This document shows positions 1 to 64,000 of a DNA stretch of 64,000 nt, piece by piece. The DNA is from Micromonospora sp. WMMD1082 (GTDB lineage Bacteria > Actinomycetota > Actinomycetes > Mycobacteriales > Micromonosporaceae): positions 2,807,001 through 2,871,000 of the forward strand of contig NZ_JARUBM010000002.1 of NCBI RefSeq assembly GCF_029626175.1, written 5' to 3'. Under the pieces are notes generated by a model. That model worked only from the letters and a program-made list of their open reading frames with translations. It was not told the DNA's origin and searched no databases. Within the stretch, counting starts at the first letter, position 1. Each line of letters starts with the position of its first letter. Position numbers and translations under genes: made by a program.

Positions 1-1
1 G

Positions 2-1315
2 CAGGCATCGGGAGCCGGTGAGTCGACCGCGATCCGCCGCCGGCACGCCCGGGTGGTGACCCGTCTGGTGGAGCGGGCCGCCTCGGGCCTGACCGGCGCC
101 GGTGCCAGCGCCGCCGCGCACCGGCTCGACGAGGTCACCGGCGACGTCAGCTCGGCGCTGGCGTACGCGGCGGTCGACGACCCCCTGACCGCGCTGCGCC
201 TGGCGGCGAGTCTGCCCCGGTGGTGGCGGCTGCGCGGGCGTGACGTGGTGGGCCGGCAGTGGCTGCTGCGCCTGCTCGCCGACCCGCGTACCGCCGACGC
301 GGATCCGGCGCTGCGCGCCCGGGCCTCGCTCGGCGTCGCGATGCTGGCCGGTGAACACGGTGCGGCCGCGGCGGAACTGCCGACGGCCCGCGCGGCGCTG
401 GCGGAGTTCCGCCGGCTCGGCGACGTTCCGGGCGAGTTGGAGGCGCGCACGGTGCTGGGCGCCCTGCTGGCCGCGACGGGCCGGCCGGAGCACGCGCGGG
501 AGCAGGCGGAGGCGGTGCTGGCCCTGGCCACCGAGCGCGACCTGACCAGCCGGATGGCGATCGCGCAGCATCAACTCGCGTGGCACGAGATCAGGCTCGG
601 CGACCTGCCCGCCGCCCGCCGCCGGCTGGCCGTGGTGGACCGACTCGGTGGGCAGTGCGCCGAGCAGCACCTGCGGGTGCTGGCGCGGAGCACGGTCGCG
701 GAGGTGTTCCGCCTTGAGGGCCGGTACGCCGACGCGGTCGACGAGGCCCGGCGGGTGCTGACGGCCTTCGCCGATCTGGGTGCCCCGCGCCATCGGCGCC
801 AGGTGCTCGGCACGCTGGGGCTGGCGCTCGCGCAGGACGGTCGGGCGGCCGAAGCCGCCGAGGTGCTCGTCGAGTTGCGCCCGCTCGACGGCGCCGGTGC
901 GCTGATCGAGGGGCACCTGGCGCTGCATCGGGGTGACCGGGAGGTCGCGGCGGAGTGGTTCGCCGCCGCGGCCGGGTCGGACGATACGAGCCAAGATCGA
1001 CGCACGATGGTGGAGGCCCTGGTGGGGCTGGCCGCGAGCACGTCCGACCCGGCGGTCCTCGACCGACTGGAGCTGGCCTGCCGGGATGGCGGCATCCGGC
1101 TGCTGGGGCAGGAGGAGGAACTGCTCTACGTGCTGTCGGTGACCCGGGGCGGGCCCACTGCCGACAGTGTCGCGAGGCGCGGCCGGCCGGGCGAGCAGCC
1201 CGGCCAACCGGCGGCGGAGGCGGGGGTGGCGCGGGCGAGGAAGCCCCCTGTTGCCACCCCTCGCTCATCGCCCGCGCCGGTGCCCCCCACGGTGCCCCCG
1301 CCGCTGCGAGACTAG
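2..1315 (+). CDS. C-terminal part of a large TPR-type transcriptional regulator (5' end outside window)
   Basis: The reading frame is open from base 2 with no stop, so the gene starts upstream of the window; a GTG at 53 is only an internal candidate. About 437 residues are visible. They are Leu/Ala/Arg-rich helical repeats of the TPR kind, with segments such as WWRLRGRDVVGRQWLLRLL that are common in AfsR/LuxR-family ATPase regulators. The last 70 residues are Pro/Ala/Arg-rich with no recognisable helix-turn-helix, so a DNA-binding domain, if present, must be N-terminal (SARP-like) and lies outside. The family is inferred from repeat style; the target genes are unknown. Confidence 0.6.
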   Translation, partial: QASGAGESTAIRRRHARVVTRLVERAASGLTGAGASAAAHRLDEVTGDVSSALAYAAVDDPLTALRLAASLPRWWRLRGRDVVGRQWLLRLLADPRTADADPALRARASLGVAMLAGEHGAAAAELPTARAALAEFRRLGDVPGELEARTVLGALLAATGRPEHAREQAEAVLALATERDLTSRMAIAQHQLAWHEIRLGDLPAARRRLAVVDRLGGQCAEQHLRVLARSTVAEVFRLEGRYADAVDEARRVLTAFADLGAPRHRRQVLGTLGLALAQDGRAAEAAEVLVELRPLDGAGALIEGHLALHRGDREVAAEWFAAAAGSDDTSQDRRTMVEALVGLAASTSDPAVLDRLELACRDGGIRLLGQEEELLYVLSVTRGGPTADSVARRGRPGEQPGQPAAEAGVARARKPPVATPRSSPAPVPPTVPPPLRD

Positions 1316-1410
1316 CGAGGGATGGCGGGGGCATCTGTCGGGTTTGCTGGACTATCGCCCGTTGGCCGATTGGGTTCTGCCGGTCTTTCTGCCGCTGATG
1401 CCAGCGCGGA

Positions 1411-1986
1411 TCAGCGGTGGGTGGAGATCGCCTCACCCTCGGCAGTCGCCGCACCCTCGGCCGGGGTCCCGCGCCCACCGTCGCCGTCGCCATCGCGCTT
1501 GCGGTCGGGCGGAGCGGAGGTGCTGCCGGCGGTGGCGCAGGGGTGGACGGCGTCCCGCACCTGGCGCAGGCCGTCGAGCAGTGCGCTCAGCGCCGCCGGG
1601 TCGAGCTGGCCGGTGAACCACTCCTCGATGAGCTGCAGGTGCCCGGGCAGGCTCTCGTCGAGCCGGCGCAGCCCGGCGGGCGTCACGACGGCGTACGAGC
1701 TGCGCCGGTCGGAGGGGCAGGCACGTCGGGTGATCAACCCGTCGCGTTCCATCCGGTCCACCACGCGGGTGACGCCGCTGGTGGAGAGCGAGGTCTGCGC
1801 GGCCAGGTCGGTCATCCGAAGCTGGTTTCCGGGGGACCGGGTGAGCCGGGTCAGCACTTCGAACTCGACCGATGACAGATCGTGTTCGTCGAGTTGGGCG
1901 GCGAATCGGGCGGACAGCCCGGCGTGCACCTCGAAGAGCAGGCCAACGGCAGTGATCCGCGGGTCATCGAACACGTTCGGGTTCAC
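1411..1986 (-). CDS. MarR-family transcriptional regulator
   Basis: 191 residues with a GTG start. Residues about 35-110 form the MarR winged helix-turn-helix: a helix around SSVEFEVLTRL, a recognition helix around STSGVTRVVDRMERDGLI, and a basic wing around CPSDRRSSY. The last 40 residues are a low-complexity Asp/Gly/Ala tail not usual for the family. The gene is divergent from the yceI-like gene with 103 bp between start codons. A TACGAT-like -10 read on the minus strand (bases 1993-1998) lies about 7 bp from the GTG, so the mRNA may be leaderless. A palindrome at 2003-2017 is the likely operator. The usual inference is that it represses itself and the yceI-like gene. Confidence 0.88.
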   Translation of the reverse strand: MNPNVFDDPRITAVGLLFEVHAGLSARFAAQLDEHDLSSVEFEVLTRLTRSPGNQLRMTDLAAQTSLSTSGVTRVVDRMERDGLITRRACPSDRRSSYAVVTPAGLRRLDESLPGHLQLIEEWFTGQLDPAALSALLDGLRQVRDAVHPCATAGSTSAPPDRKRDGDGDGGRGTPAEGAATAEGEAISTHR

Positions 1987-2002
1987 CAGCCCATCGTATC
2001 AG

Positions 2003-2017
2003 TCCTTGACAGAAGGA
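2003..2017. promoter_or_regulatory. Inverted repeat in the marR/yceI divergent promoter (candidate MarR operator)
   Basis: TCCTT-N5-AAGGA is a perfect 5-bp inverted repeat with a 5-bp spacer. It overlaps the TTGACA of the rightward promoter and sits directly upstream of the leftward -10. MarR dimers typically bind 15-20 bp palindromes in such positions. Operator identity is inferred. Confidence 0.5.
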
Positions 2018-2036
2018 ATATTGCCGAAGCTATAGT
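2006..2036 (+). promoter_or_regulatory. Putative promoter of the yceI-like gene
   Basis: TTGACA (2006-2011) and TATAGT (2031-2036) are separated by 19 bp, a little long for the vegetative sigma factor. The stretch is markedly AT-rich for this genome. It precedes the yceI-like start by 54 bp. Confidence 0.5.
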
Positions 2037-2089
2037 TGCTGACGCAGCCGTTGGGCTACTAAACAATCTCACCCGGAGGGCAGTTTCTC

Positions 2090-2671
2090 ATGACCAGCAG
2101 CACCGAGTCGGTTACCCGCGACTGGAACGGCCTCACCATCCCGGCGGCCGGCACCTACCTGCTGGACGCGGCGCACAAGCGGGTCGGCTTCGTCGCCCGG
2201 CACATGATGGTAAGCAAGGTGCGCGGTGAGTTCGCCGAGGCGAGCGCCACCATCACCATCGCCGAGGAGCCGCTGGCTTCCTCGGTCTCCGCCACCATCC
2301 AGGCCGCCAGCATCAACACCGCCCAGGCGGACCGCGACGCGCACCTGCGCAGCCCGGAGTTCCTCGACGCGGAGAAGTTCCCCACGCTGGAGTACCGCAG
2401 CACGGGCGTGAAGTCGCACGAGGGCAGCGAGTTCGTCCTCACCGGCGAGTTGACCGTCAAGGACGTGACGCGTCCGGTCGAGCTGAAGGTCGAGTTCGAG
2501 GGCGTCGGGCGCAGCCCGTTCGGGCAGGACATCTTCGGCTTCTCGGCGAGCACCGAGATCGACCGTGAGGACTTCGGCCTGACCTGGAACGTCGCCCTGG
2601 AGTCCGGCGGCGTCCTGGTCGGCAAGAAGATCAAGATCGAGATCGAGGGCGAGGCCATCCGGCAATCCTGA
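2090..2671 (+). CDS. YceI-family lipid-binding protein
   Basis: 193 residues, starting at ATG after CCGGAGGG. The whole length matches the YceI fold, a lipocalin-like beta barrel that binds polyisoprenoids or other long-chain lipids: GTYLLDAAHKRVGFVARHMM at the start, then the family segment with RDAHLRSPEFLDAEKFPT, and GEAIRQS at the end. There is no signal peptide, so this is a cytoplasmic member, unlike E. coli YceI. It is divergent from a marR gene; marR/yceI neighbours are common in actinobacteria and suggest induction by a small hydrophobic or oxidant signal. A strong hairpin follows the stop. Confidence 0.9.
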   Translation: MTSSTESVTRDWNGLTIPAAGTYLLDAAHKRVGFVARHMMVSKVRGEFAEASATITIAEEPLASSVSATIQAASINTAQADRDAHLRSPEFLDAEKFPTLEYRSTGVKSHEGSEFVLTGELTVKDVTRPVELKVEFEGVGRSPFGQDIFGFSASTEIDREDFGLTWNVALESGGVLVGKKIKIEIEGEAIRQS

Positions 2672-2682
2672 CCGCCATGTCC

Positions 2683-2719
2683 CCGACAGACCCGCGCCCG
2701 CACCGCGCGGGTCTGTCGG
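2683..2719 (+). terminator. Terminator hairpin after the yceI-like gene
   Basis: A perfect 15-bp stem (2683-2697 with 2705-2719; left arm CCGACAGACCCGCGC) with a 7-nt loop begins 12 bp after the stop codon. It has no U tract, as is usual in this G+C range. It overlaps the first unit of the tandem repeat at 2695. Confidence 0.75.
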
Positions 2720-2790
2720 CTGTCCGCCCGTACCGTGGCGGCCTGTCGGTTCTCCGCCCGCACCGCGCGGTCCTGTCAGCCCTCCGCCCG
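2695..2790. repeat. Three 30-bp tandem repeats, intergenic
   Basis: Units at 2695-2724, 2725-2754 and 2755-2784, plus a partial CGCCCG. Each begins CGCCCG(C/T)ACCG and carries (G/T/C)CTGTC(G/A)G near its end; they differ at a few positions. They lie between the yceI-like gene and the ligase gene. Nothing recognisable is seen in the remaining 2791-3040 apart from the ligase ribosome binding site. Confidence 0.8.
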
Positions 2791-3049
2791 GTGTGGAGCG
2801 CGCCGACGACCGGTGCGAATTGTCACAGCTTGTCCGCTGCCCATTCCGAGTGGTCCACCGACCCGGCTGGGTAGGGATTCCGGCGGGAGCGCCCGAGCCG
2901 TCCCGCCAGGCACGATCGGACCCGACCGCGGGTGGACTGCGGCAATGGACCGATCTTCGGGGCGGCTGGGCTCGGCACTTCCAGCGAGTATGGTTCACAA
3001 TGCGCTGCGGGACGGCACCGTTCCGTGGCGTCGCGCGCCGGGAGGAAGC

Positions 3050-4528
3050 ATGGGCAGGGACGTCGATCGAGCCGCCTTCTCCCGCGAGGATCGGGTCCGC
3101 TACCGGCAGAAGGTCCGCCGCTGCCTGGACGTGTTCGCGCTGATGCTGGACGACTTCGGCTTCGACGCCGACCGGCCGATGACCGGGCTGGAGATCGAGC
3201 TGAACCTGGTGGACCCGGCCGCCGAGCCGGCCATGCGCAACGACGAGATCCTCGCCGCGATCGCCGATCCCCTGTTCCAGACCGAGCTGGGGCAGTTCAA
3301 CCTGGAGCTGAACGCCAACCCGCGCATGATCTCCGGTAACGGGTTCGCCGATTACGAACGCGACCTGTGCGCGAGCCTGAACCGGGCAAACGACCGGGCG
3401 GCATGGTCGGACACTCGGATCGTCCTGGTCGGCATCCTGCCCACGCTCACCGAGCGTCACCTGGTGGCGGACAATCTCTCCACCAACGAGCGGTACCGGG
3501 TGCTCAACGATCAGATCGTCGGCGCCCGGGGCGAGGACATCGAGCTCGACATCCGGGGGGTCGAGCGACTGCGTACGCACAACGACTCGATCGCGCCGGA
3601 GGCGGCCTGCACCAGTCTCCAGTTTCACCTGCAGGTCGCGCCGGACAGCTTCGCCGACTACTGGAACGCCTCGCAGGCGATCGCCGCGGCCCAGGTGGCG
3701 GTGGGCGCCAACTCGCCCTTCCTGTACGGCCGCCAACTCTGGGCGGAGACCCGGATCGCCCTGTTCGAGCAGGCCACCGACACCCGGCCGGACGAGCTGA
3801 AGGCACAGGGCGTACGCCCCCGGGTCTGGTTCGGTGAACGCTGGATCACCTCGATCTTCGACCTGTTCGAGGAGAACGTCCGCTACTTCCCGCCGTTGCT
3901 GCCGATCTGCGAGAGCGAGGATCCGGTCGAGGTCCTGCATGCCGGCGGCGTGCCCGAGCTGGCCGAACTGCGGCTGCACAACGGGACCGTGTACCGGTGG
4001 AACCGGCCGGTGTACGACATCATGGACGGCCGTCCGCACCTGCGGGTGGAGAACCGGGTGCTACCGGCCGGGCCGACCGTGGTCGACATGCTGGCCAACG
4101 CCGCCTTCTACTTCGGGGTGGTGCGGGGCCTGGCCGAGGCGGACCGGCCGATCTGGAGCCAACTGACCTTCAGCTCGGCCGAGGAGAACTTCCACGCGGC
4201 GGCCCGCCGGGGCATGGACGCTGTCCTGCACTGGCCGGGGCTGGGCGAGGTTCCGGTGACCGCGCTCGTGCTCGACCTGCTGCTGCCGATCGCCGCGGAT
4301 GGTCTCGACGGCTTCGGCGTCGCCCCGGCCGAGCGCGACCGTCTGCTCGGCATCATCGAGCAGCGTTGTCGTACCGGCCGCAATGGTGCGGTCTGGCAGA
4401 CCGCCACGGTGTGGGCCGCCGAGCGACGCCTGGGTCTGGACCGTCGCGCCGCCCTGCACCAGATGTTGCAGCGCTACGCCGAGTTGCAGTACACCAACGA
4501 GCCCGTGCACACCTGGCCGCTCGACTGA
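3050..4528 (+). CDS. Glutamate-cysteine ligase family protein (GCS2 type)
   Basis: 492 residues, starting at ATG behind a clear GGAGGA (3041-3046); the longer open frame upstream lacks family similarity. The body matches the GCS2 family (carboxylate-amine ligases related to YbdK/EgtA): MTGLEIELNLVD near residue 45, FNLELNANPR near residue 85, SLQFHLQV near residue 188, and a conserved C-terminus with RNGAVWQTATVWAAERRLG. The family joins glutamate to an amine such as cysteine with ATP. Whether this one serves ergothioneine or another thiol pathway cannot be told, because no other thiol genes are adjacent. It appears monocistronic. Confidence 0.85.
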   Translation: MGRDVDRAAFSREDRVRYRQKVRRCLDVFALMLDDFGFDADRPMTGLEIELNLVDPAAEPAMRNDEILAAIADPLFQTELGQFNLELNANPRMISGNGFADYERDLCASLNRANDRAAWSDTRIVLVGILPTLTERHLVADNLSTNERYRVLNDQIVGARGEDIELDIRGVERLRTHNDSIAPEAACTSLQFHLQVAPDSFADYWNASQAIAAAQVAVGANSPFLYGRQLWAETRIALFEQATDTRPDELKAQGVRPRVWFGERWITSIFDLFEENVRYFPPLLPICESEDPVEVLHAGGVPELAELRLHNGTVYRWNRPVYDIMDGRPHLRVENRVLPAGPTVVDMLANAAFYFGVVRGLAEADRPIWSQLTFSSAEENFHAAARRGMDAVLHWPGLGEVPVTALVLDLLLPIAADGLDGFGVAPAERDRLLGIIEQRCRTGRNGAVWQTATVWAAERRLGLDRRAALHQMLQRYAELQYTNEPVHTWPLD

Positions 4529-4532
4529 CCGG

Positions 4533-5939
4533 TCAGCGGCTCCGCCGCGGCGGTCGGGCCCGGCGGCTCGCGCCCTCGGTTGCCTCGCCGCTGCTGGCGG
4601 AGGCACTTGCCGGACCGTCGTCCCTCCTCGCCGGGTCACCCGATCTCGCCGGGTCACCCGATGCTGTCGCGGCATCCGGTGCGGTCGTTCCACCCGGTGC
4701 CGGGGTGGCCGAGGGCTTCGTCCCGGTGCCCGTCGATGCCGAGGACGCCCTCGCGCGACCGGCGCGGGCACCGGCGGTCGCCGGTGCGTCGGCGGCATCC
4801 CGCGCCGCCTCGGCGGCTCCGGCGGCGGGAGCGGGCCGAACGGCGTCCGGCCGGCCGTCTGCCGAGGTCCGCAGCGGGCTGCCGTCGGCCCCGCCGCGCT
4901 GCCGGGGCACGACCACCGCGTTCGCACCGTCCGCGCCCGCATCGTCCGTGGTCACACCGCCGGTGGTCGCGTCGCCCGTGGTTGCCCGGCCCGCCGCGCG
5001 TCGGGCGGCGCGCTGGGCGAGCGCCGCCACCAGCACGGACCCGCCGATTCCGACGATCACCGCGTACGGCGCGATGAGATGAGCCGACACCTGTTCCGGG
5101 CTGATCGCCGTCAGCCTCGGCACGGCGAGGAAGTACGCGACCGCGACCAGCAACGGCCCGGCGGCACCCGAGGCGGTGGCGCCGACCCGTCGGCCGGCCG
5201 CGCGGACGCCGTGCCGGGCGGCCAACGCGCCGATCAGCAGCGCCGACCCGAGCGAGAGGATCGCGCCCGGCCAGTAGAAGTAGTCCCGGATCCAGAACTG
5301 GTCGCTGTCGGAGCTGAGCTGCCAGATGCCGAGTTGGGCGGTGGTCAGTCCGCGACCGGCGAGCACCGAGTCGACGACGGCGACCACCGCGAGCAGCCAG
5401 AGCCAGCCGGCCGTGGCGATGACGTTGGTGGCCGCCGCGCGGCAGCGCAGCGCCCAGACGGCCACGAGCGCCCCGACCAGCACACCGAGCGCTGCGTACC
5501 CGGCGGCCATGTCGCGGGGGGAGGGGGTGTCCGGCACCACCGCGACCCGAGCCGGCACGGCGACCAGCAGCACCGTGATCAGTGCGCCCAGGGCGGCGGC
5601 CACGGTCAGGGCGGTCCCCCACAGCCCGCCACCGGTCTCCCGGGCGGCGCCGGTCTCCCGGGTGGCGCCGGGGTCACCGGCCGCGACGTCCGACGTGGAC
5701 GGGGTCGAGCGGCGGTCGTGCAGTCGCTGGGCGCAGACCGCACCGAAGATGGTCGAGGTGGCGGCGATCCAGGTGGCCCAGATCAGGCTGGCCACCCAGG
5801 CCGCCGTGCCGGCGGTCGGCTCGGTCGGCGCCCAGTTGAGGATGCCCAGGCCGTACCCGAAACCCAGTTGAGCGGCCCCGGCGCCGGCTGCCGCGCCGGC
5901 CGCGGTGGCGATCGATCCTCCCCAGCCCTGTCTGGCCAT
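4533..5939 (-). CDS. Integral membrane protein of unknown function
   Basis: 468 residues from an ATG at 5939 (MARQGWGGSIATAAG). The open frame extends far upstream, but that extension is the shadow of the PASTA gene on the other strand. About eight to nine hydrophobic segments fill residues 5-330, for example AAWVASLIWATWIAATS and GAILSLGSALLIGALAA. The last 130 residues are a low-complexity Ala/Gly/Asp/Ser tail, probably cytoplasmic. I do not recognise the family. It is divergent from the PASTA gene at 6061 and convergent with the ligase, 4 bp from the ligase stop. Confidence 0.7.
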   Translation of the reverse strand: MARQGWGGSIATAAGAAAGAGAAQLGFGYGLGILNWAPTEPTAGTAAWVASLIWATWIAATSTIFGAVCAQRLHDRRSTPSTSDVAAGDPGATRETGAARETGGGLWGTALTVAAALGALITVLLVAVPARVAVVPDTPSPRDMAAGYAALGVLVGALVAVWALRCRAAATNVIATAGWLWLLAVVAVVDSVLAGRGLTTAQLGIWQLSSDSDQFWIRDYFYWPGAILSLGSALLIGALAARHGVRAAGRRVGATASGAAGPLLVAVAYFLAVPRLTAISPEQVSAHLIAPYAVIVGIGGSVLVAALAQRAARRAAGRATTGDATTGGVTTDDAGADGANAVVVPRQRGGADGSPLRTSADGRPDAVRPAPAAGAAEAARDAADAPATAGARAGRARASSASTGTGTKPSATPAPGGTTAPDAATASGDPARSGDPARRDDGPASASASSGEATEGASRRARPPRRSR

Positions 5940-6060
5940 GCCGGGCAGCGTAACGTCCTGTGGTCGGTGCGGCGAGTCTTGGCGGTGCCGGCAGTGCGAC
6001 GGTGACGGACAGTGCTGGGAACCGGCGACTACGGTCGTTGGTGATGAGGCGGTGGGCGGG

Positions 6061-6744
6061 ATGACGGACGGGATGACCGACGGACAACCGGGGCGCGGTG
6101 ACACCGGCCCGGACCGGAGGATGTTGACCATCGGTGGCGGTGTCGCCGCCGTACTGCTCGCGATCATCGGTGCGGCCGGCGGCTGGGTGCTGGCCGGCGA
6201 CCAGGAACGATCGGTCGCGACGCCGCCCGGCGCGACCGGCAGCCCCACCCCCGCCGGACAGACCTCTCCGCCCCGCGAGCGGCCGACGACGAGCACCTCA
6301 CGCACACCGAGCAGCAGTCCCACGCCTTCCGCACCGACCGGGCTCACCGTGCCGGACCTGATCGGCCTGGACTTCGAGGAGGCCCGGGAGAAACTGCGGG
6401 ACCGAGGGCTGGGCTGGCAGCTCGTCTTCGGCAGCGGCGACAGTGCCAGCGTGCGGAGCACCAACCCGGCGCCGGGTACGCCGGTCAAGCGCGGCATCAC
6501 CGTCGTGATCACCGTGGCCGGGGCCGCACCGCCGAACGAGGTGCCGGACCTGGTCGGTGAGACGTGCACCGACGCGCGGAACGAACTCGTCGATGCCGGT
6601 TTCTCCCCCCGCTACCCCAACGGGCGATCCGGCAGCGTTACCGAACAGCGGCCGGCCGGCGGTCATGTCGGCAGGTGGAACGACGTGGTCCAGATCTGGT
6701 GCGGCACGGCGTCGAGTGGGGACGAGAGCGCTCCAGAGTCGTGA
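6061..6744 (+). CDS. Membrane-anchored protein with two PASTA domains
   Basis: 227 residues from ATG 6061 (MTDGMTDGQPGRG). A single membrane segment (residues about 24-46, with VAAVLLAIIGAAGGWVLAG) is followed by a Thr/Pro/Ser linker and two PASTA repeats: VPDLIGLDFEEAREKLRDRG near residue 98 and VPDLVGETCTDARNELVDAG near residue 161. PASTA domains bind peptidoglycan stem peptides or beta-lactams in PknB-like kinases and PBPs; here there is no kinase. It is probably a wall-associated sensor or tether. The next gene downstream is a second PASTA protein, so the two probably form one functional unit. Confidence 0.82.
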   Translation: MTDGMTDGQPGRGDTGPDRRMLTIGGGVAAVLLAIIGAAGGWVLAGDQERSVATPPGATGSPTPAGQTSPPRERPTTSTSRTPSSSPTPSAPTGLTVPDLIGLDFEEAREKLRDRGLGWQLVFGSGDSASVRSTNPAPGTPVKRGITVVITVAGAAPPNEVPDLVGETCTDARNELVDAGFSPRYPNGRSGSVTEQRPAGGHVGRWNDVVQIWCGTASSGDESAPES

Positions 6745-6843
6745 CGCGCACCCGACACGCTGATGCCGGCCGGCGGTCGACAGAACCGCTAGGTTGATCG
6801 TCGAGGGCCCTGACGCCCGCCCGGTCGGCGGAAAGGACGTGCG

Positions 6844-7680
6844 ATGAGCGACGACCGCCCGGAGCCGACCGAGGAACAACCAGACGACCGGACCCGTCCG
6901 ATCTCGCCGGCCGGCGGTGACCCGGACGGCACCGCACCGCTCGGGCGCACCCCGGACGAGACCGCGCCGCTCGGACGCACTCCGGACGAGACCGCACCGC
7001 TTGGGCGCACCCCGGACGAGACCGCGCCGTTGGACCGTACGCCCGGATCCGCCGAGCGGCCGGACGGGACCGCGCCGTTGCCACCGGCGCAGCGGTCCGG
7101 GCCGGCGGCGTGGTCGGGGCGCGCGGAGGTGCCGTCGGTACGGCCCGGCGCGGAGCGCGAGCCGTCCGGCGGCGAGTGGTACGCCGATGAGCAGCCCGGC
7201 CGGCCCTGGTGGCTGCCGATCCTCTGGGGCGTCCTGCTGCTGCTCCTGCTCGGCCTGCTGGGTGTCGGGATCTGGCTGGCCCGCCAGGCACTGGACGAGG
7301 GTGGGTCGCCACCGGCGTCGCCGCAGCCGACCAGGCAGACCCCGACGGCCACCGCATCGCCGTCGCCGACGACACGTTCACCCTCGCCGCCACCGACGAC
7401 GAGTGCCGCTCCGGCCGAGGTGCCGGTGCCGCCGCTGGTCGGTCTGCCGGAGGCCGCGGCGCGGGCGCTGCTGGACGGGCTCGACCTCGACTACGCGGTG
7501 GAGTACCGCCCGTCGGACCAGCCGGCGGGCACCGTCATCGCCACCGACCCCGGGGCGGGCGAGCTGGTGGCGGCCGGTGACGAGATCAGGCTGGTGGTGG
7601 CCGCGGCCAGCCCGAGCCCGTCGGTGACGACGGGTGAGCCGACCACCGAGCCGACCGCCACCGCCAGCCCCACCGGATGA
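6844..7680 (+). CDS. Membrane protein with N-terminal decapeptide repeats and one PASTA domain
   Basis: 278 residues from an ATG behind GGAAAGGA. The cytoplasmic N-terminus carries a run of about ten-residue repeats (LGRTPDETAP, four near-copies, residues 37-70). One membrane segment (LLLLLLGLLGVGIWLAR) is near residues 128-148, followed by a Ser/Thr/Pro linker and one PASTA repeat starting VPPLVGLPEAAARALLDGLD near residue 196. The Thr-rich acidic repeats (DETAPL) resemble possible Ser/Thr-kinase or FHA docking sites, but that is inference. It follows the first PASTA gene by 99 bp. Confidence 0.8.
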   Translation: MSDDRPEPTEEQPDDRTRPISPAGGDPDGTAPLGRTPDETAPLGRTPDETAPLGRTPDETAPLDRTPGSAERPDGTAPLPPAQRSGPAAWSGRAEVPSVRPGAEREPSGGEWYADEQPGRPWWLPILWGVLLLLLLGLLGVGIWLARQALDEGGSPPASPQPTRQTPTATASPSPTTRSPSPPPTTSAAPAEVPVPPLVGLPEAAARALLDGLDLDYAVEYRPSDQPAGTVIATDPGAGELVAAGDEIRLVVAAASPSPSVTTGEPTTEPTATASPTG

Positions 7681-7689
7681 CCGGGAAGC

Positions 7690-8157
7690 TCACCACATCC
7701 GGCGTCTGGTGCCGACCAGTCCCAGCCCGGCGAGGGAGATCGCCAGCCCGAACACGCCGGACCAGAACAGCGATCGGCTGAGTTTTTCCCGCGTGTGCGC
7801 ACCCGCGGCCCGGCTGGGCGGGTCGCGGTGCGGTGGCTCCACCGTGTGCTCGGGGCCGCCGTGGAACCGGGCGGACTCGTCGGCCGGCTGGTCGCCGGCG
7901 GCCCAGGCGTCGGCCCACGCGTCGGCCGGACCGAGCGGCGCCCAGGTGTCGGCCGGGCCGTCCGGCTCGACCGGTTCACTCTCCACCACGGTGATCTCCG
8001 GGGCTGGAACGGGTTCGGCCAGGCGGGTGGAGGACAGGGCGGGATCATGGGCCAGCACCACCAGGGTGGCGACGGCACCGAGAAGCGCCATGAGTCCGAA
8101 GGCGTAGGTGATACGGGACCGTTGCGGCTCCCGCGCGGACAGATTGACCATGGCCAT
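7690..8157 (-). CDS. Small membrane protein with two transmembrane segments, unknown function
   Basis: 155 residues; ATG at 8157, with a second ATG at 8151 equally possible. There is a membrane segment at residues about 18-36 (TYAFGLMALLGAVATLVVLA), an acidic Pro/Ala-rich middle, and a second hydrophobic stretch near the C-terminus (LFWSGVFGLAISLAGLGLVG) followed by TRRRMW. The end resembles a wall-sorting tail (hydrophobic plus Arg), but no LPXTG-type motif is present. It is convergent with the PASTA gene, 9 bp apart. Family not recognised. Confidence 0.6.
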   Translation of the reverse strand: MAMVNLSAREPQRSRITYAFGLMALLGAVATLVVLAHDPALSSTRLAEPVPAPEITVVESEPVEPDGPADTWAPLGPADAWADAWAAGDQPADESARFHGGPEHTVEPPHRDPPSRAAGAHTREKLSRSLFWSGVFGLAISLAGLGLVGTRRRMW

Positions 8158-8257
8158 CCCAGGCTCGGGGCCCTGGACGCGCGGGGTGCAGACATGCCGG
8201 GGTGGGCATACCGATTCTATGGCGCCGGTATGCCCCGTGGCCGGTGGTTCGTGATGC

Positions 8258-8545
8258 TCAGCCCACTCGGATCGGAGTCCGGGCCGCCGGCCGGCGGGCC
8301 GAGCGAACGGTGTGTGGGCGCGGCTGCGGTGCGGCCTGCACCTGCCGCAGCCCGGCCCGCTGGACGAAGATCGAACGCCGGTTGACCGCGTCCCCCGCCG
8401 CGTTCAACTCGTAGCCTTCGAGCCAGAGCCAGCCGTCGTAGGTGGGCCGGTCGAGCACCCGGATCACCCGGAACAGGATGGGTTTGCGGAACTGGACACT
8501 CGCCGCGCGTGTCACGTGCAGTACGTCACCGGAGCGGGGAAGCAC
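8258..8545 (-). CDS. 95-residue conserved actinobacterial protein upstream of the XRE/DUF397 pair
   Basis: GTG start at 8545, set by AGGAG five bases upstream; the longer open frame above it has no protein-like character. The first 75 residues look conserved: LPRSGDVLHVTRAASVQF, then FRVIRVLDRPTYDGWLWLEG and RRSIFVQRAGLRQ. Similar small proteins are, to my knowledge, common in Micromonosporaceae and often lie near XRE/DUF397 genes, which is the case here. The C-terminal 20 residues are Pro/Arg-rich. Function unknown. Confidence 0.7.
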   Translation of the reverse strand: MLPRSGDVLHVTRAASVQFRKPILFRVIRVLDRPTYDGWLWLEGYELNAAGDAVNRRSIFVQRAGLRQVQAAPQPRPHTVRSARRPAARTPIRVG

Positions 8546-8903
8546 ATGGGCTCCTGGAATGGTCGGCCGGCGGGGAGGGCCGGTGAGGGTGATTGGGGGT
8601 TTGTGTTCGGGCCCGGCGACGAGGTCGTGTCTCGTGGACCGGTCGTGGCGCTGGCCGGGCCGGTGGCGGCATCGCTGATGGCGACACTCGTGGCCGACCC
8701 GCGTCGGCTGCTCAGGAGGTGTCGCCGCAGCCGCCGCCGTCGGGCGTGGGCGAGCGGCCCCCGGTCCCGAGGGCCGCGCCGGCAACTGACGACCAGGCGT
8801 GCTCGTCACCCGCGTCTCCGCGGTCTTGATCACCTGCGGAGACGAGTCGGGGACGTTCCGTAACCCGGGTCATACGGACAGAGTGCATCAGGAGCGTGCT
8901 ACA

Positions 8904-8914
8904 TGCAAGTTGCA
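8904..8914. promoter_or_regulatory. Palindrome in the 532-bp intergenic region upstream of the XRE regulator
   Basis: TGCAA-G-TTGCA, an 11-bp palindrome, lies between the 95-residue gene and the XRE regulator, 15 bp upstream of a TATACG sequence (8930-8935). It is a candidate autoregulatory operator. I see no convincing gene in 8546-9077. Confidence 0.35.
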
Positions 8915-9077
8915 CGTCGAGTTTTGCCTATACGTGAGCGGCTCGCGCGAAGCAACGCTTGAACGTGCCACCACCCGGACGGCACACTGAGGGCCGGTTT
9001 CGCCCGTCGCGGCCGGCCGAGGACCGGCTCCACTCACGCCGCGAACGAAGGTGGCGTGTGAGCGCGAGGGAGACGCG

Positions 9078-9959
9078 GTGAGTGAGCGGCGCAGCCCGAC
9101 CATCCGGCGGCGCCGGCTCGGCGCCGAACTGCGCCGCCAGCGCGAGACCGCCGGGATCACCATCGAGGCCGTCGCGGAGCAGCTGGAGTGCTCGGCGTCC
9201 AAGATCTCCCGGATCGAGACCGGCCACACCACCGCGACTCCCCGGGACGTACGGGACATGCTGCGGATCTACGGAGTGGTGGGCGCCGAGAGCGACGAGC
9301 TGGTGCAGATCGCCCGTGAGGCGCGCCAGAAGGGCTGGTGGCACCCCTACAGCACGGTGCTGGTCGGCGCGTTCGTGGGCCTGGAGGCGGCGGCCAGTTC
9401 GATCCGCGCGTACGAGCAGCAGGTGGTGCCGGGCCTGCTGGAAACCGACGACTACGCGAGTGCGATGATCCGTGCCGCCCGCCCCGATTTCACCCCCGAG
9501 CAGGTGAGTCAGCGGGTGCGTGTCCGACTGGGTCGTCAATCGTTGTTGACCCAGGATGATCCGGTCGATCTGTGGGTGGTGCTCGATGAGGCGGTGTTGA
9601 GCCGTCCGGTGGGCGGGGACGCGGTCATGCGTGACCAGCTCAAACGGTTGGTGGAGGTGGCCCAACTGCCGAACGTGACGCTGCAGGTCCTGCCGTTCGA
9701 GGTGGGGGCGCACGCCGGCATGGATGGCACCTTCACGATCCTCAGCTTCCCCGAGCCCGGTGATCCGGATGTCGTGTACGCGGAGAACGCCACGGGTGGG
9801 CTCTTCCTGGAGAAGAGCGACGAACTACAGAAGTACAGCTTCATCTTCGATCACATTCGAGCAGCGGCCATACGCCCGGAGGAGTCCGTCGAGTACATCG
9901 TGAGACTGGCAGAGGAGCCGTTGTGGAAATGGCGACGCAGGGAATCCCCGTGGACCTGA
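9078..9959 (+). CDS. XRE-family regulator with DUF5753 domain
   Basis: 293 residues from GTG 9078 (SERRSPTIRRRRLG); a purine-rich GAGGGAGA lies 5-12 bp upstream. Residues 15-70 are the helix-turn-helix (LGAELRRQRETAG, then CSASKISRIETGH). The remainder is DUF5753, the effector half found in actinobacterial WhiJ/AbaA-type regulators (QQVVPGLLETDDYASAMIRA, then VDLWVVLDEAVL). The next gene is a DUF397 protein that starts inside it. In Streptomyces such pairs control development or antibiotic production and behave somewhat like toxin-antitoxin partners. No specific target is visible here. Confidence 0.9.
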   Translation: MSERRSPTIRRRRLGAELRRQRETAGITIEAVAEQLECSASKISRIETGHTTATPRDVRDMLRIYGVVGAESDELVQIAREARQKGWWHPYSTVLVGAFVGLEAAASSIRAYEQQVVPGLLETDDYASAMIRAARPDFTPEQVSQRVRVRLGRQSLLTQDDPVDLWVVLDEAVLSRPVGGDAVMRDQLKRLVEVAQLPNVTLQVLPFEVGAHAGMDGTFTILSFPEPGDPDVVYAENATGGLFLEKSDELQKYSFIFDHIRAAAIRPEESVEYIVRLAEEPLWKWRRRESPWT

Positions 9960-10150
9960 CGCAGGCGAACTGGTTCAAAAGCTCGAAGAGCGGACCGAAC
10001 TGTGACAACTGCGTGGAGGTGGCGTACGTGACCGGGGCGGTCGGTGTCCGGGACTCCAAGGACAAGGCCGGCCCGGCCTTGGTCTTCTCCCCGGGCGGCT
10101 GGCACGCCTTCGTCGCTGGTACCAGGGACGGCGCGTTCGGCCTGGGCTGA
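9923..10150 (+). CDS. DUF397 protein, partner of the XRE regulator
   Basis: 75 residues. GTG 9923 is preferred because AGGAG lies five bases upstream; ATG 9929 is the alternative. The family signature is complete: WFKSSKSGPNCDNCVEVAY, then VGVRDSKDKAGPALVFSPGGWHAF split across the middle, and a short Gly-rich end. It overlaps the regulator gene by 37 bp, so the two are translationally coupled. DUF397 proteins are thought to modulate the adjacent XRE repressor. A strong terminator follows. Confidence 0.9.
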   Translation: MEMATQGIPVDLTQANWFKSSKSGPNCDNCVEVAYVTGAVGVRDSKDKAGPALVFSPGGWHAFVAGTRDGAFGLG

Positions 10151-10167
10151 CGTCCGGGCAGTACTGA

Positions 10168-10202
10168 GGGATCCCCGTCCGGCTACGCCGGGCGGGGATC
10201 CC
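10168..10202 (+). terminator. Terminator after the XRE/DUF397 pair
   Basis: A perfect 10-bp outer stem (GGGATCCCCG with CGGGGATCCC) encloses a second stem (CCGGC/GCCGG) with a three-base loop. It starts 18 bp after the DUF397 stop. Confidence 0.85.
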
Positions 10203-10517
10203 GCTGTCCACCCGGTCGCCCGCACGGCCCAATGGTTCGCCCGCACGGCTCACCCGGCCGCATGATCCGCCGGCCACCGTCGCCACATCGCACCCGTCTC
10301 GTTGTACCTCTCGGTACGCGCTGGTCGACATCCCCCCGGCAGGGCGGGTAACCGAGCGAGGCAGGCGAGACGGATGACGAGTATCGGGTCGGAGAACCTC
10401 ACCAACGGGCCGGGGAAGCCGGAACGGTTCGGCGGCAAGTATCGCGGGGCCCGGCGGGACACCGTGCTGACCGAGGTGGTGTCGGCGGAGACCGAGCATG
10501 CCGGCCGGGAGGCCGCG

Positions 10518-10778
10518 ATGGCGACGGAGCCGCCCCCGTCGGCGCTTACCCTGCCGTCGCTGGACCCGAACCCGCTGACCGAGCCGTCCTTCCCGGCCTC
10601 CGGCTGGCCGTCGACGGACGACGGTTCGCTCGTGGACCATCCGCTGCTGCGCGGTCTGCTGATGGAGTTGCCGCCGAAGGGCAGCGTGCCACCACCCGGC
10701 TGGCTCGACCGCTGGTTCGAGGCGACCCGGGCGATCCTGGAACTGCTATACGTGCAGGGCGCCGGCCGGTCGCGCTGA
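10518..10778 (+). CDS. Small hypothetical protein (86 residues)
   Basis: ATG 10518 has GGGAGG five bases upstream and is preferred. An in-frame ATG at 10374 would give 134 residues but has only a weak ribosome site. The C-terminal half looks protein-like: DHPLLRGLLMELPPKGS, PPPGWLDRWFEATRAILELL. The N-terminus is Pro-rich. It is probably a Micromonosporaceae-specific protein; no function recognised. Its end overlaps the opposite-strand membrane gene by 33 bp. Confidence 0.6.
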   Translation: MATEPPPSALTLPSLDPNPLTEPSFPASGWPSTDDGSLVDHPLLRGLLMELPPKGSVPPPGWLDRWFEATRAILELLYVQGAGRSR

Positions 10779-11354
10779 CGCCGTCCGCTCCGGCATGGCC
10801 CGCTCGATGAGCCGATTGTGACGCAACGCGTGGCGTACGCCGATGACCGCGACGCCCAGCGCGCCGACGGTGATCGCGGGCCCGGTGGCCCCGGGCCCGA
10901 GGAACTGGCCGGCGCCGCTCGCCGCGACCAGCGCCGGCAGCAGGGCCAACCCGGTGACCTGCAACGGCAGCCCGATCAGCGGGTGGGCGGCGGCGGCGCG
11001 CAGTCCGTGCGGGGCCGGCGTCGACGGTGCGGCGGCGGCCAGTGCACCGGCTCCGGCCCGGAGCCAACGCAGCCGGCGCACCGTGCAGAGCGCCACCACC
11101 AGCGCCGGGACGGCGGCGAGCGTGAGCCCGCCGGCGGCCCGGTCCGCCACGGTCGCGCCGACGGTGGCCCACCCGGCGATCGGCAGCACCACCGTCAGAC
11201 CGAGCGCGACCAGGGTCAGCGCGAGCAGCCGGCCGGTGTGCCGGCGCAGTTCGTGGGCGCGGGTCATGCGAGGCAACCCGTCCGCGAGGTAGCCAGCGAC
11301 CCACCAGACGGTGGCGACCGGAAGCAGGAGGGCGAGGTGGCTCTGCATGCCCAT
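10746..11354 (-). CDS. Integral membrane protein, unknown function
   Basis: 202 residues from ATG 11354 (MGMQSHLALLLPVATVWW); ATG 11348 is an alternative. About five hydrophobic segments, for example LALTLVALGLTVVLPIAGWA and GGLTLAAVPALVVALCTV, separated by short Arg-rich loops. The last 33 bp overlap the convergent small gene. Family not recognised. Confidence 0.65.
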   Translation of the reverse strand: MGMQSHLALLLPVATVWWVAGYLADGLPRMTRAHELRRHTGRLLALTLVALGLTVVLPIAGWATVGATVADRAAGGLTLAAVPALVVALCTVRRLRWLRAGAGALAAAAPSTPAPHGLRAAAAHPLIGLPLQVTGLALLPALVAASGAGQFLGPGATGPAITVGALGVAVIGVRHALRHNRLIERAMPERTASARPAGALHV

Positions 11355-11568
11355 CAGCCTTGCCCGATTCGCCGCCCGGCGAATCCGGGCCCACCCCCTG
11401 TTCGTCCCGTACCCGTCCCCGTAGGGGAACCATCTCGTCAGTGTTATGAGGGATCCGGCATGTTCATCTGTCCCGAGGCGCCCCACTACTCTCACCTTGA
11501 TCGGCATTCATCGATCAATCTGCCACGAGCAGGTGGACGGTCGAGGCCGATCGGAGGGAGGTAGGAAG

Positions 11569-13443
11569 ATGGCTCTTCCACACAGGTCCGTACTCGTCGG
11601 GTTGGCCGCGCTGGCCATGGTGGCGGCGGCCACGCCGGCCATGGCGGCCGAGCCGGTCGGCACCATCCAGAGCGCCGGCGGTGCCACCGCCGTCGAGGGC
11701 AGCTACATCGTCGTGTTCAAGGACAGCGCGGTCAGCCGCACGGCCGTCGGTTCCTCCGTGGACCGGCTGCTGCGCCGGCACGGTGGCGCGGCGGCCCGCA
11801 CGTACCAAGCGGCCGTCCGCGGCGCCGAGCTGCGGGTCGATGCCAAGGTCGCGGCCCGCATCGCCGCGGACCCCGCGGTGGCGTACGTCGAGCAGAACCA
11901 CACCGTGTCGATCGCCGCCACCCAGACGAACCCCCCGTCCTGGGGACTGGACCGGATCGACCAGCGCAACCTGCCGCTGAACAACTCCTACACGTACCCC
12001 AACACGGCCGCCAACGTGACCTCGTACGTCATCGACACCGGCATCCGGACGTCCCACTCGGACTTCGGTACCCGGGCGACCTGGGGCACCAACACCGTCG
12101 ACTCCAACAACACCGACTGCAACGGCCACGGCACGCACGTCGCCGGCACGGTCGGCGGCACGGCGTACGGCGTGGCCAAGGCGACCCGCCTGGTGGCGGT
12201 GAAGGTGCTCAACTGCTCCGGCAGCGGTACCAATGCCGGCGTGATCGGCGGTGTCGACTGGGTCACCGCGAACGCGGTCAAGCCGGCCGTGGCCAACATG
12301 AGCCTCGGCGGCGGCGCGAACACCGCGCTCGACAACGCGATCATCAACTCGATCAACTCCGGCATCACGTACGCGGTCGCGGCCGGCAACGGCAACGCCC
12401 TCGGCCAGCGGCAGAATGCCTGCAACTACTCGCCGGCGCGGGCCGCACCGGCGATCACCGTCGGCGCCACCCAGAACAACGACGCCGCGGCCAGCTTCTC
12501 CAACTTCGGCACCTGTGTGGACATCCTGGCGCCGGGCGTGAGCATCACCGCGCCCTGGCACACCAACGACACCGCGACGAACACGATCAGCGGTACCTCG
12601 ATGGCGTCGCCGCACGTCGCCGGCGCCGCGGCGCTGGTGCTCTCGGCCAACCCGTCGTGGACTCCGCAGCAAATCCGGGACTACCTGGTCAACAACGCCA
12701 CCCCGGACGTGATCACGAACGTGGGCACCGGCACCCCGAACCGGCTGCTCTACGTGGTCAACGGCGACACCCCGCCGCCGGCCAACGACTTCTCGGTCTC
12801 GGTCTCGCCGACCGCCGGCTCCACCGCGCCGGGCGGCTCGGTGACCGCCACCGTGGCCACCGCCACCACCAACGGGTCGGCCCAGTCGGTCAGCCTCTCG
12901 GCCAGCGGCCTGCCGTCCGGGGCGACCGCCTCGTTCAGCCCGGCCACGGTCACCTCGGGCGGGTCGTCGACGCTGACCATCGGCACCTCGGCCAGCACGC
13001 CGGCCGGCACGTACCCGGTGACCATCACCGGCACCGCGGCGTCGGGCTCGAAGACCGCGACCTACTCGCTGACGGTGACCGGCAGCGGCGGTGGCGGCTG
13101 CTCCGGTACCAACGACACCGACGTGGCGATCCCGGACACCGGCGCCACGGTTTCCAGCCCGATCACGATCTCCGGCTGCAACCGGAACGCCTCGTCGTCC
13201 TCGACGGTCGCGGTGAACATCGTGCACAGCTGGCGCGGTGACGTGGTTATCGACCTGGTCGCCCCGGACGGGTCGTCCTACCGGCTGAAGAACAGCAACA
13301 TCCTCGACTGGGGGAGCAACATCAACGCCACCTACACGGTGAACCTCTCCAGCGAGGCGGCGAACGGCACCTGGCGACTCCAGGCGCGGGACGTCTACTC
13401 GGGCTACACCGGCTACATCAACACCTGGACGCTGACCCTCTGA
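11569..13443 (+). CDS. Secreted subtilisin-like serine protease with C-terminal P domain
   Basis: 624 residues; ATG 11569 behind GGAGGGAGG. A signal peptide (residues 1-27, ending AMA) is followed by an inhibitor I9 propeptide ([11 protein letters not shown] to [10 protein letters not shown], about 44-118). The S8 domain has the full triad: Asp156 in YVIDTGI, His187 in NGHGTHVAG, Ser344 in GTSMASPH. After it comes an Ig-like or PKD-like domain (about 406-500) and a proprotein-convertase P domain (from about 507, with [16 protein letters not shown]). This is an exported extracellular protease of the proteinase K/aqualysin class. It is monocistronic, closed by a hairpin. Confidence 0.95.
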
Positions 13444-13457
13444 CGTCAGGACCGGCA

Positions 13458-13486
13458 CCGGGCCCCGGCGGGAAGCCGGGGCCCGG
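13458..13486 (+). terminator. Terminator between the protease and the convergent sugar operon
   Basis: A perfect 12-bp stem (CCGGGCCCCGGC with its complement) and a 5-nt loop begin 15 bp after the protease stop. By symmetry it can also serve the leftward glycosyltransferase gene ending at 13519. Confidence 0.85.
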
Positions 13487-13518
13487 TTGCCGTGCGTGCT
13501 CCGGTAGCCAGGTGCGGG

Positions 13519-14316
13519 TCAGACCGCGAACTCGGCCGGTCGCTCGGTGGTCGGTGCGGGCGGTGGGGCCTTCCACAGCCCGGTCTTCTGCGCGAACAAC
13601 CGACTCAGGTACGCGGGGTTGAGGATCAGGTAGCGCCGCCACAGCCGCTTCGGCTCCAGGCCTAGCCGCCAGAACCACTCCAACCCGGCGCGCTGCATCC
13701 ACGGCGGCGGCTGGTTCAGCAGCCCGGCGTGATAGTCGAAGGCCGCGCCGACCGCCATCAGCGGCATGTCCAGCAGCGGGCGCATCGCGTACGCGAAGAC
13801 CTCCTGGCGGGGACAGCCCAGCCCGACCAGTACCAGCCGGGCACCGCTGGCCCGGATCCGGTCGGCGATCTCGACGTCCTCACCCGGCTGCACGCCGCGG
13901 AACTTGGACGCCTCCACCCCGGCAATCTTCAGGGCCGGGAACATCCGTTCCAGGGCCGGAATCAGCCGGGCGAGGGTCTCGTCGGTCGAGCCGTACAGGT
14001 AGACCGGCAGGCCCTCGTCGGCGAAGCGGGAGAGCACGTGCAGGGTCAGGGTGGGCCCGTAGACCCGGTCGGTGAGCCCGGCGCCGTGCAGCAGGTTCAG
14101 TGCCCAACGCACCGGCTGCCCGTCCGGGGTCACCACGTCGAAGGAGTTGAGCCGGGCGTTGTGCGCCCGGTCCAGCACCCCGGTCATCACGCCGTGCACG
14201 GCCAGCGCGGTCAGCGCCAGCGGGCGGCGCTCCTGCGCGGCCGCCACGACCCGCTCGGTGGCGTCGGCGTAGTCGGTGGCGTCGACCAGGACGCCGAGGA
14301 CGTTCTTCTTGGTCAC
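13519..14316 (-). CDS. WecG/TagA/CpsF-family glycosyltransferase
   Basis: 265 residues. The GTG start at 14316 overlaps the epimerase stop (GTGA), so translation is coupled; the upstream open extension is not used. Family marks: [19 protein letters not shown] at the start, then [23 protein letters not shown] and [14 protein letters not shown]. These enzymes add ManNAc-like or related sugars to lipid-linked intermediates during wall or exopolysaccharide synthesis. The partner epimerase implies that the pair makes and transfers one modified sugar. The acceptor is unknown. Confidence 0.92.
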
Positions 14317-15386
14317 GCTGCTGGCACCCACTTGTCCACGTTGGCCTCGTAGATCTCTCGCATGATCATTGGTACGTCGTAGACCTGCTTCCAGTCCGGA
14401 TAGTCGGCCTGGAACGCCTCGTTCGAGCCGATCCACCACTTGTGGTCGCCGATCCGGTTGGCCTCGACGTACTCGGTGATCATTTCTTGGCCGGTGATCT
14501 CCTCGGCCAGCGCGAACGCCTCCCGGTTGGAGGTGTTGGAGTGCCGGCCGCCACCGAGGTTGTAGACCGCCGCGGAACGCGGGTCGCGGAAGAACGCCTC
14601 GAACGCGGAGACCACGTCCGAGCTGTGGATGGCGTCCCGGACCTGCTTGCCCTGGTAGCCGAAGATCTTGTACGTCCGGCGCTCCATGTTGGCCCGCATC
14701 ACATACCCGAGGAAGCCGTGCAGCTCGGTCGCCGAGTGCGCCGGGCCGGTCAGTGTCCCGCCCCGGAAGCAGGCCGTCCGCATGCCGAAGTAGCGGCCGT
14801 ACTCCTGCACCATGACGTCCGCCGCGACCTTCGAGGCGCCGAAGATGGAGTGCAGGCAGGCGTCGATCGACATGTCCTCGCGGATGCCCTGCTCGTACGG
14901 GTGGCCCGCCTCGATCTCCCAGCGGGTCTCCCGCTCGACCAGCGGCAGGCTGTTCGGCCGGTCGCCGTAGACCTTGTTGGTGGAGCAGTGGATGACCGGC
15001 GCGTCGATGCAGTGCTCCCGGACGCTCTGCAGCACGTTCAGGGTGCCGGCGGCGTTCACGTCGAAGTCGGTGAACGGGTCGCGCACGGCCCAGTCGTGCG
15101 AGGGCTGTGCGGCGGTGTGGATCACCACGGCCACGTCCCGGCCGTACCGCCCGAACAGCGCGCCGAGCGCCCCGCGGTCCCGGATGTCGATGCTGTGGTG
15201 CGAGTACGCCTCACCCAGGTCGTCGGTCAGCCGGCGGACGTTCCACGCGGTGGACGCCTCCTCGCCGAAGAACTCCTGCCGCATGTCGTTGTCGATGCCG
15301 ACGACGTCGAGACCGAGGCCGGCGAAGTGCCGGACCGCCTCGGAGCCGATCAGCCCGCCGGAGCCGGTCACGAATGCGACACTCAC
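14313..15386 (-). CDS. NAD-dependent sugar epimerase/dehydratase (CDP-paratose 2-epimerase-like)
   Basis: 357 residues; GTG start with AGGAG six bases upstream. It is an extended short-chain dehydrogenase: the NAD-binding [15 protein letters not shown] at residue 7, [14 protein letters not shown] near 87, and the active-site region STNKVYGDR. The usual YxxxK is replaced by a shifted [13 protein letters not shown], as in paratose/tyvelose epimerases. It probably interconverts a nucleotide-linked hexose or deoxyhexose for the coupled glycosyltransferase. The exact substrate cannot be read from the sequence. Confidence 0.88.
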
Positions 15387-15493
15387 ATGCCACTCCTGGT
15401 GCGTCGGAGGCAGAAACTATCGGAGCATAGCGTGACGCCCGGCATGTCCCGATACGGGAGCGAGGGCCCCGCACGGCGCGGAGCCCTCGTCTG

Positions 15494-15579
15494 TGGTGGG
15501 GAAGGGGGGAGTTGAACCCCCACGCCCTTTCGGGCACACGGACCTGAACCGTGCGCGTCTGCCATTCCGCCACTTCCCC
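15494..15579 (-). tRNA. tRNA-Leu (anticodon CAG)
   Basis: Read on the minus strand: acceptor GGGGAAG pairs with CTTCCCC, the anticodon loop is TTCAGGT (anticodon CAG), the long variable arm is TGCCCGAAAGGGCG, and the T-arm is GGGGG-TTCAACT-CCCCC. The discriminator is A and CCA is encoded. The class II shape and anticodon fit leucine CTG, the dominant Leu codon here. It lies between the sugar operon and fhaA. The rest of 15580-15833 shows only the fhaA ribosome site. Confidence 0.96.
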
Positions 15580-15833
15580 GTGGCTCGACCTCGGACAACG
15601 TGATCCAGGCCGACGCCGCTGTCGCCAGCGGACCCCGGCCATGTTACGTGGCCCCCGGTCTTCGCCGCGAATGGCATTCGCTGCTCGCAGCGGTTACCGT
15701 TCGTGGCGGACGAAAGAGTAGCACGACAATCCGGAGCCGTCCGAACGGGCCGTGGCCTGCTGGCCGAGCGGCGTGTGAGCTGCGTGCGCTCTGGGCGGAT
15801 ACCATCATGTCCTCGGGACCCGAGGAGGAGCCG

Positions 15834-16595
15834 GTGAGCGTGCTGCAACGCTTCGAGAAGCGTCTGGAAGGCCTGGTAGAAGGGGCCTTCGCCAAGGTCT
15901 TCAAAGGGGTGGTACACCCTGTGGAGATCCTCAACGCCATGCAGCGGGAGGCCGAGGCACACAAGGCCATCCTGGCTGGTGGGCGCACGTTGGTGCCCAA
16001 CCGCTACGTGATCGATCTCTCGCCGTACGACCACAGTCGGCTGGCGCCGTACGCCGCCGCGCTGGCCCAGGAGTTGGCCCAGTCGCAGGCGGAGTTCATC
16101 GGCGAGCAGGCGTGGACGGTCTACGGAGACGTGATCGTCGAGATCGAGCGCGGTGAAGGACTGGACACCGGAATGTTCCGGGTCACCGCGGAGGTCTACA
16201 CCGGTGGCGACGTCGCCCCGGTCTCGGCGCCCGGCTACGACGCCGGCCCGCCCGGCTACCCGTCGTACGACCAGGGCGGCGGCTACGGCCCGCCGCCGGG
16301 TCACGGCGGTGGGCGCAACGTGCGGCTGGTCTCCGGTGACGGCCGCACCTACCCGCTGCAGATGGGCTCGACCGTGATCGGTCGCGGCGACCAGGCCAAC
16401 CTGCGCCTGCCGGACGTCGGCATCTCCCGGCGACACGCCCGGCTGGACTTCGACGGTGGGCAGGTGGTGCTGACCGATCTCGGCTCGACCAACGGCACCA
16501 TGGTCAACGGCCAGCGGGTCTCCGCCGTGGCGCTGAACCCCGGTGACATGATCCAGCTCGGCACGACCACTCTGACCTTCCGCGTGGACGGCTGA
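15834..16595 (+). CDS. fhaA: FHA-domain protein FhaA
   Basis: 253 residues from GTG 15834 behind GAGGAGGAG. The N-terminal DUF3662 domain (residues 1-125: SVLQRFEKRLEGLVEGAFAK, with HPVEILNAMQREAEAHK) is followed by a Gly/Pro/Tyr linker and a C-terminal FHA domain (about 160-253, with GRGDQANLRLPD, GISRRHARL and LGSTNGTMVNG). In mycobacteria FhaA binds phosphothreonine, including on the pseudokinase MviN/MurJ-linked complex, and tunes lipid II export at the septum. It heads the fha-pstP-ftsW/rodA-pbp-pkn cluster. Confidence 0.95.
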   Translation: MSVLQRFEKRLEGLVEGAFAKVFKGVVHPVEILNAMQREAEAHKAILAGGRTLVPNRYVIDLSPYDHSRLAPYAAALAQELAQSQAEFIGEQAWTVYGDVIVEIERGEGLDTGMFRVTAEVYTGGDVAPVSAPGYDAGPPGYPSYDQGGGYGPPPGHGGGRNVRLVSGDGRTYPLQMGSTVIGRGDQANLRLPDVGISRRHARLDFDGGQVVLTDLGSTNGTMVNGQRVSAVALNPGDMIQLGTTTLTFRVDG

Positions 16596-16601
16596 TCCGC
16601 C

Positions 16602-17090
16602 TTGCCGGAACTCGTCATCACCGTCGCCCGGTTCGGATTCCTCGTCCTGCTGTGGATCTTCGTGTTCACGGTGGTCGGCGTCATCCGTCGGGACCTCTTC
16701 GCGGGGGCCCGTACGGGCCGGCTGGTGGCCGCGCCCCGGGCGGTGGGCGCGTCGACCGGTCAGGCGACGTCGAAGCCGGCGAAGGTGAAGCGGGGCCGGG
16801 CGGCGCATCAGCTGGTGGTGACCGCCGGCCAGTTGGCCGGTACCCGGATCACCCTGGGTGAGGCGCAGATAACCATCGGTCGTGCGGAGGACTCCACCCT
16901 CGTCATCACCGACGACTACGCCTCCGCGCGACACGCCCGGCTCGTGCCACGTGACGGGCAATGGTTCGTCGAGGACCTCGGCTCGACTAACGGGACGTAC
17001 CTCGATCGCGCTAAGGTCACCGGACCGACCCCCGTCCCCCTCGGCGTGCCGATTCGCATCGGCCGCACCTCTCTCGAATTACGGCCATGA
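16602..17090 (+). CDS. fhaB: FHA-domain membrane protein FhaB (FipA)
   Basis: 162 residues. A TTG start at 16602, six bases after the fhaA stop, with no clear ribosome site, so it may rely on coupling. One membrane helix (residues 7-28, FGFLVLLWIFVFTVVGVI), a basic linker, then an FHA domain (about 75-162) with IGRAEDSTLVITDDYASARHA split over the binding loops and LGSTNGTYLDR. FhaB/FipA reads threonine phosphorylation at the division site. It overlaps pstP by four bases (ATGA). Confidence 0.94.
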   Translation: MPELVITVARFGFLVLLWIFVFTVVGVIRRDLFAGARTGRLVAAPRAVGASTGQATSKPAKVKRGRAAHQLVVTAGQLAGTRITLGEAQITIGRAEDSTLVITDDYASARHARLVPRDGQWFVEDLGSTNGTYLDRAKVTGPTPVPLGVPIRIGRTSLELRP

Positions 17091-18544
17091 CTCTGACCCT
17101 GCGCTATGCGGCCCACAGCGACCGCGGTCTGATCCGAGACGGTAATCAGGACTCCGTCTACGCCGGGCCGCGGCTACTCGCCGTCGCCGACGGCATGGGC
17201 GGCATGGCCGCCGGTGACGTCGCCAGCAACATCGTCATCGGTGCCATGGCGCCGCTGGACGAGGACGTCCCCGGTGACGCCCTGGTCGACGCGCTCCGCT
17301 CCGCCGTGGGCACCGCCAATCAGCAGCTCCGCGAGACCGTGGAGGCCAACCCGCAGTTGGAGGGGATGGGCACCACGCTGACCGCGACCCTCTTCTCCGG
17401 CAGCAAGCTGGGCATGGTCCACATCGGCGACTCGCGGGCCTACCTCCTGCGTGACGGAGAGTTCGCGCAGATCACCAAGGACGACACCTACGTCCAGATG
17501 CTCGTCGACGAGGGCCGGATCAGCCCGGAGGAGGCGAGCAGTCACCCCCAGCGCTCGCTGCTCACCCGCGCGCTGGACGGCCGCGACATCGACCCGGAGT
17601 ACTCGGTCCGGCAGGTGCTTCCCGGCGACCGTTACCTGATCTGCTCCGACGGGCTCTCCGGCGTGGTCAGCGCGGAGACCATCGCCGAGGCGATGCGCGA
17701 GTACGCCGATCCGCAGCAGTGCGTCGAGCGGCTCGTGCAGCTCGCCCTGCGCGGCGGCGGCCCGGACAACATCACGGTGATCATCGCCGACGCCACCGAT
17801 CGGGACATCGTCGAGGCGGCGCCGATCGTCGGCGGCGCGGCGGCCCGCGATCGGGGCATGGCCACCTCGGCGGACGGCTCCACCCCGGCCGCACGCGCCT
17901 CCGCGCTCTCCGCCCCCCGGCCCGCCACACCCGACGAGCCCGCCGCGAACGCCGACGACGAGCCGGAGACGCGCCGCCGCCCGCTGCGCGCGCTCGCGAT
18001 GGCGACCGCCCTGCTGGTGATCGTCGGCGGCGGCGTGTTCGCCGGGTGGAGCTACACCCAGCGGCAGTACTACGTCGGCGCGACGGACGACGGCCAGGTG
18101 GCCGTGTTCCGGGGGGTCCAGGGCCAGATCGCCGGCATGGATCTCTCCAGCGTGCACTCGACGAGCCCCGCCCAGCTGGACGACCTCACCCTCGCCGCGC
18201 AGGAGCAGGTCAAGCAGGGCATCCCGGCCAAGAGCGAGCCGGACGCGGAACGGCGGCTGGCGGAGCTGACGATGGACAGCCCGACCAACGTGAACCTCAA
18301 GCCGATCTGCCCGCCCACGCCGAGCCCGGCCGCCCCGACGGGCGTGCCCTCGCCGACGCCGAGTGCACCGGACGGCTCGCCGTCGCCGCCGGACGGCTCG
18401 GTGGCCCCCACCGCCGCCGGCACGCCCGTCGGCACCTCCGCCCCCGCACCGGACAGCACGGCACCGGAGAGCACGCCCGACGCCCCTCCCGTCGACACCT
18501 TCTCGCCCACGGTCGACCCGGCGGCCTGCCGGTCGCCCGAGTAG
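17087..18544 (+). CDS. pstP: PP2C-type Ser/Thr phosphatase PstP
   Basis: 485 residues. The catalytic PP2C domain spans residues 1-240 with all metal-site motifs: HSDRGLIRDGNQDS, VADGMGGMAAGD, GMGTTLTATL, HIGDSRAYLLRDG, CSDGLSGVV, GGPDNITVI. A membrane helix at about 302-322 is followed by an extracellular region ending in Pro/Thr/Ser. It reverses PknA/PknB phosphorylation of division and wall proteins. It begins inside the fhaB stop. Confidence 0.96.
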   Translation: MTLTLRYAAHSDRGLIRDGNQDSVYAGPRLLAVADGMGGMAAGDVASNIVIGAMAPLDEDVPGDALVDALRSAVGTANQQLRETVEANPQLEGMGTTLTATLFSGSKLGMVHIGDSRAYLLRDGEFAQITKDDTYVQMLVDEGRISPEEASSHPQRSLLTRALDGRDIDPEYSVRQVLPGDRYLICSDGLSGVVSAETIAEAMREYADPQQCVERLVQLALRGGGPDNITVIIADATDRDIVEAAPIVGGAAARDRGMATSADGSTPAARASALSAPRPATPDEPAANADDEPETRRRPLRALAMATALLVIVGGGVFAGWSYTQRQYYVGATDDGQVAVFRGVQGQIAGMDLSSVHSTSPAQLDDLTLAAQEQVKQGIPAKSEPDAERRLAELTMDSPTNVNLKPICPPTPSPAAPTGVPSPTPSAPDGSPSPPDGSVAPTAAGTPVGTSAPAPDSTAPESTPDAPPVDTFSPTVDPAACRSPE

Positions 18545-18570
18545 GCACCGGCTCCGACCTGAGGACGATC

Positions 18571-20061
18571 GTGACCGCAGCGGCCACCCCGGCGACCTCG
18601 CCCGCGACAGCGGGCGAGCGACCCGGCGTACGCCTGGCCCGGTCCCGGCGCAACGCCGAGCTGTCGCTGCTGCTGCTGGCCATGGCGCTGGTGGCCGCGT
18701 ACGGGGCGATGGTCGAGGCGAACGTGCTCGACACGGTCACCCCGGGATTCTGGGTGCCGGCCGCCGCGCTCACCGCGGTCTTCCTCGGCATGCACCTGGT
18801 GATCAGGTTCCTGGCACCGTTCGCCGATCCGGCCCTGCTGCCGGCGGTGGCCCTGCTCAACGGGTTGGGGGTCGGCTTCCTGCGGCGGCTCGATCTGGCC
18901 CGGGCGGCCCCCGAGGAGCGGGTCGACCTGGCCATCTTCGCCGGCATCGGTGGCCGGCAACTGGCCTGGACGCTGGTCTCGGTGATCCTCGCCGCCGGGC
19001 TGCTGGCCCTGATGCGCGACCACCGGTCGGTCTCCCGGTACGCGTACACGCTGGGTCTGGCGGGCATCGTGCTGGTCATGCTGCCGGCGGTGCTGCCGGC
19101 CAGCATCTCCGAGATCAACGGCGCGAAGCTGTGGGTACGCATCGGCAGCTTCTCCATCCAGCCCGGCGAGTTCGCCAAGCTCGCCCTGCTGGTCTTCTTC
19201 GCCTACTACCTCGTCCGCAAGCGCGAGGTGCTGTCGCTGGCGAGTCACCGGATCCTCGGCATCGACTTCCCGCGCGGGCGCGACCTCGGCCCGGTGCTCG
19301 TCGTCTGGGCGATCAGCCTGCTGGTCCTCATCTTCGAGAAGGACCTGGGCACCTCGCTGCTCTACTTCGGCATGTTCGTGGCAACGGTCTACATCGCCAC
19401 CGAACGGGTCAGCTGGCTGCTCATCGGTCTGGTCCTCTTCTTCGGCGGCGCCTACCTCGCGTACGTGCTCGGCGAGGCGGTCGGCGGGCCGTTCGCGAAC
19501 TTCTACCTGCGGGCGGAGATCTGGCTCGACCCGTTCGGTGACCCGTACGACTCCGGTTACCAACTGGTGCAGGGGCTGCTCGCACTCGGCACCGGCGGGC
19601 TGTTCGGCGCCGGGCCGGGCGGTGGCCAGCCGCTGCTGCTGCCCGAGGTGCAGAACGACTTCATCTTCGCCGGCATCGGCGAGGAGATCGGCCTGTTCGG
19701 CCTCTCCGCGCTGCTGGTGATCTACCTGCTGATCGTCGAGCGGGGCCTGCGGGCCGCCCTGGCGGTGCGGGACTCGTTCGGCAAGCTGCTCGCCGGTGGC
19801 CTGGCCTTCACCCTGGCGTTGCAGGTCTTCGTGATCGTCGGCGGGATCAGCGGGCTCATCCCGCTCACCGGCCAGACCACGCCGTTCCTCTCCGCCGGTG
19901 GCTCCTCGCTGATGGCGAACTGGCTGCTCGTCGCGGTGCTGCTGCGGGTCTCCGACGCCGGTCGCCGCCCGGTCAGCGGTGTCGGCGGCAAGGTGAACCG
20001 GCCCGCCGGCGGCCCACCAGAGCAACTGCACGGTGCCACCACGGAGGTGATCAGGCCGTGA
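18571..20061 (+). CDS. SEDS peptidoglycan polymerase (FtsW/RodA family)
   Basis: 496 residues; GTG 18571 with GAGGA six bases upstream. Ten or more membrane helices. SEDS family blocks: KLWVRIGSFSIQPGEFAKLA near residue 190, FEKDLGTSLLYFGMF near 255, DPYDSGYQLVQGLLALGTGG near 326, and PLTGQTTPFLSAGGSS near 431. The Asp in the DPYD loop is the expected catalytic residue. In this conserved cluster the gene is usually called rodA and polymerises glycan strands with the neighbouring class B PBP. The pbpA start overlaps its stop (GTGA). Confidence 0.94.
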   Translation: MTAAATPATSPATAGERPGVRLARSRRNAELSLLLLAMALVAAYGAMVEANVLDTVTPGFWVPAAALTAVFLGMHLVIRFLAPFADPALLPAVALLNGLGVGFLRRLDLARAAPEERVDLAIFAGIGGRQLAWTLVSVILAAGLLALMRDHRSVSRYAYTLGLAGIVLVMLPAVLPASISEINGAKLWVRIGSFSIQPGEFAKLALLVFFAYYLVRKREVLSLASHRILGIDFPRGRDLGPVLVVWAISLLVLIFEKDLGTSLLYFGMFVATVYIATERVSWLLIGLVLFFGGAYLAYVLGEAVGGPFANFYLRAEIWLDPFGDPYDSGYQLVQGLLALGTGGLFGAGPGGGQPLLLPEVQNDFIFAGIGEEIGLFGLSALLVIYLLIVERGLRAALAVRDSFGKLLAGGLAFTLALQVFVIVGGISGLIPLTGQTTPFLSAGGSSLMANWLLVAVLLRVSDAGRRPVSGVGGKVNRPAGGPPEQLHGATTEVIRP

Positions 20062-21563
20062 ACGCACCCCTGCGCCGGGTCGGTGTCGTCGTCATCGTCC
20101 TGTTCGGCCTGCTCTTCGCGAACCTGAACTGGATCCAGGCCTACAAGGCCGACGAATACCGCACCAGTGACTACAACGGTCGGGTCCAGGTCGCCAAGTA
20201 CGACCGCAAGCGCGGCAACATCGAGGCCGGCGGCACCGCCCTGGCCGTCAGCAAGGAGACCGACGGCGAGCTGAAGTACCTGCGCACCTACCCGGGCGGC
20301 GCGAAGTATGCCCACGTGCTCGGGTACGAGCCGGTGAACGGATCCGCGACCGGCCTGGAGCGCTCCGAGAACGACTTCCTCGCCGGCACCAGCGACCAGC
20401 TCATCATCAACCGGCTGCGGGACATGGTCACCGGCGACCGCACCGCCGGCGGCAACGTGCTGCTCACCCTCTCCCAGCGCGCGCAGGACGCCGCGTACGA
20501 CGAGTTGCGCAACAACAACCGCGGCGTGAACAAGGGCGCGGCGATCGCCATCGACCCGCGGACCGGGGCCGTGCAGGCGCTGGTCTCCATGCCCAGCTTC
20601 GACCCGAACCCGCTGGCCAGCCACAACACCAACGAGGCGAGCCGGGAGTACAACAAGCTCGAACAGAACGCGGGACGGCCGCTGCGGAACCGGGCCCTCG
20701 CCGAGGTGCTGCCGCCCGGCTCCACCTTCAAGATCGTGGTGGCCGCCGCGGCGCTGGAGAACGGGATCGGCAAGGACACCAACATCCCGGCCGGATCGAG
20801 CTACACGCCACCCACCTCCGGCGAGTCGATCACGAACGCCGCGCCGTCGATCTGCCCGCAGTCCCAGGTGACCCTGATGCGGGCGGTCACCGAGTCCTGC
20901 AACACCGGCTTCGCCAAGCTCGGCGTGCAGCTCGGCCCCGACGTGATCAAGGAGAAGGCCCGGCAGTTCGGGTTCGAGCAGGAGGACCTGACCGTCGGCC
21001 GGCTCGGCGAGGGTGGCCAGGCCGTGGCGGCCAGCCGTACCGGCAGCATGGAGAACCCCGACGGCGGTGCCGACCCGGCGGCGCTGGCCCAGTCCTCGAT
21101 CGGGCAGCGTGACGTGCGGATGACCCCGCTGGAGGGGGCCATGATCGCCGCGGCGGTGGCCAACAACGGCAGCCAGATGCGGCCGTACCTGGTGCGCCAG
21201 CTGCTGGCGCCGGACCGCACCACCGTCTACGACACCGCCGACCCGCGCGAGCTGCGCCGGCCGATCAGCGGCCAGGTCGCCGCCGACCTGCGGGACATGA
21301 TGGTCAGCGCCGTCGAGAACGGCACCGGCCGCAACGCGCGGATCAACGGCTACACCGTCGGCGGCAAGACCGGCACCGCCCAGTCCGCGCCGGACCGACC
21401 GGACCACGGCTGGTTCATCGGTTTCGCGCTCGACTCCGACGGCAATCCGGTCTCGGCCGTCTGCGTCGTCCTGGAGGAGGCGGGCAGCGGCGGCAGCGCC
21501 GAGGCCGCCCGGATCGCCGGCCAGATCATGCGTGCCGCCATCGCCGAGCCCGGGGGGCGCTGA
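20058..21563 (+). CDS. pbpA: Class B penicillin-binding protein PbpA
   Basis: 501 residues. A short cytoplasmic tail and one membrane helix (residues 8-26), a pedestal domain, then a transpeptidase with all three motifs: Ser222 in PPGSTFK, the SCN motif in TESCNTGFA near residue 281, and KTG at 437-439. It cross-links peptidoglycan and partners the SEDS protein encoded just upstream (four-base overlap). Unlike PknB it carries no PASTA domains. Confidence 0.96.
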   Translation: MNAPLRRVGVVVIVLFGLLFANLNWIQAYKADEYRTSDYNGRVQVAKYDRKRGNIEAGGTALAVSKETDGELKYLRTYPGGAKYAHVLGYEPVNGSATGLERSENDFLAGTSDQLIINRLRDMVTGDRTAGGNVLLTLSQRAQDAAYDELRNNNRGVNKGAAIAIDPRTGAVQALVSMPSFDPNPLASHNTNEASREYNKLEQNAGRPLRNRALAEVLPPGSTFKIVVAAAALENGIGKDTNIPAGSSYTPPTSGESITNAAPSICPQSQVTLMRAVTESCNTGFAKLGVQLGPDVIKEKARQFGFEQEDLTVGRLGEGGQAVAASRTGSMENPDGGADPAALAQSSIGQRDVRMTPLEGAMIAAAVANNGSQMRPYLVRQLLAPDRTTVYDTADPRELRRPISGQVAADLRDMMVSAVENGTGRNARINGYTVGGKTGTAQSAPDRPDHGWFIGFALDSDGNPVSAVCVVLEEAGSGGSAEAARIAGQIMRAAIAEPGGR

Positions 21564-21564
21564 C

Positions 21565-22935
21565 ATGCTCAGTCCCGGAGTGCAGCTCGGCAACCGCTAC
21601 CGGCTCGACGAGCGGATCGCCAGCGGTGGCATGGGTGACGTCTGGCGCGGCACCGACCAGGTGCTCGGCCGTACGGTGGCGGTCAAGAGCCTGCTCCCGG
21701 CGCTGCTGGACGAGCCGGGCTTCGCCGAGCGCTTCCGTGGCGAGGCCCGCACCATGGCGACGATCAACCACCCGGGCGTCGTCGACGTCTACGACTTCGG
21801 CAACGACCAGCAGATCGCCTTCCTGGTGATGGAGTACGTCGAGGGCGACCCCCTCTCGGCCACGCTGAGTCGGGTCGGCCGGCTCACCCCGGCGCGGACC
21901 ATGGCGCTGGTCGCCCAGGCCGCCGACGCGCTGCACGCCGCCCACGTGAAGGGCATCGTGCACCGGGACGTGAAGCCCGGCAACCTGCTGGTCCGCCCGA
22001 ACGGCACGCTGGTGCTGACCGACTTCGGCATCGCCCGCTCCGAACTCGTCGGGCAGCTCACTGCGGCCGGCTCGGTGCTCGGCACCGCGTCGTACATCTC
22101 GCCCGAGCAGGCCACCGGCCAGGTTGCCACGCCCGCCTCCGACGTCTACGCCCTCGGTGTGGTCGCGTACCAGTGCCTCGCCGGGCGCCGGCCCTTCGAG
22201 GGCGACAATCCCCTCGACATCGCCATGCGGCACGTCCGGGAGAACCCCCGGCCGCTGCCGTCCGACATCCCGCCCCAGGTCCGCGCACTGGTGGAGCGGG
22301 CGCTGGCCAAGGACCCGAAGGACCGCTGGCCGAGCGCCGCCGCGCTGGCCGCAGTGGCCCGGCAGTTGAAGACGGCCCTGTCCCAGCAGGCCCGCGCCGG
22401 CGGTCAGGCCGCTCCGATCTCCGCCGCGCCGGCCTCGCCGGCCCCGGGCCGCGCGCAGGTGCCGCAGCCGCCGCGTACCCCGGCGGCACCGCACTCCCCG
22501 GCCGCACCGCACGCGCTGGCGGCGGGGCACCGGCCGCCACCCCACCCGCAGGCCCGTCCGCCGGCGCCGCCGCACCCCACAGCGGTCGCGCCGGCCGCGA
22601 CCGGCTATCCGCGTGGCGCGGCCACGGTCCCGCCGGGGTACGCTCCGCAGTCCGGCCCGTCACGGCCGGTTCCCCGACGGTCACGATCCGGGATGGTGTT
22701 CCTGGCTATCGTGCTGGGCGCACTGGTCCTCCTCTGCTCCGGCGTGATTTCCTACCAACTGCGGAACAATCTCGGCGCGGGTGCGTCGGGTGCGGTTTCC
22801 GTGCAAGCGGTGACGTCCGACGCGCTGCGGCCCGACGGACGAGACGATCCAGCCGGTACGGCGTACCGTCGACTGGATCAGCCCGGAACGGGCGGCGACG
22901 AGACGACGACGAGCGAAGGACGACAGACGCGATGA
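21565..22935 (+). CDS. pknA: Membrane Ser/Thr protein kinase PknA
   Basis: 456 residues; ATG one base after the pbpA stop. The kinase domain spans residues 10-275: ASGGMGDVWRG, VAVKSLLP, HRDVKPGNLL, DFGIARSELVG, SPEQATG. A Pro/Ala-rich juxtamembrane region (about 280-372) and one membrane helix (about 376-396) follow, with a short external tail lacking PASTA domains. It phosphorylates division and wall-synthesis proteins. Its stop overlaps the pknB start (ATGA). Confidence 0.95.
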   Translation: MLSPGVQLGNRYRLDERIASGGMGDVWRGTDQVLGRTVAVKSLLPALLDEPGFAERFRGEARTMATINHPGVVDVYDFGNDQQIAFLVMEYVEGDPLSATLSRVGRLTPARTMALVAQAADALHAAHVKGIVHRDVKPGNLLVRPNGTLVLTDFGIARSELVGQLTAAGSVLGTASYISPEQATGQVATPASDVYALGVVAYQCLAGRRPFEGDNPLDIAMRHVRENPRPLPSDIPPQVRALVERALAKDPKDRWPSAAALAAVARQLKTALSQQARAGGQAAPISAAPASPAPGRAQVPQPPRTPAAPHSPAAPHALAAGHRPPPHPQARPPAPPHPTAVAPAATGYPRGAATVPPGYAPQSGPSRPVPRRSRSGMVFLAIVLGALVLLCSGVISYQLRNNLGAGASGAVSVQAVTSDALRPDGRDDPAGTAYRRLDQPGTGGDETTTSEGRQTR

Positions 22936-24758
22936 CAGCGCAGGCCCGCCTGCTCGGTGGCAGGTACCAGGTCGGCGAGCTGCTCGGCTATGGCGGCATG
23001 GCCGAGGTGCATCGCGGTCGCGACCTGCGGCTCGGTCGGGACGTCGCGATCAAGATGCTCCGCGCCGACCTGGCCCGGGACGCCACCTTCCAGATGCGCT
23101 TCCGGCGGGAGGCGCAGAACGCCGCCTCGCTCAACCATCCGGCCATCGTCGCCGTCTACGACACGGGTGAGGAGCAGGCGCCGACCGGCGAGACCCTCCC
23201 GTTCATCGTGATGGAGTTCGTGAACGGGCGGACGTTGAAGGAGGTGCTCGGCGCCGAGGGGCGGTTGCAGCCCCGTCGGGCGTTGGAGATCTGCGCCGAC
23301 ATCTGCGCCGCGCTCGACTTCAGCCACCGGCACGGCATCATCCACCGCGACATCAAGCCGGGCAACGTGATGCTCACCCAGACCGGTCAGGTCAAGGTGA
23401 TGGACTTCGGCATCGCCCGGGCGCTGGCCAGCGGTGCCACCACGATGACGCAGACCAGCGCGGTCATCGGCACCGCACAATATCTCTCCCCCGAGCAGGC
23501 GCGCGGCGAGGCGGTCGACGCCCGCTCCGACGTGTACGCCGCCGGCTGTGTGCTCTTCGAACTGCTCTGCGGGCACCCGCCGTTCGTGGGCGACAGCCCG
23601 GTCAGCGTCGCGTACCAGCACGTCCGGGAGGCGCCGCCGACGCCGAGCGACCTCAACCCGGACGTCAACCCGGCGGTCGACGCGATCGTGCTCAAGGCGC
23701 TGTCGAAGAACCCGCTCAACCGCTACCAGAGCGCCGGCGAGATGCGGGCGGATCTGCTCCGCGCGGCGGCCGGCCGACCGGTGATGGCGACCCCGGTGAT
23801 GCGCGAGGACGAGACCGTGGCGATGGCCGCGGCCGGTGGCCCGGGCTACCCGTCGGCCGGGGCGACGCAGACCCGGCAGATCCCGGCCCGGGTGGGTGAT
23901 CCGCGCCAGCGCAAGGCGTCCTCCTGGCTCCTCGCCACGTTCGCGGCGCTCGGCGTGCTCGCGGTGATCGCCCTGGTCGCCGCGCTGCTGCTGAACAACA
24001 ACAGGGAGGCGGAGGCCCTTCCGGTGCCGACGGTCACCGAGTTGAGCCTGGCGGACGCGTTCGAGCAGATCCAGCAGGCCGGCCTGGTCCCGGAGCGCGG
24101 CGAAGACGTGTTCACCTCGGACTGCAAGGAGGGCACCGTCACCAACCAATCGCCCTCCGCCGGCGAGCAGGTGGCGCCGAACAGCACGGTGACCGTGGAG
24201 ATCTGTGGCGGCAAGCCCGAGGTGACGATCCCGAACGGCCTGGTCGGCAGCACCCGCGAGGCCGCCGAGGAGCGGCTCGACGAGCTGAAGCTCGAGGTCA
24301 AGGTCGCGCAGAAGGACAGCGCGGAGAGCGCGGGTCAGGTGCTGGAGGTTTCCCCCGCATCCGGTGAAAAGGTCGCGGAGGGCAGCGAGGTCACCCTCAC
24401 CGTCTCCAGGGGCAACATCGTGCCGGTCCCGTCCGTGGTCGGTCTCACCGAAGCGGAGGCGAAGCGGACCCTGGAGGACGCCGGCTTCAAGCCCGCCGTC
24501 GAGCTCGGCCCGGAGGTGCCCGCCGACCAGGCCGGGCGGGTGGTCGACCAGAGCCCGAACGCCAATACCCAGCGCACCAAGGGCAGCCGGGTGGAGATCG
24601 TCGTGTCGGTGGCCGAGCCGGAGAACCCGGACCCGCCGACCCAGACCCCGCCGCCGCCCACTGGCACCCCGACCACCCCGCCGCCGGATGACGACGGTGG
24701 TGGCGGTGGTGGCGGCCTCCTGCCGTCCGTCCCGCCGTTCCGCCTCTCCGGCGAGTAA
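22932..24758 (+). CDS. pknB: PASTA-domain Ser/Thr protein kinase PknB
   Basis: 608 residues. The kinase domain spans residues 8-275 (GYGGMAEVHRG, VAIKMLRAD, HRDIKPGNVM, DFGIARALASG, SPEQARG), with a linker, a membrane helix at about 333-355, then three PASTA repeats (from about 361, 428 and 495; the last starts VPSVVGLTEAEAKRTLEDAG), and a Pro/Gly-rich tail. PASTA domains sense muropeptides/lipid II; mycobacterial PknB has four, so one is fewer here. It is the last gene of the cluster and is closed by a hairpin. Confidence 0.96.
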   Translation: MTAQARLLGGRYQVGELLGYGGMAEVHRGRDLRLGRDVAIKMLRADLARDATFQMRFRREAQNAASLNHPAIVAVYDTGEEQAPTGETLPFIVMEFVNGRTLKEVLGAEGRLQPRRALEICADICAALDFSHRHGIIHRDIKPGNVMLTQTGQVKVMDFGIARALASGATTMTQTSAVIGTAQYLSPEQARGEAVDARSDVYAAGCVLFELLCGHPPFVGDSPVSVAYQHVREAPPTPSDLNPDVNPAVDAIVLKALSKNPLNRYQSAGEMRADLLRAAAGRPVMATPVMREDETVAMAAAGGPGYPSAGATQTRQIPARVGDPRQRKASSWLLATFAALGVLAVIALVAALLLNNNREAEALPVPTVTELSLADAFEQIQQAGLVPERGEDVFTSDCKEGTVTNQSPSAGEQVAPNSTVTVEICGGKPEVTIPNGLVGSTREAAEERLDELKLEVKVAQKDSAESAGQVLEVSPASGEKVAEGSEVTLTVSRGNIVPVPSVVGLTEAEAKRTLEDAGFKPAVELGPEVPADQAGRVVDQSPNANTQRTKGSRVEIVVSVAEPENPDPPTQTPPPPTGTPTTPPPDDDGGGGGGGLLPSVPPFRLSGE

Positions 24759-24778
24759 TCGCATTGGCCGGCTCGACC

Positions 24779-24818
24779 GGGTGCGTTCGTGGTCGCTGGA
24801 GTGACCACAAACGCACCC
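24779..24818 (+). terminator. Terminator at the end of the fhaA-pknB cluster
   Basis: A 16-bp stem with one mismatch (GGGTGCGTTCGTGGTC with its near-complement) and an 8-nt loop, 20 bp after the pknB stop. Confidence 0.8.
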
Positions 24819-24867
24819 GATGTGGCCGGTGCCGGGGAACCGATGGCGGCGAAGCGCGGTCCGCTCG

Positions 24868-25554
24868 ATGACCGAGCCGGCGGCCCGGGCCGCCCGGTGG
24901 CGGCGTCGCCTGACCCGGGCAGCCGCTCTGGGAGTGGCCGTCCTGCTGCTCGTCAGCCTGCCGTGGCTGTGGACGACGATCGCCGCCCGCGGCCACCTGC
25001 ACCCGGTGGCGGAGGCACCGACTGTCGACGTCGTGATCGTGCTGGGCACTGCCGTGACGGAGGACGGACGCCAGCCCGGCCCCCGGCTGGCCGGTCGTCT
25101 GGAGACCGCCGCCGAGCTGGTGCACCGCCAGCAGGCTCGGGTGGTGCTGGTGTCGGGCGACGGAGGCGGGGCATCCGGGGACGAGCCGGCGGCGATGACC
25201 CTGGAGCTGACCGGGCGGCTCGGCGTCGATCCGCGGCAGGTGATCGCCGACCCGCACGGCCTGGACACGTACGACAGTTGTCGCCGGGCGCGCGAGGTGT
25301 ACGGGATCGAGCGGGCCCTGATCGTCACCCAGTCCTACCACCTGTCCCGCGCGGTGACCCTCTGCCGGCACCTCGGCATCGACGCCGAGGGAGTGCCCGC
25401 CCGCTGCTCGGGCTGTGGTTCGGCCCAGCTCGCGCGGAAGGCAGCTCGGGACTACCTCGCCAGCGGCAAGGCGGCCTGGGACGCGATCCGTGATCGGCCG
25501 CCGACCGTCACCTCGCCCCCCGACCCCGGCGTTTCCGACGCCCTGGCCCGCTGA
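24868..25554 (+). CDS. SanA/YdcF-family membrane protein (DUF218)
   Basis: 228 residues from ATG 24868 (MTEPAARAARWRRR). An upstream in-frame ATG at 24820 touches the pknB terminator and is less likely. One N-terminal membrane helix (about 20-38) is followed by the DUF218 fold: VDVVIVLGTAV, RLAGRLETAAELV, VLVSGDGGGA, and SYHLSRAVTLCRHLG. SanA-type proteins affect envelope permeability and vancomycin exclusion in enterobacteria, which fits the wall-gene neighbourhood. The catalytic role is not established. Confidence 0.88.
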   Translation: MTEPAARAARWRRRLTRAAALGVAVLLLVSLPWLWTTIAARGHLHPVAEAPTVDVVIVLGTAVTEDGRQPGPRLAGRLETAAELVHRQQARVVLVSGDGGGASGDEPAAMTLELTGRLGVDPRQVIADPHGLDTYDSCRRAREVYGIERALIVTQSYHLSRAVTLCRHLGIDAEGVPARCSGCGSAQLARKAARDYLASGKAAWDAIRDRPPTVTSPPDPGVSDALAR

Positions 25555-25672
25555 CCGCCACGGCCAATCCCGTTCGGGCCGACCACGTCTGGACGCCAAC
25601 CGGCCTATCGACGGGATCCGGTTGATCGCGCCGGCGTTCACGGGCGCCGGGGGCCCGGCGTGGGGTCTGACC

Positions 25673-26323
25673 TCAGGCGGTGGCGAAGGCGGCGCGGCGG
25701 CGGGCGTCGACCTCGGCTGCGAGTGCCGGGGCGCGTTCCAGCGCTTCCGGGTGGCCGCATGCGGCGAGCCAGTTGGCCAGCATCAGGTGCCCGCCCTCGG
25801 TGAGCACCGACTCCGGGTGGAACTGGACGCCCTCGATCGGCAGGGTCCGGTGGCGCATCGCCATCACGATCCCGGAGGCGGTCCAGCCGGTGACCTCCAG
25901 CTCGGCCGGCAGCGTCTCCCGCAGCACGGCGAGGGAGTGGTAGCGGGTCGCCGTGAACGGGTCGGGCAGGCCGGCGAGGACGCCCGTGTCGTCGTGCCGG
26001 ATTTCCGAGGTCTTGCCGTGCAGCAGCTCCGGGGCGCGGGTGACGGTGGCGCCGAACGCCTCGCCGATGGCCTGGTGGCCGAGGCAGACGCCGAAGATCG
26101 GCAGCCGTCCGGCGTACTCGCGGATCACGTCGAGGCAGATGCCGGCCCGGTCGGGGCTGCCCGGCCCGGGTGAGAGCAGGATGCCGGCCGCGTCGACCCG
26201 CCCCACCTCGGCCACGTCGATCTCGTCGTTGCGTCGTACGTCGCACTCCACGCCGAGCTGGCCGAGGTACTGCACGAGGTTGAAGACGAACGAGTCGTAG
26301 TTGTCGATCACCAGGACGCGCAC
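25673..26323 (-). CDS. trpG: Glutamine amidotransferase of anthranilate/aminodeoxychorismate synthase (TrpG/PabA)
   Basis: 216 residues from GTG 26323. A class I glutamine amidotransferase: RVLVIDNYDSFVFNLVQYL at the start, LLSPGPGSPD, the nucleophile Cys in GVCLGHQAIGEA, and the His-Glu pair in VQFHPESVLTEGG. It supplies ammonia for anthranilate (tryptophan) or aminodeoxychorismate (folate). No synthase partner lies nearby, as is usual for this locus beside pknB in actinobacteria, so the enzyme may serve both pathways. Confidence 0.93.
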   Translation of the reverse strand: MRVLVIDNYDSFVFNLVQYLGQLGVECDVRRNDEIDVAEVGRVDAAGILLSPGPGSPDRAGICLDVIREYAGRLPIFGVCLGHQAIGEAFGATVTRAPELLHGKTSEIRHDDTGVLAGLPDPFTATRYHSLAVLRETLPAELEVTGWTASGIVMAMRHRTLPIEGVQFHPESVLTEGGHLMLANWLAACGHPEALERAPALAAEVDARRRAAFATA

Positions 26324-26327
26324 GGCC

Positions 26328-26630
26328 TCACTCGTCCTCGTCGGGCGGCGGGGTGTTGTTCCGATCCGTGTCGTACGGCAGGTCGTGGTCGTCGCCCGCC
26401 GGGTCCTCGCCCACCGAGCCGTCGTCGCCGGGCACCACGTCGCCGGCGGGCCCGCCCGGCACCCCGGAGTCCTCCTGGGTGACCTGCACGTCGTCGAAGG
26501 GCAGCAGCGGCTCGGCCCAGGGGAACACCACATACCAGAGCAGCGCCACCGCGGTGGTGGCGAGCAGCAGGCTGCCGACGAGCTTGCCGGGCAGCCCGAA
26601 GGGCAGCTTGCGCCAGATCCAGGCGTACAT
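26328..26630 (-). CDS. Small single-pass membrane protein next to the sortase
   Basis: 100 residues from ATG 26630, two bases after the sortase stop, so co-transcribed. A short basic N-terminus (YAWIWRKLPFGLPGK), a membrane helix (LVGSLLLATTAVALLWYVVF), then an acidic Asp/Gly/Pro-rich tail ending PPPDEDE. Small proteins of this shape often sit between trpG and the class E sortase in actinobacteria. Function unknown; a sortase accessory is a plausible inference. Confidence 0.82.
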   Translation of the reverse strand: MYAWIWRKLPFGLPGKLVGSLLLATTAVALLWYVVFPWAEPLLPFDDVQVTQEDSGVPGGPAGDVVPGDDGSVGEDPAGDDHDLPYDTDRNNTPPPDEDE

Positions 26631-26632
26631 CG

Positions 26633-29614
26633 TCAGGTCCCCAACTCCGCCGGACGCCCCTCGCTCTTCGGCTGGGTACGCGTCAACTCGGCGTGAATGA
26701 TCAACCGCTGATAGTTGTCGAACTTCGGGTTGCAGGTGGTCAGGGTCAGCATCCGTTTGGTCGGTTTCACGCCCGGCCGACCTGGCACCGGAGCCACCAC
26801 CTCGACCTGTGTCGGCCTGACGATCAGGCTCTCGGTGACCTGGTAGACGTACCACTCGGTGCGGCCCTCGACGAGGATCGGGTCACCGTTGCGCAGTTCG
26901 TCCAGCCGCCAGAAGGTGGCCCGGTTCCGGTGCCCGGCCACGGAGAAGTTGCCCACCTGGCCCGGCATGGCGCTGTCCGGGTAGTGGCCCGGCGCGTACC
27001 GGATGTCCTTCTGGCCGACGCCCTCGACCACGATCCATTCCTTGTCGAACTTCGGGATGTAGAGGCCCGCGATCGGCGTGCCCTGCACCGCCGGTCTGGG
27101 TGAGGCGGACGGGCTGGCCGACGCCGCCACCGTCGGATCCGGCTCGGGGGCCCAGACCTGCGCCAACTGCTCGCTCAGCTCGCCCTGGTGGGCGTCGACG
27201 ATCGCCGACTTGCCCCAGATCTCGTATCCCGCGAAGAGCAGCACCACCAGGCCGAAGGTGATCAACAGCTCGCCGCTGAACCGGAGGCCGGTGCGTACGC
27301 GGGACCAGAGCGACGGGCGGGTCAGCTCCGAGTAGACGCTCTTGTAGCCCTCACCTGTCTGGTGCGGACGCAGTTGCACCACCCGATCGCCCCGGCGCGG
27401 CTTCGGCGTCTCGGCGGGCTGGTCGGCGCCGTCGGCCGGCTCCTCGGTCGTCGGCGGCCGGGGCACGGCTCCCATCAGAGCGGTCGAGTCCATCGGGGGT
27501 GGGCTGGCCGGTCTGGCTCCGGTGACGGCCGGAATGAGCGCGGTGGCTCCCGGGTCGGCCGCCCGGTTCGGGGCGGCCTGCTGGTTCGGGGCGGCCTGCT
27601 GGTTCGGCTGGTTCGGTGCCGCCGGGTGGGCCTGCTGGTGCGGCCGGCCGGGGGTCGACGGGTGGGGCTGCTGGGCCGGCGCCACGGGCAGGCCCGTCGG
27701 GGCAGCCGCGCGGTCCGTTGCCGTCGGGTCGCCCGGAGTGACTGTCGACGCGGCCGGCGGGCTCGCCGCCGGAACGACCGTCGGGATCGGCCGGGTCGGA
27801 TCCGCCGCCCGGTCAACGGCCGGACGGTCACCCGCCGCCCGGTCACCACCGGCCGGACGACCGGCGGCTGCGGCGCCGCCGACCTTGGGCATCAGCGCGG
27901 TCGGCTCCTCGCCCGACCAGCCACCCCGGCCTGCGGCGCGATCTGCCGGCTGCCGTGGCGACTCGGCCTCGGCGGTGCCGCGGCCCGCCATCTGCCAGGA
28001 CGGTGCCGTCGGCGGCTGGCCGGGCAGCGCGTGGGGCGCTCCGTTCGCGGCCGGCCCGACCTGGGGCGGGTGCCCGTGACGCCCGTGCGGTGCTGCGGGC
28101 CCGCCCTGGTTCGCCTGGCCAGCCTGATTCGCCGGCCCCGGATGGTTCACCGGCCCAGCCAGGTTCGTCTGCCCGGGATGGGGTGCCTGCCCGCCGTACG
28201 CCGGCTGTCCGTACGCCGGCTGTCCGTAGGCCTGCCCGCCGTGCGGTGTGGCGGACTGCCCCGTTTGCGAAGACTGCGCTGAATGGCCGGCCGGGGGCGG
28301 CGTGGCCGGGCGCAGGCCAGCGGCGCCCGGCTGCCCGGCGCCGGGCTGCGCGAGGCCCGGCTGCGCGACGCCCGGCTGTGCGGTGCCCGGCTGTGCGGTG
28401 CCCGGGTGCGCGCTCCCCATGCCCGGCTGCGCGGTCCCGGTGCCGGGCTGCGCGGTCCTGGCGCTCTGCTGGGCGGTCCCGGTGCTGGGCTGCGCGGCGT
28501 TGTGGCTCGGCTGGGCGGTGCCGGCGGCCGACAGCGGAGCACCACCGTTTGGCTGGGCCGATCCGGCTCCAGGCCAGGTCGGGCCGGCGGCCGGCGGTGC
28601 CGGCGGCTGGGTGCCGGGCCAGGGCGCAGGCGTGCCGGTTCCCCCGGCGGCACCTGGCCGGCCCCCGTTGTCGGCCGGTGCCGACCTGCCCGGTGCGCCG
28701 GGCCCGGTGGCGGCCGCGTGACCGGGGTTCGCATCGCCGGGTCGGGTGCCGCTCGGCTGCGGCGCCCCGGCCGCGCCCCGGCTCGACTCGAACGCCCCGC
28801 GCCAGGGGGTCGGACCAACCGGAATGTCCGGTTGACCCGACGGCAGCGGTACGCCGTGCCACTGGTCGGCGCTCTCCGCGCCCTGCTGCCGCCGGCCGGG
28901 GTCGATGCCGCGACCCTGGTCCGCTGCCGGATCCCACTGGCCGGCCGTACGGCCGGGACCGGTCGAGCGGTCCGCGGAGGGCGGGGTGTCCCACTGGTTC
29001 GCGGAGTGGTCCACGGGCGGTGCCGGATCCCACTGGTTCGCGGTGCGGTCCACCGGCGGCGGGGTGTCCCACTGGTTCGCGGAGTGGTCTACCGGCGGTG
29101 CCGGATCCCACTGGTTCGCGGCACGGTCGGCGGGCGGTGCGGCGTCCCAGCGACCGGAGGTCGGGGTCTGCCGCTCCTGGCCGGGACCGGCACCCCGATG
29201 GTCGGTCGCCGGGCGGTCGGCGCGCTCCGGGCCGGGGGTCGCGGTCCAGCCGTCCGCGGTGCCGTTTCCGGCCGTCGACCGACCGGGCTGGTCCGCTGCC
29301 GGCGCGGTGTCCCACCGACCCGGGCCGGCGGGCGGGGCGGCGTCGGTGGACGCGTCGAAGCGGCCGGGGTTCGTCGGGCGCTGACTCTCCGGCAACCGGC
29401 CGGTGGCGGCCACCTGGTCGATCGGACGCGGGGGCACGGCCGGCGGTGAGTCGTACGGCGGCCGGGGCGACCCGGACCGGGTGGGCGGGACCGGGTCCGG
29501 CCACGCGCCCGCCGATCGGGGGGCCTTGGCGGGATCGTCCCGGTCGACCTTGGGCAGGAGGGCGGTGGGCTCGTCGGTCTGGTCGCGATGGCGACCGTCT
29601 GGCTGCTGGCTCAC
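26633..29614 (-). CDS. Class E sortase with a very long repetitive N-terminal region
   Basis: 993 residues from GTG 29614, with GAGG six bases upstream. Residues 1 to about 740 are Pro/Gln/Gly/Ala-rich and full of repeats ([13 protein letters not shown] type; AQPGTAQPG type). A membrane helix is at about 780-798 and the sortase domain is C-terminal: His895 in VAGHRN, Cys961 in TLTTCNPKF, Arg970 in YQRLI. The TLTTC signature marks class E. Typical class E sortases have about 200-350 residues, so the cytoplasmic extension is exceptional. Sortases attach surface proteins to peptidoglycan; no LAXTG substrate gene is in the window. The repeat sequence implies recent expansion. Confidence 0.87.
28318..28510. 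repeat. Short-period repeat coding for AQPG-type motifs in the sortase N-terminus
   Basis: Reiterated GGCTG(C/T)GCGG-like units of mostly 15 or 18 bp, encoding strings of TAQPG and AQPGV/L/A on the minus strand. The frame is kept throughout. Confidence 0.75.
28981..29136. repeat. Four 39-bp tandem repeats in the sortase gene
   Basis: CACTGGTTCGCG recurs at 28992, 29031, 29070 and 29109, exactly 39 bp apart. Each unit encodes 13 residues of the type ANQWD(P/T)(A/P)PPVD(H/R)(S/T) on the minus strand; alternate units are more alike, so the higher-order unit is 78 bp. Confidence 0.88.
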
Positions 29615-29642
29615 TGTGGCCTCACTGCGGCACGCTCGGGCC

Positions 29643-30443
29643 TCACTGCGGCACCCTCGCCGAACGCAAGGTGGTGGAATCCTCGAACGCGGGCACGGTG
29701 ACGGTGCCAGGAGTCTCTGAGTAGCCGAGCTGGTAGTTGTCGACCGCGTCCCTGAACCACCGGACTCCCTCGGAAACGGCGAGGGCCTGCCGAAGTGCGG
29801 CGGGATCGCCAATTGCTACGATCTTGAAAGGTGGGGAGTACACCCGCCCGTGCAGCAGCAGGGTGTTACCCACGCAGCGTACCGCGCTGGTTGCCAGCAC
29901 GCGGACGTTCATGATTGACATCGCCTCGGCGCCGCCGGCCCACAGGGCGTTCACCACCGCCTGGACATCGCCCTGGTGGACGACCAGGTCATCATTGGTG
30001 GCACCTTCGGGCAGGTTGCTGAGCTGCGGCGCGTCGTTGAGCTCGACGGTCAACCCGGGGCCGGTGAGCGCGGTGAAGCCGGCCGCGGTCCGGCTGGCGG
30101 CGGCCCGTTCCTGCTGCTCCTTGATCGGGCCGTCGGAGTCGGCGAGGACGGCCGTACGGCTCTCGACCTCCCCCCGCAGCGTGGCGGCGCGCTTCTCGTT
30201 CGTCGCCACCTGCTCGCGGCGGTCCTCGATCAGCTCGGTGAGCTGGGGCCGTCGGTCCTCGCGCAGGGCGGTACCGCCGGCGGTGGTGGCCGTGGTGGTG
30301 AAGAGCAGCCCGGCCGCGAGGGCGATCAACGGCACGCCGACCGACCAACCCGGCCGGCGTTGGCGTGGCCGCCCGGGCAGCAACCCGGCGACGAGTCGCC
30401 GCAGCGCCTTCTGCCACGACGCCGCGCCGGACGTGTACTCCAC
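29643..30443 (-). CDS. DUF881 family membrane-anchored protein
   Basis: 266 residues; GTG at 30443 preceded by AGGGGGG. A basic N-terminus, one membrane helix (about 34-56), a coiled-coil stretch ([20 protein letters not shown] onwards, about 62-118) and the DUF881 domain (about 122-250) with [32 protein letters not shown] and [18 protein letters not shown]881 proteins accompany crgA and division genes in actinobacteria, and a divisome role is inferred from that. It is divergent from crgA, with 224 bp between. Confidence 0.9.
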
Positions 30444-30667
30444 GGACCGTCCCCCCTTGTCCTCGTGCTCCGCTGCCGCCCCGACGCCGGCCGGTGCGCG
30501 CCGGAGCGACGCTGCTTTCCGGTGCTGCCCGGCACCGGTCTGGCCCCATTCGTGGATTGAACGGGTCTTCCGGACTACGCTAGCTGTCGAACATTATTGG
30601 CCATGGACCGTCGCCCTCGCGCCCGGTTGTCAGGCCGGACGAGGTCGTAACCCCTCTGGAGAGCGCC

Positions 30668-30931
30668 GTGCCCAAGTCTCAGGTCCGCAAGAAGAAGGTG
30701 TACACCCCGCCCACCGATGTCCGCCCGACGGCGACAGCGGCGACGCGGAAGCCCAGCCCGATGTGGCTGCCGATCCTGGCGGTGTCGCTGATCGTCTTCG
30801 GCATCGGCTGGCTGGTGGTCTACTACCTCTCCGAGCAGCGGTGGCCGGTGATGGAGCTGGGCTACTGGAACCTGGCGGTGGGCTTCGGCGCGATGGTCGC
30901 CTCCCTGATCGTGCTCTCCCGCTGGCGCTGA
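30668..30931 (+). CDS. crgA: Cell division protein CrgA
   Basis: 87 residues; GTG start with GGAGAG upstream. It matches CrgA: a basic N-terminus (MPKSQVRKKKVYTPP) and two membrane helices (about 33-53, WLPILAVSLIVFGIGWLVVYY, and about 64-83). CrgA recruits or stabilises divisome proteins (FtsZ-, FtsQ-, PBP-interacting) and in Streptomyces restrains FtsZ-ring formation. Its place beside DUF881/sortase/trpG is the standard actinobacterial arrangement. Confidence 0.95.
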   Translation: MPKSQVRKKKVYTPPTDVRPTATAATRKPSPMWLPILAVSLIVFGIGWLVVYYLSEQRWPVMELGYWNLAVGFGAMVASLIVLSRWR

Positions 30932-31048
30932 TCCGCGGGTCGATGGCCCTGACCGCCGGCGGGCCCCCGAGGGCCGGCCGAGCGGAAGTCCCGGCCGCCT
31001 CCTAGGGTGTGCGCAGGGCAGCGTGGCCCGGGTGCGAGAAGACTCACG

Positions 31049-31062
31049 TTACTGCTGGGTAA
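31049..31062. promoter_or_regulatory. TTACT-N4-GGTAA operator upstream of the etfD-like gene
   Basis: TTACTGCTGGGTAA, flanked by G and C to give the 16-bp quasi-palindrome GTTAC-N6-GTAAC. It lies 147 bp before the etfD start in a 278-bp intergenic stretch. The same pattern occurs upstream of the FadE5-like gene at 46023. Its spacing fits a TetR-type or FadR-type dimer; the regulator is not in the window. Confidence 0.6.
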
Positions 31063-31209
31063 CCTTGCGCGTAGGCTGCACTGCATGACCGAGCGGAGCG
31101 AGGTCATCGACCGGTCAGGTTGAGGTGCGGCGACGGTCGGGTCGACCGACCCCTGCCGCCGACCCGGTCGCCGCGCGCTCGACAGGCAGCAGACCGGGAG
31201 GCCAACTCG

Positions 31210-33441
31210 ATGGGCAGCGTCCAGATCGTCACCACGATCCTCGCGGCCGCCATCACCGCCGTGGCGGTGTGGCTTGCGGTACGCGCGGTCTCGAAGATGG
31301 TGGCCGTCATCCGGCTGGGTCAGCCCGACCCGACCCGGTTCGGCGACAAGGGCAGCCGTACGAAGACCATGCTCGCGGAGACCGCCGGGCACACCCGGAT
31401 GCTCCGCTGGAGCGTGGTGGGTGCGGCCCACTGGTTCGTGATGGTCGGCTTCGTCGTGCTGTCGCTGCTGGTGCTCGAGGCGTACTTCGAGGTGGTCTCC
31501 ACCACCGGTGGCCTGCCGCTGATCGGCGGCTGGACGCTCTACGGCCTGGTGACCGAGTGGATCGGCATCCTGGGTGTCGTCGGCATCGGGGTGCTGATCG
31601 CCATCCGGCTGGCGAACCGGCCGAACCGGGCGGGACGCCGGTCGCGGTTCGTCGGCTCCACCATGTGGCAGGGCTACTTCGTCGAGGCGGTCGTCCTCGC
31701 CGTACTGATCATGGGTTTCCTGATCCGCGGTTTCAAGGTGGCCACCGACCACTTCGAGTACCCGACCTGGGCCACCCCGCTCAGTCACGCGGTCGGCTCG
31801 ACGCTGCCGGCCTGGGAGGACGGCGTCAGCGTCGCCGCCCTCATCAAGATCGCGATCTCGATGACCTGGCTCATCGTGATCTCGCTGAACGTGACGATGG
31901 GTGTCGCCTGGCACCGCTTCCTCGCCTTCCCCAACATCTTCTTCAAGCGGCAGCCGGGCGCGGCCGGCTCGGGTCTCGGCGCGCTGCGGCCGATGATGAG
32001 CGACGGCAAGCCGCTGGACTTCGAGGAGGCGGACCCGGAGAAGGATCAGTTCGGGGTCGCCCACGTCGAGCAGTTCACCTGGAAGGGCCTGCTGGACTTC
32101 AGCACCTGCACCGAGTGCGGCCGGTGCCAGTCGCAGTGCCCGGCCTGGAACACCGCCAAGCCGCTGTCACCGAAGTTGCTGGTGCTCAGCCTGCGCGACC
32201 ACGCGTACGCCAAGGCGCCCTACCTGCTGGCCGGCGGCGGCAAGGACCTCACCGGCGAGGAGAAGGCCACCGCCGCCCAGCTTGCCCACCTCGACGTGCT
32301 GGCACTCGCCGAGGCGGAGAAGCCGCTGATCGGTGACGCCGAGTCCGGTGGTGTGATCGATCCGGACGTGCTCTGGTCGTGCACCACCTGCGGCGCCTGC
32401 GTGGAGCAGTGCCCGGTGGACATCGAGCACGTCGACCACATCGTCGACATGCGTCGCTACCAGGTGCTCATCGAGTCGAGCTTCCCGTCCGAGGCCGGTG
32501 TGATGCTGCGCAACCTGGAGAACAAGGGCAACCCGTGGGGTGCCCCGCCGAACACCCGGGAGGACTGGACCAAGGGCCTCGACTTCGAGGTGCCCCGGGT
32601 CGGCGAGGTCGACGACTTCGAGTACCTGTTCTGGGTGGGCTGTGCCGGCGCGTTCGAGGACCGGGCCAAGAAGACCACCCGGGCGGTGGCCACGCTGCTG
32701 AACGAGGCGGGCGTCTCCTTCGCCATCCTCGGCGAGGGCGAGACCTGCACGGGCGACCCGGCCCGCCGGATCGGCAACGAGTTCGTCTTCCAGATGCTCG
32801 CCCAGCAGAACGTCGAGACCCTCAACGAGGCGTTCGAGGGCCGGGAGAAAGCAACGCGCAAGATCGTCGCCACCTGCCCGCACTGCTTCAACACCCTGGG
32901 CAACGAGTACGGCCAGCTGGGCGGCGAGTTCGAGGTGGTGCACCACACCCAGCTGCTGGCACACCTGGTCGGCACCGGCCGGCTCACCCCGGTGCAGCCG
33001 ATCGACGGCGGGGTGACCTACCACGACCCGTGCTACCTCGGCCGGCACAACCGGGTCTTCACCCCACCGCGCGAGGTGCTCGGCGCGGCCCTCAATGGCG
33101 GCCAGAACGGCGCAGCCGGCGCGGGCCGTGACGGCGGCCTGGTCGAGATGCCACGCAACAGCGAACGCTCCTTCTGCTGCGGCGCCGGTGGCGCCCGGAT
33201 GTGGATGGAGGAGCGGATCGGCAAGCGGATCAACGTGGACCGGGTCGAGGAGGCCATGTCCACCGGGGCGAGGACGGTCGCCGTCGGCTGCCCGTTCTGC
33301 TCCACGATGCTCAACGACGGGGTGAACGGCAAGGGCGCCGGCGAGCAGGTCGAGGTGGTCGACGTCGCGAGCGTCCTGCTCCGTTCGGTCCGCCCCGAGC
33401 AGGCCGCGGGCGCCGAGGAGAACGCGCCGGTCGCCGGCTGA
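31210..33441 (+). CDS. etfD: Membrane iron-sulfur oxidoreductase, EtfD-like (ETF:quinone electron transfer)
   Basis: 743 residues from ATG 31210 with GGGAGG upstream. Five or six membrane helices in residues 1-260 resemble a cytochrome/NarI-type module. Then come two 4Fe-4S motifs (CTECGRCQSQC from about residue 300, CTTCGACVEQC from about 391) and CCG-type cysteine-rich regions (CPHCFNTLGNEY, HDPCYLGRHN, CCGAGGARMW, GCPFCSTML). This is the heterodisulfide-reductase-like architecture of mycobacterial EtfD (Rv0338c), which accepts electrons from acyl-CoA dehydrogenases through ETF. It shares an upstream motif with the FadE5-like gene at 46 kb. It is somewhat shorter than the mycobacterial protein. 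Confidence 0.88.
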   Translation: MGSVQIVTTILAAAITAVAVWLAVRAVSKMVAVIRLGQPDPTRFGDKGSRTKTMLAETAGHTRMLRWSVVGAAHWFVMVGFVVLSLLVLEAYFEVVSTTGGLPLIGGWTLYGLVTEWIGILGVVGIGVLIAIRLANRPNRAGRRSRFVGSTMWQGYFVEAVVLAVLIMGFLIRGFKVATDHFEYPTWATPLSHAVGSTLPAWEDGVSVAALIKIAISMTWLIVISLNVTMGVAWHRFLAFPNIFFKRQPGAAGSGLGALRPMMSDGKPLDFEEADPEKDQFGVAHVEQFTWKGLLDFSTCTECGRCQSQCPAWNTAKPLSPKLLVLSLRDHAYAKAPYLLAGGGKDLTGEEKATAAQLAHLDVLALAEAEKPLIGDAESGGVIDPDVLWSCTTCGACVEQCPVDIEHVDHIVDMRRYQVLIESSFPSEAGVMLRNLENKGNPWGAPPNTREDWTKGLDFEVPRVGEVDDFEYLFWVGCAGAFEDRAKKTTRAVATLLNEAGVSFAILGEGETCTGDPARRIGNEFVFQMLAQQNVETLNEAFEGREKATRKIVATCPHCFNTLGNEYGQLGGEFEVVHHTQLLAHLVGTGRLTPVQPIDGGVTYHDPCYLGRHNRVFTPPREVLGAALNGGQNGAAGAGRDGGLVEMPRNSERSFCCGAGGARMWMEERIGKRINVDRVEEAMSTGARTVAVGCPFCSTMLNDGVNGKGAGEQVEVVDVASVLLRSVRPEQAAGAEENAPVAG

Positions 33442-33457
33442 CCGATGGCGTACGCGA

Positions 33458-33489
33458 GCGCGGCGGCACCCGCACCGGTGCCGCCGCGC
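33458..33489 (+). terminator. Terminator after the etfD-like gene
   Basis: A perfect 13-bp stem (GCGCGGCGGCACC with its complement) and a 6-nt loop, 16 bp after the stop, followed by CGCTTTGGCATTT, one of the few terminators here with some T richness. Confidence 0.85.
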
Positions 33490-33508
33490 CGCTTTGGCAT
33501 TTACGAAC

Positions 33509-33520
33509 GTAACTGTAACG
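33509..33520 (+). promoter_or_regulatory. GTAAC direct repeat upstream of the first NlpC/P60 gene
   Basis: GTAACTGTAACG contains two GTAAC units six bases apart, 176 bp upstream of the hydrolase start. GTAAC-like direct repeats are reported for the wall-stress regulator MtrA in actinobacteria, so this is a candidate site. No riboswitch-like conserved elements are seen in this leader. Confidence 0.3.
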
Positions 33521-33695
33521 AATTGGCCGACACCCTTTGTGTGCGACCGGTCGCGCAAAGGTGAATGATCCGTTGGTCGCCTTGATTCCGTACGGCGGCT
33601 TCCCTAATGTGAGGCACCGACCGTCGCGGGTCGTCTGTCTCGCCTCCTACCGTTCGCGGGACGCCCGGTGGTCGGTTGCAAAGGAGTCGCTGCCG

Positions 33696-34700
33696 GTGGC
33701 AACCATGCCCCTTCATCGTCATGCGCCGGGACGATCCCGTCCGGGCGGGCTGCGCAGGGCCGCCCGCCAACTGGTCGTTCTGGTCGCCGCCGCCGCGGTC
33801 GGTGCCGGCCTGCTCGCCGCCCCCGCGTACGCCGAGCCCTCGGTCGACGAGATCGAGGCGCAGATCGACAAGCAGTGGCAGAAGCTGGAGCCCACCATCG
33901 AGCAGTACAACAAGGTGCGCGCTCAGCTGAGGGTCAACCGGCAGAAGTCGGCGGACCTGCAGAAGAAGATCCAGCCGCTGGCCCTGGAATCCGAGCTGGC
34001 GATGAACCGGGTGGCCGATCTCGCTTCCCGCTACTACATCACCGGCCCGTCCCAGGAACTCGGCGCGGTGCTGCTCAACGCGAAGCCCGACGAGCTCGGC
34101 GAGCAGATGGCCCTCCTCGACCGGCTCGCCGCGCAGGAGCGTCGAGAGCTTGATGGCGTCATGAAGATCCGGAAGAAGTACGACGACCAGAAGGCCAAGC
34201 TCGACGCGTTGATCGCCGACCAGGAGGCGAAGGAAAAGCAACTGGCGGCGAAGAAGAAGCAGATCGACGGCGAGATCAAGCGGCTTGAGCGGTCGTTGCC
34301 GGTGACCACGGTGAAGACCACCAACTGCCCGACCATCAACGGTGTCGTCAGCGCCGCGGCGCGGACCGCCATCAAGACGGCGTGCGAGCAGGTCGGCAAG
34401 CCGTACGTCTGGGGAGCCACCGGGCCGAACTCGTTCGACTGCTCGGGCCTGACCCAGTACGCGTACAAGGCCGCCGGCATCTACCTCACCCACTACACCG
34501 GTGCCCAGTGGAACGAGGGCAAGGCCATCTCCCGGGCCGACGCCCGCCCCGGCGATCTCGTCTTCTTCCGCAGCGACGTGAGCCACGTCGGGATCTATCT
34601 GGGCAACAACCAGATGGTCCACGCGGCACGGGCCGGCAAGCCGGTCAACGTCTCTCCGATCACGACCATGCCGGTGGCCGGCTTCCGTCGCCCCGGCTGA
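33696..34700 (+). CDS. Secreted NlpC/P60 peptidoglycan hydrolase with coiled coil (RipA-like)
   Basis: 334 residues from GTG 33696 with AAGGAG nine bases upstream. A signal peptide (residues 1-47, ending PAYA), a long coiled coil (about 50-195) and a C-terminal NlpC/P60 domain (about 218-334) with Cys249 in NSFDCSGLTQYA, His297 in DVSHVGIYLG and the following HAARAGKPV. It cleaves stem peptides, probably for daughter-cell separation. The coiled coil may hold the enzyme inactive or bind an activator (an FtsX/EnvC-type analogy). A paralogue lies directly downstream. Confidence 0.93.
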   Translation: MATMPLHRHAPGRSRPGGLRRAARQLVVLVAAAAVGAGLLAAPAYAEPSVDEIEAQIDKQWQKLEPTIEQYNKVRAQLRVNRQKSADLQKKIQPLALESELAMNRVADLASRYYITGPSQELGAVLLNAKPDELGEQMALLDRLAAQERRELDGVMKIRKKYDDQKAKLDALIADQEAKEKQLAAKKKQIDGEIKRLERSLPVTTVKTTNCPTINGVVSAAARTAIKTACEQVGKPYVWGATGPNSFDCSGLTQYAYKAAGIYLTHYTGAQWNEGKAISRADARPGDLVFFRSDVSHVGIYLGNNQMVHAARAGKPVNVSPITTMPVAGFRRPG

Positions 34701-34766
34701 GTAGTCGACGGACAGCGCCGCTGAGGCTCGGCGGTCGACGCCGCTGAGCGGGCGCGCAGGAACGCC

Positions 34767-34800
34767 CGAGGGCCCCCGGTCAAGTTGCCGGGGGCCCTCG
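34767..34800 (+). terminator. Terminator between the two NlpC/P60 genes
   Basis: A perfect 13-bp stem (CGAGGGCCCCCGG with its complement) and an 8-nt loop, 66 bp after the first hydrolase stop. It separates that gene from the riboswitch-controlled second one. Confidence 0.88.
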
Positions 34801-34926
34801 TCGCTGTCGGATGTCAGCACCGACAGTGACGGTGCGGATCTGTTGCGTATCGACGCCGATCGTCCCTACGCTGGGCAATCGTCGGCCCGGTAGCAGATCC
34901 GCCCACCGGGGCGGTAACGGTCCGAC

Positions 34927-35041
34927 ACCGTCGAGTCGCTTCCGAGCGAGCCGGGGACCCAGGTACCCGGGGTGAATCCGCGATCGTCGCGGTAGGGCGC
35001 CCCCTCCCCGCCCGAACCCGTCAGCTAACCCGGTAGGCGGT
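34927..35041 (+). promoter_or_regulatory. ydaO/yuaA-type c-di-AMP riboswitch
   Basis: The leader carries the conserved segments of the ydaO/yuaA aptamer in order: GCCGGGGACCC, GGGGTGAATCCG, GGTAGGG, CCCGAACCCGTCAGCTAACC and GGTAGGCGG. P1 can form between ACCGTC (34927-34932) and GGCGGT (35036-35041). The class binds c-di-AMP and usually turns expression off. In actinobacteria it precedes wall-hydrolase genes such as rpfA and NlpC/P60. The aptamer ends 25 bases before the GTG start and the ribosome site lies just past P1, so a translational or short terminator switch is possible. Together with the terminator it accounts for 34701-35066. Confidence 0.88.
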
Positions 35042-35066
35042 ATGGGAAGAAGGAGTACGGAGCCCG

Positions 35067-36107
35067 GTGGCACACCATGCCCCGCGGCCACCGTCGCAGC
35101 GGCCCGCCTTGCCGGGCCGCCCGCCGGATGCGCCGCGTTTCCGCTGGTACCGCTGCACCACCGCACTTGCCGCACTCGCCGCGACCGCCGTGATCCTGAC
35201 CGGTGGCGCGGCAGCGGCCCAGGCCGATCCGACGGTCGCCGACATCGAGCGCCAGATCGACGAGGACTGGAACCGGCTCGAACCCGTCATCGAACGGCAC
35301 AACGCCACCCGACAGGACCTGGCCGCGAAGCGGCGGCAGGCCGACGCCCTCGCCGCCCGGATGGCACCACTGGAACGCCAGGTGGACGAGGCGATGGACC
35401 GGGTCGGCCGGCTGGCCGCCGGGGCGTACAAGGGAGAGCAGGTACGGGCCGTCAACACCCTGCTGGGCAGCCGGTCGCCGGGCGAGGTCATCGAACAGCT
35501 CGGCCTGCTCGACCGCTACGCCCGCTACCAGCAGGAGGACGTGCGGCACGCGAGTGGCCTGCGCGACGAACTCGCCGCCGCCAAGGCCGGACTGGACCGC
35601 ACCATCAACCAACTGGCCCGCACCGAGGCCGAACTCGCGGAGAAGCGGCGGCAGATCGACGCCGAGATCGACCGGTTGCAGCGGCTGCGCACCCAGGCGT
35701 ACGGCCGGGGGAGCGGTGGCCCGCTGCGACCTGCGCCCTGCCCGGCCGGCTATCCCGGCGGGCCGGCCGGCGAGGCGGTCACGTTCGCCTGCGCCCAGAT
35801 CGGCAAGCCGTACTCCTGGGGTGCCGAGGGGCCGAACGCGTACGACTGCTCCGGGCTGATGCTGGCCTCGTGGGCGCGGGCCGGGGTGGCGCTGCCGCAC
35901 AACGCGGCGCGGCAGCGTCAGGTCACCGCCTCGGTCAGCCGCAGCGCGCTGCGCCCGGGCGACCTCGTCTTCTACTACCGGGACCTGCACCACGTCGGCA
36001 TGTACGTCGGTGGTGGCTGGGTGGTGCACGCCTCCCGCGCGGGTCAGCCGGTGAAGATGAAGCGGCTGGACGGCAGCCCCATCCACAGCTTCGGCCGGCC
36101 CGGCTGA
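35067..36107 (+). CDS. Secreted NlpC/P60 hydrolase under c-di-AMP riboswitch control
   Basis: 346 residues; GTG 35067 with AAGGAG 11 bases upstream. A signal peptide (residues about 1-53, ending AAAQA), a coiled coil (about 55-215), then an NlpC/P60 domain (about 230-346) with Cys261 in NAYDCSGLMLAS, His309 in LHHVGMYVG and HASRAGQPV. A paralogue of the preceding hydrolase with the same layout. The riboswitch ties its level to c-di-AMP, a signal of wall stress and osmolarity. Confidence 0.93.
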   Translation: MAHHAPRPPSQRPALPGRPPDAPRFRWYRCTTALAALAATAVILTGGAAAAQADPTVADIERQIDEDWNRLEPVIERHNATRQDLAAKRRQADALAARMAPLERQVDEAMDRVGRLAAGAYKGEQVRAVNTLLGSRSPGEVIEQLGLLDRYARYQQEDVRHASGLRDELAAAKAGLDRTINQLARTEAELAEKRRQIDAEIDRLQRLRTQAYGRGSGGPLRPAPCPAGYPGGPAGEAVTFACAQIGKPYSWGAEGPNAYDCSGLMLASWARAGVALPHNAARQRQVTASVSRSALRPGDLVFYYRDLHHVGMYVGGGWVVHASRAGQPVKMKRLDGSPIHSFGRPG

Positions 36108-36183
36108 GGCGTTCGGGCGTACGACGGTGGGGCCTGCGCGATCCCGGTGCGGGCCCCGCTGGCGGCGGCTGACCGCGGCGGGG

Positions 36184-36762
36184 TCAGCGGGTGGGCCAGG
36201 TGCGCCAGTTCTGCCACGCGCGGCTCGGCGTCGGGCCGCGCTGGCCCTGGTAGCGCGAGCCGTAGACGGCCGAACCGTACGGGTGCTCGGCCGGCGAGGA
36301 GAGCCGGAAGACGCAGAGCTGGCCGATCTTCATGCCGGGCCAGAGAGTGATCGGCAGGTTGGCCACGTTGGACAGCTCCAGGGTGACATGGCCGGAGAAG
36401 CCGGGGTCGATGAAGCCGGCGGTGGAGTGGGTGAGCAGGCCGAGCCGCCCAAGGCTCGACTTGCCCTCAAGCCGGCCGGCGAGCTGGTCGCCCAGCGAGA
36501 TTACCTCCAGCGTGGAGGCGAGCACGAACTCACCCGGGTGCAGCACGAAGGGCTCGCCGTCGGGCACCTCGACCGCCGAGGTCAGGTCGTCCTGCCGGGT
36601 GGCCGGGTCGATGTGGGTGTACAGGTGGTTGTTGAAGACCCGGAACAACGTGTCCAGGCGTACGTCGATGCTGGACGGCTGCACCAGCGTGGGCTCGAAC
36701 GGTTCGAGCGCCAGCGTGCCTGCCTTGATCTCGGAGACCAGGTCCCGGTCGGAGAGCAGCAT
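36184..36762 (-). CDS. dcd: dCTP deaminase
   Basis: 192 residues from ATG 36762 ([12 protein letters not shown]), the family's usual start; there is no strong ribosome site. Motifs: [11 protein letters not shown] near residue 27, [20 protein letters not shown] near 110 with the catalytic Glu/Arg/Ser region, and the C-terminal [15 protein letters not shown]. It makes dUTP from dCTP; some actinobacterial members are bifunctional with dUTPase activity. Its promoter region is shared with the PPOX gene and holds a perfect SOS box 50 bp from its start. Confidence 0.96.
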
Positions 36763-36811
36763 CGCCACACCATAGCTGTCGGTGTGCGACCTGCGTGTCG
36801 GGCTACCCGCT

Positions 36812-36827
36812 TCGAACGTGTGTTCGA
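36812..36827. promoter_or_regulatory. Perfect LexA-type SOS box between dcd and the PPOX gene
   Basis: TCGAAC-GTGT-GTTCGA matches the actinobacterial LexA consensus (TCGAAC-N4-GTTCGA) at all 12 arm positions. It lies 14 bp before the PPOX ATG, abutting TAAGAT (36828-36833), a likely -10, and 50 bp from the dcd start. Repression by LexA of one or both genes is inferred. Confidence 0.78.
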
Positions 36828-36840
36828 TAAGATGGCAGGC

Positions 36841-37380
36841 ATGGCTTCCTGGTCCGAATTCGCCGCTGACGAGCCTCGACTCGCCAACGGGATCCGCCTT
36901 CTCATGCAGCAGTACGGCCCGGGCTTCGGCTACCTGGCCACGGTCCGCGCCGACGGCGGGCCCCGGGTGCACCCGGTCTCCCCGGTGATCACCGACGACG
37001 GTCTCTTCTGCTTCGTGATCGACTCGCCGAAGCGGCGCGATCTGGAACGCGACGGGCGCTACGCGCTGCACTCGTTCCCGCCGGAGGAGAGCGACGACGA
37101 GGCATACGTCGCCGGCCGCGCCCGGCCCGTGACCGACGATGCCACCGTCGCCCGCCTGGCCCTCGCGGCACGGGCCGCGCCGCACGCCGACTGGCGGCTC
37201 TTCGAGTTCACGGTCGACGTGGCGATGCTCGCCCGGCACGGGCACGCCGGTGCCGGTGGGCCGAGCGAGCCGGCGGTCCGGCCGGCCGTCCAGGTCTGGC
37301 TCGATCCGTCCGGCACCGTCCCGGAGGCCGTCCGTCCGGCACCGGCCCGCCTGGGCAGGCACCACCGCCGCGCGGCCTGA
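36841..37380 (+). CDS. Pyridoxamine 5'-phosphate oxidase-family (PPOX) flavin protein
   Basis: 179 residues from ATG 36841; an in-frame ATG at 36832 is possible and, given TAAGAT just upstream, a leaderless message is plausible. The split-barrel fold is shown by [21 protein letters not shown] near residue 29 onward and [20 protein letters not shown], typical of FMN- or F420-binding PPOX proteins. Substrate unknown. The SOS box at its promoter suggests induction by DNA damage, unusual for this family. Confidence 0.85.
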
Positions 37381-37389
37381 GCACCCGTG

Positions 37390-37427
37390 ACCGGTGCCGG
37401 CCCGTGGGGAAGCGGGCCGGCACCGGT
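37390..37427. terminator. Bidirectional terminator between the PPOX and M43 genes
   Basis: A perfect 15-bp stem (ACCGGTGCCGGCCCG with its complement) and an 8-nt loop, 10 bp after the PPOX stop and 15 bp from the end of the convergent protease gene. Confidence 0.88.
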
Positions 37428-37441
37428 CGTACGGGCTGATG

Positions 37442-38443
37442 CTAGGCGCGGTAGGCGTTCCAGGCGTTGATCATCCGGGTGGCCTGACCCGGGGTGAACT
37501 GGTACATGCAGGTGTCGTACGAGTAGTCCATGAAGTTGGTGATCGGGTCCAGGCCCGGGCTGGAGCAGGTGTCCCGACCGGTCGGGCAGCCGCTGGCCGG
37601 TGAGGCCTCGGCGGGGGTGTCCGCGACCTGGTCGCCCTGACCGGAGCAGCCGCCCTGGAAGGTGTGGTAGAGGTTCAGCCAGTGCCCGACCTCGTGGGTG
37701 CCGGTGTCGCCCTGGTTGTAGTTGGTGGCGGTGCCACCGGGCAGCGACTCGCTCAGCACGACCACGCCGTCCATCACGTTCAGGTTGCTCTGCGGGAAGG
37801 TCGCCCAGCCGAGCAGGTTGTTGCTCAGCTGGCCGAGGTAGACGTTGAGCGTCGCCTTGCCGCCCTGACGCAGCTGGGTCTTCATCTGACGCTCGGCCGT
37901 CGAGCCCTGCCGGATCGGGTACCACGACGTGTTGGTGACCCGGTTGATGCTCTGCAACTGGAAGGCGAAGGCGGTGGCGGCCCCGCCCGTCGCGCCGCTG
38001 AACGACTGGTTCAGCACGCTGATCTGCGACTGGATCATCGAGTCGGGGATGTTCCCGCCGGCCCGGGTGGTGTCCCGGCGGATCACGTGCACCACGACCG
38101 GGATGGTGACGGAGGCGGCGGCTGCCTGGGTGCTCAACGTACGCTGCCCGACCCGCTTGGCCCGCTCCTGGAGCAGGTCGGCGAACTCGGCCTCGCGCTG
38201 GTGGACCTGCGCGATGGTCAGCTCGTTCGGGTCGTGCTCGACGGCGGTGCCGCCCTTGGCCCGGGCCAGCGTGCCCGTCGGGTCCGCACACACCTCGTCG
38301 GCGGTGACGGCGGCCGATGCCGGGCTCGCGGTCGTGGTGGCGGCCGGCAGCAGGCCGACCGCGGCCACGCCCAGCACCAGCGCGAGTGACGTCGATGCGA
38401 TGCCGGTCATACGCCGGCTCAGCAGGACGGGACGTAGTCCCAT
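37442..38443 (-). CDS. Secreted zinc metalloprotease, peptidase family M43
   Basis: 333 residues; ATG with AGAGGTGG upstream. A signal peptide (residues about 1-44, ending ASA), a propeptide, then the catalytic domain: the zinc site [11 protein letters not shown] near residues 248-258 and the Met-turn region [16 protein letters not shown] near 305. This is the M43B (cytophagalysin/pappalysin) type seen in actinobacteria. Cys pairs in the C-terminal half suggest disulfides. It appears monocistronic. Nothing convincing is seen in 38444-38672 apart from its own upstream region. Confidence 0.94.
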
Positions 38444-38672
38444 AAGCCCACCTCTTTCTGGCGGCGCGACCGGGGGTTGTGTCGCGCCGTGCGGAAAATG
38501 TGGGGAGGACGTTACAACCCATCGACAGATTTGAGAATGGCTATGTGTTGCCGGCAGGAAACTTCTTGCTGGCCCGACGCCGGCCGTGCTGCCTGGTCCC
38601 GCTGGCCTGGCCGCCGTCGCCCGGGAGCGGGTGGCGGCGGGGTGCCTGGGTGCACCGTGGCGGTGACTCAGG

Positions 38673-38678
38673 TACAGT
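38673..38678 (+). promoter_or_regulatory. Probable -10 of tRNA-Gly
   Basis: TACAGT ends 10 bp before the tRNA. No good -35 hexamer is visible. Confidence 0.4.
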
Positions 38679-38688
38679 GATCCCGCTC

Positions 38689-38759
38689 GCGGGTGTAGTT
38701 CAATGGCAGAACATCAGCTTCCCAAGCTGACAGTGCGGGTTCGATTCCCGTCACCCGCT
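38689..38759 (+). tRNA. tRNA-Gly (anticodon CCC)
   Basis: Acceptor GCGGGTG pairs with CACCCGC, the D-arm has TTCAATGGC, the anticodon stem-loop is CAGC-TTCCCAA-GCTG (anticodon CCC), and the T-arm is GCGGG-TTCGATT-CCCGT. The discriminator is T and no CCA is encoded. A terminator follows. Confidence 0.96.
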
Positions 38760-38765
38760 CCGGGT

Positions 38766-38804
38766 TGAAGCCCAGGTCAGGACAGGTTCCCGACCTGGGC
38801 TTCA
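38766..38804 (+). terminator. Terminator of tRNA-Gly
   Basis: A perfect 13-bp stem (TGAAGCCCAGGTC with its complement) and a 13-nt loop directly after the tRNA, followed by TTCAT. Confidence 0.88.
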
Positions 38805-38881
38805 TTCATGCCGGTGTCCGTCGGGCCCGGTCCGTGACACGAGAGCCGACTCCGTCTGTTCCGGCAGCGTCCGACCGTGCG

Positions 38882-39469
38882 TCAAGGCCCGCTTTGACGT
38901 GCGGGGCCGGGCCGGCTCGGTACGGCTCCGTCCTGCCAGCGGTAGAGGTCGCGCAGCAGGGAAATCTCGGCGCCGTGATGGATCAGCTCCCTGTTGACGT
39001 GCAGGATCCTGCTCTCCATGGGAAACCGCTCGGGGCCCACCGTGGGAGGATTCTCTAGGTCAGCGTCCGAGAGGTCGCGAACCCCCGCGTTCCATTTCCC
39101 ATACATCTCGTCGAGCTGTTTCAGCGCCTCGTCAGCGGTCCCCGCGTAGGCGAATGTCTCGGAGTCGACGTCCTGGCCGCCGAAGTACCATCCGACCCGA
39201 TAGCCCAGACACGAGACGATAATGTGCGCCAGCCGCCAGGCAATCGTGGTCACTGGCGCCGGCACCGGACCAGGGAACACGTAGTCCATCGTCCATCCCC
39301 CCGAACCTTCCGACATCGATGCGGCCGACGTGCCCCGTGGGCGGATACTCCAACAGCCGCCCACCGGCTCCCAGAAGTACTCCTCGTCGGTAAGACCCTC
39401 CAGCCGTGGCCGCAGGTTCTTGCGCCAGTACCAGTCCAACTGCTCCGCGAGCTGCTCGCTTCTTGTCAC
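38882..39469 (-). CDS. DinB-superfamily protein
   Basis: 195 residues; GTG start. Shaped like the DinB/DfsB helical-bundle family: EQLDWYWRKNLRPRLEGLTD, then EEYFWEPVGGCWSIRP, WRLAHIIVSCLGYR with the metal-ligand His, and HVNRELIHHGAEISLLRDLY. These bind a metal and often act in thiol (mycothiol) transfer or resistance; the substrate is unknown. The G+C content is visibly lower than in neighbouring genes. Start of an accessory-looking patch downstream of tRNA-Gly. Confidence 0.8.
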   Translation of the reverse strand: MTRSEQLAEQLDWYWRKNLRPRLEGLTDEEYFWEPVGGCWSIRPRGTSAASMSEGSGGWTMDYVFPGPVPAPVTTIAWRLAHIIVSCLGYRVGWYFGGQDVDSETFAYAGTADEALKQLDEMYGKWNAGVRDLSDADLENPPTVGPERFPMESRILHVNRELIHHGAEISLLRDLYRWQDGAVPSRPGPARQSGP

Positions 39470-39599
39470 TTCCGCACCCTACGTACAACGGAGACCTGGC
39501 TGCGACACGCGCGGACGCCGAGCCATTCCCGCCGCGTGCCGCCCGCAGTCTGCGGGCGTGCCCGATGCGTAGGGGTCAAGGGCGATGGCTTGGCGGCAT

Positions 39600-40202
39600 C
39601 TAGAGTCCGGACGACTGCTGGGAGAGCCAATCCCGGTGCTGTGCCTTCAGCGCGTCCCGTTGCTCTCGGGTCGGCAGAATGACATCGGCTCCACCGTCGT
39701 AGGGGTGATACAGCCATCGAAGGTCAGCCGGCGCGAGGATCACGTTTGACAACTCGTCGTCGGCGACGGCCCTCAACAGGGTGTCAATCGCGCCCGATCG
39801 CCAAGGGATCGTCTCGCCGTAGAGCTGTGTATAGGTGCGGTACTCAGGCTCTTCCTCGGGGTCTGCCAGCAGGGTCTGCCAGTGCCATGCCGACGGCGCG
39901 ACTTCTGAACGCCTCGGCCACATCTGGGGGGTGGCTGCCGGGCCCTCTGTCCACTCGCTGGTTACAACAAGAAGGACGGCACCTGGACCGAGCTCTGACA
40001 GCACCGTGTAGTGCCGGTCGAGCACGATCGCGTACTCGGTCTCGTTGTCTGCGTACCGCTTCGATCCTGGCAGGCTGTGGAACCTCACCCACCGATCCGG
40101 GTATTGGCCGCGAAGCCAGTGGGCGAACGGTGGGCACTCGGACCAGCGCTGCTCCCACAGCTCGGTCAAGGCCGGCGGATTCAGTTCTTGGCTCGGTGTC
40201 AC
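39600..40202 (-). CDS. DUF3885-like hypothetical protein
   Basis: 200 residues, starting MTPSQELNPPALTELWEQRW. Probably the DUF3885 type: DRWVRFHSLPGSKRYADNE, YAIVLDRHYTVLSEL, and RWLYHPYDGGADVIL near the C-terminus. It has no signal peptide or membrane segment. Function unknown; such proteins often occur as immunity-like or stress-related accessory genes in actinobacteria, but that is weak. Convergence and G+C match the neighbouring DinB-like gene. Confidence 0.65.
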   Translation of the reverse strand: MTPSQELNPPALTELWEQRWSECPPFAHWLRGQYPDRWVRFHSLPGSKRYADNETEYAIVLDRHYTVLSELGPGAVLLVVTSEWTEGPAATPQMWPRRSEVAPSAWHWQTLLADPEEEPEYRTYTQLYGETIPWRSGAIDTLLRAVADDELSNVILAPADLRWLYHPYDGGADVILPTREQRDALKAQHRDWLSQQSSGL

Positions 40203-40284
40203 CGCGCTGTTGTACCTCAGGTCTAGGGAGGGTCGCTCCCAGGGGCCAGGCGGAATCTGCCCCCGGTGTACTAGCGTCAGGGGT

Positions 40285-40677
40285 GTGAGGAAGCGTGGCG
40301 CGAGGTATCAGCCGCTCACGGTGGTGCGCCTGGGTGCCCTGCTCGTCGGAGCGGACGAGGCGCGGCGGTGGCGGTTGGTGGCGGAGTTCCTGGAGGAGTA
40401 CCGCTGGGAGCCGTCCGATGTGCGCGCTGGTCTGCTGGAGCAGGAACCTTCGCCTACCGGGGACGAGCACTGGGACGTGTTCCTCGCCGCATTGACAGAG
40501 CACTTGGCGGCCAAGGATGGGCGCGGTGCGCCGTCGTGGGTCGAGACGCGGTCGCTGCGGCGTTTCTGGTTTCCCTTCAACACTCGTGCCGCCCGGGTTG
40601 ACGCGGTGGTGCACGCGCCAGCGGCATTCCGTCGTCGCGGCGTGTATGTGTCGGCCCAGGAGTTGAACGTCGCGTGA
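40285..40677 (+). CDS. Upstream partner of a nucleotidyltransferase module (antitoxin-like)
   Basis: 130 residues from GTG 40285; TACTAG 11 bp upstream could be the -10 of a near-leaderless message. Mostly helical N-terminus (TVVRLGALLVGADEARRWRL, VAEFLEEYRWEP), an acidic middle with EHWDVFLAALTEHLAAKDG, and a C-terminal RFWFPFNTRAARVDAVVHAP with FRRRGVYVSAQEL. No catalytic motif is recognised. Its stop overlaps the start of the nucleotidyltransferase gene (GTGA), so the two proteins are made together. By position and size it resembles the regulatory partner of AbiE/type IV-like toxin-antitoxin pairs. This role is inferred. Confidence 0.7.
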   Translation: MRKRGARYQPLTVVRLGALLVGADEARRWRLVAEFLEEYRWEPSDVRAGLLEQEPSPTGDEHWDVFLAALTEHLAAKDGRGAPSWVETRSLRRFWFPFNTRAARVDAVVHAPAAFRRRGVYVSAQELNVA

Positions 40678-41204
40678 GCGTCGATGATCCGCTATTGGAC
40701 CGTGCCGCGATCGAGGACGCTTTCCGGCGGCTCGGGGACCGGCTGGCAAGGCGAGGCGTGGTTGCGGATCTGTACATCTTCGGTGGGGCCGCCATGGCTC
40801 TGGCCTACGACGCACGGCGGGCGACCCGCGACATTGATGCCGTGTTCCAGCCGCACGGGGTAGTGCTCGACGAGGCCCGAGCCGTCGCCGACGAACTCGG
40901 CCTGCCGCGCTGGTGGCTCAACGAACAGGCGAGTGCCTACGTCGCTCCCGGCGGCGACGCGACAGCGCCTCGCGTATTCGATCATCCCGGCCTGCGGGTC
41001 GCGGCAGCGTCTGCGGAACACCTGTTGGCTATGAAGGTGCTTGCCGCACGTCGTCGGGACGCCGACGACATCCGTTTTCTGGTTGACCACCTTAGGTTGA
41101 CCAGCGTCGAAGAGGTCCTCGGTCTGTGTGCGGACATCTTCCCCGAGGAGGAGGTTCCGGGCCGGGCAAGACTCGTACTCGACGACGTTTTCGACGGTCT
41201 GTAG
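40674..41204 (+). CDS. MNT-fold nucleotidyltransferase (DUF6036/AbiEii-like)
   Basis: 176 residues; GTG start overlapping the upstream stop. The nucleotidyltransferase signature is clear: a glycine motif in LYIFGGAAMALAYDARR followed 15 residues later by the two metal-binding acids in TRDIDAVF. A third region AASAEHLLAMKVLAARRRDADDIRFL contains the Lys and Asp-Asp typical of DUF6036/AbiEii-type proteins. Such enzymes modify RNAs or proteins with nucleotides in toxin-antitoxin or abortive-infection systems. It is the candidate effector of the pair; the target cannot be deduced. Confidence 0.82.
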   Translation: MSVDDPLLDRAAIEDAFRRLGDRLARRGVVADLYIFGGAAMALAYDARRATRDIDAVFQPHGVVLDEARAVADELGLPRWWLNEQASAYVAPGGDATAPRVFDHPGLRVAAASAEHLLAMKVLAARRRDADDIRFLVDHLRLTSVEEVLGLCADIFPEEEVPGRARLVLDDVFDGL

Positions 41205-41318
41205 CCCGACTGCTGGAACGAATGCATCCCGCCCAGCCACACCGCGCCCCGGCAGACCTGCGCGGTACCAAGGCGGGCCGGGATGACCGGGGGCGTCGGT
41301 CGCCGTACGCTGGCGATC

Positions 41319-42197
41319 ATGCGGTTTGGCATCGTGATCCTGCCCGATCAGCGCTGGTCGGTGGCCCAGCACCGGTGGCGGCAGGCCGACGAGTGGGGCT
41401 TCGACCACGCCTGGACGTACGACCATCTGGGCTGGCGTGACCTGGTGGATGGGCCCTGGTTCGACTCGATCACCACGCTCACCGCCGCCGCGACGGTGAC
41501 CTCCCGGATCCGGCTCGGCACGCTCGTCGCGTCGCCGAACTTCCGGCATCCGGCCGCCTTCGTCCGGCAGGTGACCGCGCTCGATGATGTCTCCGGTGGG
41601 CGGCTGCTGCTGGGGCTCGGCGCGGGTGGCATCGGGTTCGACTCGGCGGTGCTCGGCGGGGAGACGCTTCCGCCACGGCAGCGGGTGGAGCGGTTCGCCG
41701 AGTTCACCGAGTTGCTCGACGCGATTCTGCGGCAGGACGGGACGACGTGGCGCGGTGACTGGTTCGCGGCGGTGGACGCGCGCAACAACCCGGGCTGCGT
41801 CCAGGCGCCCCGGGTGCCGCTCGTGGTGGCCGCCAACGGTCCCCGGTCGATGCGGCTGGTCAGCCGGTTCGGGCAGGGCTGGGTGACCACCGGTCCCGGC
41901 GGCGACGACCTGGCCGAGTGGTGGGCCGGGGTGGCCGAGCTGGTCGCCCGGCTCGACTCGCGGCTCGACGCCGATGGACGGGACCCGGCCAGCCTGGACC
42001 GTTACCTCTCGCTGGACTCGGCACCGGTCTTCTCGCTGAGCAGCGCGCAGTTCTTCGCCGACCAGGTCGGCCGCGCGGCGGAGCTGGGGTTCACCGACGT
42101 GATCACGCACTGGCCCCGGACGAGCAGCTGGTACGCCGGCGACGAGGCGGTCCTGGTGGACGTCGCCACCCGCCTGCTGCCCGAGCTGCGCGGCTGA
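41319..42197 (+). CDS. LLM-class flavin-dependent oxidoreductase
   Basis: 292 residues; ATG 41319 (MRFGIVILPDQRW), 114 bp after the module above. Luciferase-like TIM barrel: GFDHAWTYDHLGW near residue 28, RIRLGTLVASPNFRHPA near 64, GGRLLLGLGAGGIGFD near 94, PLVVAANGPRSMRL near 168. It probably uses F420 or FMN. Substrate unknown. Confidence 0.9.
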   Translation: MRFGIVILPDQRWSVAQHRWRQADEWGFDHAWTYDHLGWRDLVDGPWFDSITTLTAAATVTSRIRLGTLVASPNFRHPAAFVRQVTALDDVSGGRLLLGLGAGGIGFDSAVLGGETLPPRQRVERFAEFTELLDAILRQDGTTWRGDWFAAVDARNNPGCVQAPRVPLVVAANGPRSMRLVSRFGQGWVTTGPGGDDLAEWWAGVAELVARLDSRLDADGRDPASLDRYLSLDSAPVFSLSSAQFFADQVGRAAELGFTDVITHWPRTSSWYAGDEAVLVDVATRLLPELRG

Positions 42198-42221
42198 CAG
42201 TCCGGGCCGCTCCGGATCTGG

Positions 42222-42653
42222 TCACGTGCCGAGGTCGCCGGTGGGCACGCCGCCGTCGCCGGCGGACACCAGCCGGAAGCGTACGCACACGATCCTGCTG
42301 TCTCCGGTGACCGGGGTGCCGGCGCGGGCCCAGTAGGCGGCGTGCCCGGCGCGCCACTCCTCGATCGAGCGGTCGCCCTCCCCCTCGGCGCGGGCGAAGT
42401 CCCACGGCACCTCGCCGAAGCGGCTCACCTCGACGCCGGTCACCTCGACCACGCCCACCAGGGCGTCCTGGTCGTCAACGAGGGCGAGTCGCTCGCCGAC
42501 GTGCTCCACCTCCTCGCCCTCCTCGGCGTACTCGTCGAGCAGGCCGGCGGTGGCGGTCTTCACGCGGGCCAGCACGAGGGTGTTGAGGTGCGTCCGTAGT
42601 TCGCCCGGGGTGCCGAGGGCGAGGGTGCGGAGCGCGCCGATCCGTGGCCACAT
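42222..42653 (-). CDS. ASCH-domain protein
   Basis: 143 residues from ATG 42653 (MWPRIGALRTLALG). ASCH features: KTATAGLLDEYAEEGEEVEHVG, RLALVDDQDALVGVVEVTGVEV and a conserved SIEEWRAGHAAYWARAG near the end. ASCH domains have an RNA-binding (PUA-like) fold, and some hydrolyse modified nucleosides. Role here unknown. It is convergent with the LLM oxidoreductase, 24 bp apart. Confidence 0.87.
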   Translation of the reverse strand: MWPRIGALRTLALGTPGELRTHLNTLVLARVKTATAGLLDEYAEEGEEVEHVGERLALVDDQDALVGVVEVTGVEVSRFGEVPWDFARAEGEGDRSIEEWRAGHAAYWARAGTPVTGDSRIVCVRFRLVSAGDGGVPTGDLGT

Positions 42654-42755
42654 CCTGCCGACGCTACCGACCGGCCGTACGCCCGGAGGCGCCTTCGCCG
42701 TCGCACGGCCGGCCGCAGAGGAGTACGGTCGATGCTCGACGAGAAGGAGACGTCC

Positions 42756-43271
42756 ATGGCGGACCGACGTGCGGTGCTCATCCCGGGACGCGGGTACGAC
42801 ACCCGCTACCCCCTCTTCCTCTACCTGGGTGAGGCGCTGCGCCGGGTCGGTTTCGGGCTGCACGGGATCTCCTGGCAGGTACCGGACGACTTCGACATCG
42901 ACACCATCGGCAGGTGGGTGTGCGACCAGGTCGCCCCCACCCTGACCGAGCGGACGGACCTGCTGGTCGGCAAGTCGCTCGGCTCGCTCGCCGCGCCGCT
43001 CGCGGCCCGTCATGGGCTGCCCGCCGTCTGGCTCACCCCGCTGCTGCACCGTGGCGAGGTGATCGACGCGCTACGCCGGGCCACCGCGCCGTTCATCCTG
43101 GTCGGCGGCACCGCGGACTCGTCCTGGGACGGCTCGGTCGCCCGCCGGTTGACCCCGCACGTGCTGGAGATCCCGGGCGCCGACCACGCCCTCATGGTGC
43201 CCGGCCCCCTGGCCCACTCCGCCGAGGCCCTAGGCCAGGTCTGCACCACAGTAGAAACCTTCGTCCGCTAG
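42756..43271 (+). CDS. Small alpha/beta hydrolase
   Basis: 171 residues; ATG 42756 behind GAAGGAGA (the ATG 24 bases upstream lacks one). Alpha/beta hydrolase with the nucleophile Ser in LLVGKSLGSLAAP, an acid in FILVGGTADSSWDG and a late His in IPGADHALMVPG. Short for the family. It resembles KANL3/Tex30-like or dienelactone-hydrolase-like proteins. Substrate unknown. It overlaps the opposite-strand phosphoribosyltransferase by four bases at their 3' ends. Confidence 0.8.
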   Translation: MADRRAVLIPGRGYDTRYPLFLYLGEALRRVGFGLHGISWQVPDDFDIDTIGRWVCDQVAPTLTERTDLLVGKSLGSLAAPLAARHGLPAVWLTPLLHRGEVIDALRRATAPFILVGGTADSSWDGSVARRLTPHVLEIPGADHALMVPGPLAHSAEALGQVCTTVETFVR

Positions 43272-43819
43272 GTGGGGAGGTCGGTGGGGGTTAGGAGGGG
43301 GATTATTCGTAGCTCCTCGGCCACTGGGGGTGGGCAGGTGGCGACTATGGTGGCGGTGCCTACCGGCTCGGCGCCGCGGGCCGCGCAGATCTCGTAGATG
43401 GCGCGTACCTGGGCGGCGGTGGCGACCCAGTCGTCCACCACCAGTGCCCGGTCGCCGGGGCCGAGGTGCCGGTCGTGGATGGCGAGGTCGACCTGCCGCC
43501 CGCGGAAGTCGGGTGGGCTCTGCGCCCAGGTCAGCGGCCCGGCGGGCAGTCGCCCGTCGCCCGGCTTGTGCGCCGCCACGAAGCCCACGCCGAGCGCGGT
43601 GGCCGCCAGCGGCCCGAGGAGGAACCCGGTGACGGCCGGGGAGACGACCACGGTGGGCCGGGCCGCCCGGAACGGCGCGACCAGCGCGGGGCCCAGCGCG
43701 GCGAGCGTCGCGGGGTCGCGCCACCAGCCGGAGATGTCGCTGACCAGGTGGGTCGCGCCCGGACCGGGATCGATCCATCCGAAGAGGTCGACCAGGCGTT
43801 TTCTCAGTTCGGCGGGCAT
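43268..43819 (-). CDS. Phosphoribosyltransferase (adenine/uracil type)
   Basis: 183 residues from ATG 43819 (MPAELRKRLVDLFGWI). The type I PRTase motif ALVVDDWVATAAQ at about residues 128-140 is the PRPP loop (usual form VDDxxATG, here with A instead of G); VSPAVTGFLLGPLAATALG precedes it. It probably salvages a purine or a modified base. Substitution of the loop glycine may change substrate or activity. Confidence 0.82.
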   Translation of the reverse strand: MPAELRKRLVDLFGWIDPGPGATHLVSDISGWWRDPATLAALGPALVAPFRAARPTVVVSPAVTGFLLGPLAATALGVGFVAAHKPGDGRLPAGPLTWAQSPPDFRGRQVDLAIHDRHLGPGDRALVVDDWVATAAQVRAIYEICAARGAEPVGTATIVATCPPPVAEELRIIPLLTPTDLPT

Positions 43820-43963
43820 GTCACCATCCTGCGCCAGCGACGCACCGCCCGCCCTCACCGCACGCCGGTCCGCCTCCACCGCGTACCGGCCCGGCGGCCC
43901 ATCTCGGATCGGATGATCGGCTTCACGTATCACTGCAATTGCGGACATAGCATCATGATCAGG

Positions 43964-43994
43964 TTGACTTCCGAAGTGCTTCTCTCGCTATGGT
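43964..43994 (+). promoter_or_regulatory. Putative promoter of the RlpA-like gene
   Basis: TTGACT (43964-43969) and TATGGT (43989-43994) with a 19-bp gap, 37 bp before the gene; the region is AT-rich. Confidence 0.45.
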
Positions 43995-44031
43995 CCGACC
44001 CGATTTGATCCCCTGAGAAAGGACCGGGCCG

Positions 44032-44673
44032 GTGGCTGGTAGGCACTCCCGTACCCGCAGGATCACCTCGCCGGCCGCGCTGACGGCCAGCGCCGTGGTG
44101 GCCGTCGCCCTCGCCGTCGGGGGCACCGTCGGTGCCGTACGGCTGACCGCCGGTCCGGAGCCGGTGCGGCCGGCGGCGATCGACCTCTCGCCCACCATCG
44201 CCGCGAGCGACCTGCCGACCGGCGCACCGACCGAGTCGCCGAGTGCCAGCGCGACGCCGAGCCCGACGGCGAGCGCGACGCCGAGCCCGACCGCGAGCCG
44301 CACCGCGCAGGCGCCGTCGCGCAGCAAGGAGCGTACGGCCAGCCCGACGCCGAAGCCGACGGCCACGAAGACGACGGCCCGGCCGGTGGTGGACACCGGC
44401 TCCTGCGGCGCGTCCTTCTACTGGCAGGGGCAGATGACCGCCAACGGCGAGACGTTCAACCCGGAGCAGTTGACGGCCGCCCACAAGACGCTGCCCTTCA
44501 ACACCAAGGTGCGGGTGACCAACCCGAGCAACGGCAAGTCCGTCACCGTACGCATCAATGATCGGGGCCCGTTCATCGACGGGCGCTGCCTGGACCTGTC
44601 GCGGGCGGCGTTCGCGGAGATCGCCTCGCTCGACCTCGGTCACATCGAGGTCCGGTACGAGGTGCTCGGCTGA
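44032..44673 (+). CDS. RlpA-like double-psi beta-barrel protein
   Basis: 213 residues; GTG start with AAAGGA upstream. An N-terminal hydrophobic segment (about 15-38) is a signal or anchor, then a long Thr/Ser/Pro linker with repeats (SATPSPTA type), and the RlpA domain (about 122-213): [57 protein letters not shown]. RlpA-type domains bind or cleave denuded glycan. Actinobacterial members are secreted wall enzymes, often resuscitation-linked. The catalytic Asp in INDRGPF is present. Confidence 0.88.
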
Positions 44674-44773
44674 GCCCGTGTCGCGCGGCGATCGGCTGCT
44701 GCCCCGCCACTTCGCGGGCAGAACAGTCTCGTCCGACGGGCCAGGTTCATTCTTTCGCTCACGTCCATCGGGC

Positions 44774-45901
44774 ATGCTGTCGGATGTACGCACGCAACTC
44801 CTCCAGCCGGGCCGTGGCCCGCTGAGCCCCGGATCCCGCGCCGGCCTCGGCGCGGCCCTCATCCTGCTCGCGATCGTCTCGGCGGTCGAGTTGGCGGACG
44901 GCCGCGCGACGAACTACATCGCGCTGATGGTGGCCGCCCCGTTCCTGGCCGCGGCGCTGGCCTCCTGGCGGATCGTGCTCGGCGTCGGCGCCGCCGCCTC
45001 CGTGCTGGGCGCGGCCTTCGCCATGGCCGAACGGACCGTCTCGCTCTCCACCGCCGTCGCCGTGGCCGGCATCGCGATGGGTACCGGTATCGCGGCGGCG
45101 GTGGCGTCGGTACGGCAACGACAGGCGGAGCAGATCGCCGAGTTGTCGAAGCTCGCGACGGTGGCGCAGCAGGCGGTGCTGCGACCGCTCGGCCCGCGGG
45201 TGGGCGCGCTGTCGGTGGCCGGTCGCTACATCTCGTCGACGGCCACCGCGGAGATCGGCGGCGACCTGTACGAGGCGATCGACACGCCGTACGGCGTACG
45301 CATGATCATCGGTGACGTGCGTGGCAAGGGCCTGGAGGCGGTCCGGCTGGCGAGCATCGTGCTCGGTTCGTACCGGCACGTCGCGTACGAGCGGGCCGAC
45401 CTGCGGGCCGTCGTGACGGACCTGGACCGGGCGGTGGCCCGCAACGTGGGTGACGAGGACTTCGTCACCGCGGCGCTGGTGGAGGAGCGGGGCGGCACGC
45501 TCACCATCGTCAACTGTGGACACCCGGCCCCGCTGCTGCTGCGCCGTGGTGCGGTGATCCCCCTCGAACCGCCGGCACCGGCGCCCCCGCTGGGCTTCAT
45601 GCCGGTGGTCCGGCCACGGGTGGAGCGGCTGGAGCCGGGCGACCGCCTGCTGCTGTTCACCGACGGGCTCGGCGAGGCGCGGCGGGACGGCGAGTTCTTC
45701 CCCACCGCCGACCGGGCCTGGCGGCTGCTCGGGCACGGCACGGTCGCCGACGGATTGGCCTCGCTGGAGACCGCGCTGGTCGAGTGGGTGCACGGCCGGC
45801 TCGACGACGACATCGCGCTGGTGCTGATGGAGTACACGGGCTCACCGGGCGGTGCGACGGTGGCGGTGCCGAGCTGGGAGGTCGGCGCGACCGAGGGGTG
45901 A
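44774..45901 (+). CDS. RsbU/SpoIIE-type PP2C phosphatase, membrane-anchored
   Basis: 375 residues from ATG 44774 (MLSDVRTQLLQPG). Four or so membrane helices (about 25-115), a short linker (QAEQIAELSKLATVAQQAVL) and a SpoIIE-like phosphatase domain (about 145-360): ATAEIGGDLYEAIDTPYG, MIIGDVRGKGLEAVRLAS, FVTAALVEERGG, LLLFTDGLGEARRDG, and DDIALVLMEY. It dephosphorylates anti-anti-sigma factors in partner-switching signalling. No anti-sigma partner is adjacent. Confidence 0.92.
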   Translation: MLSDVRTQLLQPGRGPLSPGSRAGLGAALILLAIVSAVELADGRATNYIALMVAAPFLAAALASWRIVLGVGAAASVLGAAFAMAERTVSLSTAVAVAGIAMGTGIAAAVASVRQRQAEQIAELSKLATVAQQAVLRPLGPRVGALSVAGRYISSTATAEIGGDLYEAIDTPYGVRMIIGDVRGKGLEAVRLASIVLGSYRHVAYERADLRAVVTDLDRAVARNVGDEDFVTAALVEERGGTLTIVNCGHPAPLLLRRGAVIPLEPPAPAPPLGFMPVVRPRVERLEPGDRLLLFTDGLGEARRDGEFFPTADRAWRLLGHGTVADGLASLETALVEWVHGRLDDDIALVLMEYTGSPGGATVAVPSWEVGATEG

Positions 45902-45997
45902 CGCCGAGCTGGATATGACGGTCGGTGACGCCCGCTGACCGGAACCTGAACCCTAGGTGTGTAATGCCTGTCACCTCCGAATGTGGCTTGTCGCTGC

Positions 45998-46036
45998 CTA
46001 CCCGCGAGTAATACAGTCTGAGTTACTGATCGGTAA
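45998..46036. promoter_or_regulatory. Pair of TTACT-N4-GGTA(A) sites upstream of the fadE5-like gene
   Basis: The forward site is TTACTGATCGGTAA at 46023-46036 (GTTAC-N6-GTAAC when flanks are added). The second copy is inverted at 45998-46011 (minus-strand TTACTCGCGGGTAG). The centres are 25 bp apart and the pair ends 27 bp before the start codon. The motif matches that before the etfD-like gene. Confidence 0.6.
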
Positions 46037-46063
46037 CACCTGTCCGGAAGCGGGGCCAGCGAC

Positions 46064-47920
46064 ATGACCCACTACAAGAGCAACCTTCGGGACCTCGAGT
46101 TCAACCTGTTCGAGGTGTTCGGGGCGGACCGGGCGTTCGGCCAGGAGCCGTACTCCGACCTCGACCTCGACACCGCGCGGAGCTTCCTCGCCGAGGTCGA
46201 CCGGCTGGCTCGGGAGGATCTGGCCGCCAGCTACCAGGACAGCGATCGCCATCCGCCGGTCTTCGACCCGGCCACGCACACCGCGCCGCTGCCGGAGTCG
46301 TTCAAGAAGTCGTACCGGGCGTTCATGGAGTCCGAGTTCTGGCGCCTGGACCTCCCCCCGGAGCTGGGCGGCACCAACGCCCCCCGGGCGCTGTGGTGGG
46401 CACTCGCCGAGCTGGTGCTCGGCGCGAACGCCCCGGTCTGGATGTACGCCTCCGGCCCGTCCTTCGCGCACGTGCTGCACGTCGAGGGCACCGAACAGCA
46501 GAAGAAGTGGGCCAAGCTCTTCATCGACCAGCAGTGGGGCTCGACGATGGTGCTCACCGAGCCGGACGCCGGCTCGGACGTGGGCGCCGGGCGTACCCGC
46601 GCCATCCCGCAGCCGGACGGCTCGTGGCACATCGAGGGCGTCAAGCGCTTCATCACCTCCGGCGAGCACGACCTGTCCGACAACATCGTCCACTATGTCC
46701 TGGCCCGCCCGGTCGGCGTGCCGGGCGTGGGCGGCCCCGGCACCAAGGGCCTGTCGCTGTTCGTCGTGCCGAAGTACCACTTCGACGAGAGCGCCGGCGA
46801 GCTGGGCGAGCGCAACGGCGTCTTCGCCACCAACGTCGAGCACAAGATGGGCCTGAAGGTCTCCAACACCTGCGAGGTGACCTTCGGCGAGCACGGCGTA
46901 CCGGCCAAGGGCTGGCTGCTGGGCGAGAAGCACGACGGCATCCGGCAGATGTTCATGATCATCGAGTACGCCCGGATGATGGTCGGCACCAAGGCGATCG
47001 CCACCCTCTCCACCGGCTACCTCAACGCCCTGGAGTACGCCAAGAACCGGGTGCAGGGCGCCGACCTGCTCCAGATGACGGACAAGACCGCCCCCCGGGT
47101 CACCATCACCGCGCACCCCGACGTACGCCGCTCGCTGTTGATGCAGAAGTCGTACGCCGAGGGCCTGCGGGCGCTGGTTCTCTACACCGCCTCCTGGCAG
47201 GACCGGGTCGCCATCGCGGAGGCGGCCGGTGACGAGAAGGCCATCGAGCTGGCCAAGCGGGTCAACGACCTGCTCCTCCCGCTGGTCAAGGGGGTCGGCT
47301 CCGAGCGGGCGTACGAGCTGCTCGGGCACGAGTCGCTGCAGACCTTCGGTGGCTCCGGCTTCCTGCAGGACTACCCGCTGGAGCAGTACGTCCGGGACGC
47401 CAAGATCGACACTCTGTACGAGGGCACCACGGCGATCCAGAGCCTCGACCTGATCTTCCGGAAGATCGTGCGGGACAACGGCAGGGCCCTGATGGCCGTG
47501 GCCGGTGAGATCCAGGAGTTCATCGCCACCGAGGCCGGCAACGGCCAGCTCAAGGAGGAGCGTCAGGCGCTCGGCAAGGCACTCGCCGAGATCCAGACCA
47601 TCCTCGGGGTGATGACCGGCTGGTTGGGTGAGGCGCAGGGCGGGGACGCCCGGGCGCTCTACAAGGTCGGGCTGGGCAGCCGGCGGTTCCTGCTGGCGAT
47701 CGGCGACCTGGTGGTCGGCTGGCTCCTGCAGAAGCAGGCCGACGTGGCGCTGAAGGCGCTGGCCGGCGAGGTGTCGGCGGCGGACAAGGCGTTCTACACC
47801 GGAAAGGTGGCCGCTGCCCGGTTCTTCGCCCGCGAGGTGCTGCCCCGCATCGGTGCCGACCGCCGGATCATCGAGGGCACCGACCTGGACATCATGGATC
47901 TGCCGGAGGACGCGTTCTGA
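46064..47920 (+). CDS. fadE5: Acyl-CoA dehydrogenase, FadE5-like
   Basis: 618 residues. It matches the long FadE5 subfamily (M. tuberculosis FadE5 is about 611 residues) throughout: [19 protein letters not shown] at the start, [93 protein letters not shown] with the catalytic Glu. FadE5 oxidises a broad range of acyl-CoAs. Electrons pass through ETF to an EtfD-like protein, and such a gene at 31 kb shares its operator motif. Monocistronic. Confidence 0.95.
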
Positions 47921-48001
47921 GTAAGCCCACGGCTGGCGGGTAACCATCGCGGACCAGTTCGAGTACGCCCAGAAGCAACCGCACGGGGGAGTGCCGCGCA
48001 C

Positions 48002-48271
48002 ATGGGCATTGGTAGTGGGATCTTCCTGATCGCGATCGGCGCGATCCTGACCTTCGCCATCCGGGCCAACGTCTGGTGGATCGACCTGCGGGCGGTCGGC
48101 TGGGTCTTCATCCTGGCCGGGCTGGCCGTCCTGCTCACCACGCTCTGGTTCTGGCAGGATCGCCGAAAGCGGGCACGGACACTGATCGTGGAGGAGAACC
48201 GGCTATCGCACCCGACCGCGATGATGCCGCCACCTCCCGACCCGCCACCGCCGACCGCGCCACCAAGCTGA
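48002..48271 (+). CDS. DUF6458 small membrane protein, first copy
   Basis: 89 residues from ATG 48002. Two membrane helices: GSGIFLIAIGAILTFAIRA and VGWVFILAGLAVLLTTLWFW, then a basic segment (QDRRKRARTL) and a Pro-rich tail. It matches DUF6458. A paralogue lies about 1 kb downstream, beyond sixA. Function unknown. Confidence 0.88.
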   Translation: MGIGSGIFLIAIGAILTFAIRANVWWIDLRAVGWVFILAGLAVLLTTLWFWQDRRKRARTLIVEENRLSHPTAMMPPPPDPPPPTAPPS

Positions 48272-48326
48272 GCCGGCGCCGACCGCGCCGCCGAGATGGC
48301 CCGGCCGTCAGCCGGGCCGGGGCAGC

Positions 48327-48376
48327 CACACCGCACGCGACCGAGTCGATCGAGCGACTCAGCCGCGTGCGGTGTG
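48327..48376. terminator. Long hairpin between the first DUF6458 gene and sixA
   Basis: A perfect 13-bp outer stem (CACACCGCACGCG with its complement at 48364-48376) and a 6-bp inner stem (GAGTCG/CGACTC) with a short loop. The right arm overlaps the last codons and stop of sixA, so the same hairpin serves convergent genes and is partly coding. Confidence 0.82.
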
Positions 48377-48898
48377 CTGCGCGGCGATCCCGGCGGTGCC
48401 CCGGCCCAGTTCCGCCCACGGCAGGGCCGCGCGGTGCACCACCAGGCCGCTGGTGCGCAGCCCCTCCGGCTCGGCGTGGCGGGGATCGAGCAGTTCGGAC
48501 AGCAGCGAGATGCCCGGGTTGTGGGCGATCAGCAGGACCGTCGCCGCGGTCGGCTCCACCCGCCGGACCAGGTTCAGCAGATCCTCCGGATGGGCCTCGT
48601 AGGCGTCCCGTTCGTAGCGGACGACCGGCGCCGGGCCGGCGGGACCGCTCTCCGGCGGGGAGCCGGTGATCCCCATCTGGACGTTGTGCCAGGTCTGCCG
48701 GGTGCGCACGGCCGCCGAGCAGAGCACCACGTCCGGCAGCAGCTCGTGCCGGGCCAACCAGGCGCCGGCCGCCGCGGCGTCGGCGCGTCCGCGGGTGGCC
48801 AGCGGACGCTCGACGTCGGGACCGTCCGCCGTGGGTTGTTCGGCCTTGGCGTGCCGTAGCAGCACCAGCGTCCGCTCATCCACCGAAGTGTCCTTCAT
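48359..48898 (-). CDS. sixA: SixA-type histidine phosphatase
   Basis: 179 residues from ATG 48898. The RHG motif is LVLLRHAKAEQP (residues 11-22), with CSAAVRTRQTW and LLIAHNPGISLL completing the active site. SixA removes phosphate from histidine phosphotransfer proteins or the PTS-Ntr system; no partner kinase is visible nearby. It lies between the two DUF6458 paralogues on the opposite strand. Confidence 0.93.
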   Translation of the reverse strand: MKDTSVDERTLVLLRHAKAEQPTADGPDVERPLATRGRADAAAAGAWLARHELLPDVVLCSAAVRTRQTWHNVQMGITGSPPESGPAGPAPVVRYERDAYEAHPEDLLNLVRRVEPTAATVLLIAHNPGISLLSELLDPRHAEPEGLRTSGLVVHRAALPWAELGRGTAGIAAQHTARG

Positions 48899-49015
48899 GT
48901 CTCCAGCTTGCCCGATTGGCGATCTCCGTGCCGGGGTAAGTCGGTCGGTGCCGCAACCTCATCCGTGGCCGCGGCGGAGTGGAATGCCAGCTTCGATAGC
49001 CAAGGAGACGACGAG

Positions 49016-49297
49016 ATGGGCATCGGTGGCAGTATTTTCCTGATCGCGCTGGGCGCGATCTTCGCGTTCGCCGTGGAGGCGGAACTCGGCTGGCTCAACC
49101 TGAGCGTGGTCGGCTGGGTGCTGATGTTCGCGGGCGTCGCCGGCCTGATCGTGACCCTCTACTTCTGGAACTCGCGCCGGCGCCCCGTCGCCCCGGTGCG
49201 CGAGGAGCGGGTGATCGCCGAGCACCCCGTACCGGTGCAGGAAGACCGGGTGGTGGAGGAGTACCGCGAGGTGCGCCGGCCCGGTCCCCCGTACTGA
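49016..49297 (+). CDS. DUF6458 small membrane protein, second copy
   Basis: 93 residues from ATG 49016 behind AAGGAG. Two membrane helices as in the first copy: GGSIFLIALGAIFAFAVEA and VGWVLMFAGVAGLIVTLYFW. The N-termini are nearly identical (MGIG-GSIFLIA against MGIG-SGIFLIA) while the tails differ: here acidic with REERVIAEHPV. A local duplication separated by sixA. Confidence 0.9.
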   Translation: MGIGGSIFLIALGAIFAFAVEAELGWLNLSVVGWVLMFAGVAGLIVTLYFWNSRRRPVAPVREERVIAEHPVPVQEDRVVEEYREVRRPGPPY

Positions 49298-49316
49298 CCT
49301 TCGGCGGACGGACCCT

Positions 49317-49349
49317 GCGGGGGCGGTGGGTACCACCCACCGCCCCCGC
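49317..49349. terminator. Bidirectional terminator between DUF6458 and hemolysin III genes
   Basis: A perfect 15-bp stem (GCGGGGGCGGTGGGT with its complement) and a 3-nt loop, 20 bp after the stop. Confidence 0.88.
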
Positions 49350-49367
49350 CGTCGTCGTGCGATGGGC

Positions 49368-50045
49368 TCAGGCGAACAGCGCGAAGTAGATGGCGACGTG
49401 GTGGCAGATCGCGGCGACCAACGTGCAGGCGTGGAAGAACTCGTGGTGGCCGAAGACGGTGGGCCACGGGTTGGGGCGGCGCAGCGTGTAGAAGACCGCC
49501 CCGACGGTGTAGATCCCGCCGCCGACGCTCAGCAGCACCAGTGCGGACACGCCACCGTAGTGGAGGATGTCCGGCAGCATCGCGACCGACACCCAGCCGA
49601 GTGCCAGGTAGAGCGGCGCGGAGATCCAGCGGGACGCGTGCGGCCAGATCAGTTTGAGCGCCACGCCGGCCAGGGCGCCGCCCCAGACGACCGACAGCAT
49701 GATCACGGCGGCGCGGGTCTCCAGCAGCAGCAGGCAGAACGGTGTGTACGTGCCGGCGATGAACAGAAAGATCATCGAGTGGTCCATCCGGCGCATGACC
49801 TGGAAGCCGCGCGTCGACCAGACTCGGCGGTGGTAGAGCGCGCTGGTGCCGAAGAGACCGCAGACGGTGAGGCTGTAGACGGCACAAGCGATCAGGGGTG
49901 TCCAGCCGGGCCGGGCGGCGGCGATCGAGCAGAGCACGATGCCGCAGACCAGCGCGACGAAGAACGCGTACGTGTGCAGCCAGCCGCGCATCCGGGGTTT
50001 CCCGATGTCGACCGGCTTGAGCCGGGGGCGTGCTGAGGTGGTCAC
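49368..50045 (-). CDS. Hemolysin III-family (PAQR/TrhA) membrane protein
   Basis: 225 residues; GTG start. Seven membrane helices and the conserved metal-site motifs: SALYHRR near residue 69, DHSMIFLFIAGTYTPF near 88, and HHEFFHACTLVAAICHHVAIYF near the C-terminus. In Gram-positive bacteria members regulate membrane energetics or lipid composition; haemolytic activity is not implied. Its promoter region is shared with pxpB. Confidence 0.93.
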   Translation of the reverse strand: MTTSARPRLKPVDIGKPRMRGWLHTYAFFVALVCGIVLCSIAAARPGWTPLIACAVYSLTVCGLFGTSALYHRRVWSTRGFQVMRRMDHSMIFLFIAGTYTPFCLLLLETRAAVIMLSVVWGGALAGVALKLIWPHASRWISAPLYLALGWVSVAMLPDILHYGGVSALVLLSVGGGIYTVGAVFYTLRRPNPWPTVFGHHEFFHACTLVAAICHHVAIYFALFA

Positions 50046-50054
50046 GGCATCAGG

Positions 50055-50083
50055 TTACGACACCGTAGGTTACCTTCGGGTAG
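50055..50083. promoter_or_regulatory. Two tandem GGTTAC-N6-GTAG-like elements between hlyIII and pxpB
   Basis: TTACGACACCGTAG (50055-50068) and TTACCTTCGGGTAG (50070-50083) are each preceded by GG and 15 bp apart. Each is an imperfect TTAC-GTAA palindrome, like the fadE5/etfD motif but not as close. It sits in the 106-bp region between two divergent genes. Confidence 0.4.
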
Positions 50084-50151
50084 TGCAACTCGTCACGTCG
50101 TCCGACCAGCGGACGACGCGGAGGTGGGACCGGGTCCGCCAGGATGGCGGG

Positions 50152-50946
50152 ATGCGGATCAGACCGGTCGGCGCGCACGCCCTCCTGCTCGACCTCGCCG
50201 CGCCCCCGACCTCAGCCGACGGCAGCGCCACCGACCCCGACCTCGCGGCTCGCGCCGCGCCCCGCACACCCGATCCCGACGTCGCACCGGCGCCCGGCGG
50301 CGAAGTTGCCGCGCTCGTCGAGGCGTGGCGGGCGGAACTGTGGCGGCGCCGCGACCGAGGTGACCTGGTCGCCGACGAGATCGTGCCGGCCGCCGCGACC
50401 GTCCTGCTCGACGGCGTGCCGGACCCGGCGGCGACCGCCGCGCGCATCGCGGACTGGACGCCCGGACCGCCGGCCCGCACCGACTCCGCCGACCGCGTGG
50501 ACCAAGCCGGCACCGCCGGCCGTGTGGACCAAGCCAGCACCGCCGGCCGTGTGGACCAAGCCGGCACCGGTCCGGTCGAGGTGCCGGTGAGGTACGACGG
50601 GGAGGATCTGCCGTTGGTCGCCGCGCACTGGCGGGTGGACGTGCCGGCCGTCGTGCGGCGCCTGCGGCAGACCGAGTTTCGGGTGGCGTTCTGCGGCTTC
50701 GCACCCGGCTTCGGATATCTGACCGGGCTGCCCGCCGAGCTGGCGGTGCCCCGGCTGGCCTCTCCGCGTCCCCGGGTGCCGGCGGGGTCGGTCGCCCTGG
50801 CCGGCCCGTACGCCGGGATCTATCCGACCGCGTCGCCGGGCGGCTGGCTGCTGGTCGGGCGGACCGGGCTGACTCTCTTCGACGTGACGGCCGACCCGCC
50901 GGCCCTGCTCACCCCCGGTACCCGGGTCCGGCTGGTGCCGGCATGA
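50152..50946 (+). CDS. pxpB: 5-oxoprolinase subunit PxpB (KipI-like)
   Basis: 264 residues from ATG 50152 (MRIRPVGAHALLLDL). The family block is in the C-terminal half: VPVRYDGEDLPLVAAHW, FRVAFCGFAPGFGYLTGLP, VPAGSVALAGPYAGIYP, SPGGWLLVGRTGL. An Ala/Asp/Pro insert, including a 27-bp tandem repeat, separates the N-terminal part. With PxpC and PxpA it forms the ATP-dependent oxoprolinase that recycles 5-oxoproline to glutamate. Starts overlap in series with pxpC. Confidence 0.93.
   Translation: MRIRPVGAHALLLDLAAPPTSADGSATDPDLAARAAPRTPDPDVAPAPGGEVAALVEAWRAELWRRRDRGDLVADEIVPAAATVLLDGVPDPAATAARIADWTPGPPARTDSADRVDQAGTAGRVDQASTAGRVDQAGTGPVEVPVRYDGEDLPLVAAHWRVDVPAVVRRLRQTEFRVAFCGFAPGFGYLTGLPAELAVPRLASPRPRVPAGSVALAGPYAGIYPTASPGGWLLVGRTGLTLFDVTADPPALLTPGTRVRLVPA
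50494..50574. repeat. In-frame 27-bp tandem repeat in pxpB
   Basis: Three units (50494-50520, 50521-50547, 50548-50574), the last partial, encoding RVDQA(G/S)TAG three times. It lies in the variable linker of PxpB. Confidence 0.85.
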
Positions 50947-51881
50947 CCGGGAACTCCGGACCCGTGGGCACCGTCGGGCCGGGCGGTGGTGCCGGTGGAC
51001 CCGCCGGACCAACCGTGGCCCGGGTGGCCGCCGCCGTCGAGATCCTCCGCGCTGGAGCGCTGACCACCGTGCAGGATCTGGGCCGGCCCGGCTGGGCGCA
51101 CCTCGGGGTACCGCGCTCCGGTGCGCTCGACCCGGCCGCGCTGCGGCTGGCCAACCGGCTGGTCGGCAATCCCGAGTGCGCGGCCGGCCTGGAGATCACC
51201 CTGACCGGCTGCGAGCTGCGGCCGACCCGGGCCACCACGGTTGCCGTGGTCGGGGCCGAGGCCGACGTGCGGGTCGGTCACCGGCCCGGTGACACCGGCC
51301 GACCGCTGGCCGTACCGGGCGGGGCGGTGTTGCGGATCGGTCCCGCCCGACGGGGCCTGCGTTGCTGGCTCGCGGTGGCCGGTGGGATCGCCGTCGCACC
51401 GGTGCTGGGCAGCCGGTCCACCGACACCCTGGCCGGGCTCGGGCCGGCACCGCTGCGCGACGGCGACGTGCTGCCGCTGGGCACCCCGGCCGGCCCGCCC
51501 GCACCGGTCGACGTCACCGTGCCGGTGCTGCCACCGACAGAGCTGCGCCTCGCGGTCCGGCTCGGTCCCCGGCACGACTGGTTCACCCCGGCCGCGCTGG
51601 AGCGGCTGCTCGGCACGGCGTACGAGGTGAGTCCGTTGAGCAACCGGGTCGGCGCGCGACTGACCGGCGCACCGCTGCCCCGCGCGGTGGCCGGGGAACT
51701 GCCCAGCGAGGGGCTCGTCCTCGGCGCGGTGCAGGTGCCGACGGACGGCCAACCGCTGATCTTCCTCGCCGACCATCCCACCACCGGCGGTTACCCCGTC
51801 ATCGCGGTGGTGGACGACGTGACCCCGCTCGCGCAGGCCCGCCCAGGCACTACGGTGAGATTCCATGGACCTCAACGCTGA
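50943..51881 (+). CDS. pxpC: 5-oxoprolinase subunit PxpC (KipA-like)
   Basis: 312 residues; ATG overlapping the pxpB stop (ATGA). A Gly/Pro-rich N-terminus of about 30 residues, then the biotin-dependent-carboxylase-like fold: GALTTVQDLGRPGWAHLGVP, SGALDPAALRLANRLVGNPE, RCWLAVAGGIAV, LGSRSTDTLAGLG, SEGLVLGAVQVPTDGQPLIF. It works with PxpB and PxpA. It overlaps pxpA by 17 bp. Confidence 0.94.
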   Translation: MTGNSGPVGTVGPGGGAGGPAGPTVARVAAAVEILRAGALTTVQDLGRPGWAHLGVPRSGALDPAALRLANRLVGNPECAAGLEITLTGCELRPTRATTVAVVGAEADVRVGHRPGDTGRPLAVPGGAVLRIGPARRGLRCWLAVAGGIAVAPVLGSRSTDTLAGLGPAPLRDGDVLPLGTPAGPPAPVDVTVPVLPPTELRLAVRLGPRHDWFTPAALERLLGTAYEVSPLSNRVGARLTGAPLPRAVAGELPSEGLVLGAVQVPTDGQPLIFLADHPTTGGYPVIAVVDDVTPLAQARPGTTVRFHGPQR

Positions 51882-52614
51882 CCTCGGCGAGGGATTCGGC
51901 ATCTGGCGTCTCGGAGACGACGAGGCGCTGCTGGACCTGGTCACCTCCGCCAACGTCGCCTGCGGCTTTCACGCCGGAGATCCGGCCACCATGCGGCGGG
52001 TCTGCGCGGCCGCCGCCGAGCGGGGAGTCGCCATCGGGGCCCAGGTCGGCTACCGGGACCTCGCCGGTTTCGGCCGGCGGCACATGGCGTACGAGTTCGC
52101 GGAGCTGCGCGACGAGGTCCTCTACCAGCTCGGCGCGCTCGACGCGTTCTGCCGGGCGTACCGCACCCGGGTCCGCTATCTCAAGCCGCACGGCGCGCTC
52201 TATCACGCGGCGGCGACCGACGAGATGCAGGCGGCGGCGGTGGTGGCCGCGGTCGACGACTACGACCGGGACCTGCCCCTGCTCTGCCCGCCCGGCTCGG
52301 TGCTGGCCCAGCTCGCCCAGGGGGCCGGGATCCGGGTGGTGGCCGAGGGATTCGCCGACCGCAACTACCTGCCCAACGGCCGCCTGGTGCCGCGCACCTC
52401 GCCGGACGCGCTGGTCACCGACCCGCAGGAGGTGGCCAGCCGGGCGGTGCGGATGGCCACCGAGCGGGTGGTGGTCACCGTCGACGGCGGCACCGTGCCG
52501 TGCACGGTCGAATCCGTCTGCCTGCACGGCGACACCCCCGGCGCGGTGGCCGCCGCGGAACTGGTCCGCGCCGCCCTCATCGACGCCGGCGTCACTCCCA
52601 CCCCCTTCACCTGA
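51865..52614 (+). CDS. pxpA: 5-oxoprolinase subunit PxpA (LamB/YcsF family)
   Basis: 249 residues; ATG inside the end of pxpC. Family signature: MDLNADLGEGFGIWRLGDDE, ANVACGFHAGDPATM, IGAQVGYRDLAGFGRR, YLKPHGALYHAAATD, AEGFADRNYLPNGRLVPR. It completes the three-subunit oxoprolinase. The gene order B-C-A matches many actinobacteria. Convergent with the thioredoxin/NHL gene, two bases apart. Confidence 0.96.
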   Translation: MDLNADLGEGFGIWRLGDDEALLDLVTSANVACGFHAGDPATMRRVCAAAAERGVAIGAQVGYRDLAGFGRRHMAYEFAELRDEVLYQLGALDAFCRAYRTRVRYLKPHGALYHAAATDEMQAAAVVAAVDDYDRDLPLLCPPGSVLAQLAQGAGIRVVAEGFADRNYLPNGRLVPRTSPDALVTDPQEVASRAVRMATERVVVTVDGGTVPCTVESVCLHGDTPGAVAAAELVRAALIDAGVTPTPFT

Positions 52615-52616
52615 GG

Positions 52617-54452
52617 TCAGCCGGCGTCCAGGCCGCGCAGGACCAGCGGGAGGCGGGCGGCGCCGTCGGCCACCACCCGCACCGGTACGCCCCAGTCCTG
52701 CCGGGTCAGGTGGCAGGCCGCGTGCTCCACATCGGCGTCGCAGGTCGCCGCCTGGGCGGTCACCTGGAGCACCCCCTCGGTCACCGAGCCGTCGATCACC
52801 AGGCGACGGGACAGCTCGGTGCCGCTGCCCGCCCCCTCGACCAGCAGCTCGGGCGGCGACGCGGAGACCACCAGCCGGGTGGACGGCCCGAACGTCTCGT
52901 CCAGCTTCTGACCAGGCGCCGGGGTGAAGATGACATCCAGCAGGACCTGGCCGGCGGCCAGGTCGGTCGGTTGGCGTTCGGTACGGTGCCGCGGACCGTC
53001 GACGGTGTCCGCGCCCGCCGCCGAGAGCGCGCCGGGGGCCAGCCGGGTGATCCGGTGCGCCGCGGACTCCACCACCAGCACCGCGCCGTCCGGGGTGAGG
53101 ACCAGGTCACTCGGCTCGGCGAGATCGCTCGCGACGGTGGCGACCCGATCGGTCGCCGGGTCGTAGCGGCGCACGGCACCGTTGTACGTGTCGGCGATCA
53201 GCACCGAGCCGTCGGGCAGGGCCAGGACGCCGAGCGGGTGCTGCAGCAGGGCCTGCGCGGCCGGCCCGTCCACGTGGCCGAAGTCGAAGAGGCCCTGGCC
53301 GACGGCGGTGCCCATGACGCTGTTCTCGACGTACCGGATGGCACTGGTCTCGCTGTCGGCGACCCAGAGCCGGGTGCCGTCGGCGGAGGCGGCGAGCCCG
53401 GAGGGCTGGGCCATCCACGCCTCGGCCAGCGGCCCGTCGCGCAGCGCCTCCACGGTGGTGCCGGCGTACATGCCGGCGGTGCGCTTGATCGGGTCGAACC
53501 ACCAGAGCTGGTGGATGCCGGCCATGGCGACGACGAGCTTGTCGTCGTACCAGGCGAGGTCCCAGGGGGAGGAGAGGTCGACCGAGAGCGCGTCGTGCGC
53601 GTGGTCGTCGACCGTGGACCGCCACTGCCGCCCGGTGCCGGCCACGGTGACCACCTCGCCGGTAGCCAGGCGTACACCGCGCAGCAGATGGTTGACGGTG
53701 TCGGCGACCACCAGGTCGTAGCCGGCGACCTCGGCGACGTGCGGCGGGAGCAGGCACAGCCCCTGCGGCTCCGAGAAGGTGGCGGCACCGGCCGGCCCAT
53801 CGGCCCGGCCCCGGCTGCCGGTGCCGATGGTACGCACGACGGTCTCACCGTCGGCGGCCAGCTCGACCACCCGGTGCCGGGCCGAGTCGGAGACCAGCAG
53901 GCCGCCGTCGGGCAGGGCCACCGCCTTGCCCGGGAAGCGGAGCGTGGTCTGCGGCTCGACCGGCGGTACGTAGGGGCCGTCGCCCCGGTGCAGCGTGCCC
54001 TTGGCCTCGTGGGTGGCGATCAGGTCGTCGATCAGCCGGGCCAACCCTTCGGCGTGACCCTCGCCGGCCATCGTGGCGACCACGTACCCCTCCGGGTCGA
54101 TCACCGCGAGGGTCGGCCAGGCGCGGGCCGCGTACTGCTGCCACATGTCCAGCTCGGGATCGTCGAGCACGGGGTGATGGACGCCGTACCGCTCGACGGC
54201 GGCGGCCAGCGCCTCGGGGTCCTTCTCGTGCTCGAACTTCGGCGAGTGCACGCCGATCACCACGAGCACGTCGGCGTACTTCTCTTCCAGCGGGCGCAGC
54301 TCGTCCAGCACGTGCAGGCAGTTGATGCAGCAGAAGGTCCAGAAATCCGCTATCGCGATCTTGCCCCGCAGGTCGGCGAGGGTCAGCTCCCGCCCCCCGG
54401 TGTTCAACCAGCCCCGGCCCCGAAGCTCGGGCGCTCGTACGCGTGCACTCAT
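52617..54452 (-). CDS. Thioredoxin-like protein with NHL repeats
   Basis: 611 residues from ATG 54452 (MSARVRAPELRGRGWLN). Residues about 15-150 are a thioredoxin-like domain with a CxxC in WTFCCINCLHVLDEL and VLVVIGVHSPKFEHEKD. Residues about 170-480 contain NHL-type beta-propeller repeats (PDGGLLVSDSARHRVVEL, LVVADTVNHLLRGV, LWVADSETSAIRYV, VLIADTYNGAVRRYDP). It resembles human NHLRC2 and its bacterial homologues; the C-terminus has an additional domain. No signal peptide, so probably cytoplasmic. Role unknown; redox-related. Confidence 0.93.
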   Translation of the reverse strand: MSARVRAPELRGRGWLNTGGRELTLADLRGKIAIADFWTFCCINCLHVLDELRPLEEKYADVLVVIGVHSPKFEHEKDPEALAAAVERYGVHHPVLDDPELDMWQQYAARAWPTLAVIDPEGYVVATMAGEGHAEGLARLIDDLIATHEAKGTLHRGDGPYVPPVEPQTTLRFPGKAVALPDGGLLVSDSARHRVVELAADGETVVRTIGTGSRGRADGPAGAATFSEPQGLCLLPPHVAEVAGYDLVVADTVNHLLRGVRLATGEVVTVAGTGRQWRSTVDDHAHDALSVDLSSPWDLAWYDDKLVVAMAGIHQLWWFDPIKRTAGMYAGTTVEALRDGPLAEAWMAQPSGLAASADGTRLWVADSETSAIRYVENSVMGTAVGQGLFDFGHVDGPAAQALLQHPLGVLALPDGSVLIADTYNGAVRRYDPATDRVATVASDLAEPSDLVLTPDGAVLVVESAAHRITRLAPGALSAAGADTVDGPRHRTERQPTDLAAGQVLLDVIFTPAPGQKLDETFGPSTRLVVSASPPELLVEGAGSGTELSRRLVIDGSVTEGVLQVTAQAATCDADVEHAACHLTRQDWGVPVRVVADGAARLPLVLRGLDAG

Positions 54453-54527
54453 GGTCCTATCGTGCCCTACGCGCGAGCGCCCGCCAGCCCGACGGGAGGT
54501 GGAGAGGCCGCGGTACGGTGCCTGGTC

Positions 54528-54553
54528 CGGGGTCACGGTTGCCCGTGACCCCG
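54528..54553 (-). terminator. Terminator of the Trp/Pro-rich protein gene
   Basis: A perfect 11-bp stem (CGGGGTCACGG with its complement) and a 4-nt loop, 16 bp beyond the stop on the minus strand. Confidence 0.8.
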
Positions 54554-54568
54554 CCTCGCGTACGCGGA

Positions 54569-56965
54569 TCAGCCCTCGGTTGCCTGCTTCAGGCAGAGCA
54601 CCGGGTTGGCGGTGGCGCCGCGCAGGTCCACATGCGGCATGGCCGGGTCGGGGCACTTGTCCTTCGACTCGACCTTCGACACCACCGTGAAGGCGTCCGC
54701 CTCGGCGCAGTCGGCGGCGGCCACCGCACTCTCGCCGGAGCGCTTGACGCAGGACCCGATCGGCGGGTCGAACCCGCCCGCCTCGTCCGATCCACCGACC
54801 ATGCCGAGGAGCATGAGCAGGCCGAGTGGGATGGCCAGGATGAGCACGGCGGCGACCAGCACCGCGGCGAGCACCCGTCCGTTGCGTACCTTCGGCACCG
54901 GATTTTCCGGGGCCGGCTCGGCGACCGGCTTGAACGCGTCGAAGCGGCCCTGCTCCGAGTCCGGAGCCGACGGCCCCGGGCTCCACGGCGGCGCGGACTG
55001 TGGTGGCGGCGGGAACGTCGAGGTGTGCGTACCGTCCGTTCCGGGTCGCACGGGAGAGCCGTACGCGCCGCCCGGCCGCTCGGGGGGGCCGAACGGATCG
55101 TTGCCCGGGCCACCGAACGGATCGCCGGGCGGGCCGCCGAACCGGTCCGCCGGACGCTCCGGCTCGGCGTGCGGCCGTACGCCGTTGGCGGGCCGGTTGC
55201 TGGGCGGTGGGTCGACGAAGGAGGGCATCCCCGGTGGGAAGGCCGGCGGGGCCGCCGGAGGCGCGGCGGCAGCCGAGCCAGCGAAGGCGTTCGGACCGCC
55301 GACCGGCGGCTCCCGATCGCCGAACCGCGGCTCGGGGGCCTGGTCGAACCGCTCCGGGCTCTGGTCGAAGCGGGGCACCAGCGGCTGCACGTCCCGCTCC
55401 TGGGCCGGCTCCTCGGCCTGCTCGGGGCGGGCCGGCCGGCCGTACACACGCGGCTGTGGCGCGGCCGAGCCGGTCGGGCGCGCCGCGTGGTCGGCCGGGG
55501 GCATCACCCTGCTGGCCAGCGGCACCGAGGCACTTGCCGTGACACCGCCACCGGCCGGTGCCGGCGTGGCCCGCTCCTCGGCCTCTGGCGATGTGCGGGG
55601 CGCGGGGATGGCCGGCCCGGCCGGCGACTGCGGGCTGTCGTACCGCGCCTCGGGCTGAGGCCAGCCCATGGCCCCGCCCGGCAGGTCGGCGCCAGGGCGG
55701 GCGCCCTGTCCGCCCTGACCGCTCTGGTCGTCGCGCAACGGCGTCGGCTGGGCGTAGTCGCCGGGTGGCGTGGCGGCCAGGCTGGCACCGGGCACCCGCT
55801 GCTCCTGCGGCGGCAACGGCACCATGTTGGCCGGCGAGATACCCGGGGCGGGTGCGGGCTGGTAGGCGGGAGCATCATCGGACCGAACGGGGTCGGGCTC
55901 GGCGTCCCCCCGGGCGGAGGCGGGCTCTGCCGTACCGGCGTTGCCCCACGCCTCGCCGGGCGCCCACGGCTCGATGTCGGGCCGCGGCCGGTCGCTGGCG
56001 GTACGCGAGGGTAGTGGCTCCTGGGCAGGGCTCCAGGACGGCGGTGCGGCGTCGTCCGGCCGGGCGGACCCGGTGGGCTCGGCGGGCGTCCACGCCCCTG
56101 CCGGCCGTTCCTGGGCCGGCGTCGCCCACTGCGGTCGCTCGCTGCCGGGGTGCCAGCCTTCGGCCGGCTGCTCACCGGCCCAGCCGCCGGCGGTGGGCTC
56201 GCGCCGCTGACCGGTGGCCCAGCCCGGCTGTTCCTGCTGCTCTTGCGGCCACGCGTCGGCGCGGGCCGCGCCGTCGGCGGGCCGGTGCTGCTGCGCGGCG
56301 GCGTCGGCCGGCGGTACCTGAGCGGTGGCCCGGGCCGCAGACTCGGCGCGGGTGGGCATCGGCTGGTCGGTCTGGGCCCAGCCGGGCTGGGCGGGCTCGG
56401 GCGGGCTCGCGGCCGAGGCCCAGCCGGGAGTCTGGTCTTCGGTACGGGGCGTCGGGCTCCATTCCGGCTGCTGGCCACCGGCCCATCCGCCGGGCTGACC
56501 GGAGCCGGGCTGCTCGTCGGCCCAGCCCGGTTGATGAGACGCCGGGTGGTTACCGGCCCAGTCGGGCTGGCTCGGCGCGGGCTGGTTCGGCGTCCACTCT
56601 GCGGGCTGGGCGGTGTCCGAAGTGGCCGGATCCGTGGCCCAGGCCGGGCTGGTCTGGGCGCCGTTCGCCCAGGCCGGCTGGTCCGATGCGGACGCGCCGG
56701 CCGGGGGCCAACCCGGGGCAGGCTGCGCTTCCGCCTGCCGGGTTGCCTGGGCGCTGCCCCACGCGTTGCCCGGCTGGTTCGCCCAGGACGGCGCGGACGC
56801 GTCGGGGCGGGTGGGTGGCGGGGGGGCCCAACCCAGGTCGGGGGCGCTTGCGCCGTACCCGCTGTCCTGCTGGGCCGGTCGGTCGCCGTACGGCGCCGGT
56901 CCGCCGCCGCCCGGCGGCACCTCGTCCGGCTCGTGGCCGGGGCGGTGCGGGCCTTCGGACGTCAT
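54569..56965 (-). CDS. Long Trp/Pro-rich repetitive membrane protein
   Basis: 798 residues; ATG 56965 behind GGAGGAGG. Residues 1 to about 690 are disordered Pro/Ala/Gln/Gly/Asp with recurrent Trp-centred short motifs (PGWAXX, PAWA, PEWSPT). A membrane helix follows (about 692-712, LAAVLVAAVLILAIPLGLLML) and an external LppU/septum-formation-like domain with three or four Cys: GSCVKRSG, VAAADCAEADAF, KCPDPAMPH, VLCLKQA. The cytoplasmic tail resembles those of some actinobacterial secretion or division proteins. Function not recognised. Trp motif density is unusual. Confidence 0.78.
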   Translation of the reverse strand: MTSEGPHRPGHEPDEVPPGGGGPAPYGDRPAQQDSGYGASAPDLGWAPPPPTRPDASAPSWANQPGNAWGSAQATRQAEAQPAPGWPPAGASASDQPAWANGAQTSPAWATDPATSDTAQPAEWTPNQPAPSQPDWAGNHPASHQPGWADEQPGSGQPGGWAGGQQPEWSPTPRTEDQTPGWASAASPPEPAQPGWAQTDQPMPTRAESAARATAQVPPADAAAQQHRPADGAARADAWPQEQQEQPGWATGQRREPTAGGWAGEQPAEGWHPGSERPQWATPAQERPAGAWTPAEPTGSARPDDAAPPSWSPAQEPLPSRTASDRPRPDIEPWAPGEAWGNAGTAEPASARGDAEPDPVRSDDAPAYQPAPAPGISPANMVPLPPQEQRVPGASLAATPPGDYAQPTPLRDDQSGQGGQGARPGADLPGGAMGWPQPEARYDSPQSPAGPAIPAPRTSPEAEERATPAPAGGGVTASASVPLASRVMPPADHAARPTGSAAPQPRVYGRPARPEQAEEPAQERDVQPLVPRFDQSPERFDQAPEPRFGDREPPVGGPNAFAGSAAAAPPAAPPAFPPGMPSFVDPPPSNRPANGVRPHAEPERPADRFGGPPGDPFGGPGNDPFGPPERPGGAYGSPVRPGTDGTHTSTFPPPPQSAPPWSPGPSAPDSEQGRFDAFKPVAEPAPENPVPKVRNGRVLAAVLVAAVLILAIPLGLLMLLGMVGGSDEAGGFDPPIGSCVKRSGESAVAAADCAEADAFTVVSKVESKDKCPDPAMPHVDLRGATANPVLCLKQATEG

Positions 56966-57241
56966 GCGTGCGCCTCCTCCATCACATGTCGGCCGCCGTT
57001 GCCGATGTCTCGGCAGGGCAGCCGGCGGTGCCGGCGTACCGGCCGTGCCGGCTCCCCGCACCGTATCCCGGTGGTCGCCCAAGGGCTTCCGGGGAGCGTC
57101 AGCCGTCACTGTCCGTCGCCGGGCAGTGTCGAGGTGCTTCCATCGCCTCGGCCTGGCCCGGGGCGCGGACGACGACCGAGCCCCACCGTACCGGGCGCTG
57201 CGGCGGGGCGGTATCCCGGTGTCAGCGCCCGCTCATAACGC

Positions 57242-57275
57242 CGACGACCCGCCCGGTCGCCCGGGCGGGTCGTCG
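57242..57275 (-). terminator. Terminator after the 45-residue gene
   Basis: A perfect 15-bp stem (CGACGACCCGCCCGG with its complement) and a 4-nt loop, 31 bp past the stop on the minus strand. The 57016-57241 stretch is otherwise upstream sequence of the gene starting at 56965; I see no gene there. Confidence 0.85.
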
Positions 57276-57306
57276 ATCTGGAGGAGGCGGATAACGTCTG
57301 GTGGCG

Positions 57307-57444
57307 TCAGTGCATGTGACGCTGGGCGATCGCGAGGATCTCGTCGCGGACCGCGGGCGAGCTGGCGGAACGCAGGGCCCGCTCGATTGCGCGGGCGCGG
57401 CGGCTGGCGTCGCGGCGGCTGCGGATTCGCTCGATCATGCTCAT
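57307..57444 (-). CDS. Small conserved basic protein (45 residues)
   Basis: ATG 57444 directly behind AGGAGGAGAG; an upstream in-frame ATG lacks a ribosome site. Arg-rich helix: MSMIERIRSRRDASRRARAI with RSASSPAVRDEILAIAQRHM after it. Short proteins of this form occur in many actinomycetes. Function unknown. A 17-bp palindrome lies about 105 bp upstream. Confidence 0.78.
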   Translation of the reverse strand: MSMIERIRSRRDASRRARAIERALRSASSPAVRDEILAIAQRHMH

Positions 57445-57548
57445 GGGGTCTCTCCTCCTGGCTATTCGGTTGTCGTCCCGTCGTCGATATCCATTGAAGC
57501 GCAACCAGGGCCGAGTATCCAGTGATTGTTAGGTGAGTTGGGCCACCC

Positions 57549-57565
57549 GCCTAAGAATCTTAGGC
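57549..57565. promoter_or_regulatory. 17-bp perfect palindrome upstream of the 45-residue gene
   Basis: GCCTAAGA-A-TCTTAGGC is fully symmetrical and AT-rich for this genome. It lies in the 218-bp gap between the bkd operon end and the small gene, in a position suited to operator function. It does not match a site I can name. Confidence 0.5.
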
Positions 57566-57605
57566 ATCTCGCGGTTGGCGAGGGGGATTTCTTCGACAAA
57601 AGGCA

Positions 57606-57647
57606 ACGGCCGGTGTGCCGGGCGTTAACCCGTGGCACACCGGCCGT
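57606..57647 (-). terminator. Terminator of the bkd operon
   Basis: A perfect 14-bp stem (ACGGCCGGTGTGCC with its complement) and a 14-nt loop, 16 bp beyond the bkdC stop; on the minus strand it is followed by GCCTTTTG. Confidence 0.88.
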
Positions 57648-57662
57648 CACCGTGGTGCGGCG

Positions 57663-59144
57663 TCAGGTCCAGGCGAGCAGCGCCGCCTCGGGATCGGCCA
57701 GGAAGTCACCCACGTCGCGCAGGAACTTCGAACCCAGCTCACCGTCGATGATCCGGTGGTCGAAGGAGAGGCCCAGCGTGGTGACCAGGCGCGGCTTGAC
57801 CTTGCCCTTGTGCGCCCAGGGCAGCTCGCGGACCGCGCCGAAGGCCAGGATCGCCGCCTCACCCGGGGGCAGGATCGGCGTGCCGGTGTCCACCCCGAAC
57901 ACTCCGACGTTGGTGATGGTCAGGGTGCCGCCGCCCATGTCGGCCGGCGAGGTCCTGCCGGCCTTGGCCGTCTGCACCAGGTCGTTCAACGCCTCCGCCA
58001 GTTCCCGCAGGGTCAACCGGCCGGCGTCCTTGACGTTCGGCACGATCAGGCCGCGCTCGGTGGCCGCCGCGATGCCCAGGTTGACGTACTCCTTGACGAC
58101 GATCTCGTCGCCGGCCCAGCTGGAGTTGACCATCGGGTGCCGCCTGACCGCCAGCAGCACCGCCTTGGCGACCAGCAGCAGCGGCGAGACGCGGACGTCG
58201 CGCCACTCCCGCCGCCCGCGCAGCCGGTCCAGTGCCTTCATCGCCCGGGTCACGTCGACCGTCAGGAACTCGGTGACGTGCGGGGCGGTGAACGCCGAGC
58301 GGGACATGTTCTCGGCGGTGAGCCTGCGTACCCCCTTGACCGGGATGCGCTGCTCGCGGTCCGCGCCGAAGCTCGCCGCGGTGGTGGCCGGCGCGGTGAC
58401 CGTCAGCGGCTCGGCCGCCGCCGGGGCCGACGCCGCCCGCTGTACGTCCTCCCGGGTGATCGAGCCCGACGGCCCCGACCCGGTCAGCGTGCCCAGGTCC
58501 ACGCCGAGATCCTTGGCGAGCTTGCGGACCGGCGGCTTGGCCAGCACCGCACCGCCGACGTGACCGTTGCCGTTCACCGCCGGCACGGGCGCGGGTGCCG
58601 CCGGGGAGACCGGCGCGGGCGGGGCGACCGGTGCCGGCACGGCCTGGACCGGGGCGGGCACGGTGGCGGCCCGGGGCGGGAGGCCGCCCTTGCGGGGACG
58701 GCGCTTGGCCGCGGTGGTACGCGGGCCGTAGCCGACGAGGACCGCCGTGCGCCCGCCCGGGGCGGGGCCGCCGATCAGGCCCGGCTCGACCGCGCCCTCG
58801 GCCGGCGCCACCTCGACCGCGGCCAGCGAGGCCGCCGACGGGGTGGGCAGGTCGGCGGCGGGCGCACCGGTGGTCGAGGACTCGACCGGCCCGGCCCCCG
58901 GGTCGGTGTCGATCGCGATGATCGGCGTACCGACCTCGACGGTGGTGCCCTCGGGATGGAAGATCGCCTGGACCTGGCCGGCCCACTTCGCCGGGATCTC
59001 GACCGCCGCCTTGGCCGTCTCCACCTCGACGATCGGCTGGTTCAGCTCGATCGTGTCGCCCACCTTGACCAGCCAGCTGAGGATCTCGCCCTCGGTCAGG
59101 CCCTCGCCCAGGTCGGGCAGGTTGAACTCCTTGATCCGCGACAT
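57663..59144 (-). CDS. bkdC: Dihydrolipoamide acyltransferase (E2) of branched-chain 2-oxoacid dehydrogenase
   Basis: 493 residues from ATG 59144. The lipoyl domain spans residues 1-80 with Lys45 in VETAKAAVEIP. A flexible Ala/Pro linker is followed by the peripheral-subunit-binding domain (about 205-245, VRKLAKDLGVDLGTLTGSG) and the catalytic domain with His463-containing FDHRIIDGE and GTPILPPGEAAILAFG. It transfers acyl groups from E1 to CoA. It follows bkdB with a five-base gap and ends the operon. No E3 gene is adjacent. Confidence 0.95.
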   Translation of the reverse strand: MSRIKEFNLPDLGEGLTEGEILSWLVKVGDTIELNQPIVEVETAKAAVEIPAKWAGQVQAIFHPEGTTVEVGTPIIAIDTDPGAGPVESSTTGAPAADLPTPSAASLAAVEVAPAEGAVEPGLIGGPAPGGRTAVLVGYGPRTTAAKRRPRKGGLPPRAATVPAPVQAVPAPVAPPAPVSPAAPAPVPAVNGNGHVGGAVLAKPPVRKLAKDLGVDLGTLTGSGPSGSITREDVQRAASAPAAAEPLTVTAPATTAASFGADREQRIPVKGVRRLTAENMSRSAFTAPHVTEFLTVDVTRAMKALDRLRGRREWRDVRVSPLLLVAKAVLLAVRRHPMVNSSWAGDEIVVKEYVNLGIAAATERGLIVPNVKDAGRLTLRELAEALNDLVQTAKAGRTSPADMGGGTLTITNVGVFGVDTGTPILPPGEAAILAFGAVRELPWAHKGKVKPRLVTTLGLSFDHRIIDGELGSKFLRDVGDFLADPEAALLAWT

Positions 59145-59149
59145 GCCGC

Positions 59150-60139
59150 TCACCAGCCGAAGGTGCGGTCGACGGCGTCGAGCACCCGGTCGAGGTCGGG
59201 AAGATACTCCTCCTCCACCCGGGCCGCCGGGTAGGGAGTGTCGAAGCCGGTCACCCGCAGCACCGGCGACTCCAGCGAGTAGAAGCACTCCTCGGTGATC
59301 CGTGCCGCGATCTCCGCGCCCAGACCGACGTTGGACGGCGCCTCGTGCACCACCACCGCGCGGCCGGTGCGCCGCACCGACTCGTACACCACGCCGAGGT
59401 CCAGCGGGGAGAGTGTGCGCAGGTCGACGACCTCCAGGTTGCGGCCGTCCTCGGCGGCGGCGGTCGCCGCGTCCAGGCAGGTCCGCACCATCGGGCCGTA
59501 CGCCAGCAGGGTCACGTCGGTGCCGGCCCGGGCAACCCGGGACGCGTGCAGCGGGTACGCCCCGGACAGCGGGGCGTCCAGGTCGACCTGCCCCTTCTCC
59601 CAGTAGCGCCGCTTCGGCTCCAGGAACACGATCGGGTCGTCCGAGGCGATCGCCTGCTGGATCATCACGTACGCGTCCTGCGGGCTGGCGCAGGAGACGA
59701 CCTTCAGACCGGCGGTGTGCGCGAAGTACGCCTCGGGCGACTCGGAGTGGTGTTCCACCGCGCCGATGCCGCCACCGAACGGGATCCGGATGACCATCGG
59801 GATGTTCAGCTTGCCCCGCGAGCGGTAGTGCATCTTCGCCACCTGCGACACGATCTGGTCGTACGCCGGGTAGACGAAGCCGTCGAACTGGATCTCGCAG
59901 ACCGGGCGGTAGCCGCGGATGGCCAGGCCGACCGCGGTGCCGATGATGCCGGACTCGGCGAGCGGGGTGTCGATCACCCGCTGGTCGCCGAAGTCCTTCT
60001 GCAACCCGTCGGTGATCCGGAAGACGCCGCCGAGCTTGCCGACGTCCTCGCCCATGACGACGACCTTCGGGTCGTTCTCCAGGGCCCTGCGCAGGCCGAC
60101 GTTGAGGGCCTTGCCGAGGGTGAGCGTTTCTGTGGCCAT
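59150..60139 (-). CDS. bkdB: Branched-chain 2-oxoacid dehydrogenase E1 component, beta subunit
   Basis: 329 residues; ATG shares one base with the bkdA stop (TGATG). Transketolase-type: VMGEDVGKLGGVFRIT near residue 28, TPLAESGIIGTAVGLAIRG near 58, HHSESPEAYFAHTAGLKVV near 130, VVVHEAPSNVGLGAEIAA near 260. It forms the thiamine-diphosphate E1 with the alpha subunit, decarboxylating 2-oxoacids from Val, Leu and Ile to branched acyl primers. Confidence 0.96.
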   Translation of the reverse strand: MATETLTLGKALNVGLRRALENDPKVVVMGEDVGKLGGVFRITDGLQKDFGDQRVIDTPLAESGIIGTAVGLAIRGYRPVCEIQFDGFVYPAYDQIVSQVAKMHYRSRGKLNIPMVIRIPFGGGIGAVEHHSESPEAYFAHTAGLKVVSCASPQDAYVMIQQAIASDDPIVFLEPKRRYWEKGQVDLDAPLSGAYPLHASRVARAGTDVTLLAYGPMVRTCLDAATAAAEDGRNLEVVDLRTLSPLDLGVVYESVRRTGRAVVVHEAPSNVGLGAEIAARITEECFYSLESPVLRVTGFDTPYPAARVEEEYLPDLDRVLDAVDRTFGW

Positions 60140-61314
60140 CAGTGCGCACTCCCCTCGAACGACTCCAGGTACCGGCTGAACTGCGCGCGCTGCTCGTCCA
60201 GCAGCGGCGACCCGTTGGGGTAGACGTGGTCGAACATCGTGGCGGGCTCCGGGTTCGGCATGGCCAGCACCCGCTCGCGCAGGTCCACCGCCTCCCGGCG
60301 GGCCTGCTCGTCGACCTCGGCGAAGAAGCCGGCGTCGGCGATCTTCTCCCGCTCCAGGAACGCCTTGACCCGGGCGATCGGGTCCTTGGCCTGCCACGCC
60401 TCGACCTCGCTGGCGATGCGGTAGCGGGTCGGGTCGTCGGAGGTGGTGTGCGCCCCCATCCGGTAGGTGTACGCCTCGATCAGGCTCGGGCCCTGCCCGT
60501 GGCGGGCGTTGTCCAGCGCGTGCCGGGTCACCGCGTACGTGGCCAGCACGTCGTTGCCGTCGACCCGGATGCCGGGGAAGCCGAAGCCGGCGGCGCGCCG
60601 GTAGAGGGGGATGCGGGTCTGCCGCTCCAGCGGCTCGGAGATGGCGTACTGGTTGTTCTGGCAGAAGAACACCAGCGGGGAGTTGAACACGCCGGCCCAG
60701 ACGAACGCCTCGTTGACGTCGCCCTGGCTGGTGGCGCCGTCGCCGAAGTAGGCGATCACCGCCTCGCCGTCGTCGCTGCCGGTCCGGCCGTCCATCGCGA
60801 CGCCCATGGCGTACCCCGTCGCGTGCAGGGTCTGCGCCCCGATCACGATCGTGTACATGTTGAACTTGAACTCGTTCGGATCCCAGCCGCCCTGGTCGAC
60901 GCCACGGAACAGGCCGAGCGGCATGATCGGGTCGATGCCCCGGCAGTAGAGCACGCCGTGCTCGCGGTAGGTGGGGAAGGCCATGTCCTGTGTACGCAGG
61001 GCCCGTCCCGAGCCGACCTGGGCCGCCTCCTGGCCGAGCAGGCTCGCCCAGATGCCCAGCTCACCCTGGCGTTGCAGCGCCGTCGCCTCGGCGTCCAGCT
61101 TCCGGACGAGCACCAGATCGCGGTAGAGGCCGCGATACTCCTCGTCGGTGAAGTCGACGCGGTACTCCGTGCCGTCCGGGCCGGTCACGCTCTCGATCCG
61201 CTCGCCGGAGGGCGTGAGCAGCTGCACCAGCTCCGGATCGCCGGTCGTGGCCTTCCTGGATCGGGGCGCGGCTCGCCGGCCGCGGGCCGGTGCCCCGGGG
61301 TCGCCCTTTGCCAT
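60139..61314 (-). CDS. bkdA: Branched-chain 2-oxoacid dehydrogenase E1 component, alpha subunit
   Basis: 391 residues from ATG 61314 with AGGGAGAG upstream. Thiamine-diphosphate motif: GDGATSQGDVNEAFVWAG leading to NNQYAISEPLERQT; also GQEAAQVGSGRAL, TYREHGVLYCRG, YRMGAHTTSDDPTRYR. It is the first gene of the bkdA-bkdB-bkdC operon. Products feed branched-chain fatty acid synthesis, the main membrane lipids in these bacteria. Confidence 0.95.
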   Translation of the reverse strand: MAKGDPGAPARGRRAAPRSRKATTGDPELVQLLTPSGERIESVTGPDGTEYRVDFTDEEYRGLYRDLVLVRKLDAEATALQRQGELGIWASLLGQEAAQVGSGRALRTQDMAFPTYREHGVLYCRGIDPIMPLGLFRGVDQGGWDPNEFKFNMYTIVIGAQTLHATGYAMGVAMDGRTGSDDGEAVIAYFGDGATSQGDVNEAFVWAGVFNSPLVFFCQNNQYAISEPLERQTRIPLYRRAAGFGFPGIRVDGNDVLATYAVTRHALDNARHGQGPSLIEAYTYRMGAHTTSDDPTRYRIASEVEAWQAKDPIARVKAFLEREKIADAGFFAEVDEQARREAVDLRERVLAMPNPEPATMFDHVYPNGSPLLDEQRAQFSRYLESFEGSAH

Positions 61315-61690
61315 CCGTCTCTCCCTGTCGTGTCTGCGTCGGCACCGGGGGGTCACCCGGCCGCGCGACTCGTGCGCCCGCCCCGGCTGGTGCCGGGATG
61401 GTTCCTGGCGGCCGCGCCTAGCCCCGGTAGGGGTTGCCGCGCGGCGTGAGCCGGATTCTGGCCGAACCCGGTTCGGGAGGCCGGCGTGCAGTCGCGCCTA
61501 CCGCGTGGGTGCGCGGAGGTCACGGCTGCGCTGCCGTCGTGGCTCCATATTCGCATCAGAGGTGAGGCGTCCCACACTCCACCTGCCCCACGTCCCGTGA
61601 CCGGCCCGCTTCGTTACCCGAACAGCCGGAGTGTCTGGTCGAGCGACGCGCGACCGATCCGGTGATGGTTAGTCACCATTCGGCCAGATA

Positions 61691-61706
61691 CGCGTGTCGA
61701 CACGCG
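61691..61706. promoter_or_regulatory. 16-bp palindrome in the 514-bp divergent region upstream of bkdA
   Basis: CGCGTGTC-GACACGCG is perfectly symmetrical. A second, overlapping set, GGTGA-N7-TCACC, lies near 61660-61676. Both lie between bkdA and the repeat-protein gene. The rest of 61315-61828 holds no gene I can support; promoters for both genes must be there. Confidence 0.4.
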
Positions 61707-61828
61707 GTGTGGGGTTGGCCTACACAGAGTCACTGTCCCAGGCTGTTCGGGCGGGCCGGATCCAGCTCCGGCGGTCCGCCGGGGGCCGCACCGGGCGGCA
61801 CCGGCCAGGGGCGACGACGAGGAGTTGC

Positions 61829-62902
61829 GTGGTGTCCGATCCAGGTGAAGGTCCCGGGGCGCCGATCCTCGGCCGGCACCGGGCGCCCGGCGGCTACCGC
61901 CGCGTGGTGGGCGCACACCGGGCCGCGCGTACCGCCGGACCGACCCGGGGTTACCTGCTGACCGTGGCGCTGCTCGCCGGCACGGCCTCGATGCCGGTCC
62001 TCGCCGCGATCAGCACCGGCTCGGCCACCGTCGGCAGCACGGCACTGCCGGACAGCAGCACCCGGTTCATCCCGACGCCCTCGGTCGGCCCGGTGGTGAT
62101 CCCGCCGCCACCCACCGGTGTGCCGACGGCCACCGCGACGATGCGCCCGCCGGTCGAGATGGTGGGCCCGCCGGTCGACGTGCTGGTGCAGACACCGCGC
62201 CCGGTGCCCACCGGCACACCGGGCGAACAGTCGCCGGCACGTCGCCCCGAGCCGCCGGCGAGCATCCCCGCGCCCCGGCCGCCCACCACCACCCCCGCGC
62301 CGCGGCCGGCACCCACCCCGACCCGCACCCTGACGCCGTCCCCGACGCCCTCGCCGTCTCCGACGCCCTCGCCGTCCCCGACGGCCGGTTCCCCCGCGCC
62401 GACCGGCGAGCCCGACCCGCCCACGGCGTCCGTCGACCCGAGCGACCCCGTCGATCCGAGCGCGTCGAGCGTCCCGCCGGTGACCACCGACCCGAGCGCG
62501 TCGAGTGCTCCGCCCGTGACGACGGACCCCAGCGTGTCCAGTGCTCCGCCTGCGACGACGGACCCGGACGTGTCGAGTGCTCCGCCGGCGACGACAGATC
62601 CGAGCGCGTCTGGCGATCCCCCTGTGACGACGGACCCGGACGCGTCCGCCGGGCCACCCGCGTCGGTGGAGCCGTCCGCATCGACTGGCCCGACCGGCGG
62701 CGTCCCCACGCCGGGATCCACGCCTACCGGCGGCTTTCCCACGCCGGAGTCCGCGCCGACCAGCGTGGTCACCGAGCCGGTGCTGCCCACCACGCCGGAG
62801 CGCAACGGCAGCGCACGTCCCCGGGCACGGATCCGCCTGCGGGACCGCCGGCGGCCCGGCGCAGACTCGTCGGAGAGCGCCGGCCTCCCGGCGGCCCGGT
62901 GA
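61829..62902 (+). CDS. Repetitive Ser/Thr/Pro-rich, membrane-anchored surface protein
   Basis: 357 residues; GTG 61829 with AGGAG five bases upstream. A hydrophobic segment (YLLTVALLAGTASMPVLAAI, about 42-61) is preceded by a basic tail: a signal peptide or anchor. The rest is a Pro/Thr/Ser stalk with twelve-residue repeats (SASSAPPVTTDP type) and an Arg-rich C-terminus. No enzymatic domain. It resembles glycosylated wall-spanning stalks of actinobacteria. The repeats are an in-frame tandem array. Confidence 0.72.
   Translation: MVSDPGEGPGAPILGRHRAPGGYRRVVGAHRAARTAGPTRGYLLTVALLAGTASMPVLAAISTGSATVGSTALPDSSTRFIPTPSVGPVVIPPPPTGVPTATATMRPPVEMVGPPVDVLVQTPRPVPTGTPGEQSPARRPEPPASIPAPRPPTTTPAPRPAPTPTRTLTPSPTPSPSPTPSPSPTAGSPAPTGEPDPPTASVDPSDPVDPSASSVPPVTTDPSASSAPPVTTDPSVSSAPPATTDPDVSSAPPATTDPSASGDPPVTTDPDASAGPPASVEPSASTGPTGGVPTPGSTPTGGFPTPESAPTSVVTEPVLPTTPERNGSARPRARIRLRDRRRPGADSSESAGLPAAR
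62456..62671. repeat. Six 36-bp tandem repeats in the surface-protein gene
   Basis: Unit starts at 62456, 62492, 62528, 62564, 62600 and 62636 (last two diverged). Each encodes twelve residues near P(S/D)(A/V)SSAPP(V/A)TTD. Confidence 0.88.
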
Positions 62903-62913
62903 GGTGCGGTCGG

Positions 62914-62929
62914 GCGGGAGGTCTCCCGC
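62914..62929. terminator. Short hairpin between convergent genes
   Basis: GCGGGA-N4-TCCCGC, twelve bases after the surface-protein stop and eight bases from the end of the opposite gene. Confidence 0.45.
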
Positions 62930-62936
62930 GCGCCGC

Positions 62937-64000
62937 TCAGCCGTCGTCGGAGAGGCGGTGCCGGTTCGCCTCGATCCAGGCGTCGAGGGCGGCCGGGTCG
63001 TCCGGGTCGACGCCGTCGGCCATCAACTGGGCCACGGCGGCCGTGGCCGGGCTGCGCCGCTCACCGGTCGCGTAGAGCCGGACGAACTCCGGCACCATCT
63101 CCTCGATCGCGGCGTCCGTCGCGGCCGCGGCCGGCTCGGGCAGCCCGCGCATGCGGGCCGCGTACCCGGCCCAGGCGCGCAGCACCCGGGGCAGCATCGC
63201 CGCGTCGTCCATGTCCAGCACGGCCCGACGGTGCACCCAGTCGAGCAGGAAGAGCCCGGCGACGGTCGGGCTCCACCGCAACGGATCGGCGTCCGGGAAG
63301 GTGGCCGCGTGGTCGAGCAACAGGCCCAGACAGAAGTGCAGGGAGGCCAGTTCGCCGCCGTCGACGGCGTCCAGCCCGGCCCGGGCCGCGTCCGGCGAGG
63401 CCAGGAAGCGGCGGATCTCGGCGGACCGGGCGGCATCCGGCAGCGGTTCGTCGGCCTGCCGGGGCGGTGGCGCGGTCGTGGCCGGCAGGACGGCCAGCCG
63501 GGCTCCCACGAGGGCACGGTCCGTGGCCAGCGAGGCGGCGCCGGGCAGCTGCCCCAGATGGTCGGTGACCGCCAGGTGCCGGCTCACCTCGTCGCGCATT
63601 CGGGTCGGGCTCTCCTCCCGGAACCAGGTCAGCTCGTCGTCGGCGCACAACCGCCGGACCTGCTCCAGGATCCGCCCGGCCGGCCCGCCGACGAAGACGT
63701 CCTTGGTGATGCCGATGTTGTGGTCGACGAGCGCCACCAGCGCGTGCTCCGGCCCTCCCGTGGCGTCGTCGTAGGCGAAGGTGGCCAGGTAGGAGGTCTG
63801 GTCGCCGTACACGTCGCCGTACGCCCAGGTGCCGGTGAGGTGCACCTTGCCGAGCTGCCCGGACCAGGCCGGCGCGGTGGCGCCGGGGCGGACCCGGTCC
63901 GCGCCGTCCGCGTCGGGCACCAGGGCGGCGAAGACGGCCCGTACCGTGGTCGCCGCGGCCGCCCGCCGTCGCGAGGTGGCGGCGAGGAATCCACCGACGA
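62937..64000 (-). CDS. Conserved hypothetical protein (5' end outside window)
   Basis: The frame is open to the window edge without stop, so the start lies beyond 64000; about 353 residues are visible, and a GTG at 63920 is only internal. The sequence is Ala/Asp/Arg-rich and helical, with VHLTGTWAYGDVYGDQTSY, ALVALVDHNIGITKDVFVGG and LASLHFCLGLLLDHAATFP. No catalytic motif recognised; not membrane. Probably a Micromonosporaceae protein of unknown function. Confidence 0.65.
   Translation of the reverse strand, partial: VGGFLAATSRRRAAAATTVRAVFAALVPDADGADRVRPGATAPAWSGQLGKVHLTGTWAYGDVYGDQTSYLATFAYDDATGGPEHALVALVDHNIGITKDVFVGGPAGRILEQVRRLCADDELTWFREESPTRMRDEVSRHLAVTDHLGQLPGAASLATDRALVGARLAVLPATTAPPPRQADEPLPDAARSAEIRRFLASPDAARAGLDAVDGGELASLHFCLGLLLDHAATFPDADPLRWSPTVAGLFLLDWVHRRAVLDMDDAAMLPRVLRAWAGYAARMRGLPEPAAAATDAAIEEMVPEFVRLYATGERRSPATAAVAQLMADGVDPDDPAALDAWIEANRHRLSDDG

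What the first reader, a model, noticed from the sequence alone, without database searches (positions are those of the whole stretch)
31049..46036. One operator motif upstream of both the EtfD-like and FadE5-like genes
TTACT-N4-GGTAA occurs at 31049-31062 (before etfD) and 46023-46036 (before fadE5), with a third, inverted copy (one mismatch) at 45998-46011. These genes are 15 kb apart but belong to one pathway: FadE dehydrogenase passes electrons by ETF to EtfD. A long, specific quasi-palindrome at both is unlikely by chance and predicts a regulon controlled by a TetR- or FadR-like repressor encoded elsewhere.
Basis: partly seen in the sequence, partly recalled or inferred. Interest (0 to 1): 0.8.

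Follow-up and report, generated by a model that had tools for sequence, protein, structure and literature searches.

The report
Ancient fat-burning gene switch sites
Two genes that burn fatty acids and pass on the electrons share short mirror-symmetric DNA sites that have been kept across an order of actinobacteria, so they very probably answer to one fatty-acid-sensing switch protein, most likely the relative of a regulator known in mycobacteria.

Summary
TTACT-N4-GGTAA lies at 31049-31062 and 46023-46036, with a one-mismatch copy at 45998-46011; the whole 7.44-Mb Micromonospora-type genome holds one further exact copy, before a DUF4442 gene. The sites look like real operators. Upstream of fadE5 (500 bp), 93 of 94 orthologs drawn from the order carry at least one (<=1 mismatch) and 76 carry two, 73 of these pairs 22-27 bp apart; the reversed motif gives 0 of 94. 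The refined consensus is the palindrome TTACYSRYSRGTAA. The first copy usually abuts a -10-like hexamer, which suits repression. The regulon is wider: in this genome sites also precede etfBA, three thiolases, a fabG4-like gene, SCP2-acyl-CoA dehydrogenase and methylmalonyl-CoA mutase (10 of 50 listed places; control 0 of 30 recognised). Best regulator candidate: T2, ortholog of the acyl-CoA-sensing TetR protein FasR, found in 99 of 101 genomes; the FasR co-crystal DNA holds TAC-N6-GTA-type palindromes. T1, a second TetR protein 51 kb from the window, has tandem sites of its own, but 55 of 55 genomes without it keep the fadE5 site. Binding is not shown.

The parts
31049..31062 (+). operator TTACTGCTGGGTAA, 147 bp before the EtfD-like start codon
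   Evidence: site within 400 bp upstream of etfD in 23 of 30 fetched orthologs at <=1 mismatch, reversed control 1 of 30
31049..31077 (+). possible etfD promoter read by eye: -35 TTACTG (31049-31054), 17 bp, -10 TAGGCT (31072-31077); the operator would cover the -35
   Evidence: letters checked; the promoter reading is inference
31210..33441 (+). EtfD-like membrane Fe-S oxidoreductase (4Fe-4S plus CCG domains)
45988..46017 (+). possible fadE5 promoter read by eye: -35 TTGTCG (45988-45993), 18 bp, -10 TACAGT (46012-46017)
   Evidence: letters checked; TANNNT directly after the first operator in 55 of 73 paired orthologs, after the second in 0 of 73
45998..46011 (-). operator 1 of fadE5, CTACCCGCGAGTAA on the + strand, inside the read -35/-10 spacer
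46023..46036 (+). operator 2 of fadE5, TTACTGATCGGTAA, at about the expected transcription start
46064..47920 (+). FadE5-like acyl-CoA dehydrogenase

Best explanation
The sites are operators of an acyl-CoA-responsive TetR-family repressor of the FasR subfamily, which controls a beta-oxidation and electron-transfer regulon: acyl-CoA dehydrogenase FadE5, ETF (etfBA), EtfD, thiolases and other acyl-CoA genes. Without long-chain acyl-CoA, dimers sit on the palindromes; at fadE5 one dimer lies between -35 and -10 and one at about the start site, so RNA polymerase is blocked. Long-chain acyl-CoA would release the protein and switch the whole route on. The protein is most likely the FasR ortholog T2 (G000:C2:1988896-1989507), possibly sharing targets with T1 (G000:C2:2922231-2922869). 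Shown here by sequence: the sites, their conservation, spacing and position beside promoter-like hexamers, the neighbouring genes, and the candidates with their distribution. Inferred: binding, repression, the ligand, and the choice of T2.
For: fadE5 upstreams: 93 of 94 orthologs with >=1 site and 76 with two, reversed control 0 of 94; spacing 22-27 bp in 73 of 76 pairs. etfD: 23 of 30, control 1 of 30. Own genome: 10 of 50 listed places precede etfD, fadE5 (two), etfBA, thiolases, SCP2-ACAD|T1, fabG4|thiolase, DUF4442 and MCM genes; control none recognised of 30. With matched settings 28 of 50 motif places and 8 of 30 control places have a called gene start within 200 bp. Six genomes without T1: 34 exact sites against 7 reversed; 22 of the 34 precede fadE5, etfD, etfB, thiolase, ACAD, MCM or AMP-binding genes. 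T2 is present in 99 of 101 order genomes at E<=2.2e-52 and matches the FasR structures 6o6p and 6o6n (identified as FasR) at E 5e-57 and 7e-56, with the stretch SKPVLYQHF identical. The FasR co-crystal oligo TACCCGTACGTAGAACTCGCCAGTA (PMC7382501, Methods passage) holds TACCCGTACGTA and, on the other strand, TACTGGCGAGTT. PMC3388012 (passages) reports a TAC-N6-GTA motif in clusters before the mycobacterial fas gene and desaturase genes.
Against: No binding data. T2 has no site in its own upstream region, unlike T1. Two genomes without a detected T2 (G010 and G093; 94% and 93% complete) keep fadE5 sites, one and two. In mycobacteria FasR is reported as an activator of fas (PMC7382501, passages), not as a repressor of degradation. 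G034 has no site before the fadE5 copy tested. etfD lacks a site in 7 of 30 loci, among them all three f3 loci and the one f11 locus, and also in G010 and G093. In the own genome 40 of the 50 listed places are not at recognised acyl-CoA or ETF genes, and 24 of the 50 lie inside a called ORF; a few of these ORF calls are doubtful.
Confidence: 0.6

Rival explanations
1. The regulator is T1, the TetR_C_46 protein 51 kb right of the window, divergent from SCP2 and an acyl-CoA dehydrogenase. It represses itself, that pair, fabG4|thiolase, fadE5 and etfD.
For: Tandem TAC-N6-GTA palindromes lie within 250 bp upstream of T1 in 23 of 30 orthologs, control 0 of 30. In family f5 (G004) they read TTACCGGCAGGTAA and TTACTGGCGGGTAA, the same motif. 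T1 lies near fadE5 and fabG4|thiolase in several genomes.
Against: T1 orthologs were found in only 39 of 101 order genomes (E<=3e-34), yet 55 of 55 tested genomes without it keep the fadE5 site. G070, in the same family as the window, lacks T1 and keeps two exact fadE5 sites. In the f8 genomes looked at, the sites at T1 and fabG4|thiolase (TTACTCCRRAGTAA-like) differ in the centre from those at fadE5.
Confidence: 0.2
2. Another conserved regulator, TetR-type or not, that was not examined here binds the sites.
For: No binding was shown for T1 or T2, and the order genomes carry many TetR-like proteins (candidate counts). PMC4482099 (passages) names five TetR proteins kept in all the mycobacteria it analysed, M. 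leprae included; Rv3208 (FasR) is one of them.
Against: The published FasR DNA has the same architecture, and T2 has nearly the right distribution.
Confidence: 0.18
3. The conserved letters are core promoter elements, not operators.
For: The first fadE5 copy abuts a TANNNT hexamer in 55 of 73 paired orthologs, and TTACTG could serve as a -35 at etfD.
Against: The second fadE5 copy lies outside the read hexamers and is as strongly conserved, and the consensus is a full palindrome. The motif is absent before 4 of 4 fadE paralogs looked at.
Confidence: 0.02

Closest known systems
FasR (Rv3208), acyl-CoA-sensing TetR regulator of mycobacterial fas-acpS (PMC7382501)
   Same: Operator DNA with TAC-N6-GTA-type palindromes; T2 is the clear ortholog by sequence, with DUF3107 and DEAD-helicase genes downstream.
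   Different: Known as an activator of fatty-acid synthesis; the sites here lie on and beside promoters of fatty-acid degradation genes, which suits repression.
TAC...GTA palindromic motif of McGuire et al. 2012 (PMC3388012)
   Same: TAC, 6 bp, GTA in clusters of 2-3 before fatty-acid genes (passages).
   Different: The genes named there are Rv3229c, Rv3230c and Rv2524c; fadE5 has 0 occurrences in the main text, and no regulator was assigned in the passages seen.
E. coli FadR, B. subtilis FadR and proteobacterial PsrA/FadP (recalled)
   Same: Acyl-CoA-responsive control of beta-oxidation genes, in some cases with ETF genes.
   Different: E. coli FadR is GntR-type; the others use other operators. 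None was compared here.
MadR (Rv0472c), TetR regulator of desA1/desA2 (PMC8872791)
   Same: Acyl-CoA-responsive TetR repressor of mycobacteria (abstract start and passages).
   Different: Reported DNA consensus TCTGTGxxxxxxxGT (passage), not TAC-N6-GTA.

Membership tests
FasR operator class | TAC-N6-GTA-type palindrome in closely spaced copies | tested here: met
   fadE5: two copies in 76 of 94 upstreams; compared by eye with the FasR co-crystal oligo
FasR operator class | bound by a FasR protein and released by long-chain acyl-CoA | not testable with these tools
   needs a binding assay
FasR family (regulator) | TetR protein orthologous to Rv3208 | tested here: met
   T2 against 6o6p/6o6n E 5e-57 and 7e-56, next best 3f1b 1e-18; these entries are FasR; DUF3107 and DEAD helicase follow; no tree was built
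FasR family (regulator) | phyletic range as wide as the fadE5 operator | tested here: met
   99 of 101 genomes; the two exceptions, G010 and G093, keep the site and are 94% and 93% complete
Beta-oxidation regulon | sites before acyl-CoA dehydrogenase, thiolase and ETF genes above chance | tested here: met
   own-genome control none recognised of 30
TetR autoregulated repressor of T1 type as the fadE5 regulator | regulator present wherever its operator is present | tested here: not met
   T1 in 39 of 101 genomes; fadE5 site in 55 of 55 genomes without T1
MadR regulon | reported MadR consensus TCTGTGxxxxxxxGT | not tested
   no scan for this motif was run; the fadE5 consensus TTACYSRYSRGTAA simply reads differently from the passage

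The most novel reading that the evidence does not exclude
The FasR ortholog is an order-wide master switch that, besides activating fatty-acid synthesis in mycobacteria, directly represses beta-oxidation and its whole electron path (FadE5, ETF, EtfD). It would be a TetR-based functional analogue of E. coli FadR, and the fadE5 operator pair would be its oldest target, older than the fas target.
Probability: 0.45. Interest if true: 0.75.

Novelty: new member of a known kind. Interest (0 to 1): 0.6.

Why it matters
How actinobacteria switch fatty-acid burning on and off, and how the electron path (ETF, EtfD) is kept in step with the dehydrogenases, did not complete in the papers found here. A tandem operator kept before fadE5 across an order, shared with etfBA, etfD and thiolase genes, makes the question directly testable with two candidate proteins. 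If FasR is the regulator, one acyl-CoA sensor would set both synthesis and degradation.

Tried and rejected
T1 was my first choice, because of its own tandem sites and its closeness. I demoted it when G070 and other genomes without a T1 ortholog proved to keep the fadE5 pair.

40 of the 50 listed weak (<=1 mismatch) places in the own genome are not at recognised acyl-CoA or ETF genes. I treat most as chance, including window 50070-50083, which lies in the carboxyltransferase-domain ORF. Of the 53 places, 50 were listed, one more was looked at (L227) and two were never seen.

TTACCGTACGGTAA (L014/L015, tandem) and CTACCGTACGGTAA beside a TetR gene (L219) fit the loose pattern but share a CGTACG core. 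I set them aside as another regulator's sites; this is inference. The ORF cut I took in L014 gave no Pfam match.

The desaturase-linked sites (TTACG...CGTAA in G083 and G012) look like a related class, in G083 beside a T3-like TetR, and were not counted as the same operator.

Weak cases in the own genome (SDR L210, aldehyde dehydrogenase L217, alpha/beta hydrolase L112, transketolase/aceE-like L223) were not counted as fatty-acid genes.

Paper searches for a link between fadE5 or etfD and a TetR regulator found none; the library lacks most subscription journals. The SCO3201 paper (PMC7324645) was seen only as a listing with the start of its abstract. No list of Rv3208 ChIP-seq targets came up (one search).

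The -35-like count (36 hits) has no control. The first gene-calling of motif and control places used different settings; one search repeats both with the same ones. One control ORF (L394) was not scanned with Pfam, and three of the eight scanned had no match.

Not done: no structure prediction, no tree of the TetR proteins, no upstream reading in orders outside this one.
Full report
Observation. In the 64-kb window the <=1-mismatch pattern is expected 0.14 times, and 0 of 100 shuffles reach three. The window is G000:C2:2807001-2871000 of a 7.44-Mb genome; the exact pattern occurs 3 times there, the reversed pattern 0 times. The third copy lies 10 bp before a DUF4442 gene, a fold I associate with acyl-CoA thioesterases (recalled). 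The 80 best named fadE5 relatives are all Micromonosporaceae by name as I know them, the closest Micromonospora.

Genes. 31210-33441 has 4Fe-4S and cysteine-rich CCG domains, and 46064-47920 has acyl-CoA dehydrogenase domains with PF12806.

Conservation at fadE5. In 80 of 80 of those loci the upstream 150 bp holds an exact TTACY-N4-RGTAA, and in 80 of 80 at least two sites at <=1 mismatch. These genomes are close, so I went order-wide. A draw of 101 genomes (16 families) was searched with FadE5. The upstream 500 bp (454 in G021) could be read for 94. Left out were G013 (contig ends at the gene), G054 (short contig, rearranged match) and G031, G050, G078, G082, G096 (no clear ortholog). Of the 94, 93 have a site at <=1 mismatch, 75 an exact one and 76 two; reversed motif 0 of 94. 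The two sites are 22-27 bp apart in 73 of 76 pairs, the other three 31, 32 and 59 bp. G034, the one without, has a second FadE5 copy whose upstream was not read. Four fadE paralogs have none. In stretches of up to 20 kb round fadE5 of 20 genomes, 19 have a site before fadE5 (G013's contig ends); six further matches lie there, three at fabG4|thiolase, one at T1 and two elsewhere.

Consensus and promoter. From 73 pairs the consensus is TTACYSRYSRGTAA, its own reverse complement. TANNNT follows operator 1 directly in 55 of 73 and operator 2 in 0 of 73. A -35-like hexamer (<=2 mismatches to TTGACA) stands 17 or 18 bp before that position in 36 hits, without a control. So operator 1 would fill the spacer and operator 2 lie at about the start site. 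This suits steric repression; that is inference.

etfD. 23 of 30 fetched orthologs (of 99 genomes with a match) have a site within 400 bp at <=1 mismatch, reversed control 1 of 30: f1 11 of 11, f5 1 of 1, f13 4 of 4, f15 2 of 2, f4 4 of 6, f16 1 of 2, f3 0 of 3, f11 0 of 1. In G007 (f8) there is a tandem pair before etfD. G070 has CTACTGCTGAGTAA; G010 and G093 have none.

Genome-wide targets, own genome. TTACYNNNNRGTAA at <=1 mismatch gives 53 places, reversed 30; 50 were listed. Ten of these 50 precede acyl-CoA or ETF genes: etfD, fadE5 (two), DUF4442, two thiolases, etfBA (45 bp before etfB, both subunits confirmed by Pfam), SCP2-ACAD|T1, fabG4|thiolase and methylmalonyl-CoA mutase. With one set of gene-calling rules, 28 of 50 motif places and 8 of 30 control places have a called start within 200 bp. 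None of the genes at the control places was recognised as acyl-CoA or ETF: eight of nine ORFs were scanned, with matches to methyltransferase, NADH dehydrogenase subunit, TetR, NPP1 and peptidase families and three without a match. The count is modest; the footprint is the stronger evidence.

Other genomes. Six genomes without T1 hold 34 exact sites against 7 reversed. Twenty-two precede fadE5 (9), thiolase (5), etfD (3), AMP-binding acyl-CoA-synthetase-like genes (2, start codons chosen by eye), etfB, ACAD and MCM (1 each). Others precede a citrate synthase, a zinc alcohol dehydrogenase-like gene, a GDSL lipase and unrelated genes or lie inside ORFs. A tandem pattern in six genomes gave 26 hits on both strands against 6 for its reversed control. 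Among the places are fadE5, etfD, T1 regions, fabG4|thiolase, a thiolase, fatty-acid desaturases and an FAD/GMC-type oxidoreductase; some are unrelated.

Regulator candidates. The own genome has three TetR_C_46 proteins: T1 (2922231-2922869), T2 (1988896-1989507) and T3 after a fatty-acid desaturase gene (domain at 1241390-1241710). T1 is divergent from SCP2 and ACAD with two palindromes between; tandem TAC-N6-GTA precedes T1 in 23 of 30 orthologs, control 0 of 30. But T1 orthologs (E<=3e-34) occur in 39 of 101 genomes, while 55 of 55 genomes without T1 among the 94 keep the fadE5 site, 38 of them an exact one. T2 occurs in 99 of 101 at E<=2.2e-52, matches the FasR structures 6o6p/6o6n and is followed by DUF3107 and a DEAD helicase, an order I recall from the Rv3208 region. 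The Methods passage of PMC7382501 gives the FasR co-crystal DNA; it contains TACCCGTACGTA and, on the other strand, TACTGGCGAGTT. Passages of the same paper say that FasR binds three inverted repeats before fas and is released by acyl-CoA of C16 or longer. PMC3388012 (passages) describes TAC-N6-GTA clusters before Rv2524c (fas), Rv3229c and Rv3230c. Together these point to T2. Against it: no site in its own upstream, two genomes without a detected T2 that keep sites, and FasR's reported role as activator.

G007 carries a T1-like protein identical to one named from Mycobacterium crocinum, on a contig of the same length, so f8 includes mycobacteria. There T1 lies near fabG4|thiolase and fadE5, which suggests that T1 corresponds to Rv0238 (gene order recalled, not tested). 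PMC4482099 lists Rv0238 among five TetR proteins kept in all the mycobacteria it analysed (passage).

Verdict. The motif is very probably a genuine, old operator of a fatty-acid degradation and electron-transfer regulon. A TetR repressor of the FasR subfamily is the best explanation, T2 first and T1 second. No binding has been shown.

Noticed in passing
G000:C2:1677802-1677833 (L014) and 4169043-4169056 (L219): Tandem perfect palindromes TTACCGTACGGTAA in L014, and CTACCGTACGGTAA between a TetR gene and a divergent ORF in L219; looks like the operator of another regulator.
   Followed up: partly
G000:C2:1240989-1241002 with L276/L119; G083:C1:729463 (L282); G012:C1:1808640 (L293): Fatty-acid desaturase genes, in L276 and L282 followed by a TetR gene (T3 in the own genome), carry related sites, in G083 and G012 with TTACG...CGTAA half-sites: perhaps a sister desaturase regulon.
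   Followed up: partly
G007:C1:1768298 (L302) and G052:C1:483739 (L280): Tandem sites before a fatty-acid desaturase gene and after a flavin/2Fe-2S oxidoreductase gene (Pfam for L302; L280 by likeness of letters), recalling the Rv3230c/Rv3229c clusters described in PMC3388012.
   Followed up: partly
G007:C1:1520679 (L299): TTACCGATCGGTAA just before an FAD/GMC oxidoreductase gene (cholesterol-oxidase-like by eye).
   Followed up: partly
G000:C2:2838049-2931775 (window from 31049 on, and L027/L275): etfD, fadE5, SCP2-ACAD|T1 and fabG4|thiolase all lie within about 94 kb here; in several other genomes of the order T1 and fadE5 are also on one contig, a few to tens of kb apart.
   Followed up: partly
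window 36127-37380: ORF whose C-terminal part matches PNPOx_N and, below its cut-off, the Rv1155 F420 family, with an N-terminal stretch of about 260 residues without a Pfam match.
   Followed up: no
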